Shown here: in pieces, positions 1 to 64,000 of the stretch
How positions within the stretch are numbered: position 1 is the stretch's first letter
How the letters are laid out: each line of letters starts with the position of its first letter
Origin: Pseudobutyrivibrio sp. MD2005
Lineage (GTDB): Bacteria > Bacillota > Clostridia > Lachnospirales > Lachnospiraceae
DNA: 64,000 bases
Direction: 5' to 3'
Assembly (NCBI RefSeq): GCF_000621865.1
Contig: NZ_JHXE01000009.1
Span: 62,001 to 126,000 of the forward strand
Notes under the pieces: generated by a model
The model's database searches: none
What the model was told of the DNA's origin: nothing
Seen by the model: only the letters and a program-made list of their open reading frames with translations
Program-made: the position numbers and the translations under genes

Positions 1-2378
1 GAAATCTTACAGATGAGGATGGCCCATACATTGAACTAATGACAGGTATGTATTGCGATAATCAGCCTGATTTTTCTTGGCTTTCACCTCAAGAAGAAAA
101 AGTTTTCTATCAGTATTTCATGCCTTATAAAAAGGTTGGTCAGGTTAAAAATGCAAGCATACATGCAGTGCTTAATACAGAAGAGAAAGAAGATGGATTA
201 TATGTATGTGCTTACGGCACAGAAGTATATGACAATGCATTGCTTCAGATATTCTGCAATGATGAGGAAGTTTATTCAGAGAAGATTAAGATTGGTCCAT
301 GTGATATATACGAGAAAGTAGTTCCTGTTAAGTATAATCGTATATACGATATAAAAACAGTGATATCTTATGACGATAAAGAGCTTGTAAGCTATCAGGC
401 TGTTGATCAGGGAATACCTGAAATTGCCGAACCTGCAAAGGCTGCCAAAGACCCTGCAGATCTTCAGACGAACGAAGAATTATATCTGACAGGCCAACAC
501 ATCGAGCAGTATAGACACGCAACATATTTGCCAGATCCATATTACTTGGAGGGCCTTAAACGTGACAAGTACGACACAAGAATTAACAATGCATATGGTC
601 AGCTGCTTCTTAGAAGAGGTTTATTTTCAGAGGCTGAAAAATACTTTAACACAGCTTTAGAAAGACTTACTTTGATGCATCCAAATCCATACGACAGTGA
701 GCCTTACTACAACTTAGGCTTGGCCCTTTTCTTCCAAGAAAAGTATGATGACGCCTTTGATGCATTTTACAAAGCAACATGGAAGAGTGAGCTTCAGGAG
801 ATGTCATTCTACTATCTTGCTGCCATTGAGAATAGAAGAGGCAATTATGAAGAAGCGCTTGCCCTTGTAGATAAGGGATTGGTTAAAAATGCACATAACG
901 TAAAGGCGTTAGGATTAAAGGCTTGCATTTTACATGGCATGGGAAGAGATGAGGAAGCCCTAAACCAGATTGAGAAGAATCTTCAAATCGATTGCTTTGA
1001 CTTTAACAGCTTGTTCTTAAAGCTTACTATTTCAAAGAACAGAAAAGATGAAGATGTATTCCATGCAGTTACAAGAGAATTCCACGAGACATATTTACAG
1101 ACAGCAAGAGATTTTGCTGAGTGGGGCTGCTATGAGCCTGCCTGCAATGTGCTTGAAATGTACACTGGCGAGAAGCCTTTAATTCATTATTACAAGGCAT
1201 ATTATCTTAATAAGCTTGGTAAGGTGGATGACGCAAAAGCACAGCTTTCATTAGCTGAAAAAGCAAATCCTACTTACACCTTCCCTAACAAGCTTGAGGA
1301 GATTGCAATACTTAACAGCGCAATTATCGTAAATCCGAAGGGAGCAAAAGCATATTACTACTTAGGCTGCCTATATTACGATAAATTGCAGTATGACAAA
1401 TCAATTGAGCTTTGGGAAAAGTCAAAAGAGCTGGATGACACATATCCAACCTTGCTTAGAAATCTTTCTATTGCTTATTACAACAAAGCTGGTGAAAAGG
1501 ATAAAGCATTAGAGTGTCTTGAAAAAGCATTTAAGCTTGATACGAGTGATGCCAGAGTATTCCTTGAGCTAGACCAGCTTTATCAAAAGCTACAGACAAG
1601 CTTTGACAAGCGATTAGAGCTATACAACGCACATATTGAGCTTATTGAAAAAAGAGACGATTTATACACAGAATATGTGACACTTCTAAACAATTGTCAG
1701 CAGTATGAAAAGGCATACGAAATGATTACGAAGCACAATTTCCAGACATGGGAAGGTGCGGAAGGAAAGATTACATTTCAGTTCAAGTTTGCCTTGCTAG
1801 GACTTGCCCTCAAGGATTTAGAAAACAAAGCTTTTGATGCTGCCAGGTCAAAAATAGAAGAAGCTATGTCTTATCCTGAAAACCTTGGAGAAGGCCGCTT
1901 GGATGGTACTAAGGATAACAATCTTTACTACTATTTGGGAGAGGCCTACGAAGCTTTAGGAGATACCGATAAGGCTAATGAATGCTATGAAAAAGCTACC
2001 CTTGGCGCAATGGAAGTCGCAGGCATGATGTACTATTACGATCAGCCAGCAGACATGATTTTATATCAAGGCCTAGCCAAGAAAAAACAAGGCAAAATAA
2101 AGGAAGCTAATGCCAGATTTTACAAGTTGATTGACTACGGTGAAGCTCACATCCGTGACAAATTCAAAATGGATTATTTCGCCGTTTCAATGCCAGATAT
2201 GACAGTATTTGATGCGGATATGGACGAGAAAAATGTCGCACACTGCTACTACCTAATGGGACTCGGATACTTAGGATTAGGTGACACCAAAAAGGCAGCC
2301 GACAATTTCGAAAAAGTCCTATCTATAGACGCTAATCATCAAAACGCTCTCCACTATCTCCTGTTGGCAAAGCATTAA
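1..2378 (+). CDS. TPR-repeat protein, DUF5107-like, 5' end outside window
   Basis: The reading frame is open from base 3 with no stop before the first internal ATG at 39, so the gene starts upstream and this is the C-terminal part (at least 791 residues). From about residue 190 onward it is a run of tetratricopeptide repeats (helix pairs with AEKYFNTAL, YYNLGLALF and YYYLGEAYEALG type signatures), ending in a canonical TPR. The stretch before that resembles the DUF5107 region found with TPRs in Firmicute cytoplasmic proteins. TPRs mediate protein-protein contacts; the partner is unknown. Its stop codon abuts the long inverted repeat LIR-1, which separates it from a convergent gene. Truncation at the window edge is the only oddity. 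Confidence 0.85.
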   Translation, partial: NLTDEDGPYIELMTGMYCDNQPDFSWLSPQEEKVFYQYFMPYKKVGQVKNASIHAVLNTEEKEDGLYVCAYGTEVYDNALLQIFCNDEEVYSEKIKIGPCDIYEKVVPVKYNRIYDIKTVISYDDKELVSYQAVDQGIPEIAEPAKAAKDPADLQTNEELYLTGQHIEQYRHATYLPDPYYLEGLKRDKYDTRINNAYGQLLLRRGLFSEAEKYFNTALERLTLMHPNPYDSEPYYNLGLALFFQEKYDDAFDAFYKATWKSELQEMSFYYLAAIENRRGNYEEALALVDKGLVKNAHNVKALGLKACILHGMGRDEEALNQIEKNLQIDCFDFNSLFLKLTISKNRKDEDVFHAVTREFHETYLQTARDFAEWGCYEPACNVLEMYTGEKPLIHYYKAYYLNKLGKVDDAKAQLSLAEKANPTYTFPNKLEEIAILNSAIIVNPKGAKAYYYLGCLYYDKLQYDKSIELWEKSKELDDTYPTLLRNLSIAYYNKAGEKDKALECLEKAFKLDTSDARVFLELDQLYQKLQTSFDKRLELYNAHIELIEKRDDLYTEYVTLLNNCQQYEKAYEMITKHNFQTWEGAEGKITFQFKFALLGLALKDLENKAFDAARSKIEEAMSYPENLGEGRLDGTKDNNLYYYLGEAYEALGDTDKANECYEKATLGAMEVAGMMYYYDQPADMILYQGLAKKKQGKIKEANARFYKLIDYGEAHIRDKFKMDYFAVSMPDMTVFDADMDEKNVAHCYYLMGLGYLGLGDTKKAADNFEKVLSIDANHQNALHYLLLAKH

Positions 2379-2994
2379 AGCAAGCGCCCCGTATGTAAGT
2401 CCCAGACCGGCCTCGGCCCAGATTAGTCCCGCCCGCCGGCCTTGCATGGGGCACATTGCATGAATATTGCGTTTTTCTAATGAACCTTTGTACAGCCCTT
2501 TTTACATGTGTCTTTTGCAGGCCTGTACAGGTTTGAAAACAGTTTTTGGGAGGCGGACACACATATTAAAAATTAAAATGTACTTCTCAGACTAAGGGAA
2601 CTTGGTTTCATATTACGTTTGCTAAGTAAAATAACAAAGCAGGTTTTGCATATATAATCACCGTGGCACATTCAACATCGTGTTTTAAGTGACCACTTGC
2701 GCTGCCGTCCATGGCACCGCATGCTTATATATTGCAAAACCTGCTTTTATTTTACTAAGCGCACTTCAAAATCAACCAAGTTTTCCCTTAGCCTGAGAAG
2801 TACATGAAAAACTTCAGTGTCCGCCACCCTAAAAACAATTTTTCAAAACGGTTCATTCCGCAACAAGACACATGTGGGCTGTACAAATTGGTTCATAAGA
2901 AAAACAGCAATATTCGCAAAATTGTGCCCCATGCAAGGCCGGCGGGCTGAGTTGGGCCGAGGCCGGAACTAGAGCTATTAGCTGGGCGCGTGCC
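2379..2994. repeat. Long inverted-repeat element LIR-1 (first of two copies)
   Basis: This noncoding block fills the space between two convergent stop codons exactly. It is a near-complete inverted repeat centred near 2687. A 14-nt outer arm at 2407-2420 pairs perfectly with 2953-2966. GTACTTCTCAG (2580-2590) pairs with 2793-2803. An A/T-rich arm AAGCAGGTTTTGCA pairs with its complement around a loop of about 60 nt (about 2662-2722). The loop holds small hairpins of its own, such as AAGTG-AC-CACTT. A second copy lies at 38077-38704. As an RNA it could fold into one extended hairpin of about 560 nt and would serve as a bidirectional terminator. I do not recognise it as a named RNA or IS family. 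No transposase is encoded. Confidence 0.9.
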
Positions 2995-4638
2995 TTACTG
3001 GCTGAGCTTTGAAACGTCTGCCTCCAGGGCGCTGTAGTAGGCTAGTACCTGGCTTAGAAATTCTTCGATTTCTAGGTCGTCGAGGTATCGTATTTGCGAA
3101 TCGGCGGTGCTAACTAGATATGAGGCGTCATAAAATGTGGTGTCGAATTCGCTACTTGCATCTGGATTGAAAAGACTAGTTCCAAGGAAATAGTTCTCTG
3201 AATCAATGTCCAGGTAATCAAGGACTGTTGGTGCAAGGCAAAGTGAGTTGCGACCGTTTACGTCGATGGTGTTAGCTTCGATTCCTTTGTAGTAGATGTA
3301 AAGTGGAATAGTGTCTACATCTGTACAATCACGCTTGTGGTCAGGAAATGCGTTAGAGTAGTCCTGGTCGGCGTAGGTTGTGTGGTCTGTGGTGAAAATT
3401 AGTATGGTGTCATCAGCCATGTCAGAGGCATTGAAGAGTTCTAGAAACTCGCCAAATTGCTGATCCAGATTGTAGAATCTGTTGAGCGCTGCATTCTTTC
3501 CGTTGCCGTAAGTGGCGCCATTTTCTGGAGCATCAAAAGATACGTGGGTGCCGAAGGTATAAATGCTTAAGAAGAATGGCTGCTTGTCCTCAGCTTCGTC
3601 TAATTCCTTGGCGTATGCATAAAGGAAATTGTAAGCTTCATCATCTGTCATACTGAGGTTGTAGCCAGATACGTGACGTGTGTCTGTAACTACATTTTCA
3701 AAACCTAAATTAGCGCAATAGCGGTTGAATTCTTCGTTGTAAGGCTCTACGTTGATGAAATCTGTACGATATCCATTGGCTTTGAAAATATCTTGCATTG
3801 ATATAAGATTGTTGCCAACTTCGTCGTCATCTAACTTGTACCCGCTGTAGAGCTGCCCCTGAACACCTCTAAGTGTAGGGAAGGTGTGATTGTAGTAATT
3901 CTTAAAGCTTAGAGACTGTTTTTCAAAGCTTTGTAGATTTGGCATTATATCTCGTTCATCGGAGATGATATTGTAAGATAAACCTTCTGTGAAAATCACG
4001 ATTACGTTAGGATTTTCTGGAAGATTATCAGGCTTTACAATGGCATCTTCAAGACTATCGCGATAATAAGTCTTGAGGGCAACTTCAGGATTTGCCTGAG
4101 CCTTTTTTACCTGATTATATCTGATTTGGTCTACAGCTAGTGTGGCAAAGCTTTGCACAGGGCTGAAACGCTTGTATTCGAAATGCAGCCCTATTTCAGA
4201 AATCAAAAGCAAAACAAGGATTCCTGCAATGACTTTTTTATTAATCTTTTTGGTAAGGGATTTACCTCTGATAGCAACAATCGCAAGTACCAGTATGGTA
4301 CCTAATGCGTAGGCAACAATTCTTCCGCCTAAATCCTCTAAGAATTTGATATTCTTAAGCATTGTCATAGTTACATAGCTGTTGCCGAAATAAAGCACCA
4401 ACATCTGGGCTATGTAAATGAAAAACAGCAGATTCGCCAAAAGCCATAGGCCTATATGCTTTTCTACCAGTAGATTGTAGATGAAAAATATAAAAACTAA
4501 TTCCACCAAACCAATTACAAGATAGGTGGGAATTTTAGTTGTGGTGTATGTCAAAAGAGTAAGTATGATAGCAAATAAAAACTTCACTCCTGTTAAAATG
4601 CTTTCTCTAAAAGCTTTGTCTTTGAACTTGTTAAGCAA
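2995..4638 (-). CDS. LtaS-like phosphoglycerol transferase / sulfatase-fold membrane enzyme
   Basis: Five hydrophobic segments in residues 18-150 (roughly 18-34, 38-58, 62-83, 107-123, 135-150) are followed by an extracellular sulfatase-fold domain. Visible catalytic elements are E218 in IFTEGLS, the candidate nucleophile T255 in FPTLRG, a histidine in GTHVSF and the metal-binding pair in FTTDHTTY. Family knowledge: LtaS-type enzymes move glycerol-phosphate or phosphoethanolamine onto surface polymers at the outer face of the membrane. The start is TTG with AAGGAG nine bases upstream; the ATG-less start is decided by this site. It follows the acyltransferase gene with no gap, so both are probably cotranscribed and modify the same surface glycan. 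The exact donor group cannot be told from sequence. Confidence 0.85.
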   Translation of the reverse strand: MLNKFKDKAFRESILTGVKFLFAIILTLLTYTTTKIPTYLVIGLVELVFIFFIYNLLVEKHIGLWLLANLLFFIYIAQMLVLYFGNSYVTMTMLKNIKFLEDLGGRIVAYALGTILVLAIVAIRGKSLTKKINKKVIAGILVLLLISEIGLHFEYKRFSPVQSFATLAVDQIRYNQVKKAQANPEVALKTYYRDSLEDAIVKPDNLPENPNVIVIFTEGLSYNIISDERDIMPNLQSFEKQSLSFKNYYNHTFPTLRGVQGQLYSGYKLDDDEVGNNLISMQDIFKANGYRTDFINVEPYNEEFNRYCANLGFENVVTDTRHVSGYNLSMTDDEAYNFLYAYAKELDEAEDKQPFFLSIYTFGTHVSFDAPENGATYGNGKNAALNRFYNLDQQFGEFLELFNASDMADDTILIFTTDHTTYADQDYSNAFPDHKRDCTDVDTIPLYIYYKGIEANTIDVNGRNSLCLAPTVLDYLDIDSENYFLGTSLFNPDASSEFDTTFYDASYLVSTADSQIRYLDDLEIEEFLSQVLAYYSALEADVSKLSQ

Positions 4639-5706
4639 TTATTTATTCTCCTTAGCTGAGAGTTTCATAAGTGGCTGCTCCACATAAGTGTAAACCGCCA
4701 TGGCGATAGCCAAAGTGATGCCGTAAATTGTAATGAAGCTGCTGTAAGCAGATAGCTTGTCAAAATATGAAAGCAGGCAACCATGAATCAAATACATGGA
4801 AAAGCTTGCGTTTCCAATTACTGTGAATAACTTGTTGCCTAAGAATCTGCAGCAGATACTATCTGATGAAAGTAAGCTGATAACAACTAAAACAGCAGAT
4901 GCAACGTATGTAATAAAAATAGCGTAGGTCCAGCCTACATATAAGCCAGTATATTTTGAGTTAATCTGTGACAAAATCTGCTCTGAGCTTAATATTGAAA
5001 GAACAAGGCAGATAAATACAAATACTGAGCCTAGAGCTTTGAGTAGTTTTGTCAGGCTAGCATTTTGAATATGTGTATTTTTGATAGCTTTTAATAGGTA
5101 AGCAAAGGACATACCGATTAAGAAAAACCATATCTTAAATAGCTGAGGCCCACCGTTTGCATAGAGCTGTAATCCTGTGTAAATAGAGTATTTATAAGTG
5201 ATGTATACAGCTAAATTAAGGAAAGCAAATAAAATAAGATTTATGTAAATAGCCTTTTTTACAAAAAGAGCAAGCAGCTTTTTTATTAATCCTAAGAGCA
5301 ATAATAAAAATGGAGCAAAGGCATAGAATACAATTTCCTGCTGTAAAAACCACAGATGATTTTTGCTCTTAATAAAAAACATGTTTAGTAGCAAGCTGTG
5401 TTCGGTTGAGAAATCTCTGAAATCGAAGAAGCGTAGTCCGAATGCAGCAAATAGCATGCACAGCCAGCAGGCTGGAATGATGCGTACCAAACGTTTTTTG
5501 TAGTAGCTTACAAAGCTTTTTATGTTGAAATACTTATATTCGTAATCGTCTGTTGAATATGGCCTACAGACAAAAAAGCCGCTCATGGCAAAGAATATGG
5601 TGTTGCCTAATCCGCCCTGCATTAACAATCCACAGTGGGATGCAATAATGAGGGAGATGGCCCAAAATCTAAGCCCTTGAATGGCATTATTTTTGGTTTT
5701 ATTCAT
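4639..5706 (-). CDS. Acyltransferase 3 family membrane protein
   Basis: A 355-residue polytopic protein of about ten hydrophobic segments with the acyltransferase-3 signature: N-terminal QGLRFWAISLIIASHCG, including the conserved histidine, then GFFVCRPY and an R-rich cytoplasmic stretch (YYKKRLVRIIPACW). The family O-acetylates or otherwise acylates surface sugars and peptidoglycan. It is the first gene of a two-gene minus-strand unit whose second gene is the LtaS-like enzyme. It diverges from another acyltransferase across 164 bp that should hold both promoters. The role in polysaccharide decoration is inferred from neighbours; the acceptor is unknown. Confidence 0.85.
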   Translation of the reverse strand: MNKTKNNAIQGLRFWAISLIIASHCGLLMQGGLGNTIFFAMSGFFVCRPYSTDDYEYKYFNIKSFVSYYKKRLVRIIPACWLCMLFAAFGLRFFDFRDFSTEHSLLLNMFFIKSKNHLWFLQQEIVFYAFAPFLLLLLGLIKKLLALFVKKAIYINLILFAFLNLAVYITYKYSIYTGLQLYANGGPQLFKIWFFLIGMSFAYLLKAIKNTHIQNASLTKLLKALGSVFVFICLVLSILSSEQILSQINSKYTGLYVGWTYAIFITYVASAVLVVISLLSSDSICCRFLGNKLFTVIGNASFSMYLIHGCLLSYFDKLSAYSSFITIYGITLAIAMAVYTYVEQPLMKLSAKENK

Positions 5707-5870
5707 TAAAAGCGTAATCCTTTCTTATGTAAACTTTTGAAGTCACACTTTCAAAGATTATAACATTTATATCTATAATGCGTACAGAAATTTGTATGTC
5801 AAAAGTGGATATGATAAAATAAATCAGTTGATTAATGATTAAAAATCATTTAAGAGTTAGGTAGATTTAA

Positions 5871-6947
5871 ATGAACAGAATTAGAACCCTAGGTGATTCA
5901 TCTACAGGTACTGATAATAATCTTAATCTGGTTAGATTGATTGCAGCCTCAATGGTTATGTATATGCATTCTCTTGCATTGTGTCAGGCTAATCAGGAAG
6001 CGGATTTAATGTATACCCTGACCTTTCATAAGGCTTTGTCGGGGCAGGTAGGTGTTGATATATTTTTCGTTATAAGTGGTTTCTTGATTTACAGAAGCTA
6101 CGAACGTGGCAATAACATAATTAAATATCTCAAGGCAAGGTTCCTTAGAATATGGCCACTTTTGGCTGTGTTTATTTTATCAACTACATATATTTTCGGC
6201 CCTATGTTTACAAGCGTATCCCACAAGGAATACTACGCAGATCCATGGGTTAAGGAATATCTGTTGAATCTTGTTTTTATATCAGGAAGAAACAGATTGC
6301 CAGGTGTTTTTGCATTTCACATTAATCAAAGTTCCAATGGAAGCATATGGACACTGCAGTTTGAAGTTATATGTTACCTGTTAGTGCTTGGTTTTGTTCC
6401 ACTTTGCAAGAAATATAAAAAAGCAATATTTGCCATAATCGCAATCTCATTAGGAATCTTTCTTTTGTTTTCCTATGGAATAAAAGAGGGCTCTTTTATG
6501 GGGCTTTCCAATACGCCATTCATCAATTTCGGAAGGCTTTCCATGGAGTTTGAAATTGGGGCTATGTACTATATCTACAGGGATAAGATAGTGCTATCCT
6601 TTAAATATTTTTTAATAGCTGTAGTGGGAGTGCTTGCGGTTCCATATTTTGCTGATTATGAAATAGCATTTGCGCTATTTGGGGCATATATAGTAATGTA
6701 TATTGGCTTTGGATACTATGGCATTTCAAAGCTTTACAATAAAGTTGGAGATATTTCCTATGGCGTTTATGTAATGTCATTTTTTATCCAACAGCGTTTG
6801 ATTGATGTTATGGGGGCTAGCCCAGACGGCTATCAGGTCCTTCATATGGATCCATATATCAATCTTTTGATGACGGCGATTATAGTCATCCCATTATCAT
6901 TTGCAAGCTGGCATTTATTTGAAAAACAGCTTCTTAAATTAAAATAG
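5871..6947 (+). CDS. Acyltransferase 3 family membrane protein
   Basis: This 358-residue multi-pass protein carries the family pattern NLNLVRLIAASMVMYMHS with the conserved histidine, then GVDIFFVISGFLIYRSYE and the basic LKARFLRIWPL loop. The length is normal for the family. It begins a plus-strand run of surface polysaccharide genes with an 11-bp gap to the following glycosyltransferase. It is only distantly similar to the minus-strand acyltransferase next door, so this is not a recent duplication. It probably O-acetylates a capsule or EPS repeat unit; that is inferred from context. The Shine-Dalgarno site is weak (TTAGGTAG). Confidence 0.85.
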   Translation: MNRIRTLGDSSTGTDNNLNLVRLIAASMVMYMHSLALCQANQEADLMYTLTFHKALSGQVGVDIFFVISGFLIYRSYERGNNIIKYLKARFLRIWPLLAVFILSTTYIFGPMFTSVSHKEYYADPWVKEYLLNLVFISGRNRLPGVFAFHINQSSNGSIWTLQFEVICYLLVLGFVPLCKKYKKAIFAIIAISLGIFLLFSYGIKEGSFMGLSNTPFINFGRLSMEFEIGAMYYIYRDKIVLSFKYFLIAVVGVLAVPYFADYEIAFALFGAYIVMYIGFGYYGISKLYNKVGDISYGVYVMSFFIQQRLIDVMGASPDGYQVLHMDPYINLLMTAIIVIPLSFASWHLFEKQLLKLK

Positions 6948-6958
6948 TAACGAGTATC

Positions 6959-8809
6959 ATGGAAGAAATAAAAGAATATAAACAACCTAAAAATAAAATA
7001 GAAAAAGGTCTTTTGTATCTACAGCATTACGGGATAAAAAAGACTGTTGCCAAAACAATTAGAAAGGCCATGGGCCACGATCAAGAGCATTACAGCTACA
7101 GGAAGTTCCTTAAGGAAAATCCTCTTACAGAGCAGGAGCTTCAAAAGCAGCGTAACACAAAGTTTGATTACAATCCTGTTATCAGTATAGTAATCCCTCT
7201 GTACAACACAAAAGAACAGTTCCTTACAGAACTTATACAGTCTTTCACCGCACAGACATATCCTAATTGGCAATTATGTTTAGGAGACGGAAGCCCTGAA
7301 GCAGGTCTTGAAGATATAATCAAAAATGCCACCGGTGGAGTTTGGGATGATAGAATCATCTACAAAAAGCTTGAAGACAACACTGGTATCGCCGGCAACA
7401 CAAATGCGGCACTTGAGCTTGCCACTGGAGACTATATCGGATTTACGGATCACGATGATTTGATCACACCTGATGCTATGTTTTACATTGCAAAAGCTCT
7501 AAATGAAGACAATAGCATTCAGGCAATATATTCAGACGAAGATAAAATCGACATGGAGTCAAAGGAATATTTCCTTCCACATTTCAAGTCGGATTTCAAT
7601 ATTGATTTGCTGTGCTCACACAACTATATCACCCACCTGTTTGTGGTCAGGGCAGATATAGTAAAGGAAAGCGGAGGAATCCTTTCTGAGTTTGATGGTG
7701 CACAGGATCACGATTTTGATTTTAGAGTTTTGGAAAAGTGCGATAACATTTATCATATTCCAAGAGTCTTATATCACTGGCGTACTCATCCAGATTCTAC
7801 AGCCGATCACCCAGAGGCAAAAATGTATGCCTATGAAAATGGTCGTAGGGCTGTTGAAAATCATTACAAAAGATTGGGCATCCCAGCAAGGGTAGAGCTT
7901 GATACTCATCTTGGCTATTATCGTACAATATACGAATGGCCTGATACACCGCTTTTATCAATAGTCATACCAAATGTAAATCACAAAGATGATTTAAAGG
8001 CCTGTATCGAAAGTATCATTGATAAAAATACATATGGTAACATCGAATTCATTATTGTGGAGAATAATTCCACAGAGGATTCTGTGTTTGAATATTACAC
8101 AAAGCTACAATGTAGCACTGATATCAAAGCGACAATCGTGGACTACACAAGAGAATGTAGCCCTGATGATAAGAGCTTTAACTATTCAGCTCTTGTTAAT
8201 TACGGGGTTAGCAAGGCAAATGGTGAATACATCCTTTTGCTAAATAACGACACTAGAATGATTAATGCCGATGCCATAACAGAGCTTATGGGATTTGCAA
8301 GAAGAAATGACGTAGGTGCTGTAGGCGCCAGATTATATTATGGTAACAATACTGTTCAGCATGCCGGATTGATTTTAGGTTTGGGGGGCGTTGCAAACTC
8401 ACAATTCTTAGGCAGTGGCCGTGAACAGGTTGGATATTTTTATAGAAGTACATGCGTACAAGACTTATCGGCTGTGACGGGAGCCTGCCTCCTTACAAGC
8501 AAGCAGGATTATGAAAGCGTAGGCGGTTTCAATGAAGATTTGGCAGTGGCATTTAACGATGTTGATTATTGCCTAAAACTCAGAGAAAAAGGCAAGCTGT
8601 GTGTATACACACCATTTTCTGAATGGTATCATTTGGAATCTGTTAGCCGTGGTTCGGATTTGGAAAATCCTGATAAGAAGATTAGGATGGAAAAAGAGAC
8701 TAAGATATTCAAGTCTAGATGGCAAAAATACTATGATAAGGGCGATCCTTATTACAATCCTAATCTAGCGTTAGATAAGTTTGATTACTCATTTAAGAGT
8801 CAAAATTAA
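6959..8809 (+). CDS. Tandem-domain family 2 glycosyltransferase
   Basis: At 616 residues this is two GT2 (GT-A fold) domains after a basic N-terminal segment. Domain 1 starts near residue 75 with ISIVIPLYNTKEQF and has its metal-binding motif in FTDHDDL. Domain 2 starts near residue 335 with LSIVIPNVNHKDD, has its motif in LLNNDTRM and a conserved C-terminal D-V-D-Y-C-L-K-L helix region. Such two-domain enzymes build alternating or branched surface polysaccharides (rhamnan and O-antigen type) at the cytoplasmic face. No membrane helix is apparent. It sits between an acyltransferase and a UDP-sugar pyrophosphorylase. The sugar donor is not predictable. A related but divergent tandem protein lies at 11508-12863. 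Confidence 0.9.
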   Translation: MEEIKEYKQPKNKIEKGLLYLQHYGIKKTVAKTIRKAMGHDQEHYSYRKFLKENPLTEQELQKQRNTKFDYNPVISIVIPLYNTKEQFLTELIQSFTAQTYPNWQLCLGDGSPEAGLEDIIKNATGGVWDDRIIYKKLEDNTGIAGNTNAALELATGDYIGFTDHDDLITPDAMFYIAKALNEDNSIQAIYSDEDKIDMESKEYFLPHFKSDFNIDLLCSHNYITHLFVVRADIVKESGGILSEFDGAQDHDFDFRVLEKCDNIYHIPRVLYHWRTHPDSTADHPEAKMYAYENGRRAVENHYKRLGIPARVELDTHLGYYRTIYEWPDTPLLSIVIPNVNHKDDLKACIESIIDKNTYGNIEFIIVENNSTEDSVFEYYTKLQCSTDIKATIVDYTRECSPDDKSFNYSALVNYGVSKANGEYILLLNNDTRMINADAITELMGFARRNDVGAVGARLYYGNNTVQHAGLILGLGGVANSQFLGSGREQVGYFYRSTCVQDLSAVTGACLLTSKQDYESVGGFNEDLAVAFNDVDYCLKLREKGKLCVYTPFSEWYHLESVSRGSDLENPDKKIRMEKETKIFKSRWQKYYDKGDPYYNPNLALDKFDYSFKSQN

Positions 8810-8843
8810 GAATATGTGGATAAGCAAAGGAGATTAAACTATA

Positions 8844-10070
8844 ATGTATACTAAGGAACAAGCTATTAAGCTTTTACAGGACAACAATCAGGAACATGTT
8901 ATGAAGTTCTTCGATGAACTTTCTGATGAAAATAAAAGTGAGTTTTTAACTCAGATTGAAAATATCAACTGGTCAGATTTTAAGCTTATTGGCGATACTG
9001 AAGCTGCTTCAAGAGGCGAGTTTTCAGTGCCACCAGCAGTTGAGATTTCAGAGATTGAAAAACGCCATGATGAGTTTGAAGCTGTAGGTATTGAAGCTCT
9101 TAAAAAGGGCGAAGTTGCAGCAGTGCTTTTGGCAGGTGGAATGGGAACACGTCTCGGATTTGATTTGCCAAAGGGATGCTTCAATGTTGGCGAGACTCAT
9201 GAATTATTTATCTTCCAGTGCCTAATCAACAACCTTATGGACGTTGTTAATCAGGTTGGCTGTTTTGTACCTTTGTACATAATGACAAGCGAGAAGAATG
9301 ATGCTACTACAAGAGCATTCTTCAAAGAGCATAATTATTTTGGATATAATCCAGATTACATTCAGTACTTTGTTCAGGATATGGCTTGTGCTGTTGATTA
9401 TAACGGCAAGCTTTTACTTGAGGAAAAGGGACGTCTTGCTACTTCTCCAAATGGAAATGGTGGCTGGTATGCATCAATGGTAAAGGCTGGTCTTGATAAG
9501 GACTTAAAGGCAAAGGGCGTTAAGTGGATTAATATCTTTGCAGTAGATAATGTTTGCCAGAGAATTGCAGATCCTGTATTTGTTGGTGCTACTATTGCAG
9601 GTGGTTTCCAGGCAGGTTCTAAGGTTGTACGTAAGGTAGATCCACAGGAAAAAATGGGTCTTCTTTGCCTTGAGGATGGCAAGCCTTCTATCGTTGAATA
9701 TTACGAAATGTCAGATGAGATGGCAGAGGCAAAGGCTGAGGATGGAAGCCTTTTATATAAGTATGGCGTAATCCTTAATTACCTTTTCTCTCTTGAGAAG
9801 CTTGATGATATTGTAAATAACAATATGCTTGTGCATGTGGTTGAAAAGAAGATTCCTCATATCGATGAGGATGGAAATCATATTTCTCCAGAATCGCCAA
9901 ACGGATATAAGTTTGAGTTACTTGTACTAGACATGGTACATATGATGGATAGCAACCTTGCGTTTGAGGTTGATAGAGTTAGAGAATTTGCGCCAATCAA
10001 GAACCTTCACGGTGTTGATTCGGTAGATAGTGCTAGAGAACTTTTAAAGAAAAATGGAGTTGTTCTCTAA
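8844..10070 (+). CDS. UDPGP-family UTP-hexose-1-phosphate uridylyltransferase
   Basis: This 408-residue cytoplasmic protein has the eukaryotic-type UDP-sugar pyrophosphorylase signature LLAGGMGTRLG at residues 95-105 followed by DLPKGCFNVG, and a central NGNGGWYASM sugar-binding motif. The family makes UDP-N-acetylglucosamine or UDP-glucose from UTP and the sugar 1-phosphate. The second lysine motif (PSIVEYYEMSDEMAE) resembles UAP1-type enzymes, so UDP-HexNAc is the better guess. A good AAGGAG site precedes the ATG. It supplies activated sugar to the flanking glycosyltransferases and sits 13 bp ahead of the priming transferase. The substrate is not proven. Confidence 0.88.
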   Translation: MYTKEQAIKLLQDNNQEHVMKFFDELSDENKSEFLTQIENINWSDFKLIGDTEAASRGEFSVPPAVEISEIEKRHDEFEAVGIEALKKGEVAAVLLAGGMGTRLGFDLPKGCFNVGETHELFIFQCLINNLMDVVNQVGCFVPLYIMTSEKNDATTRAFFKEHNYFGYNPDYIQYFVQDMACAVDYNGKLLLEEKGRLATSPNGNGGWYASMVKAGLDKDLKAKGVKWINIFAVDNVCQRIADPVFVGATIAGGFQAGSKVVRKVDPQEKMGLLCLEDGKPSIVEYYEMSDEMAEAKAEDGSLLYKYGVILNYLFSLEKLDDIVNNNMLVHVVEKKIPHIDEDGNHISPESPNGYKFELLVLDMVHMMDSNLAFEVDRVREFAPIKNLHGVDSVDSARELLKKNGVVL

Positions 10071-10083
10071 CAGGGGGTAAGCA

Positions 10084-11508
10084 TTGTACAGAAAAAAGAA
10101 ACGCTCGTGGGTTAAGCACCTGGATTTCATAATTCTTGATATGCTAGCTGCTGAGCTTGCACTTTTCATAGGTGTATCTATGCGATTTCAAGGAAGTATT
10201 ATCTTCTTTGATAGATTCGAGTGGTACAATCTGTATCAGAACATGGCAAAGGTTTTGCCTTTCATTGATCTGACAGGTGTACTTTTTACAGAGACCTATA
10301 CGGGCATTTTACGACGAACTAAATATCAGGAAATTACCTCCGCGGTATGGCATTGCTTGATCAACTTCCTGGGCATCCTTGTATACATGTATGCCAACAG
10401 GACATCATACTACTACTCACGAGCAGCATTAGCATACTTCGGTATAGCAATGGTACTCTTGACTTACTTCTTTAGAGTAGTATGGAAACGAGTAATCAGA
10501 ACCCGCAAGCTTAAGGATGTAAACAAATCCTCAATGGTAGTAGTAGCAGAGTCTACTACAGTAGATCATTGCCTTTCTGAGATTGCCCACAGCCCATACA
10601 CTGAGTTCAAAGTTGAGGGCGTTGTGGTTGTTGATAAGAATATGGTCGGCGAGGAAATCCAAGGAATCCCTGTAGTTGCATGCGCAGATTCCTTGTTCGA
10701 GTATCTTAGAACTAATGTTGTTGACGAAGTTTTCCTTGATGGTAACACCAGAGCCAGCGAGGAGAGCTTGGCAGGTAGATTAGTAGAACAGGGTGTCACA
10801 GTTCATATGTCACTGATACATACCACTAATCTTATGCCAAACAAAATCATGGAGACATACGGCGATTATGTAGTGCTTACAACTAGTATGCACATTGCAA
10901 ACAATAGACAGGCGTTCTTTAAGAGAACGATGGATATTGCAGGTGCATGTGTAGGGCTTGTACTTTCTTTTATCGCCTTTGTGATTTTTGCTCCTATCAT
11001 TAAATTACAATCACCTGGTCCTGTATTCTTTACACAGACCAGAATCGGTAGAAATGGTCGTAGATTTAAGTTCTACAAATTCAGAACCATGTACATGGAT
11101 GCTGAAGAGCGTAAGAAAGAGCTTATGGCTCAAAATGAAATTAAGGGCAACATGTTCAAGATGGAAAACGATCCAAGAATCATTCCAATCGGTCATTTCC
11201 TTAGAAAATACTCTATAGATGAGTTGCCACAGTTTTGGAATGTTTTGCTTGGAGATATGTCACTTGTGGGAACAAGACCACCACTTGAAGACGAGTACGA
11301 AAAATACGCATTGCATCACAAGGCTCGTCTTTCTATCAAGCCTGGCCTTACAGGTATGTGGCAGGTTAGTGGTCGAAGCGACATCAAAGACTTCGAGCAG
11401 GTTGTTGCTCTTGACACAGAGTATATTTCTAATTGGTCACTAGGTTTAGATATTAAGATTCTATTCAAAACTATAGCAGTAGTATTTGGAGGAAAGGGCT
11501 CAAAGTAG
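10084..11508 (+). CDS. Polyprenyl-phosphate sugar-1-phosphate transferase (priming enzyme)
   Basis: This is 474 residues with several N-terminal membrane helices (to about residue 140), a central nucleotide-binding-like region, and from about residue 280 the bacterial sugar transferase domain. That domain contains KRTMDIAGACVGL, GRRFKFYKFRTMYMDAE, the SIDELPQ motif and GTRPPL. It resembles WbaP/CpsE enzymes, which load the first sugar phosphate onto undecaprenyl phosphate. The likely start is TTG at 10084 with CAGGGGG seven bases before it; no in-frame ATG lies nearby. The stop codon overlaps the following GTG start by one base, indicating translational coupling. Confidence 0.9.
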   Translation: MYRKKKRSWVKHLDFIILDMLAAELALFIGVSMRFQGSIIFFDRFEWYNLYQNMAKVLPFIDLTGVLFTETYTGILRRTKYQEITSAVWHCLINFLGILVYMYANRTSYYYSRAALAYFGIAMVLLTYFFRVVWKRVIRTRKLKDVNKSSMVVVAESTTVDHCLSEIAHSPYTEFKVEGVVVVDKNMVGEEIQGIPVVACADSLFEYLRTNVVDEVFLDGNTRASEESLAGRLVEQGVTVHMSLIHTTNLMPNKIMETYGDYVVLTTSMHIANNRQAFFKRTMDIAGACVGLVLSFIAFVIFAPIIKLQSPGPVFFTQTRIGRNGRRFKFYKFRTMYMDAEERKKELMAQNEIKGNMFKMENDPRIIPIGHFLRKYSIDELPQFWNVLLGDMSLVGTRPPLEDEYEKYALHHKARLSIKPGLTGMWQVSGRSDIKDFEQVVALDTEYISNWSLGLDIKILFKTIAVVFGGKGSK

Positions 11509-12863
11509 TGGCAGATACATATTTTTCCTTAGTAGTATGGACAAACGAGACAGACATGGAGCAGTTTAAGGATTGTCTCGAGTCCATTGATGAACAGGAA
11601 TATCGTGAATTTGAATTATATATTTTGGATAATAATCCCTCGAATGCGATTGAGATTACGATTAAAGAATTCTTCCCAGACATTGTGGACAAGGTTCATT
11701 ATCGTAGACTCAAAAAGAAATCAGGTGGCGCCTATGCTTACAACATAGGTGCACATTTTGCTGAAGGGGATTATTTAGTTTATCTAGGGCAGCATGATAG
11801 ATTAAGTTCTAACACGCTGTCATTATTAAATGAAAAAATAAATGACTTAGATGGAGAAAAGGCCATAATTTATTCCGACCATGACGAGCTGATTGGCCTT
11901 GACAGAAAGAATCCACATTTTAAGCCAGACTTTAATAAAGAACTTTTTTTGCAGACGAATTATATCGGGAATTTTATTTGCTTATCTTGCGATTTATATA
12001 AAAGCTTGGGCAGTTTTAATGAAAAGGCACAGGCTGCTTATCTTTATGAATATATTTTAAGAGCTGCATATAAAAAAGAAAGAATAGAGCATATTGCTTC
12101 TCTTATTTACCACAAGCGTTCCACAGATAAGCCTCTTAATAAAGAAGAAAGAGCGGCTGCCAATTATTCCTGCAAGGAGCATATGGCCCTTGCAATATCT
12201 TATTTGCAAAAAGATGGAATTATTTCTATAGGAAGAGTTGATGCATCACTTAAAAAATGGCATCTGGAATATGATGATTCAGAATTCAGACGTTTTGCTG
12301 GTGATTACATGTTCTTAAAGGATGATGATGTAAAGCTCTACACCAGAAATAATGTAAAGCGAATGTACGCATATCTTAGGCAGCCTGATGTTGCAGTTGT
12401 AGGTGCCAGATTTATTGACAGAGGATTTACTATAGATAATGTGGGATATATATTTGATAATGATGGGGCCTGGTATCCGGCATTTCATGGTCAGAAAATC
12501 TTTAGAGACAGCTATGATGGACTGGCTAGCATGGCAAGGGATGTTTCCATGGTAGATTGCGGCTGCTGCCTAATTGATGCCAAGGTGTATCGTATGCTGC
12601 ATGGTTTTGACACGAAGCTTTCAGGGCAGGATGCCATGCTTGATTTTTGTTTAAGGGCCAAAGCCAGAGGTTTTAGGACAGTGGTAGTACCGAAGGTTAT
12701 TGCCAGAAGAAAAAAGAAAGATGTTATCACCTCAACGGAAGGGCATGAAATTATCATGGAAAAACATGGCGAAAAAATAGCTCTGGGAGATAGCTTCTAT
12801 AATAAAAATTTACCAATTGGAATGGAGAATTATATCCTTCCAGGAACACAAGAGGAAAACTAG
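11508..12863 (+). CDS. Divergent tandem GT2-like glycosyltransferase
   Basis: The start is GTG, sharing a base with the preceding TAG. The N-terminal half (451 residues in total) is GT2-like, with a VYLGQHDRLS metal-site region and a YSDHDEL motif. The C-terminal half, from about residue 270, aligns by eye with the second half of domain 2 in the 616-residue protein upstream: PDVAVVGARF against DVGAVGARLY, then VDCGCCLIDAKVY and MLDFCLRAKARG. The nucleotide-binding half of that second domain is missing and NNDT is replaced by KDDDVK. It may therefore be a half-degenerate paralogue with one working active site. It is the last gene of the polysaccharide run. Confidence 0.75.
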   Translation: MADTYFSLVVWTNETDMEQFKDCLESIDEQEYREFELYILDNNPSNAIEITIKEFFPDIVDKVHYRRLKKKSGGAYAYNIGAHFAEGDYLVYLGQHDRLSSNTLSLLNEKINDLDGEKAIIYSDHDELIGLDRKNPHFKPDFNKELFLQTNYIGNFICLSCDLYKSLGSFNEKAQAAYLYEYILRAAYKKERIEHIASLIYHKRSTDKPLNKEERAAANYSCKEHMALAISYLQKDGIISIGRVDASLKKWHLEYDDSEFRRFAGDYMFLKDDDVKLYTRNNVKRMYAYLRQPDVAVVGARFIDRGFTIDNVGYIFDNDGAWYPAFHGQKIFRDSYDGLASMARDVSMVDCGCCLIDAKVYRMLHGFDTKLSGQDAMLDFCLRAKARGFRTVVVPKVIARRKKKDVITSTEGHEIIMEKHGEKIALGDSFYNKNLPIGMENYILPGTQEEN

Positions 12864-12914
12864 CAAAATCTTTTTAGTTTTTTTATTAATTATGACAGAA
12901 TTATTACGTGTTTC

Positions 12915-12944
12915 TTGACAAGATAAGAAGTCATAGAGTAGACT
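12915..12944 (+). promoter_or_regulatory. Candidate sigma-A promoter for the LCP gene
   Basis: TTGACA at 12915-12920 and TAGACT at 12939-12944 are separated by 18 bases in the 157-bp gap before the LCP gene. The -35 is perfect, the -10 is weak. It would give a leader of about 70 nt. Confidence 0.5.
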
Positions 12945-13020
12945 AACTTAGATTCGTGTTTTTTATGCGAATGACACAAATCGAAGTGAATTACAAAGTA
13001 CGAATGGAGAGTATAGATTA

Positions 13021-14532
13021 ATGAGTAATTTCGACGATTACGATTTAAGAAGAGGCAGCAGTAGTAGAGGCCGAAGCGTTAACAGAAACGTAAACAGAGA
13101 CTATAACAGAAGCTCAAATAGAAGATCTGATATGTCATTAGATGATGAAATCGAGCTTTATGATTACGATTTAGGAAGCGAATATTACGATGATGAACCA
13201 GCAGATCGTCGGTCAGCTTCAGGTAGACGTTCAGCATCAGATTCAAGAACAGGTGCTAGAAGATCATCAGCAGGTCCCCACAGATCTGCAAGTGGACAGC
13301 GTCGCTCATCAGCTAGTCATTCTAGCTATGGGGCTCACTCTGGCAGCAGATCAGGCTCTGGTAAATCTTCAAACAGACGCCCTAGCTCAAGCAGAAGAGG
13401 CGGTGGTTCTAGAAAGAAAAAGACAAAAGCAAGAAGAACAATTTTTGTTATCGAAATAGTATTACTCCTTGTGCTTTTAGTTGTATTCTTCTTCTGGAAC
13501 AAATTTGGAAAAGTAAATTGGGATAACATCAATATGGATGAAATCGAGGTTAACAACCTTGATACAGAGACAGAGGAAATCCTCAGCAATTACACAACAA
13601 TTGCTTTATTTGGTGTTGATAACCGTTCAAACGGTAATCTCGACAGTGGTAACTCTGATACTATCATGCTTGTATCTATTAATAATGATACTAAGGAAGT
13701 TAAGATGGTATCTGTACAGCGTGATACTTACTTACAGATTACAGAAGGAACATATAGAAAGTGTAACTATGCATACAACCATGGTGGTGTAGAGACTGCT
13801 ATCAGCATGCTCAACACAAACCTTGACCTTAAGATTTCTGGTTATGTAGCAGTAGATTTCAATGCTTTAGCAAAGGTTGTTGATGATTTGGGTGGACTTG
13901 ACCTTGAAGTTACACAGAAGATGATTAACACAAACAACCCTGAGACAGGTCAGAATGCTCTTGCTGGATATATCGCAGAGGTAGAAAACGTACTTAAGTA
14001 TTATCCAAATGAAAAGGATTACTACAAGCAGAGCGATTGCTACTTTAGCAGCCCAGGTGTATATCATATGAATGGTGCACAGGTAGTTGGTTACTGCCGA
14101 AACAGATATGCTGTTGATAACGACTACGGTAGAGCTGAGAACCAGCGTATGGTAGTTAAGATGATTGTTGAAGAGATTAAGAAGGCTGATATCGGTACAA
14201 TCAACAAGATTGCAGATGATGTATTCCCTGAAATCTCAACAAGCTTGTCACTTTCACAGTGCATCTCTATGGCAACAGCTGCAGGAGATTATGAGATCGT
14301 TGAATCATCAGGTTTCCCATTTGCACTTAAGACAACAACAATCAGCAAGAAGACAGGTAGTGTAGTTGTTCCATGTACATTAGCATCAAATGTTTCTAAG
14401 TTACATGAGTTACTTTATGAGCAGGAAGATTACGATGCAACAGATGATACTGTCGATGTAATCAGTGATCATATCGTTAATGAGACGGGCTTTACAGAAA
14501 ACAGTGCTGAGGTTACTCAGGAATCTGATTAA
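13021..14532 (+). CDS. LytR-CpsA-Psr (LCP) family glycopolymer ligase
   Basis: This is 503 residues: a Ser/Arg/Gly-rich cytoplasmic N-terminus (1-138), one membrane helix (about 140-160) and an extracellular LCP domain. The domain shows NNDTKEVKMVSVQRDTY, KCNYAYNHGG, and the late arginine motif CRNRYAVDNDYGRAENQR. LCP enzymes transfer undecaprenyl-linked teichoic acid or capsule polymers to peptidoglycan at the cell surface. Position after a polysaccharide cluster and before glmS fits capsule attachment. The unusually long basic, low-complexity N-terminus (about 130 residues, many RRSS-type runs) is the oddity; it could bind nucleic acid or a cytoplasmic partner. GGAGA precedes the ATG. Confidence 0.92.
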   Translation: MSNFDDYDLRRGSSSRGRSVNRNVNRDYNRSSNRRSDMSLDDEIELYDYDLGSEYYDDEPADRRSASGRRSASDSRTGARRSSAGPHRSASGQRRSSASHSSYGAHSGSRSGSGKSSNRRPSSSRRGGGSRKKKTKARRTIFVIEIVLLLVLLVVFFFWNKFGKVNWDNINMDEIEVNNLDTETEEILSNYTTIALFGVDNRSNGNLDSGNSDTIMLVSINNDTKEVKMVSVQRDTYLQITEGTYRKCNYAYNHGGVETAISMLNTNLDLKISGYVAVDFNALAKVVDDLGGLDLEVTQKMINTNNPETGQNALAGYIAEVENVLKYYPNEKDYYKQSDCYFSSPGVYHMNGAQVVGYCRNRYAVDNDYGRAENQRMVVKMIVEEIKKADIGTINKIADDVFPEISTSLSLSQCISMATAAGDYEIVESSGFPFALKTTTISKKTGSVVVPCTLASNVSKLHELLYEQEDYDATDDTVDVISDHIVNETGFTENSAEVTQESD

Positions 14533-14564
14533 TTAGGTTTTATAATTGAAAGGAATTTAGATAT

Positions 14565-16397
14565 ATGTGTGGAATAGTAGGTTACGTTGGTAAGTCTCAG
14601 GCTGCTCCAATTCTTTTGGACGGCCTTGGCAAGCTTGAGTATAGAGGTTATGATTCAGCTGGTATGGCTGTTTATGACGGTCAGAAGATTGAGTATGAGA
14701 AGGCTAAAGGACGTCTTCGTCTTTTAAGTGAGAAGACTCACGATGGTGCAAAAATGCAAGGTACTATCGGTATTGGTCATACTCGTTGGGCTACTCACGG
14801 TGAGCCTAGTGAGGCAAATGCGCATCCACATTTAAATGAAGATGAGACAATCGCAGTAGTTCACAATGGTATTATTGAAAACTATGCAAAGCTTAAGGAT
14901 AAGCTTATTAAGCGTGGATACAACTTCAAGTCTGAAACAGATACAGAAGTTGTTGCACATCTTCTTGATTATTATTACAAGCAGGGACATGATCCTCTTA
15001 CATGTGTAACAAAGGTTATGCACCGTGTAGAGGGTGCATATGCACTTGGAATCATCTTTGCTGATTATCCAGATCAGATTTACTCTGTTCGTAAAGATAG
15101 TCCACTTATTGTAGGTCTTGGTAAGGATGGCAATCTTATCGCATCTGATGTACCTGCAGTACTTAAATATACCCGCGAAGTATACTTCATCGAAAATGAA
15201 GAAATCGCAAAGCTTACAGAGGATTCCATTGAATTCTTTGATGTTGATGGTCAGCCAATTGAAAAGCAGTCTAAGACAATCGATTGGGATGTGGATGCTG
15301 CTGAAAAGGGTGGATATGATCACTTTATGATTAAGGAAATCCACGAGGAGCCAAAGACTGTTCGTGATACTCTTAATCCACGTATTAAAAACGACACAGT
15401 AGATATTGAAGAGCTTGGCATGACTGATGAAGAGATTAAGTCAATTTCTCGAATCAGAATTGTTGCCTGCGGTTCTGCTTATCATACAGGCGTTACTGCA
15501 AAATATGTATTTGAAGAGATGGCTCGTATACCAGTAGAGGTAGACATCGCTTCAGAATTCAGATATCGTAATCCTATTTTACAGGAGAACGAGCTTGTTA
15601 TCGCTATCAGCCAGTCTGGTGAGACAGCTGATACAAAGGAAGCTGTACGTATGGCTCGCGCTATGGGCAATATGACACTTGCAATTGTAAACGTAGTAGG
15701 TTCATCAATTGCTCGTGAGTCAGAAAAGGTTATGTACACATGGGCCGGCCCTGAGATTTCAGTTGCTACAACAAAGGCATACTCTGCTCAGCTTATAGCA
15801 CTTTACTTACTTGCAATGAAATTTGCAGATGTAAGAGGATTACTTAAGGCTGATGAGATGAAAGAGCTCATTTCAGACTTGAAGAAGCTTCCAGAGCAGA
15901 TTGAAATGCTTCTTGGAAACAAAGAGCGTATCCAGAGATTTGCTAACAGATTCGTAGCTGCTAAGGATGTATTCTTTATTGGTCGTGGAATCGATTATGC
16001 AATCGCTATGGAAGGCTCACTTAAGCTTAAGGAAATCTCATATATTCACTCAGAAGCATACGCTGCTGGCGAGCTTAAGCACGGAACAATCTCTCTTATT
16101 GAAGAGGGCACACTTGTAGGCGCAGTTGCAACTCAGGAAAATGTTTATGCTAAGACAGTATCAAATATTGTTGAGTGCAAGACTCGTGGTGCATTTATCT
16201 TGGCTGTTACAACAGTAGGACATGAGGACATCGAGGATGTTGCAGATTATGTTATGTACATTCCTCAGACAAATAGATACTTCACTAACTCACTTGCAAT
16301 CATCCCATTGCAGTTATTCGGATACTATGTATCTGTAGGCAAGGGCTTTGACGTTGATCATCCAAGAAATTTAGCAAAATCAGTTACAGTTGAGTAA
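14565..16397 (+). CDS. glmS: Glutamine--fructose-6-phosphate aminotransferase (isomerizing)
   Basis: This full-length 610-residue GlmS starts MCGIVGYVG with Cys2 as the N-terminal glutaminase nucleophile. The glutaminase domain (HTRWATHGEP, TDTEV) is followed by two SIS domains (SGETADT, ISVATTKAYSAQ, a GRG-containing second SIS) and ends in the expected PRNLAKSVTVE. It makes glucosamine-6-phosphate for peptidoglycan and surface amino sugars, matching the UDP-HexNAc-type enzyme upstream. The 32-bp gap to the LCP gene leaves no room for a glmS ribozyme, so cotranscription with the LCP gene is likely. Confidence 0.98.
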   Translation: MCGIVGYVGKSQAAPILLDGLGKLEYRGYDSAGMAVYDGQKIEYEKAKGRLRLLSEKTHDGAKMQGTIGIGHTRWATHGEPSEANAHPHLNEDETIAVVHNGIIENYAKLKDKLIKRGYNFKSETDTEVVAHLLDYYYKQGHDPLTCVTKVMHRVEGAYALGIIFADYPDQIYSVRKDSPLIVGLGKDGNLIASDVPAVLKYTREVYFIENEEIAKLTEDSIEFFDVDGQPIEKQSKTIDWDVDAAEKGGYDHFMIKEIHEEPKTVRDTLNPRIKNDTVDIEELGMTDEEIKSISRIRIVACGSAYHTGVTAKYVFEEMARIPVEVDIASEFRYRNPILQENELVIAISQSGETADTKEAVRMARAMGNMTLAIVNVVGSSIARESEKVMYTWAGPEISVATTKAYSAQLIALYLLAMKFADVRGLLKADEMKELISDLKKLPEQIEMLLGNKERIQRFANRFVAAKDVFFIGRGIDYAIAMEGSLKLKEISYIHSEAYAAGELKHGTISLIEEGTLVGAVATQENVYAKTVSNIVECKTRGAFILAVTTVGHEDIEDVADYVMYIPQTNRYFTNSLAIIPLQLFGYYVSVGKGFDVDHPRNLAKSVTVE

Positions 16398-16462
16398 ACC
16401 GTCACGTGGTTGTCACATTTCAGGATTATTCTACGTTCATGAAATGAAATGGAGGCGAGTTT

Positions 16463-17839
16463 ATGAGTGATTTTTACAACAATGGCTCAAAAGACAATGA
16501 GCCAGAAAAGAATGGAACTTATTCTTACAAGAAGGAAGAGATAAACCAGGGCGAATCATATTATCAGTGGTCGCCATATGATGACGGTAGAAATAATAAA
16601 AAGCAGAAGAAATCTGGTGGATTTGGAGCAAAGCTGGGTAAGACAGCTGCTATTGCTTTGGTATTTGGATTGGTTGCAGGTGTCACTTTCCAGTCGGTTG
16701 GTCTAGCGACTCAGAAGTTTTTTGGAAATGATGCCGCAGCAGTGGAAGAAACAAAATCAAGCAGTTCATCAAGTAAGTCTAGCAACAAAGTAGCATCTGG
16801 AACAACCAGCAAAACTGCTAGCGCAGTTTCTACTACAGCTTCTACAGATGTATCATCAATCGCTGAAAATGTTCTTCCAGCTATTGTGCAGGTTACAAAT
16901 GTAGGATTGAAAGAATATATGACATTCTTTGGAACAGTTCAGCAGGAGAGCACATCAGCAGGTTCTGGTATTATTGTTGCTCAGGATGAGGATTATATCT
17001 ATATCGCCACAAACAATCATGTTGTTAGTGGAGCAGAGACTCTTACAATCACATTCAATGATGGCGAGGCTGTAGAGGGAACAATCAAAGGTACTGATTC
17101 ATCATGCGACTTAGCTGTTGTTTCAGTCGAAATCTCTGATATTCCAGAAGATACTCTTTCAGCAATCAAGGTTGCAACACTTGGAGATTCAGACGCAACC
17201 ATGATTGGTGAGACCGCAATTGTAATCGGTAATGCAATGGGTTATGGTACATCTGTCACAACTGGTATCATTTCTGCAAAGGACCGTGAGGTTTCAATTC
17301 CTGATGAGGACGGAAATATAGTTACTAACACATTGCTTCAGACAGATGCAGCTGTAAATCCTGGTAATTCAGGTGGCGCATTATTAAATGTTGATGGCGA
17401 AGTAATCGGTATTGTTTCAGCTAAGCTTTCTGATACTACAGTCGAAGGTATGGGATATGCTATTCCAATATCTTATGCTTGGGATATCATCGAGCAGATG
17501 GTTGACAACGATGTGGTTTCAGAGCTTGAGGCATCATACTTAGGTATCGCCGGTAGAGATATCACTTCTGAAATGTCAGAGCAATATGATATTCCTGTAG
17601 GTGTATATGTTGCGCAGGTAGTTGCAGGTTCAGGTGCTGAGGAAGCTGGTATTGAGACAGAAGATGTTATCACATCATTTAATGGACGTAAAGTTACATC
17701 AGTTAATACGCTTAATAACATCATGCAGTATTTGCCAGCAGGCTCAGAAGTTGAAGTAGTTGTTGCTAAGGCAAGTAATGATTACAAAGAGGAGACAGTT
17801 ACAGTTACTCTTACACATAAAATTGAATCAGTTCAGTAA
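16463..17839 (+). CDS. Membrane-anchored HtrA/DegP serine protease with PDZ domain
   Basis: This is 458 residues: a polar cytoplasmic N-terminus, one membrane helix (60-82), a Ser/Thr-rich linker, a trypsin-like protease domain and one C-terminal PDZ domain (about 355-450). The catalytic triad is visible: H186 in NNHVVSG, D216 in CDLAVV, S303 in GNSGGAL. HtrA proteases degrade misfolded exported proteins outside the membrane. GGAGG precedes the start. The transcript ends in a strong terminator. A short upstream hairpin-rich gap of 65 bp may carry its own stress promoter, which I could not define. Confidence 0.95.
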   Translation: MSDFYNNGSKDNEPEKNGTYSYKKEEINQGESYYQWSPYDDGRNNKKQKKSGGFGAKLGKTAAIALVFGLVAGVTFQSVGLATQKFFGNDAAAVEETKSSSSSSKSSNKVASGTTSKTASAVSTTASTDVSSIAENVLPAIVQVTNVGLKEYMTFFGTVQQESTSAGSGIIVAQDEDYIYIATNNHVVSGAETLTITFNDGEAVEGTIKGTDSSCDLAVVSVEISDIPEDTLSAIKVATLGDSDATMIGETAIVIGNAMGYGTSVTTGIISAKDREVSIPDEDGNIVTNTLLQTDAAVNPGNSGGALLNVDGEVIGIVSAKLSDTTVEGMGYAIPISYAWDIIEQMVDNDVVSELEASYLGIAGRDITSEMSEQYDIPVGVYVAQVVAGSGAEEAGIETEDVITSFNGRKVTSVNTLNNIMQYLPAGSEVEVVVAKASNDYKEETVTVTLTHKIESVQ

Positions 17840-17843
17840 AATA

Positions 17844-17873
17844 AAAGTGGGTACGGTCTGTACCCACTTTTTT
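17844..17873 (+). terminator. Rho-independent terminator after htrA
   Basis: An 11-bp perfect stem AAAGTGGGTAC / GTACCCACTTT with a five-base loop is followed by TTT. It separates the protease gene from the VanZ-like gene. Confidence 0.9.
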
Positions 17874-17894
17874 ACATATGGTACAATATAGTCT

Positions 17895-18338
17895 ATGAAA
17901 AAAAGAAAGATAATAATACGTATACTTATTGCCCTTTGGTTGTGTTTGATTTGGGGGCATAGCTTACAGCCGGCAGTTGTATCAGAGGCTGAAAGCGGGA
18001 AATTTTTAGCGATTCTAGGAAAGATCTTTCCGTTTCTACTAAACACAGATTTTGGAATGTTCATAGTTAGAAAAGCTGCACATTTTGCAGAGTATTTTAT
18101 TTTAGGTGTGCTTCTATGTATGAATTTTCAGATGGATTTGTACGGCATTGTTAATAGGCTTTCAGTTCCAGTCTTAGTTGGAACATTCGTAGCATTTATT
18201 GATGAAACAATACAATTATTTGTAATTGGCCGCTCAGGTGAAATAAGAGACATGTGGATTGATTTTGTTGGAGTGGCACTTGGAACACTTATAGTACTTG
18301 CAGTTGTAAATAATAAAAGAGGCAGAAAACGTTACTAG
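17895..18338 (+). CDS. VanZ-like membrane protein
   Basis: This 147-residue protein has four predicted membrane helices and the VanZ signature: W/GHSLQP near the N-terminus, KAAHFAEYFILG in the middle and FIDETIQLFVIGRSGEIRDMWIDFVG at the end. The family is found in glycopeptide resistance clusters but is widespread and mostly of unknown function. There is no resistance gene nearby, so no resistance role should be inferred. No Shine-Dalgarno site is evident; a TACAAT seven bases before the ATG raises the possibility of a leaderless or nearly leaderless message. It sits 12 bp before carbamate kinase. Confidence 0.85.
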   Translation: MKKRKIIIRILIALWLCLIWGHSLQPAVVSEAESGKFLAILGKIFPFLLNTDFGMFIVRKAAHFAEYFILGVLLCMNFQMDLYGIVNRLSVPVLVGTFVAFIDETIQLFVIGRSGEIRDMWIDFVGVALGTLIVLAVVNNKRGRKRY

Positions 18339-18350
18339 AGGGAGGCTCAC

Positions 18351-19283
18351 ATGGTAAAGAAGAGAATTGTAATTGCACTTGGTCATGATGCACTTGGCAC
18401 AACAGTACTTGAACAATGGAACGCAACAAAGCGTACAGCTGTTGCAGTAGCAGAGTTTATTAAACAGGATTATCAGGTGGTTATTACACACAGTAATGGT
18501 CCACAGGTTGGTATGATTCACACAGCACTTTCAGAGTTTTATCAGAATCATCCAGATTACACTCCTACTCCAATGTCTGTATGTTCAGCTATGAGTCAGG
18601 GTTATATTGGATATGACCTACAGCAGGCAATTCGTTCTGAGTTGGTAGGCAGAGGAATCTACAAGCCAGTATCAACAATCCTTACTCAGGTGACAGTAGA
18701 CCCATATGATGAAGCTTTCTACAAGCCAACAAAAATCATTGGCAGAGTGATGACTGCAGAAGAGGCTGAAAGAGAGGAGTCTAAGGGCAATCACACAGTA
18801 GAAGTTGAAGGTGGATACCGCAGAATCGTAGCTGCTCCAAAGCCAATGGAAATTGTTGAGATTGATGCGATTAAAGCACTTTGTGATGCTGATCAGGTTG
18901 TTATAGCTGCAGGTGGTGGCGGAATCCCTGTTCTTACACAGGACCACTCACTTAAGGGCGCATCTGCTGTAGTAGAAAAGGACACAGCAGCAGGACTTCT
19001 TGCATCAGAGCTTGATGCAGATATGCTTGTAATTCTTACATCAGTTTCTAAGGTATGTAAGAACTTTGGCAAGGAAGACGAGCAGCCACTTGATTACATT
19101 TCTGTTGCAGAAGCAAAGAAGATGTTAGAGGCTGGTGAATTTGGTGCTACAAATATGGCTCCAAAGATTCAGGCAGCCATTGATTATATTGGGGACTCAG
19201 CAATCAGAAAAGTCCTCATTACAAAATTATCAGATGCCGGTAATGCCGTAGGCGGCCAGACTGGTACAATGATTGGAAAGTAA
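18351..19283 (+). CDS. arcC: Carbamate kinase
   Basis: At 310 residues this is a normal-length member of the amino acid kinase family: IVIALGHDALG at the N-terminus, THSNGPQVG, the AAGGGGIPV nucleotide-binding loop, VVEKDTAAGLLAS, and the C-terminal NMAPKIQAAIDYI. It interconverts carbamoyl phosphate plus ADP with ATP plus carbamate, typically the last step of arginine or other ureido catabolism. No arcA or arcB is next to it. It lies two bases ahead of a feoB start, so it may share a message with iron transport for no obvious biochemical reason. GAGGGAGG precedes the ATG. Confidence 0.95.
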   Translation: MVKKRIVIALGHDALGTTVLEQWNATKRTAVAVAEFIKQDYQVVITHSNGPQVGMIHTALSEFYQNHPDYTPTPMSVCSAMSQGYIGYDLQQAIRSELVGRGIYKPVSTILTQVTVDPYDEAFYKPTKIIGRVMTAEEAEREESKGNHTVEVEGGYRRIVAAPKPMEIVEIDAIKALCDADQVVIAAGGGGIPVLTQDHSLKGASAVVEKDTAAGLLASELDADMLVILTSVSKVCKNFGKEDEQPLDYISVAEAKKMLEAGEFGATNMAPKIQAAIDYIGDSAIRKVLITKLSDAGNAVGGQTGTMIGK

Positions 19284-19285
19284 TA

Positions 19286-21637
19286 ATGACAGTTAAGGAC
19301 TTACAAATTGGGCAAACAGCCCGAATTGAAGAAGTTGGTGGGGAAGGCGCACTTAGGCAGCATTTTTTAGATATGGGAGTTATTCCAGGCGCAGAAGTTA
19401 CTTTGGTTAAGCTGGCACCTATGGGAGACCCAATGGAGCTGAGTATCCATGGCTACGAGCTTACACTCAGACTGGCTGATGCTGATCAAATAAAAGCCAC
19501 CCTTATCGACCACAAATCAGAATCCGTAAATACGATAAAAAAAGCGAAGCATGACATTAACCATCCTGGCCTTGGTGAGGAGGGCAAATATCATGCTAAA
19601 GGCGAGGGGAAACCTTTACCAAAGGGAGAAAAGCTTACATTTGCATTAGTTGGAAATCAGAACTGCGGAAAGACAACACTCTTTAATCAGTTGACTGGTT
19701 CCAATCAGCACGTAGGTAATTTCCCAGGAGTTACGGTTGATAGAAAAGATGGTGGGATTCGTGGTAAGGAAAATACATGCATCACGGATTTGCCAGGAAT
19801 ATATTCCATGTCACCATATTCCAGCGAGGAATTGGTTAGTAGAGATTTCGTGTTGCACGAAAAGCCAAAAGCCATCATCAATATTGTAGATGCTACAAAT
19901 ATCCAGCGAAATCTATATCTGACAATGCAATTGTTAGAGCTAAACATCCCTATGGTAGTAGCTCTTAATATGATGGATGAGCTGAGAGGCAATGGCGGCT
20001 CAGTTGATATTAACCGAATGGAGATGATGCTGGGGGTGCCAGTCATTCCAATATCTGCATCTAAAAATGAAGGTATTGATGAGCTTGTTGCCCACGCCAT
20101 TCATATTGCATACTATCAAGAAAAGCCACAGGTAGATGATTTCTGCGATGAAAATGATAATGGTGGTGCGGTACATAGATGCATTCATGCAGTTATTCAT
20201 TTGATGGAAGATCATGCTAAAAGGGCAGATATTCCTGTTAGATTTGCTGCAAGCAAGGCCATAGAAAATGACGTTCAAATAATCAAGAGTCTTGATTTAG
20301 ACGAAAATGAAATAGAGACACTTGAGCACATCACAAAACAGATGGAAAAAGAGCGTGGCCTCGACAGAAGCGCAGCTATGGCCGATATGCGATTCGCATT
20401 CATCGAAAAGATTTGTAATGAATGTGTTATCAAGCCAAAGGAAAGCAAGGAACACATTAGAAGCCAGAGAATAGATAGATGGCTTACTGGTAAATACACG
20501 GCTATTCCAATATTTGTTTTGGTAATGGCATTAGTTTTCTTTTTAACCTTCAATGTAATAGGCGCCTGGCTTCAAGGCCTGTTAGAGTCTGGCATTGCAT
20601 ACCTGACGGATATTACTGACAAGCTGCTGACTGCGGCAAATGTTAATGTCACCGTTCATGAGCTTGTAATAGGCGGTATATTCGAAGGCGTGGGAGGGGT
20701 GTTAAGCTTCTTGCCTATCATTATCACTATGTTCTTTTTCCTATCGATATTAGAGGATAGTGGATATATAGCAAGAGTGGCCTTTTTCATGGACAAGCTG
20801 CTTAGAAAGATTGGCCTTTCTGGAAGAAGCATTGTACCACTTCTGATTGGATTTGGTTGTACTGTTCCAGCGGTAATGTCTACTCGTACATTACCTAGTG
20901 ACCGTGACAGAAAGATGACAATCCTTCTGACACCGTTTATGAGCTGTACAGCAAAATTGCCTATTTATACATTTTTTGTAGCAGCATTCTTTCCAAATCA
21001 CGGATGGCTTGTGATTACAGCACTTTATTTTATAGGTATAATTCTTGGCGTATTAGCAGCCTTATTTTTTAAGAAGGTGCGCTTTAAAGGTGAGGCAGTT
21101 CCTTTTGTTATGGAGCTTCCAAATTACAGATTGCCAAGTGCTAGAAATGTTATACAGCTTTTGTGGGAAAAAGCTAAGGACTTCTTGCAGAGAGCATTCA
21201 CTGTTATCTTTTTAGCTACAGTTGTTGTTTGGGTACTCCAGAGCTTTGACACACATCTCAATTTGGTTAGTGATCAAAAGGATAGCATCTTAGCGTTTAT
21301 CTCTGGCGGATTGGTGCCACTTTTTACACCAATTGGTTTAGGAGATTGGAGAATATGCACTTCACTTATCTCTGGATTTATGGCTAAGGAAAGTGTGGTA
21401 TCAGTGTTGGAAGTATTGTTTGGCGAACAGGGCGTTGGCGCTGCCATGACAAATCTTACAGCTTTTTGCTTATTGATTTTCTCACTCTTATATACACCAT
21501 GTGTGGCTGCTATTGCATCCATCAAAAGAGAAATGGGAAATAAATGGGCTGTGTGCATTGTCTTGTGGCAATGTGGTGTAGCCTGGATATGCGCATTTAT
21601 AGTACATACAATAGGAATTCTTATTGGATTAGTTTAA
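19286..21637 (+). CDS. feoB: FeoA-FeoB fusion, ferrous iron transporter
   Basis: Residues 1-75 are a FeoA (SH3-like) domain (MTVKDLQIGQTARIEEVGGEGALR). It is followed after a linker by the FeoB GTPase: G1 GNQNCGKTT near residue 127, then DLPGIYSMSP and a NMMD G4 motif. The polytopic permease follows, with GFGCTVPA and CTAKLP Gate motifs. At 783 residues it moves Fe(II) inward across the cytoplasmic membrane. The natural fusion removes the need for a separate FeoA, yet two free feoA genes lie downstream. The start is 2 bp after the carbamate kinase stop, with GGAAAG inside that gene's end. The first extracytoplasmic loop is short here, unlike in the second FeoB. Confidence 0.95.
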   Translation: MTVKDLQIGQTARIEEVGGEGALRQHFLDMGVIPGAEVTLVKLAPMGDPMELSIHGYELTLRLADADQIKATLIDHKSESVNTIKKAKHDINHPGLGEEGKYHAKGEGKPLPKGEKLTFALVGNQNCGKTTLFNQLTGSNQHVGNFPGVTVDRKDGGIRGKENTCITDLPGIYSMSPYSSEELVSRDFVLHEKPKAIINIVDATNIQRNLYLTMQLLELNIPMVVALNMMDELRGNGGSVDINRMEMMLGVPVIPISASKNEGIDELVAHAIHIAYYQEKPQVDDFCDENDNGGAVHRCIHAVIHLMEDHAKRADIPVRFAASKAIENDVQIIKSLDLDENEIETLEHITKQMEKERGLDRSAAMADMRFAFIEKICNECVIKPKESKEHIRSQRIDRWLTGKYTAIPIFVLVMALVFFLTFNVIGAWLQGLLESGIAYLTDITDKLLTAANVNVTVHELVIGGIFEGVGGVLSFLPIIITMFFFLSILEDSGYIARVAFFMDKLLRKIGLSGRSIVPLLIGFGCTVPAVMSTRTLPSDRDRKMTILLTPFMSCTAKLPIYTFFVAAFFPNHGWLVITALYFIGIILGVLAALFFKKVRFKGEAVPFVMELPNYRLPSARNVIQLLWEKAKDFLQRAFTVIFLATVVVWVLQSFDTHLNLVSDQKDSILAFISGGLVPLFTPIGLGDWRICTSLISGFMAKESVVSVLEVLFGEQGVGAAMTNLTAFCLLIFSLLYTPCVAAIASIKREMGNKWAVCIVLWQCGVAWICAFIVHTIGILIGLV

Positions 21638-21647
21638 TAGGATATTT

Positions 21648-21680
21648 AGAGAGTCTTGATACAAGGCTCTCTTTTTTTTT
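21648..21680 (+). terminator. Rho-independent terminator after first feoB
   Basis: A 10-bp stem GAGAGTCTTG / CAAGGCTCTC containing one G-U pair and a short loop is followed by nine or more T residues. It splits the Feo region into two transcripts. Confidence 0.92.
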
Positions 21681-21928
21681 GCACATTTTTAAAATGCTTG
21701 GAGGTTTGATTTGTATTACTTTGTCATATAGTACTTTATGTTGATGTGTGAAACATAAATTTTATGAACAAAACCTGAGTTAGGGGCTTGAAACTTTCTC
21801 AAGTTTGTGATAAATTACTAAATGCGTTAGAAGAGGCTAACAATAATTTGCGTAACCAAACATTAGTTATACATAATTAAGTTTTGTGCAACTTATCTAA
21901 CAAATTTTACATGTAAAAGGAAATATAT
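21681..21928 (+). promoter_or_regulatory. Leader/promoter region of the feoA-feoA-feoB unit
   Basis: This is 248 bp without a gene. It contains an inverted repeat GTTAG-N6-CTAAC (21826-21841), somewhat like half-sites of iron-sensing DtxR-family operators, and CTTGAAA...TTTCTCAAG-type dyads near 21787. I see no convincing Fur box. No promoter could be assigned with confidence. Iron control is expected for this operon but is only inferred. Confidence 0.35.
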
Positions 21929-22141
21929 ATGATGCCATTAGTAGTAGCGCCAACTGGCGAAGAACAAATGATTAAAAGAATAGGCGGTTCAGAAGAAGTG
22001 AAGCGCCATCTACAGGAGCTGGGATTTGTCCCTGGTGGACATGTCACAGTTGTCAATGAAATAGGTGGAAACCTAATCATCAATGTAAAAGAATCGAGAG
22101 TAGCTGTGGATAAACAGCTTGCTCAGAAGATTTTTGTTTAA
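21929..22141 (+). CDS. feoA: FeoA domain protein (first free copy)
   Basis: This 70-residue single FeoA domain includes MIKRIGGSEEVKRHLQELGFVPGGHVTVVNE with the usual beta-barrel pattern. FeoA binds the cytoplasmic part of FeoB and is needed for ferrous iron uptake. AAAAGG lies eight bases before the ATG. Two consecutive ATGs occur; either could initiate. It is more diverged than the second copy and probably not redundant with it. The 67-bp gap to the next feoA includes a small GTAAGC-GAG-GCTTAC hairpin. Confidence 0.88.
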   Translation: MMPLVVAPTGEEQMIKRIGGSEEVKRHLQELGFVPGGHVTVVNEIGGNLIINVKESRVAVDKQLAQKIFV

Positions 22142-22208
22142 GGAATGCGAGCAGCGTTCTAGTAAGCGAGGCTTACATCATTTTTAAATTGTAAAGGAGA
22201 GAAAATCT

Positions 22209-22430
22209 ATGAAGACACTTCGAGAAGTAAATATTGGCGAAACAGTCAAAGTTACTAAAATCGGTGGTGAAGGCGCAGTGAAGCGTAGAATTATGGACAT
22301 GGGAATTACAAAGGGTGTTGAGCTTTATGTAAGAAAGATTGCACCACTTGGAGATCCAGTAGAAATTACTGTACGAGGCTATGAGCTTTCAGTTCGTAAA
22401 GCTGATGCTGAGATGATAGAAGTAGAATAG
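22209..22430 (+). CDS. feoA: FeoA domain protein (second free copy)
   Basis: This is 73 residues: MKTLREVNIGETVKVTKIGGEGAVKRRIMDMGITKG, closely similar to the FeoA domain fused to the first FeoB, including the APLGDPVEITVRGYELSVR end. It lies 15 bp before the second feoB and is therefore its likely direct partner. AAAGGAGAG precedes the start. Confidence 0.92.
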   Translation: MKTLREVNIGETVKVTKIGGEGAVKRRIMDMGITKGVELYVRKIAPLGDPVEITVRGYELSVRKADAEMIEVE

Positions 22431-22445
22431 AAGGAGGAAAGTACA

Positions 22446-24821
22446 GTGGGAATTCGTATTGCGCTAGCAGGTAACCCTAACTGCGGTAAAACAACATTGT
22501 TTAATGCACTCACAGGCTCTAACCAGTTCGTAGGTAACTGGCCAGGTGTTACTGTTGAGTATAAAGAGGGAAAGTACAAAGGAGATAAGGAAGTAAAAAT
22601 CGTCGATCTTCCAGGTATCTATTCACTTTCTCCATATACATTAGAGGAGGTTGTATCTCGTAACTATCTTATCGATGAGAAGCCAGAGGCAATCATCAAT
22701 GTTATCGATGGTACAAACCTTGAGAGAAACCTTTATCTTACAACTCAGATTGTTGAGCTTGGCATTCCAGTAGTAATCGCCATCAACATGATGGATGTAG
22801 TTGAAAAGAACGGTGATAAGATTAATGCAGCAAAGCTTTCAGAAGAAATCGGAGTTCCTGTAACTGAGATTTCTGCTCTTAAGAACAGAGGTCTTAAGGA
22901 AATCGTTGCTGAGGCAGTAAAGGCAGCTAAGGAAGCTAAGCCACAGTCACCAAAGCATAGATTTGATGGTTCTGTAGAGCATGCACTTGCTCACATTGAA
23001 GAGCTTTGCCTTCATAACATTGATGATGAGAATGTTCAGAGATGGTATTCTATCAAATTGTTTGAACGTGATACTAAGATTCAGGAGAAGCTTGGTCTTT
23101 CACAGGATGTTATTTCTCATATCGAAAAGGATATTGCTTCATGCGAGAAGGAGATGGATGACGATTCTGAGTCAATCATCACTGGAGAGAGATACAATTA
23201 CATCGGCACAATTATTAATGGTTGTGTAAAGAAGGCTTCAAAGGGTATGACAACATCTGATAAGATTGATCAGATTGTTACTAATAGATTCCTTGCACTT
23301 CCTATTTTTGCAGTTGTTATGTTCCTTGTATACTATGTATCAGTTACAACAGTTGGTACATGGGCTACTGATTGGGCAAATGATGGCGTATTCGGCGATG
23401 GCTGGCATTTGTTTGCAATCGGTTCAAGCAAGTATGCTGATGCAGCAGATGAGTTCACAGCAAATCAGCTTATCGTAGATGGATATGATATCTATGTAGA
23501 AGAAAACGGTTCAGAGCCTACAGGTGATTTTGATTATCCTGTAGAGGATGAGGAAACAGCAGCAGTTGAATATGAGACAGCAACACTTGATGATTATGCA
23601 GCAGCAAAGGCTTATGTTGAAGCAAATGAAGAGCCAGATCCTGCAAACTATGGAATTTGGATTCCTGGTATTCCAGTGTATGTTGAGTCAGCATTAGATG
23701 CTATCAATTGTAATGATGTTGTTAAGGGACTTATCCTTGATGGTATTGTAGCAGGTGTAGGTGCTGTACTTGGTTTCGTTCCACAGATGCTTGTACTTTT
23801 CATCTTCCTTGCATTCCTTGAGGCATGCGGTTACATGGCTCGTGTAGCTTTCATCATGGACCGTATCTTCAGAAAGTTTGGTCTTTCTGGTAAGTCATTT
23901 ATTCCAATGCTTATCGGTACAGGTTGTGGTGTTCCTGGTATCATGGCATCACGTACTATCGAAAATGATAGAGACCGTAAGATGACAATTATGACAACAA
24001 CATTTATTCCATGTGGAGCTAAGCTTCCATTTATTGCAATGGTTGCAGGCGCTATCTTTGGTGGAGCATCATGGGTTGCACCATCAGCTTACTTCCTTGG
24101 AATTTTCTCAATCATCGTATCAGGTATTATGCTTAAGAAGACAAAGATGTTTGCTGGCGACCCAGCACCATTCGTTATGGAGCTTCCAGCATACCACTGG
24201 CCAACAGCGTCAAACGTGCTTCGTAGCATGTGGGAGCGTGGCTGGTCATTTATCAAAAAGGCTGGTACAATTATCTTACTTTCAACAATCGTAGTTTGGT
24301 TCTGTACATTCTTTGGAGTTGTTGATGGAGCATTTACAATGCTTGAGGAGGATCAGATTGATCACTCAATCCTTGCAACACTTGGTAGATGTCTTGCATG
24401 GATATTCCTTCCACTTGGATTTGGCGATTGGGAGGCAACTGTTGCATCAATCACAGGTCTTGTAGCTAAGGAAAACATCGTTGGTACACTTGCTATTATC
24501 TACGGTGCATCAGGTGATGTTTACGAGACAATGCGTGCAGCATTTACAGACGCTTCAGGTTTTGCATTCCTTGCATTCAACCTTCTTTGTGCTCCTTGCT
24601 TCGCAGCTATGGGTGCAATCAAGCGTGAGATGAACAATACAAAGTGGTTCTGGACAGCCATTGGCTACCAGTGTGGTTTCGCTTGGATAATCGGACTCAT
24701 CGTTTACCAGGTAGGCAAGGTATTCACAGGCGAAGGATTCACTTTCGGCACAATCTTTGGAATAGCAGCTATCTGCTTGCTCCTCTATGGATTGTTCCGC
24801 AAAGACAAGTATAACAAATAG
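22446..24821 (+). CDS. feoB: FeoB ferrous iron transporter with acidic loop insertion
   Basis: At 791 residues, initiated at GTG with GGAGG upstream. The GTPase domain shows GNPNCGKTT at residues 9-17, DLPGIYSLSP, and NMMD; the permease carries GTGCGVPG and PCGAKLP Gate motifs. There is no fused FeoA. Between the first membrane helix and the first Gate region, residues about 313-405 form a hydrophilic, strongly acidic insertion rich in Asp, Glu, Ala and Tyr that the first FeoB lacks. Placement between helices suggests an extracytoplasmic domain, possibly gathering metal. It has high use of abundant codons, suggesting strong expression. This is probably the main transporter. Confidence 0.95.
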   Translation: MGIRIALAGNPNCGKTTLFNALTGSNQFVGNWPGVTVEYKEGKYKGDKEVKIVDLPGIYSLSPYTLEEVVSRNYLIDEKPEAIINVIDGTNLERNLYLTTQIVELGIPVVIAINMMDVVEKNGDKINAAKLSEEIGVPVTEISALKNRGLKEIVAEAVKAAKEAKPQSPKHRFDGSVEHALAHIEELCLHNIDDENVQRWYSIKLFERDTKIQEKLGLSQDVISHIEKDIASCEKEMDDDSESIITGERYNYIGTIINGCVKKASKGMTTSDKIDQIVTNRFLALPIFAVVMFLVYYVSVTTVGTWATDWANDGVFGDGWHLFAIGSSKYADAADEFTANQLIVDGYDIYVEENGSEPTGDFDYPVEDEETAAVEYETATLDDYAAAKAYVEANEEPDPANYGIWIPGIPVYVESALDAINCNDVVKGLILDGIVAGVGAVLGFVPQMLVLFIFLAFLEACGYMARVAFIMDRIFRKFGLSGKSFIPMLIGTGCGVPGIMASRTIENDRDRKMTIMTTTFIPCGAKLPFIAMVAGAIFGGASWVAPSAYFLGIFSIIVSGIMLKKTKMFAGDPAPFVMELPAYHWPTASNVLRSMWERGWSFIKKAGTIILLSTIVVWFCTFFGVVDGAFTMLEEDQIDHSILATLGRCLAWIFLPLGFGDWEATVASITGLVAKENIVGTLAIIYGASGDVYETMRAAFTDASGFAFLAFNLLCAPCFAAMGAIKREMNNTKWFWTAIGYQCGFAWIIGLIVYQVGKVFTGEGFTFGTIFGIAAICLLLYGLFRKDKYNK

Positions 24822-24843
24822 TTTAGATGTTCTAAACATGACG

Positions 24844-24926
24844 CTAGTTACGGTTACAAGCATTAATATTCTTCGCTCGACTAGGAATGTCGAGCTTAAG
24901 AATATAAATAGCTTGTTACCTACTAG
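24844..24926. repeat. Imperfect palindromic repeat (PAL family, copy 1)
   Basis: This is bounded by CTAG on both sides, with GGTTACAAGC on the left matching GCTTGTTACC on the right. The inner stem is ATATTCTT / AAGAATAT, capped by CTCGAC-N7-GTCGAG. It shares the flank pattern (GTTAC...CAAGC, stem, GCTTG...TAC) with copies at 25130-25355 and 39037-39122, while the stem bases differ between copies. A separate 7-bp hairpin GTTTAGA/TCTAAAC follows the feoB stop at 24821-24837. There is no T run, so this is not a standard terminator. Confidence 0.75.
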
Positions 24927-24978
24927 CTGTTATTAGAAGAGTCAGCGATTAGACAAGCTGACGGATGAGGGTAGTAAC

Positions 24979-25122
24979 ATGGGTACATTTATAGTAGTAG
25001 CAATACTAGCTGCAATCGTAGCAGCGATTATACGTTCGATGGTTAAGGCGCATAAGCGCGGCGAGCATCCAGCATGCGGCGGCGACTGCGGCCACTGCGG
25101 TGGAAGCTGCGGCTGCCACTAG
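24979..25122 (+). CDS. FeoB-associated Cys-rich membrane protein
   Basis: This 47-residue protein has one N-terminal membrane helix (residues 2-20, GTFIVVAILAAIVAAIIRS), a basic KAHKRGEH stretch and a C-terminal cysteine/glycine tail with CGGDCGHC and CGGSCGCH, giving five cysteines and two histidines. This matches the small Cys-rich proteins that commonly follow feoB in Firmicutes, thought to assist ferrous iron transport as a metal or redox partner. The start ATG is preceded by GAGGGTAG. It closes the Feo unit and is separated from feoB by palindromic repeat copy 1. Confidence 0.85.
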   Translation: MGTFIVVAILAAIVAAIIRSMVKAHKRGEHPACGGDCGHCGGSCGCH

Positions 25123-25129
25123 GACAGCG

Positions 25130-25355
25130 AACAAGCTCGTTACGTAAAATAAGCCACAGGTTACCGAACAAACTCAGTACATTAAATAAGCCACTCTGTA
25201 GGCATCAAGCTATACTATTTCTCAAGCGAGGCATTCTTCGCCGAGCGGAGAGATAGTATGCTTGTAGCCGTAACGGAGTGGCTTTTGTAATCTAAAAGCT
25301 TGTGAGCGTAACCTAGTGGCTTTTTGTAATCTAAATGCTTGTGAGTGTAACCCGC
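25130..25355. repeat. Three-tier nested inverted repeat (PAL family, copy 2)
   Basis: This inverted repeat fills the gap between convergent genes. The core (25188-25284) pairs AAGCCACTC with GAGTGGCTT and TACTATTTCTC with GAGAGATAGTA around GCGAGGCATTCTTCGCCGAGC. Two further shells of about 37 bp flank it. Each carries AAGCCAC-GGTTAC-CAAGC-like bases on the left and the complement on the right (25151-25187 with 25284-25322; 25130-25150 with 25322-25355). The core reads as the reverse complement of the 39037-39122 copy. It is likely a bidirectional terminator and a member of a dispersed REP-like family. Confidence 0.8.
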
Positions 25356-25360
25356 AGGCG

Positions 25361-26446
25361 TTATCGGAGTTGTTTTGCTCTGTTAAATACTCCAGGGAAG
25401 TGGTGCTTGGTGTATTCCATCAGGCGGGCGCGGCGTAACGCAGTCCCGAACATGCCCTCGGTGAGTGGCTTGTAAAGGAGCTTGAGTGTGGTGGAGTTGT
25501 CAGGAAGATAGCGCTTGAGTTCGTTGTACATTTCGGTCTCGGACTCCTTGTTGCACCATTTGATAATGTCGTCTCCTTTGACTCCATTTTCAAGCTGTCG
25601 AACCATAGCGGATTGGAAGCTTCTAAAGTATTCTTTTGAAAGAATGCCAAGTGCTTCGAAGTCGCAGGTTTTCCATTGCTGTTGCTGTTCGTAAATTCTG
25701 TTTATGCGGATTTTTTGTAGCTTGAAGTAATCGTGGATGTCACCGCCAGTCAGGCGAGCCTGGCCTTGATTGCGGTAATGATATAGCACGTCGTTAAGTA
25801 CCGTGAGGGAAGTTGTGTAATCCAAAAAATCACAGTTGAAGAGGATGTCTTCTACGTGCTTAATCTTTTGAAATTCTAAATGATTTTCCTTGATTACGCT
25901 GGTCTTGTAACACTTGTTCCATGGATAGCCAAGCATGGTGATTTCTTCCATTTGCATGGCCATCTTGTGGATAGTGGCATCATCTCTGGTGGTGACCATA
26001 TCATCGTCGTAATCCATCAAATCAAGAGTGATACCCTTCATGTATTCTATTTTGCCAGCTTCATTTCGATAATCTTCTGTGAAACTGTACACAAGTAAAT
26101 CTACAGGATTGCGCTCAAGCGTTGCGGCGCAAACTCTCAGTAAATTATGCTCGTATAAATCATCTGGATCTAAGAAAAGAATATAGTCTCCGGTGGCACG
26201 CTGTATGCCTGTGTTACGGGCACACGAAACTCCTTGGTTCTGCTCGTGTCTAACATAGATAAAACGATCATCTCTTTCGAGGAAGCTTCTTGCTATTTCT
26301 CCAGAATTATCTGGTGAGCAATCATCAACAACAATGACTTCAAAATTACCATATGTTTGCATCATCAAACAGCCAAGTGCATCGCCAATATAATCACCCA
26401 CTCCATAAGTAGGCACTATTATGGAAAATTTAATCTCTTCATTCAT
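25361..26446 (-). CDS. Family 2 glycosyltransferase
   Basis: This 361-residue protein has one GT2 domain at its N-terminus: IKFSIIVPTYGVGDYIGDAL, VIVVDDCSPDNSGE, and the metal motif in FLDPDDLYEHN near residue 115. The C-terminal half (about 220-361) is helical, basic at the end, and typical of capsule GT2 enzymes (EpsJ-like). It is a single gene on this strand, divergent from the GGDEF gene across about 110 bp. The donor and acceptor sugars are unknown. There is no membrane helix, so it should act at the cytoplasmic face. Confidence 0.88.
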   Translation of the reverse strand: MNEEIKFSIIVPTYGVGDYIGDALGCLMMQTYGNFEVIVVDDCSPDNSGEIARSFLERDDRFIYVRHEQNQGVSCARNTGIQRATGDYILFLDPDDLYEHNLLRVCAATLERNPVDLLVYSFTEDYRNEAGKIEYMKGITLDLMDYDDDMVTTRDDATIHKMAMQMEEITMLGYPWNKCYKTSVIKENHLEFQKIKHVEDILFNCDFLDYTTSLTVLNDVLYHYRNQGQARLTGGDIHDYFKLQKIRINRIYEQQQQWKTCDFEALGILSKEYFRSFQSAMVRQLENGVKGDDIIKWCNKESETEMYNELKRYLPDNSTTLKLLYKPLTEGMFGTALRRARLMEYTKHHFPGVFNRAKQLR

Positions 26447-26555
26447 ACTTCAAATATACCAAAAACATAAAAAATTCACAACTATGCGAATATGCGTACA
26501 CAATCATTTGCTAAGATAAAGCTAATTTAAAGTGATTGATTTTGAGGGGATAGTC

Positions 26556-27959
26556 ATGACACCGAAATTCAAAAAAACTAACTTCATAGCAGTTAAGCTT
26601 CCGCTAATGATAGTGCTTGGCATGTTGATAACACTTTTTGTAGTGGCCCAAGTTACATATAAAAGATTCGAAAAAGAAATGATAGCGCAGAGTACGGAAA
26701 TGGGCACTGGCGCAACAATGCTTATGGCAGAGGCATTTCCTACTGAATACATTGATGAGTTTTTGGAAAAAGGATTTGAGTCAGAAAAATATAATGAGAC
26801 TATAAAGTATTATTACACCTTAAAGGCGAATTATCCTAACATCAAGTATATGTATGTGTGGGTTTGCACTTCCGATGGTGGCATAAACGTAATGGATTTG
26901 GATGATGAGTATACGGAGGAACCACTTAGAGAAAGTGAAGAAAGCGTAGGAGCTGTATATGAATATGGTGAGCCTTTCCAGGAAAGAATAGATGACTTGA
27001 AGACAGGCGCAGGTGGCACAATAGCTCTCCCTTTAATTGAAAATGGAGAAAACATTCTTACTGTTGTGACTCCTATTTTTGATGAAGAGAAAAACTATGT
27101 CTGCAGCGCATGCGTTGATATGTCAATGGATGAAATAAAGAATGGAAACATCGACTTTATTATCGGCGTTACATTGTTCTGCATTCTTTTCATGATTCCG
27201 ATTTGGGGAATAATAATGTTTGTAATTTATCGAGACATTGTTGGCCCTATGAAGAAGATGGTCAAGTGTATTTTAAGCCTTAAGAGGGAATCTGAAAAGG
27301 ATAGATACGAAGGCTTGAATCAATATGAGAGCTTGAACATATCTACGAAAAATGAACTTGAAATATTATATAGAGCATCTCTTGTGATTGCAAAAGAGAA
27401 TCTCTTTAATATGTCTAACTACACCAAGAGTAAGGATGAAATCATAGAGATTTCTGAGATGGCATATAAGGATGCTCTCACTCGAGTTGGTTCGAAAAAA
27501 GCTTATGATACACAGGTGCAGAAGATTGAAAAGCGAATAGCGAAGGGTGAGGTTTTAGAGTTTGCTCTTGTAATGGTAGATGTAAATAATCTTAAAAAGA
27601 TTAACGATTTATATGGACATGAAAAAGGTGATATTTATATCAAGGGCTGCTGCAAGCTTGTGTGTAAGACCTTTGAACACTCTCCAGTTTATAGAATTGG
27701 TGGAGATGAATTTGTGGCATTGCTTACAGGAGAAGATTACGAGCAAAGATACGAGCTTTGTGATGAATTAAACAAGGAATTTGCTGAAGCTTTTGCTGAT
27801 GATAGCAAGGCAGATCATGAAAGATATTCTGCAGCTGTAGGCCTGGCTACCTACGAGCATGATAAGGATAACGACGTTAATGACGTATTTGCCAGAGCTG
27901 ATAAGAGAATGTATTCATCTAAAGAACAGCATAAGGAACGATATGGAACTTATAGATAA
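26556..27959 (+). CDS. Membrane diguanylate cyclase (GGDEF) with extracellular sensor
   Basis: I chose ATG 26556 because GAGGGG lies seven bases upstream; an in-frame GTG at 26532 lacks a site. The 467-residue protein has membrane helix 1 at about 14-32, an extracellular sensor region of about 165 residues resembling a single-Cache fold, membrane helix 2 near 200-225, a coiled linker and a GGDEF domain. The active-site motif is intact (YRIGGDEFVAL). The product-inhibition RxxD site five residues upstream is absent. It should make cyclic-di-GMP in response to an external signal. An HD-GYP protein that could degrade it is encoded at 51.6 kb. Confidence 0.92.
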   Translation: MTPKFKKTNFIAVKLPLMIVLGMLITLFVVAQVTYKRFEKEMIAQSTEMGTGATMLMAEAFPTEYIDEFLEKGFESEKYNETIKYYYTLKANYPNIKYMYVWVCTSDGGINVMDLDDEYTEEPLRESEESVGAVYEYGEPFQERIDDLKTGAGGTIALPLIENGENILTVVTPIFDEEKNYVCSACVDMSMDEIKNGNIDFIIGVTLFCILFMIPIWGIIMFVIYRDIVGPMKKMVKCILSLKRESEKDRYEGLNQYESLNISTKNELEILYRASLVIAKENLFNMSNYTKSKDEIIEISEMAYKDALTRVGSKKAYDTQVQKIEKRIAKGEVLEFALVMVDVNNLKKINDLYGHEKGDIYIKGCCKLVCKTFEHSPVYRIGGDEFVALLTGEDYEQRYELCDELNKEFAEAFADDSKADHERYSAAVGLATYEHDKDNDVNDVFARADKRMYSSKEQHKERYGTYR

Positions 27960-28017
27960 TTTGCGTTTGTATTACTTGTGAGGTATAATATCCTTAATTT
28001 AGAAGAGGAGGTTAAGG

Positions 28018-28155
28018 ATGACAGAACAGGGATTTTTAATTTTCTTTTTTGTATTGATCTTATTAGTAGTAGTTGTAGCGGTTATTGCAGTTGTATCTGC
28101 GGTGTCGGGGGCTGCGGCAGCTATAGCAGATGAAGAGGACGAAGAGGATTCGTAA
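28018..28155 (+). CDS. Small single-pass membrane protein with acidic tail
   Basis: This 45-residue ORF is preceded by GAAGAGGAGG at ideal spacing and followed by a terminator. It has a short N-terminus (MTEQG), one long hydrophobic helix (about 6-37, rich in Val, Leu, Ile and Ala) and an acidic end DEEDEEDS. I recognise no family. The strong ribosome site and its own terminator support it as a real gene. It may act on a membrane partner; nothing more can be said. Confidence 0.7.
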   Translation: MTEQGFLIFFFVLILLVVVVAVIAVVSAVSGAAAAIADEEDEEDS

Positions 28156-28178
28156 TTTTCATATCAAGTAAAGGTTTA

Positions 28179-28206
28179 GGGCACCTTGCGGGGTGCCCTT
28201 ATATTT
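28179..28206 (+). terminator. Rho-independent terminator
   Basis: A GGGCACC / GGTGCCC stem with a six-base loop is followed by TTATATTTT. It ends the GGDEF/small membrane protein unit. Confidence 0.8.
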
Positions 28207-28218
28207 TAGGAGATTATT

Positions 28219-29067
28219 TTGGATATAAAGATAATAATAGCTTGCCATAAAGCTTTTCAGGTTGCTGATGGCGAGGACTATATTCCCTTACAGGTCGGTG
28301 CGGCAGGCAAAAAGGGAATAAGAGTAAAGGATTGTCCAGGCGCCCACGTGCCTAAAACACATCAGGAGACTGGCGCTATCTTAAGGGATGACGATGGAGA
28401 TAATATCTCCGAGAAAAATCCATATTACTGCGAGCTTACAGGATTGTATTATGCCTGGAAGAATATGAATGCAGATGCTATAGGTCTTGTACATTACAGA
28501 AGATATTTTTCTATGAAATCCATTGCCTACAGAAAGAAGCATGGGGCTTTCGAATCAGTGTTATCTCATGACGAAGCCGTAGCTCTTCTTACCAGAGCAG
28601 ATATTGTGGTACCTAAAAAGAGACGTTATTATATCGAAAGCTTGTATAGTCATTATGCCCACACTTTAGATGGCATGCATCTTGATTTGGCAAAGGAGAT
28701 AGTCGTTCAATCACATCCTGATTATATCAAGGCTCTTGAAAAGGTCTATAATAGAACCTGGGGCTATATGTTTAATATGGCGATAATGCCAAAGAAGGAA
28801 TTGAACGATTATTGCACTTGGCTGTTTGATATTTTAGAGCAGCTGGAATCTAAAATCGATGTAAATAATCTGGATGCTTTTTCGGCACGTCTATTTGGAA
28901 GAGTAAGCGAAATTCTATTCAATGTCTGGGTGGAAAAAAGACATGAAGAAGGACTTTCATTTGTAGAATGTCCTGTGATAGATATGCAAAAAATCAATTG
29001 GCCTAAAAAGATAATAGGATTTTTGCAGGCCAAGTTTTTTGGAAAGAAATACAAGGCGAGTATGTAA
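28219..29067 (+). CDS. DUF4422 family capsular polysaccharide protein
   Basis: This 282-residue protein shows the DUF4422 pattern: IKIIIACHKAF at the start, IPLQVGAAG, NPYYCELTGLYYAWKN, and IGLVHYRRYF. Members occur in capsule and LPS clusters and resemble glycosyltransferases, with no proven reaction that I know. The start is TTG at 28219 with TTAGGAGA ten bases upstream. It begins a four-gene plus-strand unit with two GT2 enzymes and a HAD phosphatase. Confidence 0.85.
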   Translation: MDIKIIIACHKAFQVADGEDYIPLQVGAAGKKGIRVKDCPGAHVPKTHQETGAILRDDDGDNISEKNPYYCELTGLYYAWKNMNADAIGLVHYRRYFSMKSIAYRKKHGAFESVLSHDEAVALLTRADIVVPKKRRYYIESLYSHYAHTLDGMHLDLAKEIVVQSHPDYIKALEKVYNRTWGYMFNMAIMPKKELNDYCTWLFDILEQLESKIDVNNLDAFSARLFGRVSEILFNVWVEKRHEEGLSFVECPVIDMQKINWPKKIIGFLQAKFFGKKYKASM

Positions 29068-29085
29068 AATAAGGGTGAATAACTT

Positions 29086-29970
29086 ATGAAAATATCGGTG
29101 ATAACTCCTTTTTATGAGGGGGCGGAGTATATGCAGGACTATGTGGCCTGCATGGATGCAAACAGAGACCTGTTACTTCAAAACGGTCATGAGCTGGAAG
29201 TCATTCTTGTTAATGATAGTCCCTGGAAAAAGCTTGAAACAGAGCCAGGGCCAAACCAGTACATTAAGGTAATTACCAATCCTGAAAATAAGGGAATACA
29301 CTACAGCCGTGTGGCAGGGCTAAAGGAATCATCTGGCGATTATATTATGTTTTTGGATCAGGATGATTTACTAGAAAAGGACGCCTTAATAAAGATGGCA
29401 ACGGCACTTAATATGTCAGGGTTGGATATTATTATCGCAAATGCGAAGTTACAGCAGGCTGATGGAAGTTATCTTGAATGGTACAGAACATCAGAGCACT
29501 GGAATCTTGTGTGGGACCTTGAAACTTACCTTCGAGTTGGTATTCAGATAATATCTCCTGGTCAATGCATGATAAAAAAAGATGCCATACCACAGTTCTG
29601 GCTTGATAATCTGGTCAGAGTTAATGGTGCAGATGATTACTATCTGTGGCTTTTAATGATGGCGGCCGGAAAAAAGTATTGCATCTTAAAAGCTTCAGAA
29701 TACATACATAAATATACAGGAAGCAACATCTCAGCGGACACAAATGCTACAGATGCATCTGTATATGATTTTGTAGAGCTTTTGTATGATTGCGATTATT
29801 TCAAAAAAGAGGATATAATCACTCTTCACGAAATGATTACCTACAAGGCTCAGTTTAGAAAGAGTAATGTTTTGGGCAAGATAGGATGTTCTCTTGCAAA
29901 TTTAAACTTGTTTTTAGCTAATCTTAAATTCAAACGAATTACAAAGACTGGCTATGGATTCAATCGATAA
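29086..29970 (+). CDS. Family 2 glycosyltransferase
   Basis: This 294-residue GT2 protein opens with MKISVITPFYEGAEYM, continues with ILVNDSPW and has the metal motif in FLDQDDLLEKD. The length is normal. It lies 18 bp after the DUF4422 gene and 23 bp before the next GT2, forming one transcription unit. It should add a sugar to a lipid-linked glycan in the cytoplasm. Sugar specificity is unknown. Confidence 0.88.
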   Translation: MKISVITPFYEGAEYMQDYVACMDANRDLLLQNGHELEVILVNDSPWKKLETEPGPNQYIKVITNPENKGIHYSRVAGLKESSGDYIMFLDQDDLLEKDALIKMATALNMSGLDIIIANAKLQQADGSYLEWYRTSEHWNLVWDLETYLRVGIQIISPGQCMIKKDAIPQFWLDNLVRVNGADDYYLWLLMMAAGKKYCILKASEYIHKYTGSNISADTNATDASVYDFVELLYDCDYFKKEDIITLHEMITYKAQFRKSNVLGKIGCSLANLNLFLANLKFKRITKTGYGFNR

Positions 29971-29993
29971 ATGGGATTAATGGGAGAAATGTG

Positions 29994-30938
29994 ATGAGGG
30001 ATGTAGCAATATTGCTTGCCACCTATAATGGTGAGCAGTACATTAAACAACAGCTTGACAGTCTTTTTGCACAAACATACCAGAATTTTAGGATAGTTAT
30101 CCACGATGATGGCTCAGAAGATAACACTGTAGCTATAATCAACGAATACAATGAACGGTATCCAGATAGAATTGAGATTATCTATGGTCATTCCAGCGGA
30201 GGAGCCAAGACCAATTTTGTTTATCTTCTTAATGAGGTTGAGGCTGATTATTACCTCTTGTGTGACCAGGATGATGTGTGGCTTCCTGACAAGATGGAAC
30301 GTAGCTTGAAAAAGCTTCATGAGATGGAAGTGGACAATTCATCAAAGATGCCGCTTATCGTATTTACGGATATGTATGTTACTGATGCCAATCTTAACAT
30401 AATTGATAATTCGTTTATACGATATCTTGGAAGGCTGCCTGAAAACACAGCCTATACTCAGATTCTTATTGATAATCCGGCTGCGGGTACCACTATGTGC
30501 TTTAATAGAGCACTTCGTGATTTAGCGGTGTCGTCTAAAAATGTGGCATGGGAAAATGTTCCAATGCATGATGCATGGCTGCTAGAAGTGGGAGCTATCT
30601 TTGGCAAGGTTGATTGTATTGATAAGCCTCTTGTATATTACAGGCAGACAGGGCATAATACTATGGGTGCAGTCACTGAATCTACTTCAGAAAAGGTGGT
30701 TAGAAACACAAAGGATGTGGGCTCAGGGCTTATAGCAAAAAAGAAAGCTTTTATAAATGAGGCCAGAGCTTTTGCCCGTGAGATTCTTAGGTTAAAGGAT
30801 ATACCTGAAGACAAGCTAAAGGTATTAAACGAGTTTGTCCACATAGGTACTAAGCCTAAGCTCATCAGAATGAAATTTTATAAGGAAAACAACTTTACTC
30901 GAGCAAATCATAATCTTTGGATGAGGCTTTGGGTTTAG
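29994..30938 (+). CDS. Family 2 glycosyltransferase, rhamnosyltransferase-like
   Basis: This is 314 residues starting at ATG 29994 (GGGAG seven bases before; an overlapping GTG at 29991 is less well placed). The N-terminus VAILLATYNGEQYIKQQLDSLFAQTY, IHDDGSEDNT and CDQDDVWLPDKM are typical of the RfbF/rhamnosyl-type GT2 enzymes. A late NAAAGTTM-like block (DNPAAGTTMCFN) and the HDAW motif support this. It probably completes a side chain on the same glycan as its neighbours. Confidence 0.88.
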   Translation: MRDVAILLATYNGEQYIKQQLDSLFAQTYQNFRIVIHDDGSEDNTVAIINEYNERYPDRIEIIYGHSSGGAKTNFVYLLNEVEADYYLLCDQDDVWLPDKMERSLKKLHEMEVDNSSKMPLIVFTDMYVTDANLNIIDNSFIRYLGRLPENTAYTQILIDNPAAGTTMCFNRALRDLAVSSKNVAWENVPMHDAWLLEVGAIFGKVDCIDKPLVYYRQTGHNTMGAVTESTSEKVVRNTKDVGSGLIAKKKAFINEARAFAREILRLKDIPEDKLKVLNEFVHIGTKPKLIRMKFYKENNFTRANHNLWMRLWV

Positions 30939-30949
30939 AAAGGTATTTA

Positions 30950-31747
30950 ATGGAAAAGTCAGCAGTATTTTTTGATATAGATGGTACACTCTGGGATTAC
31001 AATAATTACATTCCAGACAGTTGCAGAGAGGGGATTAAAAAGCTTAGAGAAAATGGTCATTTAGCATTTATCTGCAGTGGCAGATCGAGAGCATTTATTC
31101 AGAATGAGGATTTACTTAGCCTTGGTTTTGATGGAATAGTTTGTGCCTGCGGATGTCATATCGAAATTGATGGAAAGCTATTATATGAAAAGGTCCTTGA
31201 TGAGTCTTTCACGCAAAAGACTATAGAGATGGTTAGAAGCTATGGCTTTAGACCTATTTTGGAAGGCCCTAAAAATATATACATGGATGATGATGAGTTT
31301 GATAAAACAGATAGCTTTGGAAATGTTCTTCGCAGAGATGTAGGCAAGGATCTTGTTACAATCGGCGGAGATTATTATGGCAAATGGCGCATTAACAAAA
31401 TGTCTTGTTCTACAGATGTTGCAGCAGATAAAAGGATAGAATGCTTTGATAGACTTTCAAAACATTTTTCTATCATTGCTCATAATGAGAATGTTTGTGA
31501 GTTGGTACCTGCTGGTCACAATAAGGCTACAGGAATGTTAAAAGCTTGCGAGCTTGTTGGAATCAATCCTGATAATACTTATGCATTTGGAGACAGCGAA
31601 AACGATCTTGACATGCTTGAAGCTGCCCATGTTGGTATTGCTATGGGCAATGGTACAGACAATGCAAAAGCTGCAGCGGATTATGTTACAGCAGCCTTTG
31701 ATGATGATGGAATTTACAAAGGATTAAAACATTTCGGATTAATATAA
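30950..31747 (+). CDS. HAD-superfamily Cof-type sugar phosphatase
   Basis: This is 265 residues when started at ATG 30950, which has GAAAGG seven bases upstream; an earlier in-frame ATG at 30917 lies inside the preceding gene. Motif I FFDIDGTL carries both aspartates, motif II is FICSGRS, motif IV is FGDSENDLDML. The large cap domain is of the Cof/type IIB kind. Such enzymes dephosphorylate sugar phosphates or related metabolites in the cytoplasm. The substrate is unknown. It ends the glycosyltransferase unit. Confidence 0.92.
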   Translation: MEKSAVFFDIDGTLWDYNNYIPDSCREGIKKLRENGHLAFICSGRSRAFIQNEDLLSLGFDGIVCACGCHIEIDGKLLYEKVLDESFTQKTIEMVRSYGFRPILEGPKNIYMDDDEFDKTDSFGNVLRRDVGKDLVTIGGDYYGKWRINKMSCSTDVAADKRIECFDRLSKHFSIIAHNENVCELVPAGHNKATGMLKACELVGINPDNTYAFGDSENDLDMLEAAHVGIAMGNGTDNAKAAADYVTAAFDDDGIYKGLKHFGLI

Positions 31748-31751
31748 TAAA

Positions 31752-31793
31752 AAGCCTGGAGTTTTGCTAATCAAAACTTCAGGCTTATTTTTT
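31752..31793. terminator. Bidirectional terminator between convergent genes
   Basis: AAGCCTG / CAGGCTT plus an inner AGTTTTG / CAAAACT form a stem of about 14 bp with one mismatch. A-rich and T-rich flanks on both sides allow termination from either strand. Confidence 0.9.
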
Positions 31794-34371
31794 AGAAGTA
31801 CAGCACCATTTTAGTTATTCCGATAGTGGAAATTGATGTGGATGGTGTGGTACTTGACGGCACCACATGCTGAGTGTGAGATTCTCCAGAGATTCTTACA
31901 TAGCAGTTGTTTAAATCCTCATCTGTAGTCTGAATTAGAGGGATAGTCACAATACCATTTTTAGAATCGAATGTACTTGGTTTGTTCAATCCACCTTGTC
32001 CAATAATCTTTCCATTGCTTAGAACTTCTATATTTAACTCCCTTAAATTTTCTGATGCATAATAATAGAATTGTACTTTTTGAGTTCCTGCTGGAATTTG
32101 ATTTTGAATAGTGAAATTGATTCGAGAAGTGGACTGAGTGTAGATGGTGGTAGATTTGGAACCGCCCGGCCACACAACACTGCTACTCTTATCATAATCT
32201 GTAGGGCTGGTGCCATTTACATTATTTGTAGATATATTGATTGTTTTTGTCACGCCAGCAGCACCAGCGGTTGAGTTAACAACTCTTGTATAAGTCTTTC
32301 CGTCGATACCTTTTGCTGTATAAGTGATATATTTTCCATCAGCACTTTTCTTAGATGTGGTTTGCGCCACGTATTGCTGTTTCTCGGATACCTTTTTATC
32401 ACAAGTATACATAATGCTAACTTTTGAATAATCCTTTGCCCAAACAACATCAGAATTATTCTTTACAATCCACTTATGTCCATTGATGTCACAATCATTT
32501 ATCTTATCTGCCACAGTTACAATATGCATAGGGCCAGTGCCGCCATACTCATCGCCTCTGGTACCGTGGATTTGGCTACAGTTAGTTACTTTAATCCATC
32601 CATTTCGCAATTCCGATTCAGATAGATTGCTTATATCAAATTCATAGGATTTATATCTATATCCGGTGTATGTAAAGTTGGATTTTTCAGGATCCTTGTA
32701 CCAGGTGGCTGGATTCTCATTTCCTGCATACATGGCTGGATAGCCTTCGCCAAAATCTGTTTGGTATTTGTTGCCCTCGGACACATCCTCAGAACTAACT
32801 CCAGTGTAATCAAGATACTTTCGATTAACGATTGTTACGTTGTTGCTAGATGCTTCCCACTTTGTGGTATTGTCGTAATCCTTTTCGGTATTATTGTTAT
32901 TTGTTCCGTCAGTATACCAGAATGTGATAGTGACTGACTGTGGTGAATTGGAATTGGCCAATACCTTAGACAGGTCGATAACTGCAGTGGAGTGTAGGTT
33001 AATCCATTCCTGACCGCCATCCATATCTTCAAGCTCACCGCTGGCCACATTACCGTTTGCGGCATCAATGGCTTTTAAAATGGAGTTGGAATTGTTGGCA
33101 AGCTGGGTATGCTTGATTTTATGACGATACTGCCAAGAGGATGGAGTATCTCCGTTTGCACCGTAGACAGACAAAAGCTTAGTGTTGCTTTTTATAAAAC
33201 CATCGGCCACAGAGTTTCTGTGAAGCTGTACAGCAATTATGTCGTTGGCGGTAGCAAGTCTTTTACAATTGTCTTTACTGTGGCAGCTGGCAGTGTGAGA
33301 ATAGCAATTTGCGCTAGCACAAAGACCACCACACCAGCCATCAGAAAAAGTGAAAAGACTTACAATATCATCTACATTATTTAAGTTTGCAATATTAATT
33401 GAATTGTGCTTATTGAGCCACGCGCCTGCACCTTTACCGGATGCGACAACATAGTTGAAGAATTCTTTGTTCTTTGAATTGTTGTTTACGCCAGCGGAGC
33501 TTCTTGCGATGAGGTTGTATATAGGCTGATATTTTCCTGCTAAGGATGTACCAGCAGGCACCCAACTTGTCCCGTTAAAAGCATTTGCTCTTGAATTGAT
33601 ATATTCATTTAATAGGACATTTGTGTAGCCCTCAAGCCAAGTTACCTGAGTAGGAGAAAGATAAGTTTCGCTACCGTCACCCTCATAGAATGCTGCCAAC
33701 GTACACAACATCCAATAATCAAATGATTTACCATTGTATGATGCCGATTTTAACGCACCGTCATTTAGGTACTTTCCATCTTTAGTTAATCTGACCATTG
33801 ATTGGGCAAAGCCCTTAAATGAAGCAGGATTTGCCAGCTTGTTATAGATAATCTTTCTATATGTGTCTAAAAGCGATGCTTGAGAATACTGACCTGTTTT
33901 TGATGAAACGGCAGTATATCCCTTTAAGCCTAAGATTTCGCCAAGCATTTCAGGATTGGCCTCTAGGGAATTGCCTAGGAATATATCGAAATCGCCAGTG
34001 TTAGTTGAGAAGTTGATATTCTGCCATGAAACACTGGCACCCTTTGTTGAAATGTAATTTGTGTCAGCTCCTGCATAGTATTCGCTGGCCCAGGAACTGT
34101 ACATTCCTTTGTTGTTATACGAATTAAAATTATTCTCTTCAAATAGAATTCGTTCCCACATTCCTTTAATCAAATCGCTTTTGCAGCTGGAATAAATTGA
34201 AATGTAATAAGGGTAAAATGATCTTGAAGGAATAAAGGATTCGTCCTCTAAAGTGAAGGCAGAGTCTGCAGCATTTGCAGTAATTGTAGTTTGCAAAATA
34301 TAAGAAATTACAATGGCTGAAATGAGGAATACTGAGGCAAATATTCTCAATCTGTTTTTAATCGATTTCAT
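31792..34371 (-). CDS. Large secreted protein of unknown function (859 aa)
   Basis: A signal peptide (about residues 1-35, basic start then a hydrophobic core ending in TANAAD) leads an 859-residue exported protein. I do not recognise any domain. Visible features are an N-terminal mixed region rich in Tyr, Asn and Ser and a compact Cys/His cluster near residue 350 (CGGLCASANCYSHTASCHSK). The C-terminal half is beta-like and rich in Thr, Asn and Ser, with a final Ser/Thr/Pro linker. There is no sortase motif. It is the last gene of a four-gene operon; its start overlaps the end of the preceding acidic protein gene by 14 bp, so the two are coupled. The Cys/His cluster could hold metal or disulfides. 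Confidence 0.8.
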   Translation of the reverse strand: MKSIKNRLRIFASVFLISAIVISYILQTTITANAADSAFTLEDESFIPSRSFYPYYISIYSSCKSDLIKGMWERILFEENNFNSYNNKGMYSSWASEYYAGADTNYISTKGASVSWQNINFSTNTGDFDIFLGNSLEANPEMLGEILGLKGYTAVSSKTGQYSQASLLDTYRKIIYNKLANPASFKGFAQSMVRLTKDGKYLNDGALKSASYNGKSFDYWMLCTLAAFYEGDGSETYLSPTQVTWLEGYTNVLLNEYINSRANAFNGTSWVPAGTSLAGKYQPIYNLIARSSAGVNNNSKNKEFFNYVVASGKGAGAWLNKHNSINIANLNNVDDIVSLFTFSDGWCGGLCASANCYSHTASCHSKDNCKRLATANDIIAVQLHRNSVADGFIKSNTKLLSVYGANGDTPSSWQYRHKIKHTQLANNSNSILKAIDAANGNVASGELEDMDGGQEWINLHSTAVIDLSKVLANSNSPQSVTITFWYTDGTNNNNTEKDYDNTTKWEASSNNVTIVNRKYLDYTGVSSEDVSEGNKYQTDFGEGYPAMYAGNENPATWYKDPEKSNFTYTGYRYKSYEFDISNLSESELRNGWIKVTNCSQIHGTRGDEYGGTGPMHIVTVADKINDCDINGHKWIVKNNSDVVWAKDYSKVSIMYTCDKKVSEKQQYVAQTTSKKSADGKYITYTAKGIDGKTYTRVVNSTAGAAGVTKTINISTNNVNGTSPTDYDKSSSVVWPGGSKSTTIYTQSTSRINFTIQNQIPAGTQKVQFYYYASENLRELNIEVLSNGKIIGQGGLNKPSTFDSKNGIVTIPLIQTTDEDLNNCYVRISGESHTQHVVPSSTTPSTSISTIGITKMVLYF

Positions 34372-35125
34372 TAGAGGTCCTTTCTATTGATTCTTCTGTA
34401 TACGAGGAAGTTTCGCTGTCGAATTCTGAGCTGGATTCTGGAATGCTTGAAGAATCATCTGGCTTGGAATCTTCAGATGTATTATCTTCTTCATTTTTAG
34501 CATCTTCGCTAGCTTCTTTTGATTCTTTAGATTCACCGGTTTCATCAGTTTTATCAGATTCATCAGAAGTATCCTGTGAATCTGCTGACTCGAGGTTCTC
34601 ATCTGTTGCATCTGCTTTTTCTTCAAGTGAATCTAATGCTTCTGGCTCTTTTAATTCTTTTTCTAACTCCGGATTTTCCAAATCTTCTTCATCAGAATCG
34701 GATTCAGTGTATTCGCAGGTAACATCAGTTATGGAACCATCCTTTTGAACATAGTAGGAAATGAATATGTCTGAAGGGCATTTTTCCGGTAGCTCTAATT
34801 CATCAAGAATGGATAGAACTCTATCATGAGTTTCTTCTTCAGAAATATTGTTAAGAAGTTCTTTGGTGGAAGTGTCGGAATCTGATTCAAGTAAACAGCC
34901 GTACTCCATTTGGGTATAGCCGCTTAAGGTACTGTTTTCTAATTCCATTTCCCAGTATACATATTCTTCAATAGCCACCTCAGTAGCATTATCGTAATCA
35001 ATCGTCTCTACGATTTCTGCATCAGTCTGTTCATCAGCTTCCTCGGCTCTAGCAGCGGTGGCTGGTATCATTGAAACGATAAAAGATGATGTTAGTATAA
35101 GTGGTAAAATCTTTTTGAAATTCAT
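34358..35125 (-). CDS. Secreted acidic protein with Asp/Glu/Ser-rich tail
   Basis: This 255-residue protein has a signal peptide (about 1-27, cleavage near ARAEE). A compact region of about 110 residues contains WEMELENSTLSGYTQMEYG and ends near a VTCEYTESDSDEED segment. A highly acidic low-complexity tail of about 110 residues (Asp, Glu, Ser, Lys) fills the rest. I recognise no family. The 14-bp overlap with the 859-residue protein and the 21-bp gap to the membrane-anchored protein place it in one operon. The tail might bind calcium or act as a flexible spacer; this is inference. Confidence 0.75.
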   Translation of the reverse strand: MNFKKILPLILTSSFIVSMIPATAARAEEADEQTDAEIVETIDYDNATEVAIEEYVYWEMELENSTLSGYTQMEYGCLLESDSDTSTKELLNNISEEETHDRVLSILDELELPEKCPSDIFISYYVQKDGSITDVTCEYTESDSDEEDLENPELEKELKEPEALDSLEEKADATDENLESADSQDTSDESDKTDETGESKESKEASEDAKNEEDNTSEDSKPDDSSSIPESSSEFDSETSSYTEESIERTSNEID

Positions 35126-35146
35126 GTTTGTCTCCTTTTGAAAAAA

Positions 35147-36817
35147 TTAGAATGGATAGAATGAGTTGCTAATCCAATAGCCATAAACTCCGTTTTTGTA
35201 GCCAAAATCAAACTCAGCATTTTCACCTGATTTATTTACAGTTGGAGCAGTAGTAGCTTTTGACTTATTCTCAAGAGCCTTAACACGCTGCTCGTAATCA
35301 TCAAAATGTGAAGCGGTGTTATCCTGAAGTGAAGTAATTTCTGAAAGCAATTTCTCACGCTCGTTAGCATTGTTTGTTTCGTTGGAATTGATAATCTCGG
35401 TGAGTTGGTCATAGAGATTCGATAATCCCTGAGATGATGCATCTGCGTTATCGTTGATTACCTTAAGCATTTCTTCACGCTGAGCATCTGTAAGAGATTT
35501 ATTTTTATTTATGATATCTGTCAGATTGCTGTTAACTGTTTCTAAGTCGGCTGAGCTTTTTAAAGCTAATTCATCAAGGCCTTTTGCAAGTGCATCTATG
35601 TTGGCTGTGATAGATGTTTTCTCCCATTTCGAGCCGTCAAAAGCACCTGATGTAGAATCTGTGGCACGATACAATTCGCCGTCTTTGATTACATAATCTC
35701 CAGCCTGATATGAAGCTGACTCATCATACTCTTTTGCACCGACTGTATTTATGAACGTCTGATAGTTGAAATCGATAAGCCCTGTCAAAGTAAGTGGCTC
35801 CCAATGCTTTGCGTTGCTATCAGGCTCATCTCCAGTAGAGGCTTCAATACATTTATAAATAATGTTTTTGTAGATAACATATTCTCCAGGATTGTATGTC
35901 TTTCCTGGCTGCCAATCTGAAGCGCCAGTCACTGATAAAAATGTATTGTAATTATTATTAATTACAGTGGTAATGGAAACTTCCTGCCAATTTGTTGTAT
36001 CTACATTTGGGGTTGTAGCTGAATTATTGCCGGTGAGATTCTTGTAGAATGTATTATTGTAAAGAACAAAATCATTGATTTGATATTGCTTATCTGCTGA
36101 CCACTCTGTGACACCACCATATATTTTAGTGATGAAAGAATTATAATTATTATTTATATCTGCCTGTGTATCGCTAATCATTTCGTTTACTTTGTTGAAA
36201 TGATCAAGCTCTGTGTTAACCAAATCTGAGTGAAGCTTCTTTAATGAATCAAGCTCTTCCTTTGTGTAATTATTATTAGCATCAATTTCACTCTGGAGCA
36301 TTTGAGTTATTACATCTAAAGTAAGTGCGTTTTGCTTTACGTATTCAGCAAAAGATGAGTTGATATCCTGGATAGATTTGTTTGTTGCAGTTTTATATTC
36401 ATCCAGATTCATTCCATCAACATACTCAGCAATAACCTCTAACAGTTCGGCTTTTTGATCATCTGTAAATGCTGAAGAGGAATCAAGATATTCAGCAATA
36501 TGATTTAGAATCTTTCTTTTGGCAGCCTCATGAGATATGTCGCCATCTGTATATTCATCAACAGCATCCAAATATGAATCTGTGATATATTCTTCGATTT
36601 CATTTAAAGTGAGCTCGGAAGCAGAAACTGAATTCAAGCTTCTTATGTTTTTTATTCCTAGAATCATAAAATGTCCTAGTATAAGCAAAAGCACTAAAGC
36701 AAGCGTAGAAATAAATACCGCAACTCCATTTAACGTGCCGTCAGGATACCTATAGGTTTGGATAATTTCTTGTAAAAGGGTAGACTCCTCCCTTGGATTA
36801 GTTCTTTTCTTCTTCAT
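35147..36817 (-). CDS. Membrane-anchored coiled-coil protein with three CBM5/12-like repeats
   Basis: I chose ATG 36817 (TAAGGAG eight bases upstream) over an in-frame TTG at 36838 inside the preceding gene. Of 556 residues, 1-30 are cytoplasmic, 31-54 form one membrane helix, and 65-220 are helical. Three repeats of about 60 residues occupy about 222-281, 286-343 and 348-402. Each repeats the pattern W/Y-x5-Y-x3-D/E-Y/F-V-x7-Y/LY followed by a Trp near its end. These resemble carbohydrate-binding modules of family 5/12 and tail-fibre modules. The segment 405-520 is predicted coiled coil and the protein ends YGYWISNSFYPF. It is likely a surface adhesin or scaffold; function unknown. Confidence 0.75.
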   Translation of the reverse strand: MKKKRTNPREESTLLQEIIQTYRYPDGTLNGVAVFISTLALVLLLILGHFMILGIKNIRSLNSVSASELTLNEIEEYITDSYLDAVDEYTDGDISHEAAKRKILNHIAEYLDSSSAFTDDQKAELLEVIAEYVDGMNLDEYKTATNKSIQDINSSFAEYVKQNALTLDVITQMLQSEIDANNNYTKEELDSLKKLHSDLVNTELDHFNKVNEMISDTQADINNNYNSFITKIYGGVTEWSADKQYQINDFVLYNNTFYKNLTGNNSATTPNVDTTNWQEVSITTVINNNYNTFLSVTGASDWQPGKTYNPGEYVIYKNIIYKCIEASTGDEPDSNAKHWEPLTLTGLIDFNYQTFINTVGAKEYDESASYQAGDYVIKDGELYRATDSTSGAFDGSKWEKTSITANIDALAKGLDELALKSSADLETVNSNLTDIINKNKSLTDAQREEMLKVINDNADASSQGLSNLYDQLTEIINSNETNNANEREKLLSEITSLQDNTASHFDDYEQRVKALENKSKATTAPTVNKSGENAEFDFGYKNGVYGYWISNSFYPF

Positions 36818-36830
36818 ATAAAAGTTCTCC

Positions 36831-37541
36831 TTATTCAAAATACTGTTTAATTAAATTGTTGATTGTTTGGTAATTCAGAGGTGATGCTTTTGATTCGAAT
36901 GAAGCAATAAGATTATCTCCAAGAATAATTCCGTTGCTGGAATATACTTTTATTTTATTAGAAAAATCATCACAGTAGTCACTGTTATCCATCATTCCAA
37001 AATGCTCCCAGTAATAAATTTTATTAGTTAAGGGATGCATGATTGTGAAATCTGGCGCATAGTCTTTGCCGTTAAGCTGCAGTATATTCTCATAGCGAAA
37101 GGGAATATGATTATCTGTTAAAGCAATAGCAATCATTGATTCTGATTTAGACCTAACTAATAGGCCGTTAATAGTGGGATGTGTTAATTTTTCTGGATGG
37201 CTATTGTTCCTGGGATAAGGGGAATTCATCCAAATGGATGCCTCTGAATTGCTTAATGAAAAATGATTTGATAATAGTTCTAGATAGGCTTGATCATTTA
37301 GTAAGTCATTTAATCGGTCTTGATATACTTGTATTCTGTTATTGTTGTTTTCAAGATTCTTTAAAGTACCATTGAGAACCTTCAGCTTTAAATATAAGTA
37401 TTTCTTTAGGGCTAGCTGTTGCGCCAGCTTAAAATCTTTTTTCTTTAAATAATGTCGTTGATTATTTACGTAATGAAACCACTTACTTGTATTTCCTTGA
37501 TGCCCAATCGAGATATATCCTTCTGGTAGTGAACGATACAT
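36831..37541 (-). CDS. Conserved protein with PD-(D/E)XK-like core
   Basis: This is 236 residues from ATG 37541. The N-terminal half is basic and helical. The C-terminal half holds VRSKSESMIAIAL, IPFRYENILQL, the PDFTIMHP segment and YYWEHFGMMD, which read together as a restriction-endonuclease-like D...E-x-H core. I have seen this arrangement in many uncharacterised Clostridia proteins; no activity is known to me. Coding character continues 22 codons upstream to 37607 (reading VENILNEDKC... into KKLNKM) without an ATG, GTG or TTG, while GAAGGGAG sits at 37611-37618. The true start may be non-standard (ATA at 37596-37598) or mutated. It is the first gene of the four-gene operon. Confidence 0.7.
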   Translation of the reverse strand: MYRSLPEGYISIGHQGNTSKWFHYVNNQRHYLKKKDFKLAQQLALKKYLYLKLKVLNGTLKNLENNNNRIQVYQDRLNDLLNDQAYLELLSNHFSLSNSEASIWMNSPYPRNNSHPEKLTHPTINGLLVRSKSESMIAIALTDNHIPFRYENILQLNGKDYAPDFTIMHPLTNKIYYWEHFGMMDNSDYCDDFSNKIKVYSSNGIILGDNLIASFESKASPLNYQTINNLIKQYFE

Positions 37542-37700
37542 CTTATTAAGTTTTTTAATTTGTTTTTTTAAAATTACACACTTGTCTTCATTTAATATGT
37601 TTTCTACTCACTCCCTTCAGTGCAATATTTACACTTTTAATAATAAAAATGGAATCTTAGGCGATTAGCCTGAAAGAATTAAAAAATGATACGAGCGATA

Positions 37701-37728
37701 ATATAACATAGGATTTGGAAAATTACAA
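37701..37728 (-). promoter_or_regulatory. Candidate promoter for the four-gene operon
   Basis: On the minus strand, TTGTAA (37723-37728) and TTATAT (37701-37706) are 16 bases apart. This would yield a leader of roughly 80-150 nt before the first gene. It is weakly consensus and unproven. Confidence 0.4.
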
Positions 37729-37811
37729 GTAGAAATTTAATTTATTTTTAAATGTGTTTTATAACGGTTTGCTCGGCGGTAGGAACTCTATTACCTTGGG
37801 CTTGATTTTGA

Positions 37812-38064
37812 AGTATCACTTTTGACCTTATTTTTAAAGTGATACTGGAAAATGAGTCTATATGCAAGAGAAATCATTTTTTGAGTATCACTATTGAGGG
37901 ATTTTAGAAAAGTGATACTTGAAACAGAAGAGAATTGCCATCATAGAGGCACTAATGAGTATCACTTTTAAAATAGGATAAAAAGTGATACTCGAAAATT
38001 GAAATAGTATGCTGATTTATTGAAAATGCAGTATCACTTTTGAATATGCGTTAAAAGTGATACT
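37812..38064. repeat. Four hairpins in a 72-74 nt periodic array
   Basis: Four palindromic units at 37812-37846, 37884-37919, 37958-37992 and 38030-38064 each begin AGTATCACT and end AGTGATACT. Stems run 9-13 bp. The central 11-18 bases differ in every unit. The start-to-start distances are 72, 74 and 72; the three intervals of 37-38 nt also differ, though all have GAAA near the left and TGC near the middle. Because the loops vary and no cas gene is present, this is not a CRISPR array. It lies between a divergent-promoter region and LIR-2. Confidence 0.85.
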
Positions 38065-38076
38065 ACGAATAACCAA

Positions 38077-38704
38077 CCAGCTCTTTACCATTCACAGTTT
38101 ATTTTGGAGGGGCGCCCTCACCCCAGCTGTGGCCTCCAGTATACACATGGCGTGATTTTGCGAATATTGTTGCTTTTCTTATGGGCCAAATTTATGCATT
38201 GCACATGTGTCTTGTTGCGGAATGAACCATTTTGAAAAATGTTTTTTATGTGGCGGACACTGAAGTTTTTTATGTACTTCTCAGGCTGAGGGGACTTGGT
38301 TTCATATTCCGCTTGCTAAGTAACATGACAAAGCAGGTTTTGCATATATAATCACCGTGGCACATTCAACATCGTGTTTTAAGTGACCACTTGCGCTGCC
38401 GTCCATGGCAGCGCATGCTTATATATTGCAAAACCTGCTTTTATGTTACTAAGCTCACTCCAAAATCAACCAAGTTCCCCTCAGTCTGAGAAGTACAAAT
38501 TACACTATGCCGTGTGTCCGCCAACCAAAAACCTTTTTCAAAATTGTACAGGCCTGCAAAAGACACATGTAAATAAAGATGCATAAATGGCCCATTAGAA
38601 AAACGCAATATTCTTGCAATGCGCCATGTGTATACTGGAGGCCACAGCTGGGGTGAGGGCGTCATAAATGTATGGCAACTGTGAATGGTAACGCCAGCTC
38701 TTTA
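38077..38704. repeat. Long inverted-repeat element LIR-2 with flanking direct repeats
   Basis: This second copy of LIR-1 is centred at 38387. A perfect 36-bp outer arm (38115-38150 with 38624-38659) is unrelated in sequence to the outer arms of LIR-1. Beyond it ACCATTCACAGTT recurs inverted (38087-38099 with 38678-38690). An 11-bp direct repeat CCAGCTCTTTA flanks the whole (38077-38087; 38694-38704), as a target duplication would. The inner 182 bp (38294-38475) matches LIR-1 in the same orientation, but the surrounding arms match LIR-1 in the opposite orientation. No protein-coding frame is convincing. The right end is 12 bp from the valS -35 box. Confidence 0.9.
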
Positions 38705-38716
38705 ATGAGTGGCACC

Positions 38717-38745
38717 TTGACAATAGAAAAATATTTTTCTATTAT
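38717..38745 (+). promoter_or_regulatory. valS promoter
   Basis: TTGACA at 38717-38722, a 17-base spacer, and TATTAT at 38740-38745: a near-consensus housekeeping promoter just ahead of the T-box leader. Confidence 0.8.
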
Positions 38746-38756
38746 AAGAAGAGTTT

Positions 38757-39020
38757 AAATGCGATGATGAAGAGGAGTAATCAGTGTCGTCCTGTAGAGA
38801 GGGTCGCTCACCGGCTGAAAGGTGACCTAGGAGCTGAGCTGACGAAGGTAGCTTCGGAGCAGGTGGTGAATAAAGCATCTCGGCGCCGGTCGTCCAGATG
38901 GATAAGCCATCCGAGTCGTTCCCGTAAGGAATAAGATGAGATATAAATGCAGGTGGTAACGCGACCGTATCGTATATGGCGCCCTGTGTACAGCAATTTG
39001 CCGTACACAGGGCTTTTTTT
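38757..39020 (+). promoter_or_regulatory. T-box riboswitch controlling valS
   Basis: The leader begins with a Stem I region (GAGGAGTAATCAG, then AGAGAGGGTCGC and GGCTGAAAGGTGAC). It reaches the antiterminator bulge CAGGTGGTAACGCGAC at 38950-38965 and ends in a terminator of stem GCCCTGTGTAC / GTACACAGGGC plus seven T (38981-39020). Uncharged tRNA would pair with the bulge and permit readthrough. A GTA valine codon at 38848-38850 lies where a specifier could sit, but I could not fold Stem I well enough to assign it. Target valS lies 250 nt downstream, which is farther than usual because a repeat intervenes. Confidence 0.92.
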
Positions 39021-39036
39021 GTTCGTGGAAGCCTAC

Positions 39037-39242
39037 GCCAGTTACAGCTACAAGCCTTAGAGTTTCTCCGCTCAGCGTAGAATGCTTCGCGTGAGAAACC
39101 TAAGAGCTTGATGCTTACTGGCTCGGTTATTTCAAAGCTTATAAATAGCTTGTAGTTAAACAATCTCTGAGTGTTGCATAAGCGGAGTTTTCTATGCGAA
39201 GCGGTGCAATTTCTCAGGATTGTGAACGTAACAAGCGAGCCA
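39037..39242. repeat. Two adjoining palindromic repeats (PAL family, copies 3 and 4)
   Basis: Copy 3 (39037-39122) pairs GCCAGT with ACTGGC and CTTAGAGTTTCTC with GAGAAACCTAAG around CGCTCAGCGTAGAATGCTTCGCG, which is the reverse complement of the 25.2 kb core with a few changes. Copy 4 (39119-39242) pairs GGCTCG with CGAGCC and GCTTGTAGTT...ACAATCTCTGAG with its complement. Both lie inside the valS transcript between the T-box terminator and the ribosome site. Confidence 0.75.
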
Positions 39243-39270
39243 CAACGTGCAGTTTAGAAAGGAAACGAGG

Positions 39271-41919
39271 ATGAAAGAATTAGCAAAGACTTATGATCCT
39301 AAGGGTCTTGAAGACAGACTCTATAAAAAGTGGGAGGAGAATGGCTATTTCCACGCTGAGGTGGACCGCAGCAAGAAGCCATTTACTATTGTGATGCCAC
39401 CACCAAATATCACTGGTCAGCTTCACATGGGCCACGCACTTGATAACACAATGCAGGATATTCTTATCAGATATAAGAGAATGCAGGGCTACTCAGCTCT
39501 TTGGCAGCCAGGTACAGACCATGCAGCTATTGCTACAGAGGTAAAGGTTATCGAGCACCTTAAGAAGCAGGGCATCGAAAAGGATGACCTTGGTCGTGAA
39601 GGCTTCCTTGAAAAGTGCTGGGAGTGGAAGGATGAATACGGCACACGTATCATCAACCAGCTTAAGAAAATGGGTTCTTCAGCTGACTGGGAACGCGAGA
39701 GATTCACAATGGATGAAGGCTGCTCTAAGGCTGTTGAGGAAGTATTCGTAAAGCTTTTCAATGAGGGTTATATCTACAAGGGTAACCGTATCATCAACTG
39801 GTGCCCAGTTTGTCAGACATCTATCTCTGATGCAGAGGTTGAGCATGAGGAGCAGGCAGGACATTTCTGGCACATGAAGTACGAAATTGTTGGCGAGCCA
39901 GGTCGCTTCGTTACTTTCGCAACTACTCGTCCAGAGACAATGCTTGGTGATACAGCTGTTGCTGTAAATCCTAAGGATGAGAGATACCAGGACATCATCG
40001 GAAAGACTGTAATGCTTCCATTTGTAAATCGTGAGATTCCAGTTGTTGCTGATGAATATGTAGATATGGAATTTGGTACTGGTGTTGTTAAGATTACACC
40101 AGCTCATGACCCTAACGATTTCGAGGTAGGTAAGAGACATAACCTTCCTGTAATCAATGTTCTTAATGACGACGCTACTATTAATTCAAACGGTGGCGAG
40201 TTTGAGGGCATGGATAGATATGAGGCTCGTGAAATCATCGTTAAGAAGATGGATGAGATGGGACTTCTCGTTAAGATTGAGGAGCACACTCACAACGTTG
40301 GTACACATGATAGATGTAAGACTACTGTAGAGCCTATGGTTAAGCCACAGTGGTTCGTTGCTATGGAAGAGCTTGCGAAGCCAGCTATCGAGGCTATCAA
40401 GACAGGTGAGCTTCAGTTCGTTCCTAAGAACTACGATAAGACATATTTACACTGGCTTGAGAACATCCGTGATTGGTGTATTTCACGTCAGCTTTGGTGG
40501 GGACACAGAATTCCTGCATACTACTGCGAGAAGTGTGGTGAGACAGTTGTTGCTCGTTCAGCAGATGCTCCAACAGTTTGCCCTAAGTGCGGTCACACAC
40601 ACATGAAGCAGGATGAGGATACACTTGATACATGGTTCTCATCAGCACTTTGGCCATTCTCAACACTTGGTTGGCCAGAGAACACAGAGGAGCTTGATTA
40701 CTTCTATCCAACAGACGTACTTGTTACTGGATACGATATCATCTTCTTCTGGGTAATCAGAATGGTATTCTCAGGATATGCTCACACAGGAAAGTCACCA
40801 TTCCACACAGTACTTATCCACGGTCTCGTTCGTGATTCTCAGGGCCGCAAGATGTCTAAGTCACTTGGAAATGGTATCGATCCACTTGAGATTATTGATA
40901 ACTATGGTGCAGATGCACTTCGTCTTACACTTATCACAGGTAATGCACCTGGTAACGATATGCGTTTCTACAATGAGCGTGTTGAGAATAGCCGTAACTT
41001 TGCAAACAAGGTTTGGAATGCATCACGTTTCATCATGATGAACCTTGCAGATAATGAGGTTACAGAGCCAGCAGAGGCAGACCTTGCAACAGAGGATAAG
41101 TGGATTATTTCTGCAGTTAACACTTTAGCTAAAGATGTTACTGAAAATATGAATAAATATGAGCTTGGTATTGCAGTTCAGAAGGTATATGATTTTATTT
41201 GGGATCAGTTCTGCGACTGGTATATCGAGATTGTAAAGCCAAGAATGTACTCAGAAGAGTATACAGCTAGCAAGAATGCAGCACTTTGGACAGCTAAGTT
41301 TGCACTTACAAATGCCCTTAAGATGCTTCATCCATTCATGCCATTCATCACAGAAGAAATCTTCTGCACACTTCAGAGCGAAGAGGAGACAATCATGCTT
41401 TCAGCTTGGCCTGAGTATGATGAGGCAAAGAACTATAAAGTGGAGGAAGCAAAGGTAGAGCGTGCCAAAGATGTAGTTCGTGGCATGAGACAGCTTCGTA
41501 CAGATATGGATGTTCCACCTTCAAAGAAGGCAGCTATCCACATCGTTGCAGAGGATGCAGATGTAAGAGCAACATTCGAAGAGATTACACCAATCTTTAA
41601 GACTCTTGCTGGTGCAACAGATGTAATCGTACAGGCTGACAAGCTTGGTATCGGAGATGACGCAGTTTCAGCTGTTATCCCTGATGCAACACTCTTTGTT
41701 CCACTTGAAGATCTCGTAGATTTCGAGAAGGAAAAAGAGCGACTCACAAAAGAAAAAGAAAAGCTAGAGAAGGAGCTTGCTCGTTCACGTGGCATGCTCT
41801 CAAACGAGAAGTTCATGAGCAAGGCACCAGAGGCAAAGGTTGCCGAAGAGCGTGAAAAGCTCGCAAAATATGAGGCTATGATGGCACAGGTTGAGGCTCG
41901 TTTAGCTTCAATGAAATAA
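39271..41919 (+). CDS. valS: Valyl-tRNA synthetase
   Basis: At 882 residues from ATG 39271 (AAAGGAAACGAGG upstream; a GTG at 39247 is rejected for lacking a site). HIGH motif is PPPNITGQLHMGHAL, KMSKS is GRKMSKSLGNG. Editing (CP1) domain lies between, with TTRPETMLGD. Cys pairs CEKCGETVV and CPKCGH form a zinc-binding insertion. The C-terminal arm is a coiled coil (EKERLTKEKEKLEKEL), diagnostic for ValRS against IleRS. It charges tRNA-Val in the cytoplasm. Controlled by the upstream T-box. High abundant-codon use as expected. Confidence 0.98.
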   Translation: MKELAKTYDPKGLEDRLYKKWEENGYFHAEVDRSKKPFTIVMPPPNITGQLHMGHALDNTMQDILIRYKRMQGYSALWQPGTDHAAIATEVKVIEHLKKQGIEKDDLGREGFLEKCWEWKDEYGTRIINQLKKMGSSADWERERFTMDEGCSKAVEEVFVKLFNEGYIYKGNRIINWCPVCQTSISDAEVEHEEQAGHFWHMKYEIVGEPGRFVTFATTRPETMLGDTAVAVNPKDERYQDIIGKTVMLPFVNREIPVVADEYVDMEFGTGVVKITPAHDPNDFEVGKRHNLPVINVLNDDATINSNGGEFEGMDRYEAREIIVKKMDEMGLLVKIEEHTHNVGTHDRCKTTVEPMVKPQWFVAMEELAKPAIEAIKTGELQFVPKNYDKTYLHWLENIRDWCISRQLWWGHRIPAYYCEKCGETVVARSADAPTVCPKCGHTHMKQDEDTLDTWFSSALWPFSTLGWPENTEELDYFYPTDVLVTGYDIIFFWVIRMVFSGYAHTGKSPFHTVLIHGLVRDSQGRKMSKSLGNGIDPLEIIDNYGADALRLTLITGNAPGNDMRFYNERVENSRNFANKVWNASRFIMMNLADNEVTEPAEADLATEDKWIISAVNTLAKDVTENMNKYELGIAVQKVYDFIWDQFCDWYIEIVKPRMYSEEYTASKNAALWTAKFALTNALKMLHPFMPFITEEIFCTLQSEEETIMLSAWPEYDEAKNYKVEEAKVERAKDVVRGMRQLRTDMDVPPSKKAAIHIVAEDADVRATFEEITPIFKTLAGATDVIVQADKLGIGDDAVSAVIPDATLFVPLEDLVDFEKEKERLTKEKEKLEKELARSRGMLSNEKFMSKAPEAKVAEEREKLAKYEAMMAQVEARLASMK

Positions 41920-41930
41920 TTAATAAAGAT

Positions 41931-42033
41931 AGCCCTCATCAGTCACCTGCGGTGACAGCTTCCCCCAGAGGGGGAAGCCTAGAGTTTGCCTTCCCCCTCT
42001 GGGGGAAGGTGCCCCGAAGGGGCGGATGAGGGT
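41931..42033. repeat. MITE-like palindromic repeat between valS and deoC
   Basis: The outer GCCCTCATC (41932) pairs with GATGAGGGT (42025). Inside are three self-complementary hairpins: GTCACC-TGC-GGTGAC, CTTCCCCC-AGA-GGGGGAAG, and CCTTCCCCCTCTGGGGGAAGG, plus GCCCC-GAA-GGGGC. The CCCTCATC...CTTCCCCC pattern is a repeat I have seen dispersed in many Clostridia genomes. There is no T run, so it may act as an RNA stabiliser or attenuator for deoC, which starts 18 bp later. Confidence 0.85.
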
Positions 42034-42050
42034 ACAGGAGGATACGTAAT

Positions 42051-42728
42051 ATGGATATTAAGAATATTTTAAGCAAATGCGATCACACTTTACTTGGGGT
42101 TGACGCAACATGGAATGACATTAAGGGAATCGTAGATGATGGTATGAAGTATGAGACTGCTTCAGTTTGTATTCCAGCAAGCTTTGTAAAGCAGGCTGCA
42201 GAGTATGTTAAGGAGCAGGGCGGACATCTTCCAATCTGTACAGTAATTGGTTTCCCAAATGGTTATGCTACAACAGCTTCTAAGTGCTTTATGGCAAGCG
42301 ATGCTGTAGATAACGGCGCAGAGGAAGTAGATATGGTTATCAATGTAGGTTGGGTTAAGGAAGGACGTTACGATGATGTTCTTGCTGAAATTAATGCAAT
42401 CAAGGCTGCTTGCAAGGGCAAGCTTCTTAAGGTAATTATTGAGTGTTGCCTTCTTACAGATGAAGAGAAGATTAAGATGTGCGAAGTAGTTTCAAAGTCA
42501 GATGCTGATTACATCAAGACATCTACAGGCTTCTCTACAGGCGGAGCTACATTTGATGATATCAAGCTTATGGCAGACCATATGACAAACGGAAAGCTTA
42601 TCAAGGCTGCAGGCGGAATCGCTTCACTTGATGATGCTCAGAAGTTTATCGACCTTGGTGCTAGCCGTCTTGGTACTAGCCGTGTTGTAAAGGCTGTAAA
42701 GGGACTTCCAAACGACGGAAAGTACTAG
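42051..42728 (+). CDS. deoC: Deoxyribose-phosphate aldolase
   Basis: At 225 residues, this is a normal DeoC. The aldolase lysine lies in [36 protein letters not shown] and the AAGGI phosphate site are also present. It splits 2-deoxyribose-5-phosphate into glyceraldehyde-3-phosphate and acetaldehyde, finishing deoxynucleoside catabolism. It fits with cytidine deaminase and a BMP-type nucleoside transporter 3-5 kb downstream. AGGAGG precedes the ATG. Confidence 0.97.
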
Positions 42729-42805
42729 AATTTTGCTATATTTACTGAAACCGATGTAACTATTGTGAAAATTTAATGAAAAATTAAATAAAAAACTAAA
42801 ATTTC

Positions 42806-42834
42806 ATGACAAATTAAACGTAAGAAACTATAAT
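42806..42834 (+). promoter_or_regulatory. Candidate promoter for fapA-like gene
   Basis: ATGACA at 42806-42811, a 17-base spacer and a perfect TATAAT at 42829-42834, in an AT-rich 170-bp gap after deoC. Confidence 0.6.
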
Positions 42835-42901
42835 TAGATTAGATTTCTATATGCCTTATGAAATAGAAATCTAAAGATTATTGTTTGTTTACGGGGGACT
42901 T

Positions 42902-44305
42902 ATGGCTCAGCCAATTAGCGCATTAGCACCAAAAGTACAAGTCTCATCTGACGGATTAGAAGCAACTTTGACTTTTAAGATTCCGGATGGGAAGAATGAT
43001 GTACCCAAGTTTACTGCTGCTCAGTTGCTTGGGTTCTTAAATAGCGCCAATGTTACTTTTGGTATTGATCAAGATGCGCTAGCTAGGCTTGCGAATAACC
43101 CTGTTTATGGTAGAGCGATAAAGGTTGCCGAAGGCACTGCTCAGGTGCAGGGCACCCCTGGATATTTTGAATATCACTTTGATACTAATTTCAATAGAAA
43201 ACCAACTATTCGTCCTGATGGAACTGCTGACTACATGAGTATCAAGACAATTGAGACAGTTCAGGAGGGTGATGTGATTGCTACATATCACCCAGCTATA
43301 CAGGGCAGTAGAGGTATGTCGGTCAGAGGCCAGATTCTTGAACCTAAGCCAGTTAGAGATTTACCACCTCTAATTGGCCGAGGTTTTGATAGATCTAGTG
43401 ATAATCTCACTTACACTGCCAAGGTTACAGGTAAAATTGAAGTTAATCAGGGAAAGATTAATATCTCGCCTGTTCATGAGGTTCAGGGAGATGTTGGTAT
43501 TGAGACAGGTAACATCAAGTTTAATGGTGATGTTATTGTTCATGGCGGCGTTCATGACGGTGCTGTTATTGATGCTGCCGGAAATGTAATCATACATGGA
43601 TTGATTGAGGATTGCGATATTCGAACTGGTAAGGATTTGTTCCTGCTTTCTGGAGTAAAGGGCAATGAAAAGACAATCATCGAGTGCAGAGGTTCTATCA
43701 CTGCGCAATTTGTGGAGTATGCAATCATAACATGCTCTGGTAACATAACAGCAGATTACTTGTTTAAGAGTAAAATATCTTGCGATGGTAAGCTTGAACT
43801 TAATGGAAATAATGCGTCTATTATAGGCGGATTTGTTTCTGCGGTTCAGGGAATCGAAGTAAATGATATTGGAAATTCCTTTGGAACAATTACTACAGTT
43901 GCAGTCGGAGTAGATATTGAAAGAGCAGCTCAGTATGAGATTCTTGCAAAGAAGATAGCTGCGATTAATTCTAATGTTGAAAAGATTAAAAAAGGTATCG
44001 AAGAGTTTGATAAACTTGGTGAAGAGCGCGGTATTAATTACAAGGAAGATCCAAGACGTATGCAGCTTCTTAGAGTCAGAATAAGAGATGAAGCTGTTGT
44101 TTTAGAGGAGACAAAAAAGCTGAACAGAATGAAAGAAGTGATTCTTTCAGGAAAAGATGCTACTATAAAAGTGTACAGACGTATGCACGCTGGATGTAAT
44201 ATATCTGTCGACGATCATCATGTTGCAATTACTGAAAGTCATGATAATGTTGAGATAGAAAAGAGCGAAGAAGGAATACGTTTGGTTAAAATCAACAAGG
44301 GTTGA
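42902..44305 (+). CDS. FapA family (DUF342) protein
   Basis: I chose ATG 42902 (GGGGGAC six bases upstream) over an in-frame TTG at 42881, giving 467 residues. The middle is the DUF342 right-handed beta-helix: repeated V-x-G-x-V units (GDVIVHGGVHDGAVIDAAGNVIIHGLIEDC). Upstream is a region with a YHPAIQGSRGMSVRGQ segment. A C-terminal coiled coil (about 350-430) follows. DUF342 proteins are cytoplasmic and often linked to polar or cell-surface assembly; the role is undetermined. It is followed closely by a 48-residue protein and a zinc-ribbon TPR protein, probably one unit. Confidence 0.88.
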   Translation: MAQPISALAPKVQVSSDGLEATLTFKIPDGKNDVPKFTAAQLLGFLNSANVTFGIDQDALARLANNPVYGRAIKVAEGTAQVQGTPGYFEYHFDTNFNRKPTIRPDGTADYMSIKTIETVQEGDVIATYHPAIQGSRGMSVRGQILEPKPVRDLPPLIGRGFDRSSDNLTYTAKVTGKIEVNQGKINISPVHEVQGDVGIETGNIKFNGDVIVHGGVHDGAVIDAAGNVIIHGLIEDCDIRTGKDLFLLSGVKGNEKTIIECRGSITAQFVEYAIITCSGNITADYLFKSKISCDGKLELNGNNASIIGGFVSAVQGIEVNDIGNSFGTITTVAVGVDIERAAQYEILAKKIAAINSNVEKIKKGIEEFDKLGEERGINYKEDPRRMQLLRVRIRDEAVVLEETKKLNRMKEVILSGKDATIKVYRRMHAGCNISVDDHHVAITESHDNVEIEKSEEGIRLVKINKG

Positions 44306-44315
44306 AGGGTGAACG

Positions 44316-44462
44316 ATGATAGATTTTGAAGAAGAATTAAAGAAATACGAGCCTGCAATTGAGGTAGAACAGGCAGAAGCGGATATAAAAGCTAGAGATT
44401 TAACAGATTTGACAGACTTATTGTTTAATATGACTGCTCAAAACAATGGTACGAATAAGTAA
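44316..44462 (+). CDS. Small acidic protein between fapA-like and TPR genes
   Basis: This 48-residue ORF begins 10 bp after the FapA stop with GAAGGGTG upstream. It is an acidic helical peptide (MIDFEEELKKYEPAIEVEQAEADIK) with a repeated DLTDLTDLL segment. I recognise no family. Its tight placement and intact frame support expression. It may bind the FapA coiled coil or the TPRs next to it; that is a guess. Confidence 0.6.
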   Translation: MIDFEEELKKYEPAIEVEQAEADIKARDLTDLTDLLFNMTAQNNGTNK

Positions 44463-44494
44463 TTTATCTATGTAAAAAAGTGGAGAATAAATAC

Positions 44495-45892
44495 ATGCAA
44501 TGCTTTATGTGTGGCGCCGATGTTGGAAATAGCAAGGTATGCTATAACTGCGGTGCTGATATTTTGTTATACAAACAAATAATATACACTTCTTATGTGT
44601 TCTATAATCAGGGCTTGGAAAAAGCTAAGGTCAAGGATTTATCAGGTGCTATCGAATCACTTAAATCCTCACTTCAATACTACAAATATAATACGAGAGC
44701 AAGAAACTTGCTTGGTTTATGCTATTACCAGGTAGGTGAGATGGTTCGCGCATTAAATGAGTGGGTTTTGTCTAAAAATCTGCAGCCGGAAGACAACCCT
44801 GATGCTGATAGATATTTGGCTGAGATTGAAAATGCCCCAGGCCTTCTTTCTAAGACAAATTCTACTATAAAGAAATATAATCAGGCCATTGATTATTGCA
44901 AGTCTGGAAGTAAGGACTTAGCAATGATTCAATTGAAAAAGGTCATTACGCAGAACCCTAATTTTGTTAGGGCTCATCAGCTCCTTGCTCTTTTATATAT
45001 CCAGGAGGGCAAATACGCTGATGCGAGAAAGATACTTTCGCAAGCTTCTAAAATCGATGGTAACAACACAACTACCATTAGATATATCCATGAAGTAAAA
45101 GCTCGATTAAAAGAGCAGAACACAGGTCGAAGAAGACATAAGAATGATACGGTGTCTTTTGCTGATGGCAATGATACAGTTATCATGTCTGAAAAGTCAT
45201 TTAGAAGCATGTTGGATAATTCCCGTGCAAGCTTTGTAAACATATTGCTTGGTTTAGTTATCGGTCTGCTTATTTGTTTCTTCCTTGTTGTTCCAACTGT
45301 TAGAGACAGCGTAAAGGATGGCAATACCAACACAATTCTGTCTCTTAATGAATCTCTTGCAGAGGCTAATTCTGAAAAGGATTCGCTACAGTCTGAAGTT
45401 GATGGTTTGAAAAAAGAGCTTAGCGCATTTGATGATAAGCAGGATGTTGCCACCTCATACGATAATCTGTTTGCAGCTCAGAATTCTTACAACGCAGGGG
45501 ATAGCGCAGCGGCAAGTGAATACATACAGCTCGTAACAAAGGATGTCTTAGGAGAGCAGGGACAGCAGGCTTATGATAGCTTGTATGAATTAATCTCACC
45601 AACAATCCTTCAGGGATATTATGATGATGGTAATAATTTCTACGCAGAAGAAAATTATGAAAGTGCTATCGTCAATTACAAAACAGTTGTTGATTCAGAT
45701 GAATCTTATGATGATGGTGCGGCACTCTTCCTGTTAGGGGATTGCTACAGATTGACAGATCAGACAGATTTGGCATTAGAATGCTTTAATAAAGTTGTTG
45801 AATTGTATCCAAGCAATAAATGGGGACGTCAGGCTAAGGTCTACATAGCAGCAGACGATACTCAGCTTGATGCAAAAGAAATAGGTGAATAA
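44495..45892 (+). CDS. Zinc-ribbon, TPR and membrane-helix protein
   Basis: This is 465 residues from ATG 44495 (GGAG nine bases upstream; GTG 44480 lacks a site). Residues 3-22 hold a zinc ribbon (CFMCGADVG and CYNCGAD). TPR helices follow (YNQGLEKAKVKDLSGAIESLK, NLLGLCYYQVGEM, HQLLALLYIQEGKYADA). One membrane helix near residues 245-267 (FVNILLGLVIGLLICFFLVV) leads to an extracellular coiled coil and further TPR-like repeats. The two TPR groups lie on opposite sides of the membrane. The stop is one base before the cdd start. Confidence 0.85.
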   Translation: MQCFMCGADVGNSKVCYNCGADILLYKQIIYTSYVFYNQGLEKAKVKDLSGAIESLKSSLQYYKYNTRARNLLGLCYYQVGEMVRALNEWVLSKNLQPEDNPDADRYLAEIENAPGLLSKTNSTIKKYNQAIDYCKSGSKDLAMIQLKKVITQNPNFVRAHQLLALLYIQEGKYADARKILSQASKIDGNNTTTIRYIHEVKARLKEQNTGRRRHKNDTVSFADGNDTVIMSEKSFRSMLDNSRASFVNILLGLVIGLLICFFLVVPTVRDSVKDGNTNTILSLNESLAEANSEKDSLQSEVDGLKKELSAFDDKQDVATSYDNLFAAQNSYNAGDSAAASEYIQLVTKDVLGEQGQQAYDSLYELISPTILQGYYDDGNNFYAEENYESAIVNYKTVVDSDESYDDGAALFLLGDCYRLTDQTDLALECFNKVVELYPSNKWGRQAKVYIAADDTQLDAKEIGE

Positions 45893-45893
45893 A

Positions 45894-46349
45894 ATGACAA
45901 ATTTTGAATTAGTAAAAATGGCTCTTGAGGCTCGTGAAATGGCATACACACCATATTCACACCATAAGGTTGGAGCAGCGCTTTTATGTAAAGATGGCAC
46001 TGTTATCAAGGGCTGTAACATAGAAAATGCAGGTTACACTCCTACTAACTGCGCAGAACGTACTGCTGTTTTTAAAGCTGTTAGTGAAGGAATTACAGAT
46101 TTTGAGGCAATAGCAATTGTTGGAGGTATGGATAATCTTAAAGATTTACCACTTTGCGCACCATGTGGTGTATGTAGACAGGTTTTAAATGAATTTTGTG
46201 AACCTGAAACATTCAAGATAATTCTTGCAGATGTGAAGAATGTAGATAATTTATCCAATATTTCAGAAGCAGATGTGCAAATTGTTGAGAGAACTTTAGA
46301 AGAAATCTTACCACTTGGATTTGGACCTAAAAATATGAACATAAAATAG
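45894..46349 (+). CDS. cdd: Cytidine deaminase
   Basis: At 151 residues from ATG 45894, with AGGTG seven bases upstream. Catalytic and zinc motifs are CNIENAGYTPTNCAERTAVF (Glu in NCAERTA) and PCGVCRQVL; the TPYSHHKVGAALL substrate-binding segment is standard. It converts cytidine and deoxycytidine to uridine forms. It directly precedes the BMP nucleoside transporter, a common salvage arrangement. Slightly longer than the 130-residue minimum, with a normal C-terminal extension. Confidence 0.96.
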   Translation: MTNFELVKMALEAREMAYTPYSHHKVGAALLCKDGTVIKGCNIENAGYTPTNCAERTAVFKAVSEGITDFEAIAIVGGMDNLKDLPLCAPCGVCRQVLNEFCEPETFKIILADVKNVDNLSNISEADVQIVERTLEEILPLGFGPKNMNIK

Positions 46350-46370
46350 TCCTAAGAAGTATCATTTTTC

Positions 46371-46398
46371 TTGAAAAAATGATGAAATAAACTATAAT
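46371..46398 (+). promoter_or_regulatory. Promoter of the nucleoside transporter lipoprotein gene
   Basis: TTGAAA at 46371-46376, 16-base spacer, TATAAT at 46393-46398. It lies 57 bp before the BMP lipoprotein gene, with AGGAGG beyond. Confidence 0.75.
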
Positions 46399-46454
46399 TA
46401 AAGTTAGGTGTTTCTATACAATAAGAGAAACGAATTTATAGGAGGATATAAGTA

Positions 46455-47618
46455 ATGAAGAAGAAGTTATTGAGCGTACTTCTTGTAGCTACAATGGTGG
46501 CTACTATGTTCGTTGGATGTGGTTCATCTAATGAAGGTTCAAATGAGTCAGGTTCAACAAATGAGGGTTCTGGTGATGCAGCAGGCGAGTACAAAATCGC
46601 TATGATTACAGACTCTGGTGATATCACAGATATGTCATTCAACCAGACAACTTACGAAGCTTCAAAGGCTTTTGCTGAAGCTAACAATGTTGACTTCCAG
46701 TACTACAAGCCAACAGAGAATTCTGATGAGGCTCGTACAGCATCATTCCAGAATGCAGTTGCAGATGGTTACAATGTAATCGTTGTTCCAGGATACTTAT
46801 TCGCAGGAATGATTGCACAGGTTGCAAATGCTAATCCAGATGTTAAGATTATCGCTCTTGACTGTGGTGAGGGTGATTTTACAGAAGCTGGTATGACAGA
46901 GCTTCCAGAAAATGTTTGCTCATTCACATATCAGGAAGAGTTAGCTGGTTACATGGCAGGTTATGCTGCTGTTAAGGAAGGCTACACAAAGCTTGGTTTC
47001 CTTGGCGGTATGGCTGTTCCAGCTGTTATCCGTTACGGTTACGGTTTCGTTCAGGGATGTAACGATGCAGCAGTAGAGCTTGGAAATGCTTCTGATGTTC
47101 AGGTTAACTACGTATATGGTGGTCAGTTCTACGGTGATGACGCTATCACAGCTCAGATGGATACATGGTATTCAAATGGTACAGAAGTAGTATTCGCTTG
47201 CGGCGGTGGTATCTACACTTCAGCTGGTGAGGCTGCTAAGAAGGTTGACGGTAAGGTTATCGGTGTTGACGTAGATCAGGCAGGTACAATCGATGGTCTT
47301 TACGGCGATGGCGTTTGCGTAACATCTGCTATGAAGGGTCTTTCAGCTACTGTTGATGCAACACTTACAGATTTATTTGCAGGTAATTGGTCAAACTACG
47401 CAGGTAAGATCGAGAACCTTGGTATCGTATCAGGTACAGATCCTGCACTTAACTATGTACAGCTTCCAACAGAAACATGGTCAATGACAAACTTCACAGT
47501 TGATGATTACAACACACTTGTATCTCAGCTTTATGATGGAACAATCACAGTTGATAACTCTATCGACGCAATGCCTAAGACAGAAATTACTGTTAAGGAA
47601 TTTGATAATATCCACTAG
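46455..47618 (+). CDS. BMP-family nucleoside-binding lipoprotein
   Basis: This 387-residue protein has a lipoprotein signal with a lipobox-like FVGCGSS (Cys about residue 22), then a Gly/Ser/Asn/Glu-rich linker. The BMP/Med domain includes KIAMITDSGDITDMSFNQ, GYLFAGM and a GFLGGMAVPAVIRYGYGF segment. It captures nucleosides outside the membrane for the ABC transporter encoded next. It has its own promoter and terminator, which gives more binding protein than transporter. High abundant-codon use suggests strong expression. Confidence 0.93.
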   Translation: MKKKLLSVLLVATMVATMFVGCGSSNEGSNESGSTNEGSGDAAGEYKIAMITDSGDITDMSFNQTTYEASKAFAEANNVDFQYYKPTENSDEARTASFQNAVADGYNVIVVPGYLFAGMIAQVANANPDVKIIALDCGEGDFTEAGMTELPENVCSFTYQEELAGYMAGYAAVKEGYTKLGFLGGMAVPAVIRYGYGFVQGCNDAAVELGNASDVQVNYVYGGQFYGDDAITAQMDTWYSNGTEVVFACGGGIYTSAGEAAKKVDGKVIGVDVDQAGTIDGLYGDGVCVTSAMKGLSATVDATLTDLFAGNWSNYAGKIENLGIVSGTDPALNYVQLPTETWSMTNFTVDDYNTLVSQLYDGTITVDNSIDAMPKTEITVKEFDNIH

Positions 47619-47640
47619 TTTTTAAATTGATTATTCTAAG

Positions 47641-47671
47641 AAAGGGAAGGTTTTATTCCTTCCCTTTTTTT
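47641..47671 (+). terminator. Terminator after BMP lipoprotein gene
   Basis: A perfect 10-bp stem AAAGGGAAGG / CCTTCCCTTT with a seven-base loop and a T tail. Confidence 0.92.
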
Positions 47672-47678
47672 GGAATTA

Positions 47679-47731
47679 AGCAAGATTATAACAATCATAA
47701 TAAGTGTTGTTGTGATTGTTATGATTTTGCT
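47679..47731 (+). other. Second strong hairpin before the ABC transporter genes
   Basis: Arms of 19 bp (47679-47697 with 47713-47731, two mismatches) start AGCAA and end TTGCT around a 15-base loop. There is no T run, so it may protect the downstream ABC mRNA 5' end or act as an operator dyad. It sits seven bases after a true terminator. Confidence 0.65.
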
Positions 47732-47807
47732 GTTCTGAATGGACACAATATCAAAAAAGATAGTCTAGGATTTCACTAAGGCAATCAATTTAGAAAGGGT
47801 TAATGCG

Positions 47808-49343
47808 ATGGAAGATTATGTAATTGAGATGTTGCATATCACAAAGGAGTTTCCAGGTATTATTGCAAATGATGACATTACTTTGCAATTAAAAAGGGGA
47901 GAAATACATGCGCTCCTTGGAGAAAATGGTGCGGGTAAATCCACACTGATGAGTGTATTGTTTGGTCTTTACACTCCTGAGAAGGGAGTTATCAAGAAAG
48001 ATGGTAAAGAAGTAAAGATCAACAACCCAAATGATGCTACAGATTTGGGAATTGGAATGGTTCATCAGCATTTCATGTTAGTTGATATTTTCACCGTTTT
48101 AGATAATATCATTCTTGGTTCTGAGCCAAGTAAGATGGGATTCTTAACAAAGGCAGAAGCTAGAAAAAAGGTTATGGATCTCTCAAACAAATACAATCTT
48201 AAGGTTGATCCAGATGCTCTTATCGAAGATATCACTGTTGGTATGCAGCAGCGTGTAGAGATTCTTAAGATGCTTTACAGAGACAACGATATCCTCATCT
48301 TTGATGAGCCAACTGCGGTACTTACACCTCAGGAAATCGACGAGCTCATGAAAATCATGAAGGATTTAGCTGCTGAAGGCAAATCTATTTTGTTCATCAC
48401 TCATAAGCTCAATGAGATTATGGAAGTTGCAGATAGATGTTCTATCCTTAGAAAAGGAAAGTACATTGGTACTGTTGATGTTGCAAACACCACTAAGGAA
48501 GAGCTTTCTTCAATGATGGTTGGACGTAATGTTAAGTTTGCAGTAGATAAGGATGAAGCTAAGCCTGGTAAAGAAGTACTTAAGGTTGAAAATGTGTCTG
48601 TAAAGAGTAAGATTCATGCTAACGATTCAGTACACAACGTATCATTTAACGTACGCGCTGGCGAAATTGTATGTATCGCTGGTATCGATGGAAATGGTCA
48701 GACAGAATTTGTAGGAGCTCTTACAGGTTTAGATGACATTTCAAGTGGTAAGATTACACTTTGTGGTGAGGATATCACTAAGAAATCTATCCGTTATAAA
48801 AATACACATGGAATGAGCCACATTCCAGAAGATAGACATAAGCATGGTTTGGTTCTCGATTATACAGTTGAAGAAAACATGATTCTTCAAAGATATTTTG
48901 AGCCAGCATTCCAGAGCGGCGGAATAATTAAAAAGAAAGAAATGCGTAAGTATTCTGATCGTCTTACAGAAGCATTCGATGTTCGTTCAGGTCAGGGTGC
49001 TCAGTCAATAGTTCGTTCTATGTCAGGCGGTAACCAGCAAAAAGCAATCGTTGCCAGAGAGATGGATAGAGAGCACGAGTTACTTATCGCAGTTCAGCCT
49101 ACTAGAGGCTTGGATGTAGGTGCTATCGAATACATCCACAAAGAAATTGTTAAAGAGAGAGACAATGGTAAGGCCATCCTCTTAGTTTCACTTGAACTTG
49201 ACGAGGTAATGAATCTTTCCGACAGAATTCTTGTTATGTACGAAGGAGAAATCGTTGGAGAGGTTGATCCAAAGAAGACAACACTTCAGGAATTAGGATT
49301 GTACATGTCAGGTGCAAAACGTGATAATAAGGAGGAAGCATAA
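47808..49343 (+). CDS. Nucleoside ABC transporter ATPase, two nucleotide-binding domains
   Basis: At 511 residues with two ABC domains in tandem. Domain 1 has Walker A GENGAGKST, Q-loop, VGMQQRVEILK and Walker B ILIFDEPTA. Domain 2 has a degenerate Walker A (GIDGNGQTE), SGGNQQKAIVARE and AVQPTRGLDVG. This matches the simple-sugar/nucleoside class (YufO-like) that pairs with BMP lipoproteins. It powers uptake with the two permeases that follow. It begins a three-gene unit; GGAGGAAG leads into the next gene. Confidence 0.94.
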   Translation: MEDYVIEMLHITKEFPGIIANDDITLQLKRGEIHALLGENGAGKSTLMSVLFGLYTPEKGVIKKDGKEVKINNPNDATDLGIGMVHQHFMLVDIFTVLDNIILGSEPSKMGFLTKAEARKKVMDLSNKYNLKVDPDALIEDITVGMQQRVEILKMLYRDNDILIFDEPTAVLTPQEIDELMKIMKDLAAEGKSILFITHKLNEIMEVADRCSILRKGKYIGTVDVANTTKEELSSMMVGRNVKFAVDKDEAKPGKEVLKVENVSVKSKIHANDSVHNVSFNVRAGEIVCIAGIDGNGQTEFVGALTGLDDISSGKITLCGEDITKKSIRYKNTHGMSHIPEDRHKHGLVLDYTVEENMILQRYFEPAFQSGGIIKKKEMRKYSDRLTEAFDVRSGQGAQSIVRSMSGGNQQKAIVAREMDREHELLIAVQPTRGLDVGAIEYIHKEIVKERDNGKAILLVSLELDEVMNLSDRILVMYEGEIVGEVDPKKTTLQELGLYMSGAKRDNKEEA

Positions 49344-49344
49344 G

Positions 49345-50478
49345 ATGATTAAGAAGACTAGCTTTTTCAAAAGACCGGGAGTGCAGACATTGCTTGCATC
49401 AATCCTGTGCGCTATCCTCGGTATTATTTTAGGATACATCATTTTGTTGTTCATGAACTCAGAGCATGCAGCAGAAGGTATGTGGGCTATCCTTAAAAAC
49501 TTCTTTAAGTTTAGCAATAACCCTAACACATTGATGTATTATTTAGGTTCTACCTTAGTAAAGGCTGTTCCTGTTATTCTTTGTGCAGAAGCAATTCTTT
49601 TTGCTTACAAAGCAGGTTTGTTTAATATTGGTGCAGCAGGTCAGTACACAGTTGGTATTATTGCTTGCTTGTACACATCACTTGCACTTGGTTGGAACTG
49701 GTTCCTTTGCCTTCTTGCAGCAATTGTTGCAGGTGCAGTTTGGGGACTTTTAGCAGGATTCTTCAAAGCGTTCTTTAACGTAAATGAAGTTATTGCAGGT
49801 ATCATGCTTAACTGGATTGGCTTATACATTTGTAACATCGTCATCGGTGGCGAAAAATGTATGAATCAGACTAAATCAGAGACATTTGATTTATTCGCAA
49901 CAAATCCATCAGCATTACTTCCTGGATTTATGAAGGAAGTGTTCGGTAACAACCAGTACACAACAATTGCTATTCCAATCACTATTGTTGTAGCAATTAT
50001 CATTCTTGTTGTTTTAAACAAGACCACATTTGGTTATGAGCTTAAGGCTACAGGACATAATAAGGATGCTGCAAAATATGCAGGTATGAATGCAAAGAGA
50101 AATATTATCCTTACACTTGTTATTTCTGGTGCTATTTCAGGTATGGCAGCTGGTTTATACTATCTTACAAGTATTGAGCATTACCAGATTTCATCATCTG
50201 TTCCAGGCATGGGATTCACAGGTATTGCGGTTGCATTCCTTGGTGGTCTTCATCCACTTGGCACAATTTTTGCAGGATTATTTGTTGAGTACATTACACT
50301 TGGTGGTCAGTACCTCAACACAAACTATTACAACCCACAGGTTGCTGATCTTATGATTGCAATTATCATCTACTTATGTGGATTTGTATTATTCTTTAAG
50401 ACATTAATTAACAGACCTGGCAAGGTTAAAGTAAATGCAAATGCTGAGCCAGAGAAAACTGAAAAGAAGGAGGTGTAG
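49345..50478 (+). CDS. Nucleoside ABC transporter permease (YufP-like)
   Basis: At 377 residues from ATG 49345, chosen for GGAGG nine bases upstream. About ten hydrophobic segments and the BPD_transp_2 family pattern: FNIGAAGQYTVG, NEVIAGIMLNWIG, GYELKATGHNKDAAKYAGM and GFTGIAVAFLGGLHP. It makes half of the membrane channel. Start overlaps nothing; the ATPase stop is one base earlier. A charged C-terminal tail (EPEKTEKKEV) is cytoplasmic. Confidence 0.92.
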   Translation: MIKKTSFFKRPGVQTLLASILCAILGIILGYIILLFMNSEHAAEGMWAILKNFFKFSNNPNTLMYYLGSTLVKAVPVILCAEAILFAYKAGLFNIGAAGQYTVGIIACLYTSLALGWNWFLCLLAAIVAGAVWGLLAGFFKAFFNVNEVIAGIMLNWIGLYICNIVIGGEKCMNQTKSETFDLFATNPSALLPGFMKEVFGNNQYTTIAIPITIVVAIIILVVLNKTTFGYELKATGHNKDAAKYAGMNAKRNIILTLVISGAISGMAAGLYYLTSIEHYQISSSVPGMGFTGIAVAFLGGLHPLGTIFAGLFVEYITLGGQYLNTNYYNPQVADLMIAIIIYLCGFVLFFKTLINRPGKVKVNANAEPEKTEKKEV

Positions 50479-50481
50479 CTC

Positions 50482-51435
50482 ATGGCTGGATTGTTACTTC
50501 TTATCCAATATACACTGATTTTTTCAGCTGTGCTCATCTTAGTAGCTTTGGGCGGTATGTTTTCAGAGCGAAGCGGTATTATCAATTTAGGACTTGAAGG
50601 AATAATGGTATTTGGTGCCATGGCTGGTGCGATGGTAATGGTATTGTTGCCAGCAGGTACACCTAAGATTACTATTATTGTTCTTACATTAGTTGCAGCA
50701 GCTATTTCAGGAATGATTTCATCATTGCTTATTGCTGTCGCTTGTATCAATTTCAAGGCAGATCAGACACTTGTTGGTACAGCTGTTAACATGCTTGCTA
50801 CAGCAGCAGCTACAGTTATTGTAAAGGGCTTTAACACAGCTCGTTCAAACGGTTCTGATTTCTCTGCAAAGCTTGATTACATCGCAGGACATGATGCATT
50901 TATGTTCAGCATTGGCGGTCTTCAGCTTAGTTGGTTTATTGTAGTTGCAGTAGTTCTTCTTGTAGCGGCTATAGTATTTTTCTACAAGACAAAGCTTGCA
51001 CTTAGAATCAGAGCTTGCGGTGAGCATCCACAGGCTGCAGATTCAGTTGGTATCAACGTATATGCGATGCGTTATATCGGTGTTTTGATGTCAGGATTCC
51101 TTGGTGGTCTTGGCGGTATCATTTATATCGCTGCAGCAAACTCAACATGGCATTTCGATTATGGTGTTGCAGGTGCAGGTTTCCTTGCTCTTGCAGTTAT
51201 GATTTTTGGTCAGTGGAAGCCAGAAAGAATTGCATGGTCAGCAGTTTTATTTGCATTGTTTAGATCACTTTCAAATGTTTACATGGGAATCGGATTCTTA
51301 CATGCACTTCCTATTTCAGGAACTGTATATAACATGTTCCCATACATCGTTTCACTTATCGTTCTTGCATTTACATCTAAGAACTCAAGAGCACCTAAAG
51401 CAGAAGGTATTCCTTACGATAAGGGCGCTAGATAA
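50482..51435 (+). CDS. Nucleoside ABC transporter permease (YufQ-like)
   Basis: This 317-residue permease has the matching half pattern: ALGGMFSERSGIINLGLEGIMVFGAM, GADQTLVGTAVNM-like segment, LRIRACGEHPQAADSVGINVY and GFLALAVMIFGQWKPE. It pairs with the 377-residue permease to form the heterodimeric channel. It follows that gene by three bases. GGAGG lies inside the previous gene's end. The message is closed by a strong terminator after a possible pseudoknot. Confidence 0.92.
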   Translation: MAGLLLLIQYTLIFSAVLILVALGGMFSERSGIINLGLEGIMVFGAMAGAMVMVLLPAGTPKITIIVLTLVAAAISGMISSLLIAVACINFKADQTLVGTAVNMLATAAATVIVKGFNTARSNGSDFSAKLDYIAGHDAFMFSIGGLQLSWFIVVAVVLLVAAIVFFYKTKLALRIRACGEHPQAADSVGINVYAMRYIGVLMSGFLGGLGGIIYIAAANSTWHFDYGVAGAGFLALAVMIFGQWKPERIAWSAVLFALFRSLSNVYMGIGFLHALPISGTVYNMFPYIVSLIVLAFTSKNSRAPKAEGIPYDKGAR

Positions 51436-51443
51436 AATAATGC

Positions 51444-51500
51444 GCCGCAGGCAAACGAGAAGGCACATATTAAAAGATTGCCTGCGGCAATGGATGTGCC
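51444..51500 (+). other. Interleaved inverted repeats (possible H-type pseudoknot)
   Basis: GCCGCAGGCAA (51444-51454) pairs with TTGCCTGCGGC (51478-51488); GGCACAT (51462-51468) in its loop pairs with ATGTGCC (51494-51500) beyond it. The a-b-a'-b' order is that of a pseudoknot. It is in the 3' untranslated region of the nucleoside transporter message. Confidence 0.6.
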
Positions 51501-51510
51501 GTGGCAAACA

Positions 51511-51544
51511 AAAAGAACTAGCATATTTTGCTAGTTCTTTTTAT
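51511..51544 (+). terminator. Terminator of the nucleoside transporter operon
   Basis: AAAGAACTAGCA / TGCTAGTTCTTT stem with a short TATTT loop and T-rich tail. Confidence 0.9.
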
Positions 51545-51623
51545 TTGCGTATTTCACAAAAAATTAACTATTAATATGTAAAATAAATAGGTAATATTAA
51601 TAGTTTGTAGAGGTTGCTAGACT

Positions 51624-52721
51624 ATGAAACGTATCAAAGTATCGGAAATCAAACCTGGTATGATATTAGCTGAAAAAATAATAAGCCCAAAGGGGCAGAT
51701 ACTTGCTGAGGCAGGGACTGCTGTTAGCGCCCAGCAACTTTTACATTTGAGCTATTATGGTATCAAGGAACTGGCAATTCAAGACGAAGCAGATGCAATT
51801 GAGAGATACCATTTTGATGCGCCTGATGAATTTGTAGGAGAGACTCAATCATGGCGTATTGTTAATAGCCAAGAGTTTAGTGAGTTCAAAAGAGCCTATG
51901 AAAAATGTGCAGATAAGCTAGAAGAGATTGTTAATGATTTTGTTAAGAAGCAGACTCAGTTAGAGGATGAGGAGCTTCTAGAAGATATACATTCAGTATT
52001 TGAAAAGCACTCCACTGGCCTTGGCATAATGGCTATGATGCTTAATATTCAAGAGATTGATACCACAACCTACAAGCATTCTGTAAATGTGGCAATCATC
52101 TCAAGGGTATGTGGCGGTTGGCTTGGAATTAAAGATGAGAAAGAGCTGGATGTGCTTACAATGTGTGGCCTATATCACGATATTGGTAAGTCATTGGTTC
52201 CACAAAGTATTTTGACAAAGCCAGATTCTCTGACTGCTGAAGAATTTGGAAGAATGGCAGAACATCCACTTCTTGGCTACAATCTGCTTAGTGATGCGGC
52301 TCTTGATAGAAGAATTAAGTTGGCTGCGCTGCAACACCATGAGCGAAATGATGGCAGTGGCTATCCTTATGGGTTGACCAAAGATTTTATTAACCAGTAT
52401 TCTAAAATAGTGGCTATAACCGATGTATATGACGCTATGACGGCCGATAGATGTTATCGTGCAGGAATATGCCCATTCGAGGTAATTGCTCAGTTTCAGA
52501 GGGAAGATCGCTCGAAATACGACCAAGGTATTTTGCAGGTATTTCTACAAAATATAGCAGAATCATATATTGGAGCAGGCGTTTTGTTATCAGATAATAG
52601 TCGTGGCACAATTGCTATGATTAATAATAAGGCTCTTTCAAGTCCACTTATTAAGTTGGAAGACGGCACATTTGTTGATTTAAAAGAGCGCACTGAATTA
52701 TATATTAAGGCTTGTATATAA
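51624..52721 (+). CDS. HD-GYP domain cyclic-di-GMP phosphodiesterase
   Basis: This 365-residue cytoplasmic protein has an N-terminal segment of about 60 residues (ISEIKPGMILAEKIISPKGQ-like, typical ahead of HD-GYP domains). The HD-GYP domain follows: HSVNVAIISR, YHDIGKSLVP, HPLLGYNLL and HHERNDGSGYPYGL with the GYP motif intact, then DVYDAMTADRCYR. It should hydrolyse cyclic-di-GMP, opposing the GGDEF protein at 26.5 kb. No sensor or membrane segment is present. Its ribosome site is weak (AGAGGTTG). Confidence 0.92.
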   Translation: MKRIKVSEIKPGMILAEKIISPKGQILAEAGTAVSAQQLLHLSYYGIKELAIQDEADAIERYHFDAPDEFVGETQSWRIVNSQEFSEFKRAYEKCADKLEEIVNDFVKKQTQLEDEELLEDIHSVFEKHSTGLGIMAMMLNIQEIDTTTYKHSVNVAIISRVCGGWLGIKDEKELDVLTMCGLYHDIGKSLVPQSILTKPDSLTAEEFGRMAEHPLLGYNLLSDAALDRRIKLAALQHHERNDGSGYPYGLTKDFINQYSKIVAITDVYDAMTADRCYRAGICPFEVIAQFQREDRSKYDQGILQVFLQNIAESYIGAGVLLSDNSRGTIAMINNKALSSPLIKLEDGTFVDLKERTELYIKACI

Positions 52722-52734
52722 AAAAATCGAACCT

Positions 52735-52763
52735 TTGCATTTTTAGTAAATTAGGAGTAAAGT
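52735..52763 (+). promoter_or_regulatory. Candidate promoter for the PAS-like gene
   Basis: TTGCAT (52735-52740), 17 bases, TAAAGT (52758-52763). Imperfect at -10, but correctly placed 37 bp before the start. Confidence 0.4.
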
Positions 52764-52800
52764 AATCAGTGCACAAAATGTTGTAAGGGGAGATTTCAAG

Positions 52801-53214
52801 ATGGGAGCAAACGAGGAAAAGACTAAAAAAACTATTAGTATCGACACATTATTAACGCAGGCACTTTTTAAACAGTACCCATTAATGATTCTTGGAAATC
52901 TAACTCAAAATACATACAGATTTCTTACATACAAGGATTTTACATCCACAAAGTGTGAATGTGCTGGCACCTTTGATGAATTAATAGAGTGTGGCGCAAG
53001 CACTATGCATGAGATGGACAAAGACTTGTTTAAGAATACCTTTAAAAGAGAGAACCTTTTGAAAGAATATGAAAAAGGCGTAGATAAAGTAGAAATTAGA
53101 GTAATTCAAAAGGGTGATGATGGAGTACTTCGTAGAGTAGAAATAACGGATTATTTCGTTAAAGAAGAAGGCAGCGATGATGTGTTAGTTGTTGGACTTA
53201 ACAGAAATATGTAG
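52801..53214 (+). CDS. Small PAS-like sensor domain protein
   Basis: This 137-residue protein resembles the PAS-like sensor segment that precedes GGDEF or histidine kinase domains in Lachnospiraceae (LMILGNLTQNTYRFLTYKDF, a middle helix, IRVIQKGDDGVLRRVEITDYFV). Here it stands alone with no output domain. It may be a free-standing ligand-binding partner of the HD-GYP protein just upstream or another regulator. Family assignment is by pattern only and may be wrong. AAGGGGAG lies ahead of the ATG. Confidence 0.6.
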   Translation: MGANEEKTKKTISIDTLLTQALFKQYPLMILGNLTQNTYRFLTYKDFTSTKCECAGTFDELIECGASTMHEMDKDLFKNTFKRENLLKEYEKGVDKVEIRVIQKGDDGVLRRVEITDYFVKEEGSDDVLVVGLNRNM

Positions 53215-53215
53215 A

Positions 53216-53252
53216 AAAATAGCTTGTAGGCAATGCCTACAAGCTGTTTTTT
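53216..53252. terminator. Bidirectional terminator overlapping the beta-galactosidase stop
   Basis: A perfect 11-bp stem AGCTTGTAGGC / GCCTACAAGCT with a three-base loop, AAAAA before and TTTTTT after. The beta-galactosidase stop codon (53237-53239) lies inside the hairpin, so one stem arm encodes its last two residues. Confidence 0.92.
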
Positions 53253-55285
53253 ATTACTATAGCATCATATCCGTCCATGGATAGGTCGCCGTCGATTTGT
53301 TTTCCGGTAATCAGTTCTAGTCCGTAAATATTAGGTATAGTTACAGGAGATTTAGAACAATTCAAATAAAAATCGTATCTACAATCATCTGTAAATCTTG
53401 AATGTTTTTCTATATTAGAAGGAAGCTTTTTATAATCTATAGATGCTTTATCTAACATTTCCCTGTATAGGAATTCTATATCTGACTGATTGGTGCGACA
53501 TGCTACATAGTAAGCATTTCCATCTCCGTATGAGTTGCGGGTGATGGCAGGTAGTCCGGCGATATAATCATCGCCAAATTTCGCCAGTACATCAGCAGAA
53601 ACATCCCTTAACATTTCCTGATAGTCGTAAACCTCCACAGAATGTGAGGCACGTCCTAGTTTATCAAGTATTTGGATGCTGTTTTTATCTTCAGGATATA
53701 GAGTGTCAATTTCTTCAGAACGAAGTCCAAACACATCTGATAATCCGTCGCCAGGGAAGCCGCCAAGATTGGCTAATAGGTCCTTATTGACATATCCGGT
53801 AAAGTAGGTTGCCATAAACTGACCTCCGGCATTTACAAAATCAGAAATCTTGGCACCAATTCCATCATGCAGGACATATAACATAGGGGCACATATTATT
53901 TTGTAATCATCCCAATCCATATCAGATGAAATGATATCAGGCTCCACACCTAGGCTCATAAATTCGTTGTAAATACTCATGCAAGTCTTATCAAAATTTT
54001 TTGTTTCATTAGAAAGAGCCCAAGCATCATCAATGGCCCAACGATTATCCCAATCAAAAAGAATAGCAACTTTGTTATTAGAAATTGAGCCGGCAACTTC
54101 TGATATATTTTTTAAATCAGAACCAAGAGCGGCCACTTCCTTAAAGATTCTGGTATCATTTGTGCCGATATGGTCAATTACAGCTCCATGCCATTGTTCA
54201 GAAGAACCTCTGCTTTTTCTGATTTGGAAATACTGAACGGTATCAGAGCCTGTGGCGATGGCCTGCATAGAAATAAGCTTGTGGACGCCAGGACGTCTAT
54301 ATTTGTTGTATGGCCTCCAGTTTACAAGGCCAGGCGCAGATTCCATCATCATAAAAGGCTGGTCCTTTTTCATGCTCCTAAATAAAGCGTGATTAAAGCT
54401 TCTCTCTAAAAGCTGATGGGCATCTGACTGCCAGCTGTTGTGCATTTCAGGATAATTGTCCCAGCTTATCACATCTATGAATTTGCTCATGTACCAGTAG
54501 TCATAATCATAGAACATTTCCATGAAATTGGTGGTAGTTGGTTCGGTTGCGCCTGCGGCTCTAAGCGTGTCTATTTCAAAGCGCATAAAATCTGTGGCAG
54601 ACCATGTAGAGAATCTCTTCCAATCTAGATTGAGTCCAAGTACACAGTTTTCACCATTTGAATAAGGCGGATCGATTTGGTCGAAGCTGTTGAATCTGTG
54701 TGACCAGAAGGTTGTCCACCAGGCTTTGTTAAGCTTATCGATATCGTGGTCGTAGCGGTCTGCAAGCCATTCCTGGAATTTCTTTCTGCAGGTGTCACAG
54801 TAGCAATATCCACTTAGCTCATTAGAAATATGCCACATCAATAGACCAGGATGACCAGCGAAACGTTTAGCTAAGGCTGTATCGATGATATTTACTTTTT
54901 CACGAAATTCAGGGGACTGCATGCAATGGTTATGTCGCACACCGTGATGATTTCTAACACCTTTATCATCGCAACGCATTGCAGATGGATATTTTGCATC
55001 CAACCATGCTGGTCTTGCACCAGTAGGAGTGGCAAGTATTGTATAGATGCCATTTGAATACAGATTATCCATAATATCAGAAAGCCAGTCCAGATTGATT
55101 TGCCCTTCGACAGGCTCGTGAACTGACCATGAGAAAACACCAAGTGTTACACAATTAATATTAGCCTGCTTCATGAGCTTGATATCTTTCTCCAAAATGT
55201 CTGGGCTGTCCAGCCATTGTTCTGGATTGTAATCACCGCCATGTAGCAGGCCGTTTATCTGTGGAAATAATTTATTTGTTGTCAT
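53237..55285 (-). CDS. Family 42 glycoside hydrolase (beta-galactosidase)
   Basis: This 682-residue cytoplasmic enzyme is a full-length GH42. It has the TIM-barrel start GGDYNPEQW, acid/base E156 in HISNELSG and nucleophile E315 in MMMESAPG. Cysteines 121, 161, 163 and 166 form the structural zinc site of the family. It is followed by the trimer domain and a small C-terminal barrel. It cleaves terminal beta-galactosides, for example from lactose-like or plant galactan fragments. No transporter or regulator adjoins it, so its substrate is not indicated by context. Divergent from yhaM across 210 bp. Confidence 0.95.
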   Translation of the reverse strand: MTTNKLFPQINGLLHGGDYNPEQWLDSPDILEKDIKLMKQANINCVTLGVFSWSVHEPVEGQINLDWLSDIMDNLYSNGIYTILATPTGARPAWLDAKYPSAMRCDDKGVRNHHGVRHNHCMQSPEFREKVNIIDTALAKRFAGHPGLLMWHISNELSGYCYCDTCRKKFQEWLADRYDHDIDKLNKAWWTTFWSHRFNSFDQIDPPYSNGENCVLGLNLDWKRFSTWSATDFMRFEIDTLRAAGATEPTTTNFMEMFYDYDYWYMSKFIDVISWDNYPEMHNSWQSDAHQLLERSFNHALFRSMKKDQPFMMMESAPGLVNWRPYNKYRRPGVHKLISMQAIATGSDTVQYFQIRKSRGSSEQWHGAVIDHIGTNDTRIFKEVAALGSDLKNISEVAGSISNNKVAILFDWDNRWAIDDAWALSNETKNFDKTCMSIYNEFMSLGVEPDIISSDMDWDDYKIICAPMLYVLHDGIGAKISDFVNAGGQFMATYFTGYVNKDLLANLGGFPGDGLSDVFGLRSEEIDTLYPEDKNSIQILDKLGRASHSVEVYDYQEMLRDVSADVLAKFGDDYIAGLPAITRNSYGDGNAYYVACRTNQSDIEFLYREMLDKASIDYKKLPSNIEKHSRFTDDCRYDFYLNCSKSPVTIPNIYGLELITGKQIDGDLSMDGYDAIVIKNSL

Positions 55286-55495
55286 AATTTACCCTCTCCT
55301 TTTAAATGAATCTTATCATATAAAAGGAGCAAAAACGGATAAAAAAGAGCGGAATATTGTATATTTTCAATCACGCACAAATGTGTTTAGATTATTAAAT
55401 AATTTAATAGTTTTTTGAACGATTGATAATGTCTTGCCTATCCCTTATAATAATTAGGAGTTTTGGCTGATATCAGCCTTAGAATGGAGAATTAA

Positions 55496-56446
55496 ATGAA
55501 ATATATTAACACCCTAAAAGAGGGAGACAGAGGAACAGAGACTTACTTATGTAAAAAGAAAACGCAGGGTATATCAAAGACTGGCAAGGCTTTTGAATCA
55601 CTTACATTATGTGACAAGACTGGCACAATCGATGCCAAGATTTGGGACGTAGATTCAGAAGGCATCAGTGATTATGATGAATTGGATTTTATTACTGTAA
55701 CAGGTGATATCACAAGTTGGAACGGCGCGTTACAGTTCAATATAAAAAGACTTCGCAAGGCTAATGCAGGCGAATTTGAAATTGCGGATTACATTCCTTC
55801 AAGCAAGAAGGATGTTAATGTGATGTGGAACGATTTGATGAGTCTTATTAATTCAATCAAGGCCACATACATGAAGGCATTACTTAAGAAATATTTTGTA
55901 GAGGACAAAAATTTTATCGAGCAGTTTAAGGCTCATTCAGCGGCTAAATCAGTGCATCACGGATTTACAGGCGGCCTTTTGGAACACACTCTTTCAGTTG
56001 CAACAAACTGTGATTACTTCAGCAAACAGTATCCATTTCTCGACAGAGATTTGCTTATAACAGCAGCTATTTTCCACGACATAGGAAAGGTTAAGGAGCT
56101 TTCTGAGTTCCCTAGAAATGATTATACAGATGAGGGGCAGTTGCTTGGTCACATCTATGTAGGTGCTAATATGGTAGACAGAGCAATCGATGAGATCCCA
56201 GATTTCCCAGCGGTAAAGCGCAAAGAGCTTATCCACTGTATCTTATCTCACCATGGCGAGCTTGAGTTTGGCTCACCTAAGAAGCCAGCCATTGCAGAAG
56301 CTATTGCACTTTCATTTGCTGATAACATCGATGCAAAGCTTGAGACTATCTACGAAGCTCTTGAAAATGTTGATGAGAACAACTTAACATGGCAAGGATT
56401 TAATCGTTTGTTGGATTCAAATATCCGTAGAACAGGTAAGAATTAA
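55496..56446 (+). CDS. yhaM: 3'-5' exoribonuclease YhaM-type (OB-fold plus HD)
   Basis: At 316 residues. An N-terminal OB-fold nucleic acid-binding domain (about 8-95, GTIDAKIWDVDSEGISDYDELDFITVTG) is followed by an HD domain with GGLLEHTLSV, ITAAIFHDIGKVKELS and LIHCILSHHG. This matches YhaM, which trims RNA and single-stranded DNA from the 3' end. Its TAA stop overlaps the start of the next gene by one base (TAATG), so the two are translationally coupled. GGAGA precedes the ATG. Confidence 0.94.
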   Translation: MKYINTLKEGDRGTETYLCKKKTQGISKTGKAFESLTLCDKTGTIDAKIWDVDSEGISDYDELDFITVTGDITSWNGALQFNIKRLRKANAGEFEIADYIPSSKKDVNVMWNDLMSLINSIKATYMKALLKKYFVEDKNFIEQFKAHSAAKSVHHGFTGGLLEHTLSVATNCDYFSKQYPFLDRDLLITAAIFHDIGKVKELSEFPRNDYTDEGQLLGHIYVGANMVDRAIDEIPDFPAVKRKELIHCILSHHGELEFGSPKKPAIAEAIALSFADNIDAKLETIYEALENVDENNLTWQGFNRLLDSNIRRTGKN

Positions 56447-57828
56447 TGAATAAAAATGATATTGTAAGACTTACAATTGAAGATATGTCCCTTGAGGGGG
56501 CTGGAATTGGTCACACTGATGGTGTGACCATTTTTGTAAAAGACGCAGTAGTTGGAGATGTGTGCGACGTCATTATCACAAAGGTTAAAAAGACCTATTG
56601 TTTCGCTGCATTGAAGGAGGTTGTTGAGGCTAGTCCATATCGCGTACAACCTGAATGTCCTAATGCTAAACAGTGTGGCGGCTGCCAGATTATGCAGGTA
56701 GCTTATGATAAGCAACTTGAAATAAAGGACAATATTGTTGCCAACAATCTAGTAAAGATTGGCGGATATTCTCGCGATTATGTTGAGTCTATCCGAGAGC
56801 CAATCCTTGGAATGGCTGAACCATTTCGCTATCGCAATAAGGCTCAGGTTCCTATTGGATTGGACAAGGAAGGCAAAATTATCGCAGGATTTTATGGTGC
56901 TAGAAGCCACAGAATCGTACCATCAGATGATTGTAAGATTTGCTCTAAAAAGAGTATGGATATCGTATATGCGGTAATTGATTATATGAATGAATGTGGT
57001 GTGATTCCTTATGATGAGGCTATAGGAAAAGGTGTGATACGTCATGTGCTTGTCCGCGAAGGCAAGGCTACTGGTGAGACAATGGTGTGCTTGGTGGTAA
57101 ACGGAGAGTCACTTCCTAAAGTGGATTCCTTGGTCGCTCATGTGAAGGCAGTTGAGCCTGAGCTTGCATCACTTGTTCTCAATATTAATACCCGTCGAGA
57201 TAACGTTATCATGGGTTACGAAACCAAGGTGCTTTATGGTAAGGAAGCCATCAGGGATACCATTACTCTTACAAATGGCGACACTATTGCCTTTGATATC
57301 AGTGCCAATTCCTTCTATCAGGTCAATCATGATCAAATGGAGAGACTGTATAGCAAAGCCTTAGAATATGCTGGACTGACAGGTGTTGAGGATGTGTGGG
57401 ATCTTTATTGCGGCATCGGTACTATTTCACTTTCTATGGCAAAACATGCTGGGCGTGTAATCGGTATCGAGGTAGTGCCACAGGCCATCGAAAATGCCAA
57501 GGCTAATGCTGAGCTTAATGGACTCACAAACGCGGAATTCTACTGCGGCGAGGCGGAAGTAGTGCTTCCTGAAATCTACGAGAAGATGTCTCATCCAGAT
57601 GTCATTATGGTAGACCCACCTAGAAAAGGCTGCGATGTGGTAGCTTTAGATACAATGGTAAAGATGCAGCCAACCCGCATCGTCTACGTCAGCTGCGACA
57701 GCGCCACCCTGGCCCGCGACCTGAAGCATTTGGGGGAAAATGGATATCATTTGCAGAAGTACACAGTCTGCGATCAATTTAGCCACACAATGCATACAGA
57801 GACAGTTGCGTTATTGTCCAAGAATTAG
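56446..57828 (+). CDS. rlmD: 23S rRNA (uracil-C5)-methyltransferase, RlmD/RumA type
   Basis: At 460 residues: an N-terminal TRAM domain (about 1-60, VRLTIEDMSLEGAGIGHTDG), a 4Fe-4S cysteine cluster (CPNAKQCGGCQ plus a CKIC further on), SAM-binding LYCGIGTISLSMA, VDPPRKG and the catalytic cysteine in VYVSCDSATLARDL. It methylates a specific uridine in 23S rRNA. Firmicute homologues are often named RlmCD and may modify two sites; the exact position is not predictable here. Coupled to yhaM. Confidence 0.9.
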   Translation: MNKNDIVRLTIEDMSLEGAGIGHTDGVTIFVKDAVVGDVCDVIITKVKKTYCFAALKEVVEASPYRVQPECPNAKQCGGCQIMQVAYDKQLEIKDNIVANNLVKIGGYSRDYVESIREPILGMAEPFRYRNKAQVPIGLDKEGKIIAGFYGARSHRIVPSDDCKICSKKSMDIVYAVIDYMNECGVIPYDEAIGKGVIRHVLVREGKATGETMVCLVVNGESLPKVDSLVAHVKAVEPELASLVLNINTRRDNVIMGYETKVLYGKEAIRDTITLTNGDTIAFDISANSFYQVNHDQMERLYSKALEYAGLTGVEDVWDLYCGIGTISLSMAKHAGRVIGIEVVPQAIENAKANAELNGLTNAEFYCGEAEVVLPEIYEKMSHPDVIMVDPPRKGCDVVALDTMVKMQPTRIVYVSCDSATLARDLKHLGENGYHLQKYTVCDQFSHTMHTETVALLSKN

Positions 57829-57835
57829 TCACAAG

Positions 57836-57916
57836 CTAGACTATGTGAGAAGGGATTGTTCTGATGAGCATTGGAAGCCTATTGAAGAGGCACTGAAGTT
57901 TTTTAAGATTGTATAG
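57836..57916 (+). pseudogene. Possible gene tail remnant
   Basis: Just after rlmD, a frame reads LDYVRRDCSDEHWKPIEEALKFFKIV and stops at 57914-57916. It has no start or upstream body, yet looks protein-like (EHWKPIEEALKFFK). It is a candidate 3' end of a lost gene. The evidence is weak. Confidence 0.3.
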
Positions 57917-58418
57917 AATATGGATTATTAGAAAAGGCAGGTGGCAATCCTGTCTTTTTTAGTTACAGTATCTAAAGCTAATATATTATCTTTTGGGGCA
58001 TACTTTCGAGACCAAGTATTTTAGATAACCTACCGGAAAATTTGATATAATATATATAAACTATCTTCAAAATTTTGAGGAAAACAATCTCCATAATAGA
58101 TGTGTAAATGATAATTATAGGAGTAATTAGTATTATTTCTACCGCAACTATAAGGCGAAAAGCACATGAAATGTTTCAACATAGGTCATGACTACGATTG
58201 AAGCCGATGATATTCCTAAACAATCATAGGTAAGTGTGTTGGACAAGAAACATAAAATTGGATTTTGTGCGTAAATTAAACAAATTTTTGCCACTCATTG
58301 AGTGGCATTTTTCGTATCAAAATTTATTAATGACAACCAACCATAGCTATGATATTATATACGATAAATCGAATTTTTGAAACGGTTTGGCGATTTATTG
58401 TATAAGGAATATGGATAA
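57917..58418 (+). other. Gene-poor stretch, apparent debris
   Basis: This is about 500 bp with no supported gene. It holds a weak hairpin near 57937-57960 (GGCAGG...CCTGTC plus T run), an AT-rich segment around 58040-58060, the terminator at 58288-58313, and an inverted repeat TATACGATAAATCG...CGATTTATTGTATA at about 58358-58404, which may be an operator for the XRE gene downstream. A short open frame around 58185-58230 shows no family. Confidence 0.5.
58288..58313 (+). terminator. Rho-independent terminator
   Basis: TGCCACTCA / TGAGTGGCA stem with a one-base loop and five or more T after it. The transcript it serves is not clear. Confidence 0.7.
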
Positions 58419-58555
58419 TCTAGGGCAGCTGATGTAGTGCAAAACTGGTTGAGAAATAGGAAAACACTAGATTTTTTATCTACATGGGTAGAAATATATA
58501 CATTTCAAATTTTAGAGTGTTCGAATCTGAACACTTTAAAAAGAGGCGGAATTAG
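58419..58555 (+). pseudogene. KilA-N domain remnant, frameshifted
   Basis: Frame 1 reads SRAADVVQNWLRNRKTLDFLSTW and frame 2 FRVFESEHFKKRRN, then a stop. Together they match residues GSRASDVIKNWIRNRSTLEYLGTW and FKVVEFDHFKK of the second KilA-N copy at 60348-60698. A frameshift near 58500 separates the two, and both ends of the domain are missing. KilA-N domains occur in phage and mobile-element proteins that bind DNA. This is debris from such an element. Confidence 0.8.
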
Positions 58556-58630
58556 TTGGATTTGTACCTATTGTGTTTTATGTAATACTTAATCAATACA
58601 ATATAATTCGTAATTTTTAGAGGAAGAACA

Positions 58631-58987
58631 ATGACAATTACAGAACGCATTTTTAATCTTATAAAACAAAAAGGAATGACACAGAAAGATTTTTCAGTAG
58701 CCACTGGAATAGCGCCTAGTACAATTAGCGATTGGAAGAGGAAAGGATTTACCCCGTCGGCTGACAAGATTATGGATATATGTGGAGCGTTAAATGTATC
58801 GCCAGAGCAGTTGCTTACAGGCAAAGGAATTGATGATGAAAGTGTTAATGTATCTGAAAATCTATTCTTAACTAAGAAGGATTATGAATTGATAGAAATC
58901 GTACACAGCCTTAAAGCAGAACAGTCCAAAAGATTGATGGCGTATTTGAAGACATTGAAGCAATTGGAAGAATTAGAAGATTTTTAA
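58631..58987 (+). CDS. XRE-family helix-turn-helix regulator
   Basis: This 118-residue protein has an N-terminal HTH (TITERIFNLIKQKGMTQKDFSVATGIAPSTISDWKRKG, residues about 2-40, with recognition helix APSTISDWK) and a helical C-terminal part with a KTLKQLEELED end. It likely binds DNA as a dimer, perhaps regulating neighbours in the island. The upstream dyad near 58358-58404 is a candidate operator. AGAGGAAG precedes its ATG. It precedes a HigBA toxin-antitoxin pair but is separate from it. Confidence 0.88.
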   Translation: MTITERIFNLIKQKGMTQKDFSVATGIAPSTISDWKRKGFTPSADKIMDICGALNVSPEQLLTGKGIDDESVNVSENLFLTKKDYELIEIVHSLKAEQSKRLMAYLKTLKQLEELEDF

Positions 58988-59038
58988 ACTAATAGAAAGG
59001 ATTAATGGTAAAGATTAGGTGGTCAGATATAAATATAC

Positions 59039-59067
59039 TTGCTATATACCTGCACTGCGTGTATAAT
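59039..59067 (+). promoter_or_regulatory. Promoter of the higBA pair
   Basis: TTGCTA (59039-59044), 17-base spacer ending TG, perfect TATAAT (59062-59067), 16 bp before the toxin gene. TATA...TATA symmetry across the spacer may be an autorepression site. Confidence 0.7.
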
Positions 59068-59083
59068 TTGCTTATAGAGATTT

Positions 59084-59365
59084 ATGATATTAGAATTTAA
59101 AAATATAGCCACAAAAAGAGTGTATGAGCAACATTTTGTTAAATCGATACCAAATGACGTGGCGAGAATAGCATTGCGAAAGCTTATAATGATAGATAAT
59201 GCTAATTGTATTAATGATTTGAGAGTTCCTCCTGGAAATAGATTGGAAAAACTTTCGGGAGATAGAGAAGGACAATATAGCATTAGGATTAATGATCAAT
59301 ATAGAATCTGCTTCAAGGAACAGGATGGAGATTTTTATGATGTTGAGATAACAGATTATCATTAG
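59084..59365 (+). CDS. higB: HigB-family (RelE-like) toxin
   Basis: This 93-residue protein matches the plasmid-maintenance killer HigB: MILEFKNIATKRVYEQ at the start, LRVPPGNRLEKLSGDREGQYSIRINDQYRICF, and VEITDYH at the end. HigB toxins cut mRNA on the ribosome. The conserved late arginines, tyrosine and the terminal histidine are present, so it may be active. The antitoxin gene follows 28 bp later, the order expected for HigBA. Confidence 0.92.
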   Translation: MILEFKNIATKRVYEQHFVKSIPNDVARIALRKLIMIDNANCINDLRVPPGNRLEKLSGDREGQYSIRINDQYRICFKEQDGDFYDVEITDYH

Positions 59366-59393
59366 GATTTTCTGTTGCTAGGAGGAAAAGAAA

Positions 59394-59684
59394 ATGGCAG
59401 TAATTATTCAGACACCAACAATGGGTGAGATTCTAAAAGAAGAATTCATGGACCCATTAGGCATTTCTGCATACAGGTTGGCACACGAAATATTTGTGCC
59501 TGTTTCTAGAATACAGGATATAATTCATGACCGTAGACAGATAACAGTTGATACCTCACTGAGACTTGGAAAGTTCTTTGGAGTAAGTGACGATTATTTT
59601 TTGAAAATGCAAAATGATATAAACCTTAGAAACGCGAGAATAGAGTTGGAAGAGGAATTATCTAAGATTAGATTGTATAAATAA
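59394..59684 (+). CDS. higA: HigA-family antitoxin
   Basis: This 96-residue HTH protein has the HigA pattern: PTMGEILKEEFMDPLGISAYRLAHEIFVPVSRIQDIIHDRRQITVDTSLRLGKFFGVSDDYFLKMQ, with the HTH near residues 25-50. It neutralises HigB and usually represses the operon. AGGAGG leads the start. Complete and without lesions, in contrast to neighbouring debris. Confidence 0.93.
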   Translation: MAVIIQTPTMGEILKEEFMDPLGISAYRLAHEIFVPVSRIQDIIHDRRQITVDTSLRLGKFFGVSDDYFLKMQNDINLRNARIELEEELSKIRLYK

Positions 59685-59752
59685 AAAAGAAACGAGTAAC
59701 CTTTTAGAACCTATCACATCCCATAAACATCTCACAGAAAGTTTACATAAAT

Positions 59753-60319
59753 TTACTTATTACACAACAATATATTTCCGAACGATTTTTCATCTCCAGT
59801 ATCCCAGTCTTTTTTGTGGGCGTCTCTAATATCTTTCGCAATTTTCTTTAAATCAGATTCTGGTAAATCGCCAAAGTATTCATCACCATTAATAGTGGAT
59901 TTTTCCATAGTTTTCATATAGAAGTCATCGTCAGGAATATCAGCTTTCTTTTTTATATGATCACGCATTTCAGTAATGTATGAATTAAGATAATCAATAT
60001 AGGAACCTGCAAGATTATCCACATAAATCTGTAAATCAGACATAAGATTTCCAAAGGATGGGTGTTTGATTACTTCGCATAGAAGGCGGTTATTAATCTT
60101 TTTTTCTTTTAAAATTCTCACAGTATCATCATCTAAATGTAAATCATCGATGGATGATTTTGACTCGGTTAGATTATCTGTAATACCCATAAGGTAAGTT
60201 AGTGGAACATTATAAAAGTCCGCAAGCTTTTGCAGTATAGAAGGCTGCATTTCTTTGTATTCATCATTTTCATAATTACTAATGGTAGATTTTCCAAGAC
60301 CAGTTGCAAAATGAGACAT
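59753..60319 (-). pseudogene. N-terminally truncated XRE-family regulator
   Basis: The 188-residue frame begins in mid-domain: ATGLGKSTISNYENDE is the recognition part of an HTH, and the first helix that should precede it is absent. In this frame an in-frame TAA lies three codons before the ATG. The remainder (PSILQKLADFYNVPLTYLMGI and a long helical C-terminus) looks like a phage-type repressor. It is divergent from the KilA-N fragment. The truncation suggests a decaying gene; a functional short form cannot be excluded. Confidence 0.65.
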
Positions 60320-60347
60320 TTTTATCTTTTAGCAAATTAGAAGGAAA

Positions 60348-60698
60348 GTGCTTGAAATTGGAAAGAATAAAATAATAACAGTACAAGATATACCTATTAC
60401 GGTAAGTGTTGGTGATGTGGATGATTTTATATGTATTACAGACATGGCAGCTGCTAGAACAGATGGTTCGCGAGCTTCCGATGTAATAAAGAATTGGATT
60501 AGAAATAGATCGACACTTGAGTACTTAGGAACTTGGAAACAAATGTATAATCCAAATTTTAAAGTGGTCGAATTCGACCACTTTAAAAAGCAAGCAGGAT
60601 TGCCACTGTTTACATTGAGTGTTTTAGATTGGGTTGAATCTACGGATGCAATTGGTATGTATGTAAAGAAAGGTTCGTTCACCAGAGTTTCAATGTAA
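60348..60698 (+). pseudogene. KilA-N domain protein, truncated
   Basis: This 116-residue frame from a GTG with a poorly spaced AAGG begins LEIGKNKIITVQDIPITV and contains a KilA-N domain (TDMAAARTDGSRASDVIKNWIRNRSTLEYLGTW, then LSVLDWVESTDAIGMYVKKG). It ends abruptly at SFTRVSM, about 20 residues before the expected YGGTFAHKDIAFEF-type block. A SPEF segment that normally follows that block recurs in the +1 frame, which points to an internal deletion. Such proteins belong to phages and mobile islands. Confidence 0.7.
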
Positions 60699-60954
60699 AG
60701 GATTTTATGAGCCAATAAAAAAAGTTGTTGAAGCTGCTCCAGAAGAACGAATTACAATTTTGAATGAATACCTTGAGAAAAAGTGGTATAAAAGCAACAG
60801 ACAACAGTATTGGTATGATAGTCATAAGAGTGCCAATAATACATATTTTGGATATTGGAGTTTTGAGTCAGCAGCAGTAATGAAAATATTAGGTGAGGAT
60901 GATTCATTGCTTAAAGACCAAAAATATTACCCTTATTATATGAATCATATGTAA
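60667..60954 (+). pseudogene. PoNi/DUF1911-like immunity protein remnant
   Basis: This frame overlaps the KilA-N end and reads EERITILNEYLEKKWYKSN and later NTYFGYWSFESAAVMKILG, DDSLLKDQKYYPY. The YFGYWSFE...KILGIDDS pattern is that of the DUF1911/PoNi C-terminal domain, which protects against PoNe-type DNase toxins. The N-terminal two thirds is absent, replaced by KilA-N sequence, so this is a mosaic remnant. Confidence 0.65.
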
Positions 60955-61047
60955 GATTTGTAACGGAAAGGGAGACGGATTCAAAGATGTTAGTAAGCTA
61001 ATAAGAAGCTTTAGATTTTAAACTTTATATAGAACGCGGTTAAAACA

Positions 61048-61071
61048 GGATTCCACATGGAGTCCTTTTTT
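61048..61071 (+). terminator. Rho-independent terminator
   Basis: GGATTCCA / TGGAGTCC stem (one G-U pair) with a CA loop and six T. Confidence 0.8.
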
Positions 61072-61107
61072 GCTGTAAATGAATGAAATGGGGGTTGAGA
61101 ATGATTT

Positions 61108-61136
61108 TTGACATCAAATTGACAAGTGTGATATTC
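61108..61136 (+). promoter_or_regulatory. Candidate promoter for the DUF4299 gene
   Basis: TTGACA (61108-61113), 17 bases, ATATTC (61131-61136) with TG just upstream. It lies 50 bp before the start codon. Confidence 0.5.
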
Positions 61137-61186
61137 TGAGAAGCATATGTTTTAGAATAAATTATTAATGAAAGGGGCTACGTACA

Positions 61187-62077
61187 ATGGGAGTTGACGT
61201 AACTATTCGCAATAAGAAGCTCATAAAAAGGCCGCTGACTATATCCGATGTGGCAGGCAACAATCCTTATGGACATGCTGATGAGTATTTTAGGTTTGAG
61301 GACGGGCTTATACAAGGTGTTAATATCATTTATGATAGAAGTCATATCGGAAGAGGTTTTGAATTCAATTGGACTGGAGATGACCGGAACGAGATTTCAT
61401 TAAGGTTAAACTATTTGTCTACTAATTACGATATCCATCTGTTTTATGATTGCATCAGAAATATCATGACCCGCTGGGGTGCAAAGGAATTTATGCAGGA
61501 TGGTTCTAGCTACAGGCTGAGTGATATAGATGCATGTGAGGCAATGACTCGTGAAAATAATATTAAATATCTTTCAGAGCAGAAGGAAAGGGCCGAGGAA
61601 TTTGGAACAACAATTATCCTAGGGGCACAAAATCCAGTAGTTCTTGAATGTAACGCTATTGCAGAATTTGCTGATAAAGGAAATCTTGAAGGTTATGCCA
61701 TGCTTTTACATAACACTCAGGCTCAGGATTTGTATTATGCAGTTCCTAGGATTTACAGGACTGGACAGGGCACTTTCTTTGGCAATTACTCCGTAACAGC
61801 GACTGCAGACGCGGTATTTCCACTAAAAGCCTGCGCGCCTATATTATTCAAGAATCCCGATACAGGAGAAGATCCTGAATGTGATTTCTTTGCTGTGTCT
61901 TTCTATTCCATTAAGAAAGATGCCATCGTAGGCAGAATATCTTTTGATGACTTCAAAAAGGAAGTGGAGCTTGATTCGTTGCCTAGGTATGATGCAGAGC
62001 ATGTAATCTTGCGCGACATGACCGAGAAACGCATTGACCAGATTGTAGCTAAAAATTATCCAGACCCATTAGCGTAG
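61187..62077 (+). CDS. DUF4299 family protein
   Basis: This 296-residue protein matches the DUF4299 pattern: MGVDVTIRNKKLIKRPL, then NNPYGHADEYFRFEDG, and a late LYYAVPRIYRTGQGTFFGNYSVTA segment. Its function is unknown. It is cytoplasmic by sequence, with no signal or membrane helix. Context (immunity remnant before it, YezG-like protein after it, 46 bp away) hints at a defence or toxin-immunity role; that is inference only. GAAAGGGG precedes the ATG. Confidence 0.7.
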   Translation: MGVDVTIRNKKLIKRPLTISDVAGNNPYGHADEYFRFEDGLIQGVNIIYDRSHIGRGFEFNWTGDDRNEISLRLNYLSTNYDIHLFYDCIRNIMTRWGAKEFMQDGSSYRLSDIDACEAMTRENNIKYLSEQKERAEEFGTTIILGAQNPVVLECNAIAEFADKGNLEGYAMLLHNTQAQDLYYAVPRIYRTGQGTFFGNYSVTATADAVFPLKACAPILFKNPDTGEDPECDFFAVSFYSIKKDAIVGRISFDDFKKEVELDSLPRYDAEHVILRDMTEKRIDQIVAKNYPDPLA

Positions 62078-62123
62078 TTTTTATAGATATTTAAGCGATT
62101 AGATAATAGAAAGAGGAGAATTT

Positions 62124-62549
62124 ATGGAAAGAATATTTGAAGATGAATTTACAGATTTACAAGCAGACTATATTTCGTTGTGTTTGGAATTTACAGAGAA
62201 AAAAGTAGATGAAATATACGTCTATATCTACAGAAATGAAGGTATGCGTATGTTTAATGCATTCTTTACAAAAAATGGGAAATATGTTTCAACTGCGGAT
62301 ATAGCTGACAAGGAATTTGTTTATGAATTTTTGCATGTTGGAATGGGCGATATACATAAATTTAAAGATTTATGTGACGAGTTTGGAAAGCCATGTCCTA
62401 ATGAGTTTAAATTGATATACAATGTTAATTCTGGAAGCTTTGATGCTGATTATGGATATGAAGATTATTCGATTAAAGGTGAAACATCCGGAATGGAAGA
62501 ATATGAAGTGTGGAAAGACGAAATAAAGGCACAGTTAGGAAAGTTATAA
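62124..62549 (+). CDS. YezG/DUF600-like putative immunity protein
   Basis: This 141-residue acidic protein ends in NEFKLIYNVNSGSFDADYGYEDYS and a W-K-D-E tail, resembling the C-terminal half of the DUF600/YezG family that neutralises YeeF-type nuclease toxins. The first half (ISLCLEFTEKKVDEIYVYIYRNEG) also fits. No toxin gene is nearby, so it would be an orphan immunity gene. Assignment is by pattern and uncertain; it could be another family of similar fold. AAGAGGAG precedes its start. Confidence 0.45.
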   Translation: MERIFEDEFTDLQADYISLCLEFTEKKVDEIYVYIYRNEGMRMFNAFFTKNGKYVSTADIADKEFVYEFLHVGMGDIHKFKDLCDEFGKPCPNEFKLIYNVNSGSFDADYGYEDYSIKGETSGMEEYEVWKDEIKAQLGKL

Positions 62550-62563
62550 TATATATTCTCACC

Positions 62564-63904
62564 TTACATCTCATTCGTTAAATTTTGCACCCACTTATAT
62601 TTCCTAAATCGAAGCATTACCCATGGAATCTTGCCTACCTCATCAAGGCAGGTGCAAGCGTAGACAAGTAGCACAGGCCAGTGGAACACAAAAGCGCCAA
62701 GGAGGGCTAGAGGGATGGCGATGCCCCACATGCAGACAGCAAGGCTGTACATATCGAAAATGGTATCACCGCCACCATCCAAAACGCCATTGATGGTTAC
62801 AGTGTTTACACAACGACCAATCATATAAATTGCCATGATAACCATCATACCTGTCAGGTATTTCTGGGCCACATCTGTTAGAACTACAAAATGAACAATG
62901 ATAGGTGTGATGGCAAGGATTATAGCTGTTGAGGCTAATCCTATCACATATGAAATATTCTTTAATCTGATGCCATATTCTTTTCCCTTTTCAAGATTTC
63001 CGGCACCTAGTTCGTTTCCAACCATAATTCCTGCAGCACCGCCTACGCCATTACAAACACAGCACATTAAATCGCGCACAACAGCAGCTACAGAATTTGC
63101 AGCAGCGGCATCGACGCCCATGTGTCCCATGATAGCAGTGTAAGATGTAAAGCCTACGCCCCAGAAAAGCGAGCCTCCTAAAAGAGGTAATAGCTGTCGC
63201 ATGAAATCCTTTACTAGCTGCTTATGTACAGAAAAGAATCTATTAATTGCTGGACGTATAAAACTGTCTTGACTAGATATGCCAATACATAATCCCAGCT
63301 CCACAACTCTTGCAATGGAAGTGGCTAAAGCGGCTCCATTTGCTTCCATCCTTGGGGCGCCCATAAATCCAAATATAAATATAGCGTTTAGAATTACGTT
63401 TAGGATAACAGCGCTGCTACTAATCCATGCACAAGGCAATACATGATCTGTTACTTTCATTATGGCAAGATAGCACTGTGATATACCGGTAATTAGATAG
63501 GACCATCCGGCAATTCGTAAATACGAACTGCCAATAGATATAAGCTCTGAATCGCTGGCAAAAATGTGCATTAAAACACCTGGTGTGATTTCACATGCTA
63601 AGAAAAATATGAGAGATATTATTCCAGCGGAAAACAGCATCAGATTAAATAAGCTTTTTAAAGTCTCTTTATCGCCTTTACCCCAATACTGAGCACCTAA
63701 AATCGATCCTGCAGCAGTAAGGGATGCTAGAAACATGTTTTGTACAAATTGAATCTGTGTTGCCAAAGAAACTGCTGTCATCTGCGCTTGTGCTACTTGT
63801 CCAAGCATTAAAGCATCACAAGCTGCTACAAGTGCAAGCATGAGACTTTGAAATGCGATTGGCAAAGATAGTGTTTTTAATTTCCAATAAAAATTGTCAT
63901 TCAT
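62564..63904 (-). CDS. MATE family efflux transporter
   Basis: This 446-residue protein has about twelve hydrophobic segments and the MATE pattern: LSLPIAFQSLMLALVAACDALMLGQ near the start and, in the second half, GAAGIMVGNELGAGNLEKGKEYG. MATE proteins export cationic compounds in exchange for sodium or protons. The substrate is not predictable. Convergent with the YezG-like gene, separated by 14 bp, with no clear terminator between. AGAGGT lies before the ATG, and the window ends in its upstream region. Confidence 0.93.
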   Translation of the reverse strand: MNDNFYWKLKTLSLPIAFQSLMLALVAACDALMLGQVAQAQMTAVSLATQIQFVQNMFLASLTAAGSILGAQYWGKGDKETLKSLFNLMLFSAGIISLIFFLACEITPGVLMHIFASDSELISIGSSYLRIAGWSYLITGISQCYLAIMKVTDHVLPCAWISSSAVILNVILNAIFIFGFMGAPRMEANGAALATSIARVVELGLCIGISSQDSFIRPAINRFFSVHKQLVKDFMRQLLPLLGGSLFWGVGFTSYTAIMGHMGVDAAAANSVAAVVRDLMCCVCNGVGGAAGIMVGNELGAGNLEKGKEYGIRLKNISYVIGLASTAIILAITPIIVHFVVLTDVAQKYLTGMMVIMAIYMIGRCVNTVTINGVLDGGGDTIFDMYSLAVCMWGIAIPLALLGAFVFHWPVLLVYACTCLDEVGKIPWVMLRFRKYKWVQNLTNEM

Positions 63905-64000
63905 TAATATCTGACCTCTGTGCCTTATTTCTATAAATAACTATTGTCTGTAAATAATCATCAATTTATTAGTAGTTTATTAAATGACAATACTGCTGGT

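What the first reader, a model, noticed from the sequence alone, without database searches (positions are those of the whole stretch)
2379..38704. Two copies of a ~600-nt long inverted-repeat element with covarying stems
LIR-1 (2379-2994) and LIR-2 (38077-38704) are each inverted repeats over nearly their full length around a conserved loop of about 60 nt. Differences between copies are compensated on the opposite arm: CTAAGGG/CCCTTAG becomes CTGAGGGG/CCCCTCAG; TAAAATA/TATTTTA becomes TAACATG/CATGTTA (approximate ends); ATGAACC/GGTTCAT becomes ATGGGCC/GGCCCAT. The outer stems are unrelated in sequence but each pairs perfectly (14 and 36 bp). This is what a selected RNA or DNA structure, or arm-to-arm conversion, would give. 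I do not recognise a named family.
Basis: seen in the sequence. Interest (0 to 1): 0.85.

Follow-up and report, generated by a model that had tools for sequence, protein, structure and literature searches.

The report
Dispersed long DNA hairpins in Pseudobutyrivibrio
The two long hairpin sequences belong to a family of about fifty dispersed, transposon-like hairpins in this bacterium, built around a known but unexplained RNA motif, and their two arms seem to be kept matching in good part by copying one arm from the other, which matters because such matching is usually read as proof of a working RNA.

Summary
Both loci are ~600-bp inverted repeats whose tips match the Rfam family TwoAYGGAY (RF01731). 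The genome, a Pseudobutyrivibrio, has 49 matches, and 27 of 29 genus genomes carry it. LIR-2 looks like a clean insertion: 609 bp, ends TTACCATTCACAGTT, flanked by CCAGCTCT twice. Covariation is very strong (94.9% of cells paired, 72.5% shuffled).

Structure alone does not explain it. At some loci shared by sister species the interior is flipped relative to the flanks. In three of eleven close pairs most changes in the stems are two-sided, clustered in outer blocks. Arms end at gene stop codons and in L177 and L065 enter both convergent genes. G·U is 1.9% of inner pairs; wobble bias to one strand appears only in the 100 nt beside the tip. Against this, one-sided changes outnumber compensated ones over the eleven pairs (166 to 82).

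Best reading: a MITE-like mobile hairpin with a probably real small RNA at its tip, its arms maintained largely by arm-to-arm copying (template switching). The mobilising enzyme was not found, no function is shown, and some flips may be assembly errors. This is a new variant of a known kind.

The parts
2373..3000 (.). LIR-1: inverted repeat, from just inside the end of one gene to just inside the end of the convergent gene; no terminal TTACCATTCA motif recognised
   Evidence: locus L050
2610..2771 (-). LIR-1 tip: TwoAYGGAY RNA core
   Evidence: RF01731, 67.4 bits, gathering 43
2431..2455 (.). LIR-1 perfect outer stem, left arm (25 bp, pairs with 2923-2947)
   Evidence: no match elsewhere among the 157 copies held at E 1e-6
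2923..2947 (.). LIR-1 perfect outer stem, right arm
2376..2378 (+). stop codon of the TPR-protein gene 39-2378, in the base of the stem
2995..2997 (-). stop codon of the convergent sulfatase-family gene 2995-4638, at the mirror position in the stem
38085..38693 (.). LIR-2: 609-bp insertion
   Evidence: locus L045
38077..38084 (.). 8-bp target duplication CCAGCTCT, left
   Evidence: sequence
38694..38701 (.). 8-bp target duplication CCAGCTCT, right
   Evidence: sequence
38085..38099 (+). terminal inverted repeat TTACCATTCACAGTT
38677..38691 (-). terminal inverted repeat, other end
38113..38152 (.). LIR-2 perfect outer stem, left arm (40 bp, pairs with 38622-38661)
   Evidence: similar stems in L039, L044, L046, L048 and others of this genome
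38622..38661 (.). LIR-2 perfect outer stem, right arm
38304..38465 (-). LIR-2 tip: TwoAYGGAY RNA core
   Evidence: RF01731, 70.9 bits, gathering 43 (alignment)

Best explanation
LIR-1 and LIR-2 are two copies of a dispersed, non-coding, MITE-like hairpin element of the genus Pseudobutyrivibrio. Shown: the tip matches the TwoAYGGAY model; there are 49 such tips in the genome; part of the copies, LIR-2 included, have shared terminal repeats and 8-bp target duplications, and for one sister copy close relatives have the uninterrupted site. Inferred: the long arms are kept complementary in good part by copying of one arm from the other (template switching in hairpins or cruciforms during replication). 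The same process also flips inner segments, rewrites outer stem blocks on both sides, and extends the paired arms outward to, and sometimes into, the ends of neighbouring genes. Selection acts chiefly on the tip and on conserved asymmetric internal loops, probably as an RNA read from the TwoAYGGAY strand. For the host the element is most likely tolerated because it sits at gene 3' ends.
For: Family and copies: 49 matches; 27 of 29 genus genomes. Mobility: of 157 copies held, 37 have a TTACYATTCA-like end on both sides; in 9 of those 37 the flanks agree in 7 or 8 of 8 bases at a fixed offset (null mean 0.33, maximum 4 in 2000 shuffles; L151 and L158 are one insertion seen twice). The site of copy L058 is uninterrupted in G025 (94% identity), G004 (77%) and G021 (74%, query 199-1300); the site of L046 has no element in G026. 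Arm copying: of 25 pairs of copies whose two flanks match (16 loci), 13 pairs (9 loci) have the tip inverted relative to the flanks; in L174/L183 and L063/L064 flanks are 86-96% and tip and arm zones to 165 nt are 97-100% identical. L072/L162: flanks 96-98% and tip 99% identical, the outermost zone 41% different, 16 compensated pairs against 12 one-sided; L079/L172 15 against 13 and L080/L082 21 against 19. In L188 the left middle arm matches that of L176 on the opposite strand (99%) while the tips match directly. In L177 a 19-bp arm match lies inside both convergent open frames in different reading frames. Open-frame 3' ends lie at the stem edge (median 1 nt, 75 of 175 within 15 nt) against 4 of 121 for 5' ends; convergent stops are symmetric to within 5 nt in 15 of 41 (shuffle mean 3.1, maximum 10). 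G-U is 91 of 4768 standard pairs in the inner 63 pairs. Papers on this process elsewhere: PMC8794818 (abstract and opening), PMC8604942 (passages).
Against: In eleven close pairs of copies (the close ones of the 25), one-sided changes in the stems total 166 (84 other mismatches, 48 G-U, 34 A-C) against 82 compensated and 25 two-sided mismatched (counts, summed); compensated changes exceed one-sided ones in only 3 of the 11. Stepwise compensation is therefore not excluded. Asymmetric internal loops stay unpaired at conserved places across diverged copies, which blanket arm copying would erase. Beside the tip, isolated mismatches are G-U rather than A-C (52 against 19 distinct contexts, p = 1e-4), as for a selected RNA. 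No transposase with these ends was found, by a look at the listed end pairs and at 20 fetched regions. LIR-1 has no recognisable ends. Of the 13 inverted pairs, 8 are only 48-60% alike as elements and may be separate histories. At least four copies have runs of N in or beside the hairpin (L058, L135, L221, L035) and many genomes are drafts, so some flips may be assembly errors, although perfect arms in the inverted pairs are at most 43 nt.
Confidence: 0.55

Rival explanations
1. A long structured RNA (tip plus arms) is the selected thing, for example a CsrA-binding small RNA as proposed for TwoAYGGAY in PMC4333381, and the arms covary through ordinary stepwise compensation.
For: Covariation is overwhelming: 57 of 63 pairs with two-sided changes, score 0.592 against 0.184 shuffled, 0 of 500. 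Conserved internal loops. Wobble bias beside the tip. One-sided changes outnumber compensated ones in close pairs, 166 to 82. GGA in the apical loop and the CsrA proposal (PMC4333381, passages). Raised from 0.2 to 0.25 because of the one-sided counts.
Against: G-U only 1.9% of inner pairs. No wobble bias in the outer arms: distinct contexts G-U 32 and 18 against A-C 34 and 27, and 2 against 3 in the outer 40 nt of the tip. Blocks of compensated change beside nearly unchanged sequence. Arm-segment flips. Paired arms run into coding ends. No orientation preference relative to the abutting open frame (21 same, 27 opposite).
Confidence: 0.25
2. The hairpin is a two-way gene-end structure (terminator or mRNA 3'-end protector) selected on both strands, so mainly Watson-Crick pairs are kept.
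For: Open-frame 3' ends abut the stem (median 1 nt) and starts do not (median 97 nt); 41 of 148 contexts are convergent and 14 divergent. Lack of wobble bias in the outer arms fits selection on both strands.
Against: No U-tract just past the hairpin: runs of 5 or more T in 17 of 175 against 12 of 175 in a control stretch. LIR-2 lies upstream of a T-box-like leader before valS, not at an identified gene end. Does not explain flips.
Confidence: 0.12
3. A plain MITE: the arms match because every copy was pasted from a few masters, and covariation between subfamilies is inherited, not maintained.
For: Shared ends and target duplications; LIR-2-type copies share outer stems; tips are alike within a genome (L143 tip 98-99% like L141 and L150 in G022).
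Against: Outer stems change on both arms at one locus between close species, and 6 of 8 outer stems queried have no match outside their own locus among the 157 copies held (these include 151 of the 252 copies counted in the genus).
Confidence: 0.06
4. Assembly artefact of a few repeated sequences.
For: Runs of N in at least four copies.
Against: Copies in 27 of 29 genomes including nearly closed ones (G028 with 3 contigs, G003 with 2), with different flanks and intact Rfam cores.
Confidence: 0.02

Closest known systems
TwoAYGGAY RNA, Rfam RF01731 (PMC2864571: table row and other passages; PMC4333381, PMC7657543, PMC11701678, PMC11661157: passages)
   Same: The tips match the covariance model above the gathering score (and the rows listed in 17 and 18). 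Strong covariation of the core is known; PMC7657543 reports extra covarying pairs that lengthen an annotated helix.
   Different: Rfam models 168 positions. In this genus the model sits on arms of roughly 200-285 nt each side (IR extent 568-729 nt between quartiles), in up to 49 dispersed copies, with transposon-like ends in part of them. In LIR-1 and LIR-2 the second loop does not keep AYGGAY. Rfam types it as cis-regulatory, the discoverers' table as not; here the tip has no orientation preference to the neighbouring open frame.
MITEs (miniature inverted-repeat transposable elements)
   Same: Short, non-coding, terminal repeats, target duplications, many copies, hairpin.
   Different: Mover not found; arms paired over nearly the full length, with locus-specific, fast-changing stems and flipping interiors.
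Quasipalindrome correction and spacer inversion by template switching (a process; PMC8604942 passages, PMC8794818 abstract and opening)
   Same: Arm homogenisation, inversion of the interior, multi-base compensated changes.
   Different: Described, in the parts I saw, for short repeats in yeast genes and for RNA genes; here for a 600-bp dispersed bacterial element, in nested segments.
REP/REPIN palindromic repeats (PMC3116915, PMC3733652: search listing and start of abstract only)
   Same: Dispersed palindromes in bacteria, also targets of IS insertion (PMC1525189: search listing and start of abstract only).
   Different: REPs are 20-40 bp by the abstract; these are about 600 bp with an Rfam core.

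Membership tests
TwoAYGGAY RNA (RF01731) | covariance-model score above gathering threshold (43 bits) | tested here: met
   67.4 and 70.9 bits; all 49 genome matches over the cut-off
TwoAYGGAY RNA (RF01731) | both terminal hairpin loops carry AYGGAY | tested here: not met
   first loop AUGGAC; second loop in LIR-2 aligns as CAC-GAUG, and LIR-1 has the same letters. Some other copies, such as L157, keep GGA in both. Rfam membership rests on the model score.
TwoAYGGAY RNA (RF01731) | transcribed RNA | not testable with these tools
   no expression data; indirect support from wobble bias beside the tip
MITE | terminal inverted repeats | tested here: met
   LIR-2 and 36 further copies of 157; not recognised in LIR-1
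MITE | target-site duplication | tested here: met
   8 bp, 9 of 37 with at least 7/8 identity against null mean 0.33; LIR-2 CCAGCTCT
MITE | multicopy, non-coding, site without the element in relatives | tested here: met
   49 copies; uninterrupted site of L058 in G025, G004 and G021, duplication there diverged at 3 of 8; L046 site without element in G026, junction not alignable
MITE | autonomous element with the same ends | tested here: inconclusive
   The IS4-family element of L218/L237 carries the motif only in its flanks; its own ends are CAATGTCATT. No other candidate seen among the exact-pattern hits, of which I fetched 20 regions.
CsrA-binding small RNA | GGA in a hairpin loop | tested here: met
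   AUGGAC apical loop; GGA columns invariant in 80 copies
CsrA-binding small RNA | binds CsrA | not testable with these tools
   presence of csrA in this genome was not searched either
Intrinsic transcription terminator | stem followed by a U-tract | tested here: not met
   T-runs of 5 or more just past the hairpin 17 of 175, control 12 of 175

The most novel reading that the evidence does not exclude
A self-extending palindrome: a mobile hairpin that, after landing, keeps rewriting its own stems by DNA template switching, growing outward until it meets, and sometimes overwrites, the ends of the neighbouring genes, so that each locus acquires a unique perfect stem. Covariation of the kind used to certify structured RNAs would then arise largely from mutation, and known families such as TwoAYGGAY would be the selected tips of such elements.
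Probability: 0.3. Interest if true: 0.8.

Novelty: new variant of a known kind. Interest (0 to 1): 0.6.

Why it matters
It gives an unexplained Rfam family (TwoAYGGAY) a context: in this genus it is the tip of a long, dispersed, transposon-like hairpin. It also provides a natural data set with some 250 loci in close species where the two causes of paired change, selection on structure and arm-to-arm copying, can be told apart. That bears directly on how covariation is read as evidence for functional RNA.

Tried and rejected
IS4-family insertion sequence as the mover: L218 (G028) carries GTTACTATTCACAG-like motifs at both ends and a 451-aa IS4-family transposase frame, and I first took it for the autonomous partner. 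Comparison with its relatives shows that the IS itself ends at CAATGTCATT and lies inside hairpins (terminator-like ones, a terminal-repeat palindrome, the TwoAYGGAY apical loop in L255), so I take it for a passenger.

IS110 element in L217 as the mover: it lies inside the tip of a 750-bp copy. Rejected.

First wobble test, on the 32 of 49 own copies in which a fixed seed was found (all mismatches, G-T 173, A-C 214), mixed conserved internal loops with stems. A second (inner zone 58 against 19, outer 68 against 73) held 28 loci whose strand I had not normalised. Both are superseded, which uses the oriented set and gives the same picture.

RNAalifold-based G-U counts (154 against 78 on 48 copies) were set aside because that fold favours G-U on the folded strand.

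Intrinsic-terminator reading: no U-tract enrichment. Phage and plasmid origin: no match to LIR-2 in either collection. Named genome-contig scan with an 18-mer: of 42 stretches only L097, L104 and L117 align over most of the core, all titled Pseudobutyrivibrio; the others match over 20-27 nt or not at all and look like chance.

Second empty-site query (L046): in G026 the two flanks are adjacent without an element, but about 75 nt at the junction do not align, so it shows absence, not the duplication; in the other genomes the two flanks are apart or only one was found.

Literature: searches for TwoAYGGAY, RF01731, Pseudobutyrivibrio with inverted repeat (none), MITE/IS4/hairpin combinations, template switching, Butyrivibrio repeats and a general one. 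In the listings and passages seen, no paper describes this 600-bp element; subscription papers are mostly not in that library.
Full report
WHAT IS THERE. Both loci are real inverted repeats at the coordinates given. LIR-1 runs from 2373 to 3000 and LIR-2 is a 609-bp insertion at 38085-38693 flanked by CCAGCTCT on both sides. Folded alone, LIR-1 and LIR-2 score z = -33 and -24. Their tips match Rfam RF01731, TwoAYGGAY, on the minus strand, at 67.4 and 70.9 bits with a gathering score of 43.

ORGANISM AND COPIES. The genome has 49 RF01731 matches, all over the cut-off. At least two further copies, L058 and L135, have assembly gaps in the interior. In the genus 27 of 29 genomes have matches, 252 in all when the counts are added up. 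Of the other genomes sampled, 2 of 8 in the same family and 0 of 24 in other families of the order have it. In an even sample of the phylum 51 of 398 genomes have a match and 34 one over the cut-off; only 6 candidates per genome were scored there, so copy numbers are lower bounds. I worked with 157 copies: 49 of 49 own, 102 of the 203 others in the genus, and 6 from two other genera of the family; the 102 were taken mostly from the top of the listing, so they lean to high model scores. Of the 157, 150 were distinct with enough flank.

IT MOVES. An end motif TTACYATTCA (one mismatch allowed) occurs on both sides in 37 of 157 copies, LIR-2 included. In 9 of these 37 the 8 bases outside the motif agree in 7 or 8 of 8 positions, against a mean of 0.33 and a maximum of 4 in 2000 shuffles; two of the nine are the same insertion in two species. 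For the copy L058, G025 has the uninterrupted site (94% identity over 1300 nt), and so do G004 (77%) and, over query 199-1300, G021 (74%). Compared with G025 the insertion added the element plus 8 bp, though the two copies of that 8-mer now differ at 3 places. The site of L046 has no element in G026, where the junction itself does not align. LIR-1 has no recognisable ends, so for LIR-1 mobility is inferred from family membership. A second, 192-194-bp non-coding repeat in the genus carries the same ends. The enzyme is unknown: the IS4-family element that first looked like the partner appears to be a passenger that sits in hairpins.

WHERE IT SITS. In 148 copies with open frames of at least 300 nt on both sides, contexts were 93 tandem, 41 convergent and 14 divergent. 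Open-frame 3' ends facing the element lie at the stem edge (median 1 nt, 75 of 175 within 15 nt, 40 of 175 more than 15 nt inside it), while 5' ends lie at a median of 97 nt (4 of 121 within 15 nt). In convergent pairs the two stop codons are symmetric about the tip to within 5 nt in 15 of 41, against a shuffle mean of 3.1 and maximum of 10. In LIR-1 both paired arms begin at a TAA; its core-to-stop distances are 223 and 231 nt, so it is near-symmetric but not among the 15. LIR-2 does not fit: the 153-aa frame beside it lies over a T-box-like leader of valS (67.2 bits, below the family's gathering score of 93), so its '3-prime end' is spurious. The open frames were called mechanically, so other such errors are possible. 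There is no U-tract past the hairpin and no preference for the tip strand relative to the abutting frame (21 same, 27 opposite).

COVARIATION. On 80 copies drawn at random from the distinct genus copies (22 own, 58 others) the 63 pairs of the consensus structure, which cover the tip and the inner arms, are 94.9% paired (shuffled 72.5%, s.d. 0.4). 57 pairs have two-sided changes (shuffled 45.0), and the covariation score is 0.592 (0.184); 0 of 500 shuffles reach any of the five measures, and slid versions score 0.066-0.118. The structure was derived from the same alignment, less one isolated pair that I removed, which inflates the comparison with the slid versions. G-U makes up 91 of 4768 standard pairs, or 1.9%; A-C mismatches number 56. 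In the longer arms the longest perfect run beyond the inner zone has a median of 23 within a copy and 4 when the arms come from two copies of one genome (one maximum of 64 in such cross pairs).

WHY STRUCTURE ALONE IS NOT ENOUGH. First, flips: 25 pairs of copies, at 16 separate loci, have both flanks matching; in 13 pairs, at 9 loci, the tip is inverted relative to the flanks. Eight of these 13 pairs are only 48-60% alike as elements and could be separate histories; five are 79-88% alike. The clean cases are L174/L183 and L063/L064, where the tip and the arm zones up to 165 nt differ by 0-3%. Nested flips also occur: in L188 against L176 the middle arms match on the opposite strand while the tips match directly. 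LIR-1 against LIR-2 shows the same swap of the middle arms.

Second, block replacement: L072 and L162 differ by 1-2% in the tip and arms to 120 nt, 7% at 120-165 nt, 2-4% in the flanks, but by 41% in the outermost zone, with 16 compensated pairs against 12 one-sided changes in the whole stem. The unpaired internal loop next to that stem changed too, without pairing. L079/L172 and L080/L082 behave alike (15 against 13 and 21 against 19). Of 8 outer stems queried by their left arm at E 1e-6, 6 (L072, L162, L080, L082, L079, LIR-1) have no match outside their own locus among the 157 copies; L172 and LIR-2 do. So these six stems were not imported from a sampled copy, though about half of the other genus copies were not sampled.

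Third, encroachment: in L177 the arms share a 19-bp stretch inside the ends of both convergent open frames, read in different frames, and a second 19-bp stretch that holds both stop codons. In L065 both frames end in the same two codons and stop codon, inside the stem. Whether these frames are real genes was not tested by homology. Selection on RNA would hardly rewrite protein ends; copying from one arm to the other would.

WHAT SPEAKS FOR STEPWISE SELECTION. In the eleven close pairs the one-sided changes sum to 166 (84 other mismatches, 48 G-U, 34 A-C) against 82 compensated changes and 25 two-sided mismatches, and compensated changes exceed one-sided ones in only 3 of the 11. Part of the one-sided count probably comes from misaligned flipped arms (L176/L188, L188/L203). 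Isolated mismatches in the 100 nt beside the tip are G-U on the TwoAYGGAY strand far more often than A-C (52 against 19 distinct contexts, p = 1e-4). In the outer 40 nt of the tip itself they are too few to tell (2 against 3), and further out they are balanced (32 against 34; 18 against 27). Conserved internal loops stay unpaired. So the tip neighbourhood looks like a strand-specific RNA and the outer arms look strand-neutral. The contexts are partly shared by descent, so the p value is approximate.

MECHANISM. The best single reading is arm-to-arm copying by template switching in extruded hairpins, on top of selection for the tip. It predicts homogenised arms, inverted interiors and multi-base compensated changes, all seen here and all described for other repeats in PMC8794818 (abstract and opening read) and PMC8604942 (passages read). 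What is inferred and not shown: the polymerase events, activity today, transcription, any CsrA binding, and any benefit to the host. On checking the calls I lowered this reading from 0.6 to 0.55, the novel case from 0.35 to 0.3 and the interest from 0.62 to 0.6, and raised the RNA rival from 0.2 to 0.25, because the one-sided counts had been left out.

CLOSEST KNOWN AND NOVELTY. By model score the tip belongs to TwoAYGGAY, although the second AYGGAY loop is not kept in these two copies. The whole element works like a MITE and meets the tests for ends, duplications and copies, but the mover is missing. I found no description of the long element in the searches listed under Tried and rejected. 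I call it a new variant of a known kind.

Noticed in passing
window 37908-38064: A cluster of spaced palindromes built on AAAAGTGATACT lies directly beside LIR-2; similar arrays built on AAAGGTATAACC occur in L132 and L136, there next to a TTACCATTCRCAGT end motif.
   Followed up: no
L219, L220, L222, L223, L225, L226, L229: A second non-coding repeat of 192-194 bp with the same GTTACTATTCACAG ends, found also in G001, which has no TwoAYGGAY match; its stems also differ between copies while staying paired, by eye only.
   Followed up: partly
L218, L237, L239, L241, L255: IS4-family elements with CAATGTCATT ends sit inside hairpins: terminator-like ones, a terminal-repeat palindrome, and the apical loop of a TwoAYGGAY tip (L255), with 9-10-bp duplications in some, by eye.
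   Followed up: partly
L217 (G013): An IS110-family transposase gene lies inside the tip of a 750-bp copy.
   Followed up: partly
L177 (G009): The ends of two convergent open frames share inverted matches in different reading frames, as if one end had been overwritten from the other side.
   Followed up: partly
window 38755-38989: T-box-like leader (67.2 bits, below the gathering score of 93) upstream of the valyl-tRNA synthetase gene at 39247, about 60 bases from LIR-2.
   Followed up: no
L058, L135, L221, L035: Runs of N fall in or beside the hairpin, and L036 lies at a contig end, as expected if long hairpins hinder sequencing or assembly.
   Followed up: no
L266, L268, L271, L273: In distant genomes of the phylum TwoAYGGAY tips also sit on further paired arms (about 25-85 nt, above shuffles), without the long arms of this genus.
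   Followed up: partly
L071/L078, L143/L178: At shared loci the tips differ (25-45%) while arms at 120-165 nt hardly do (2-3%); the tips of L071 and L143 are 95-99% like other copies of their own genome, which suggests conversion between copies.
   Followed up: partly
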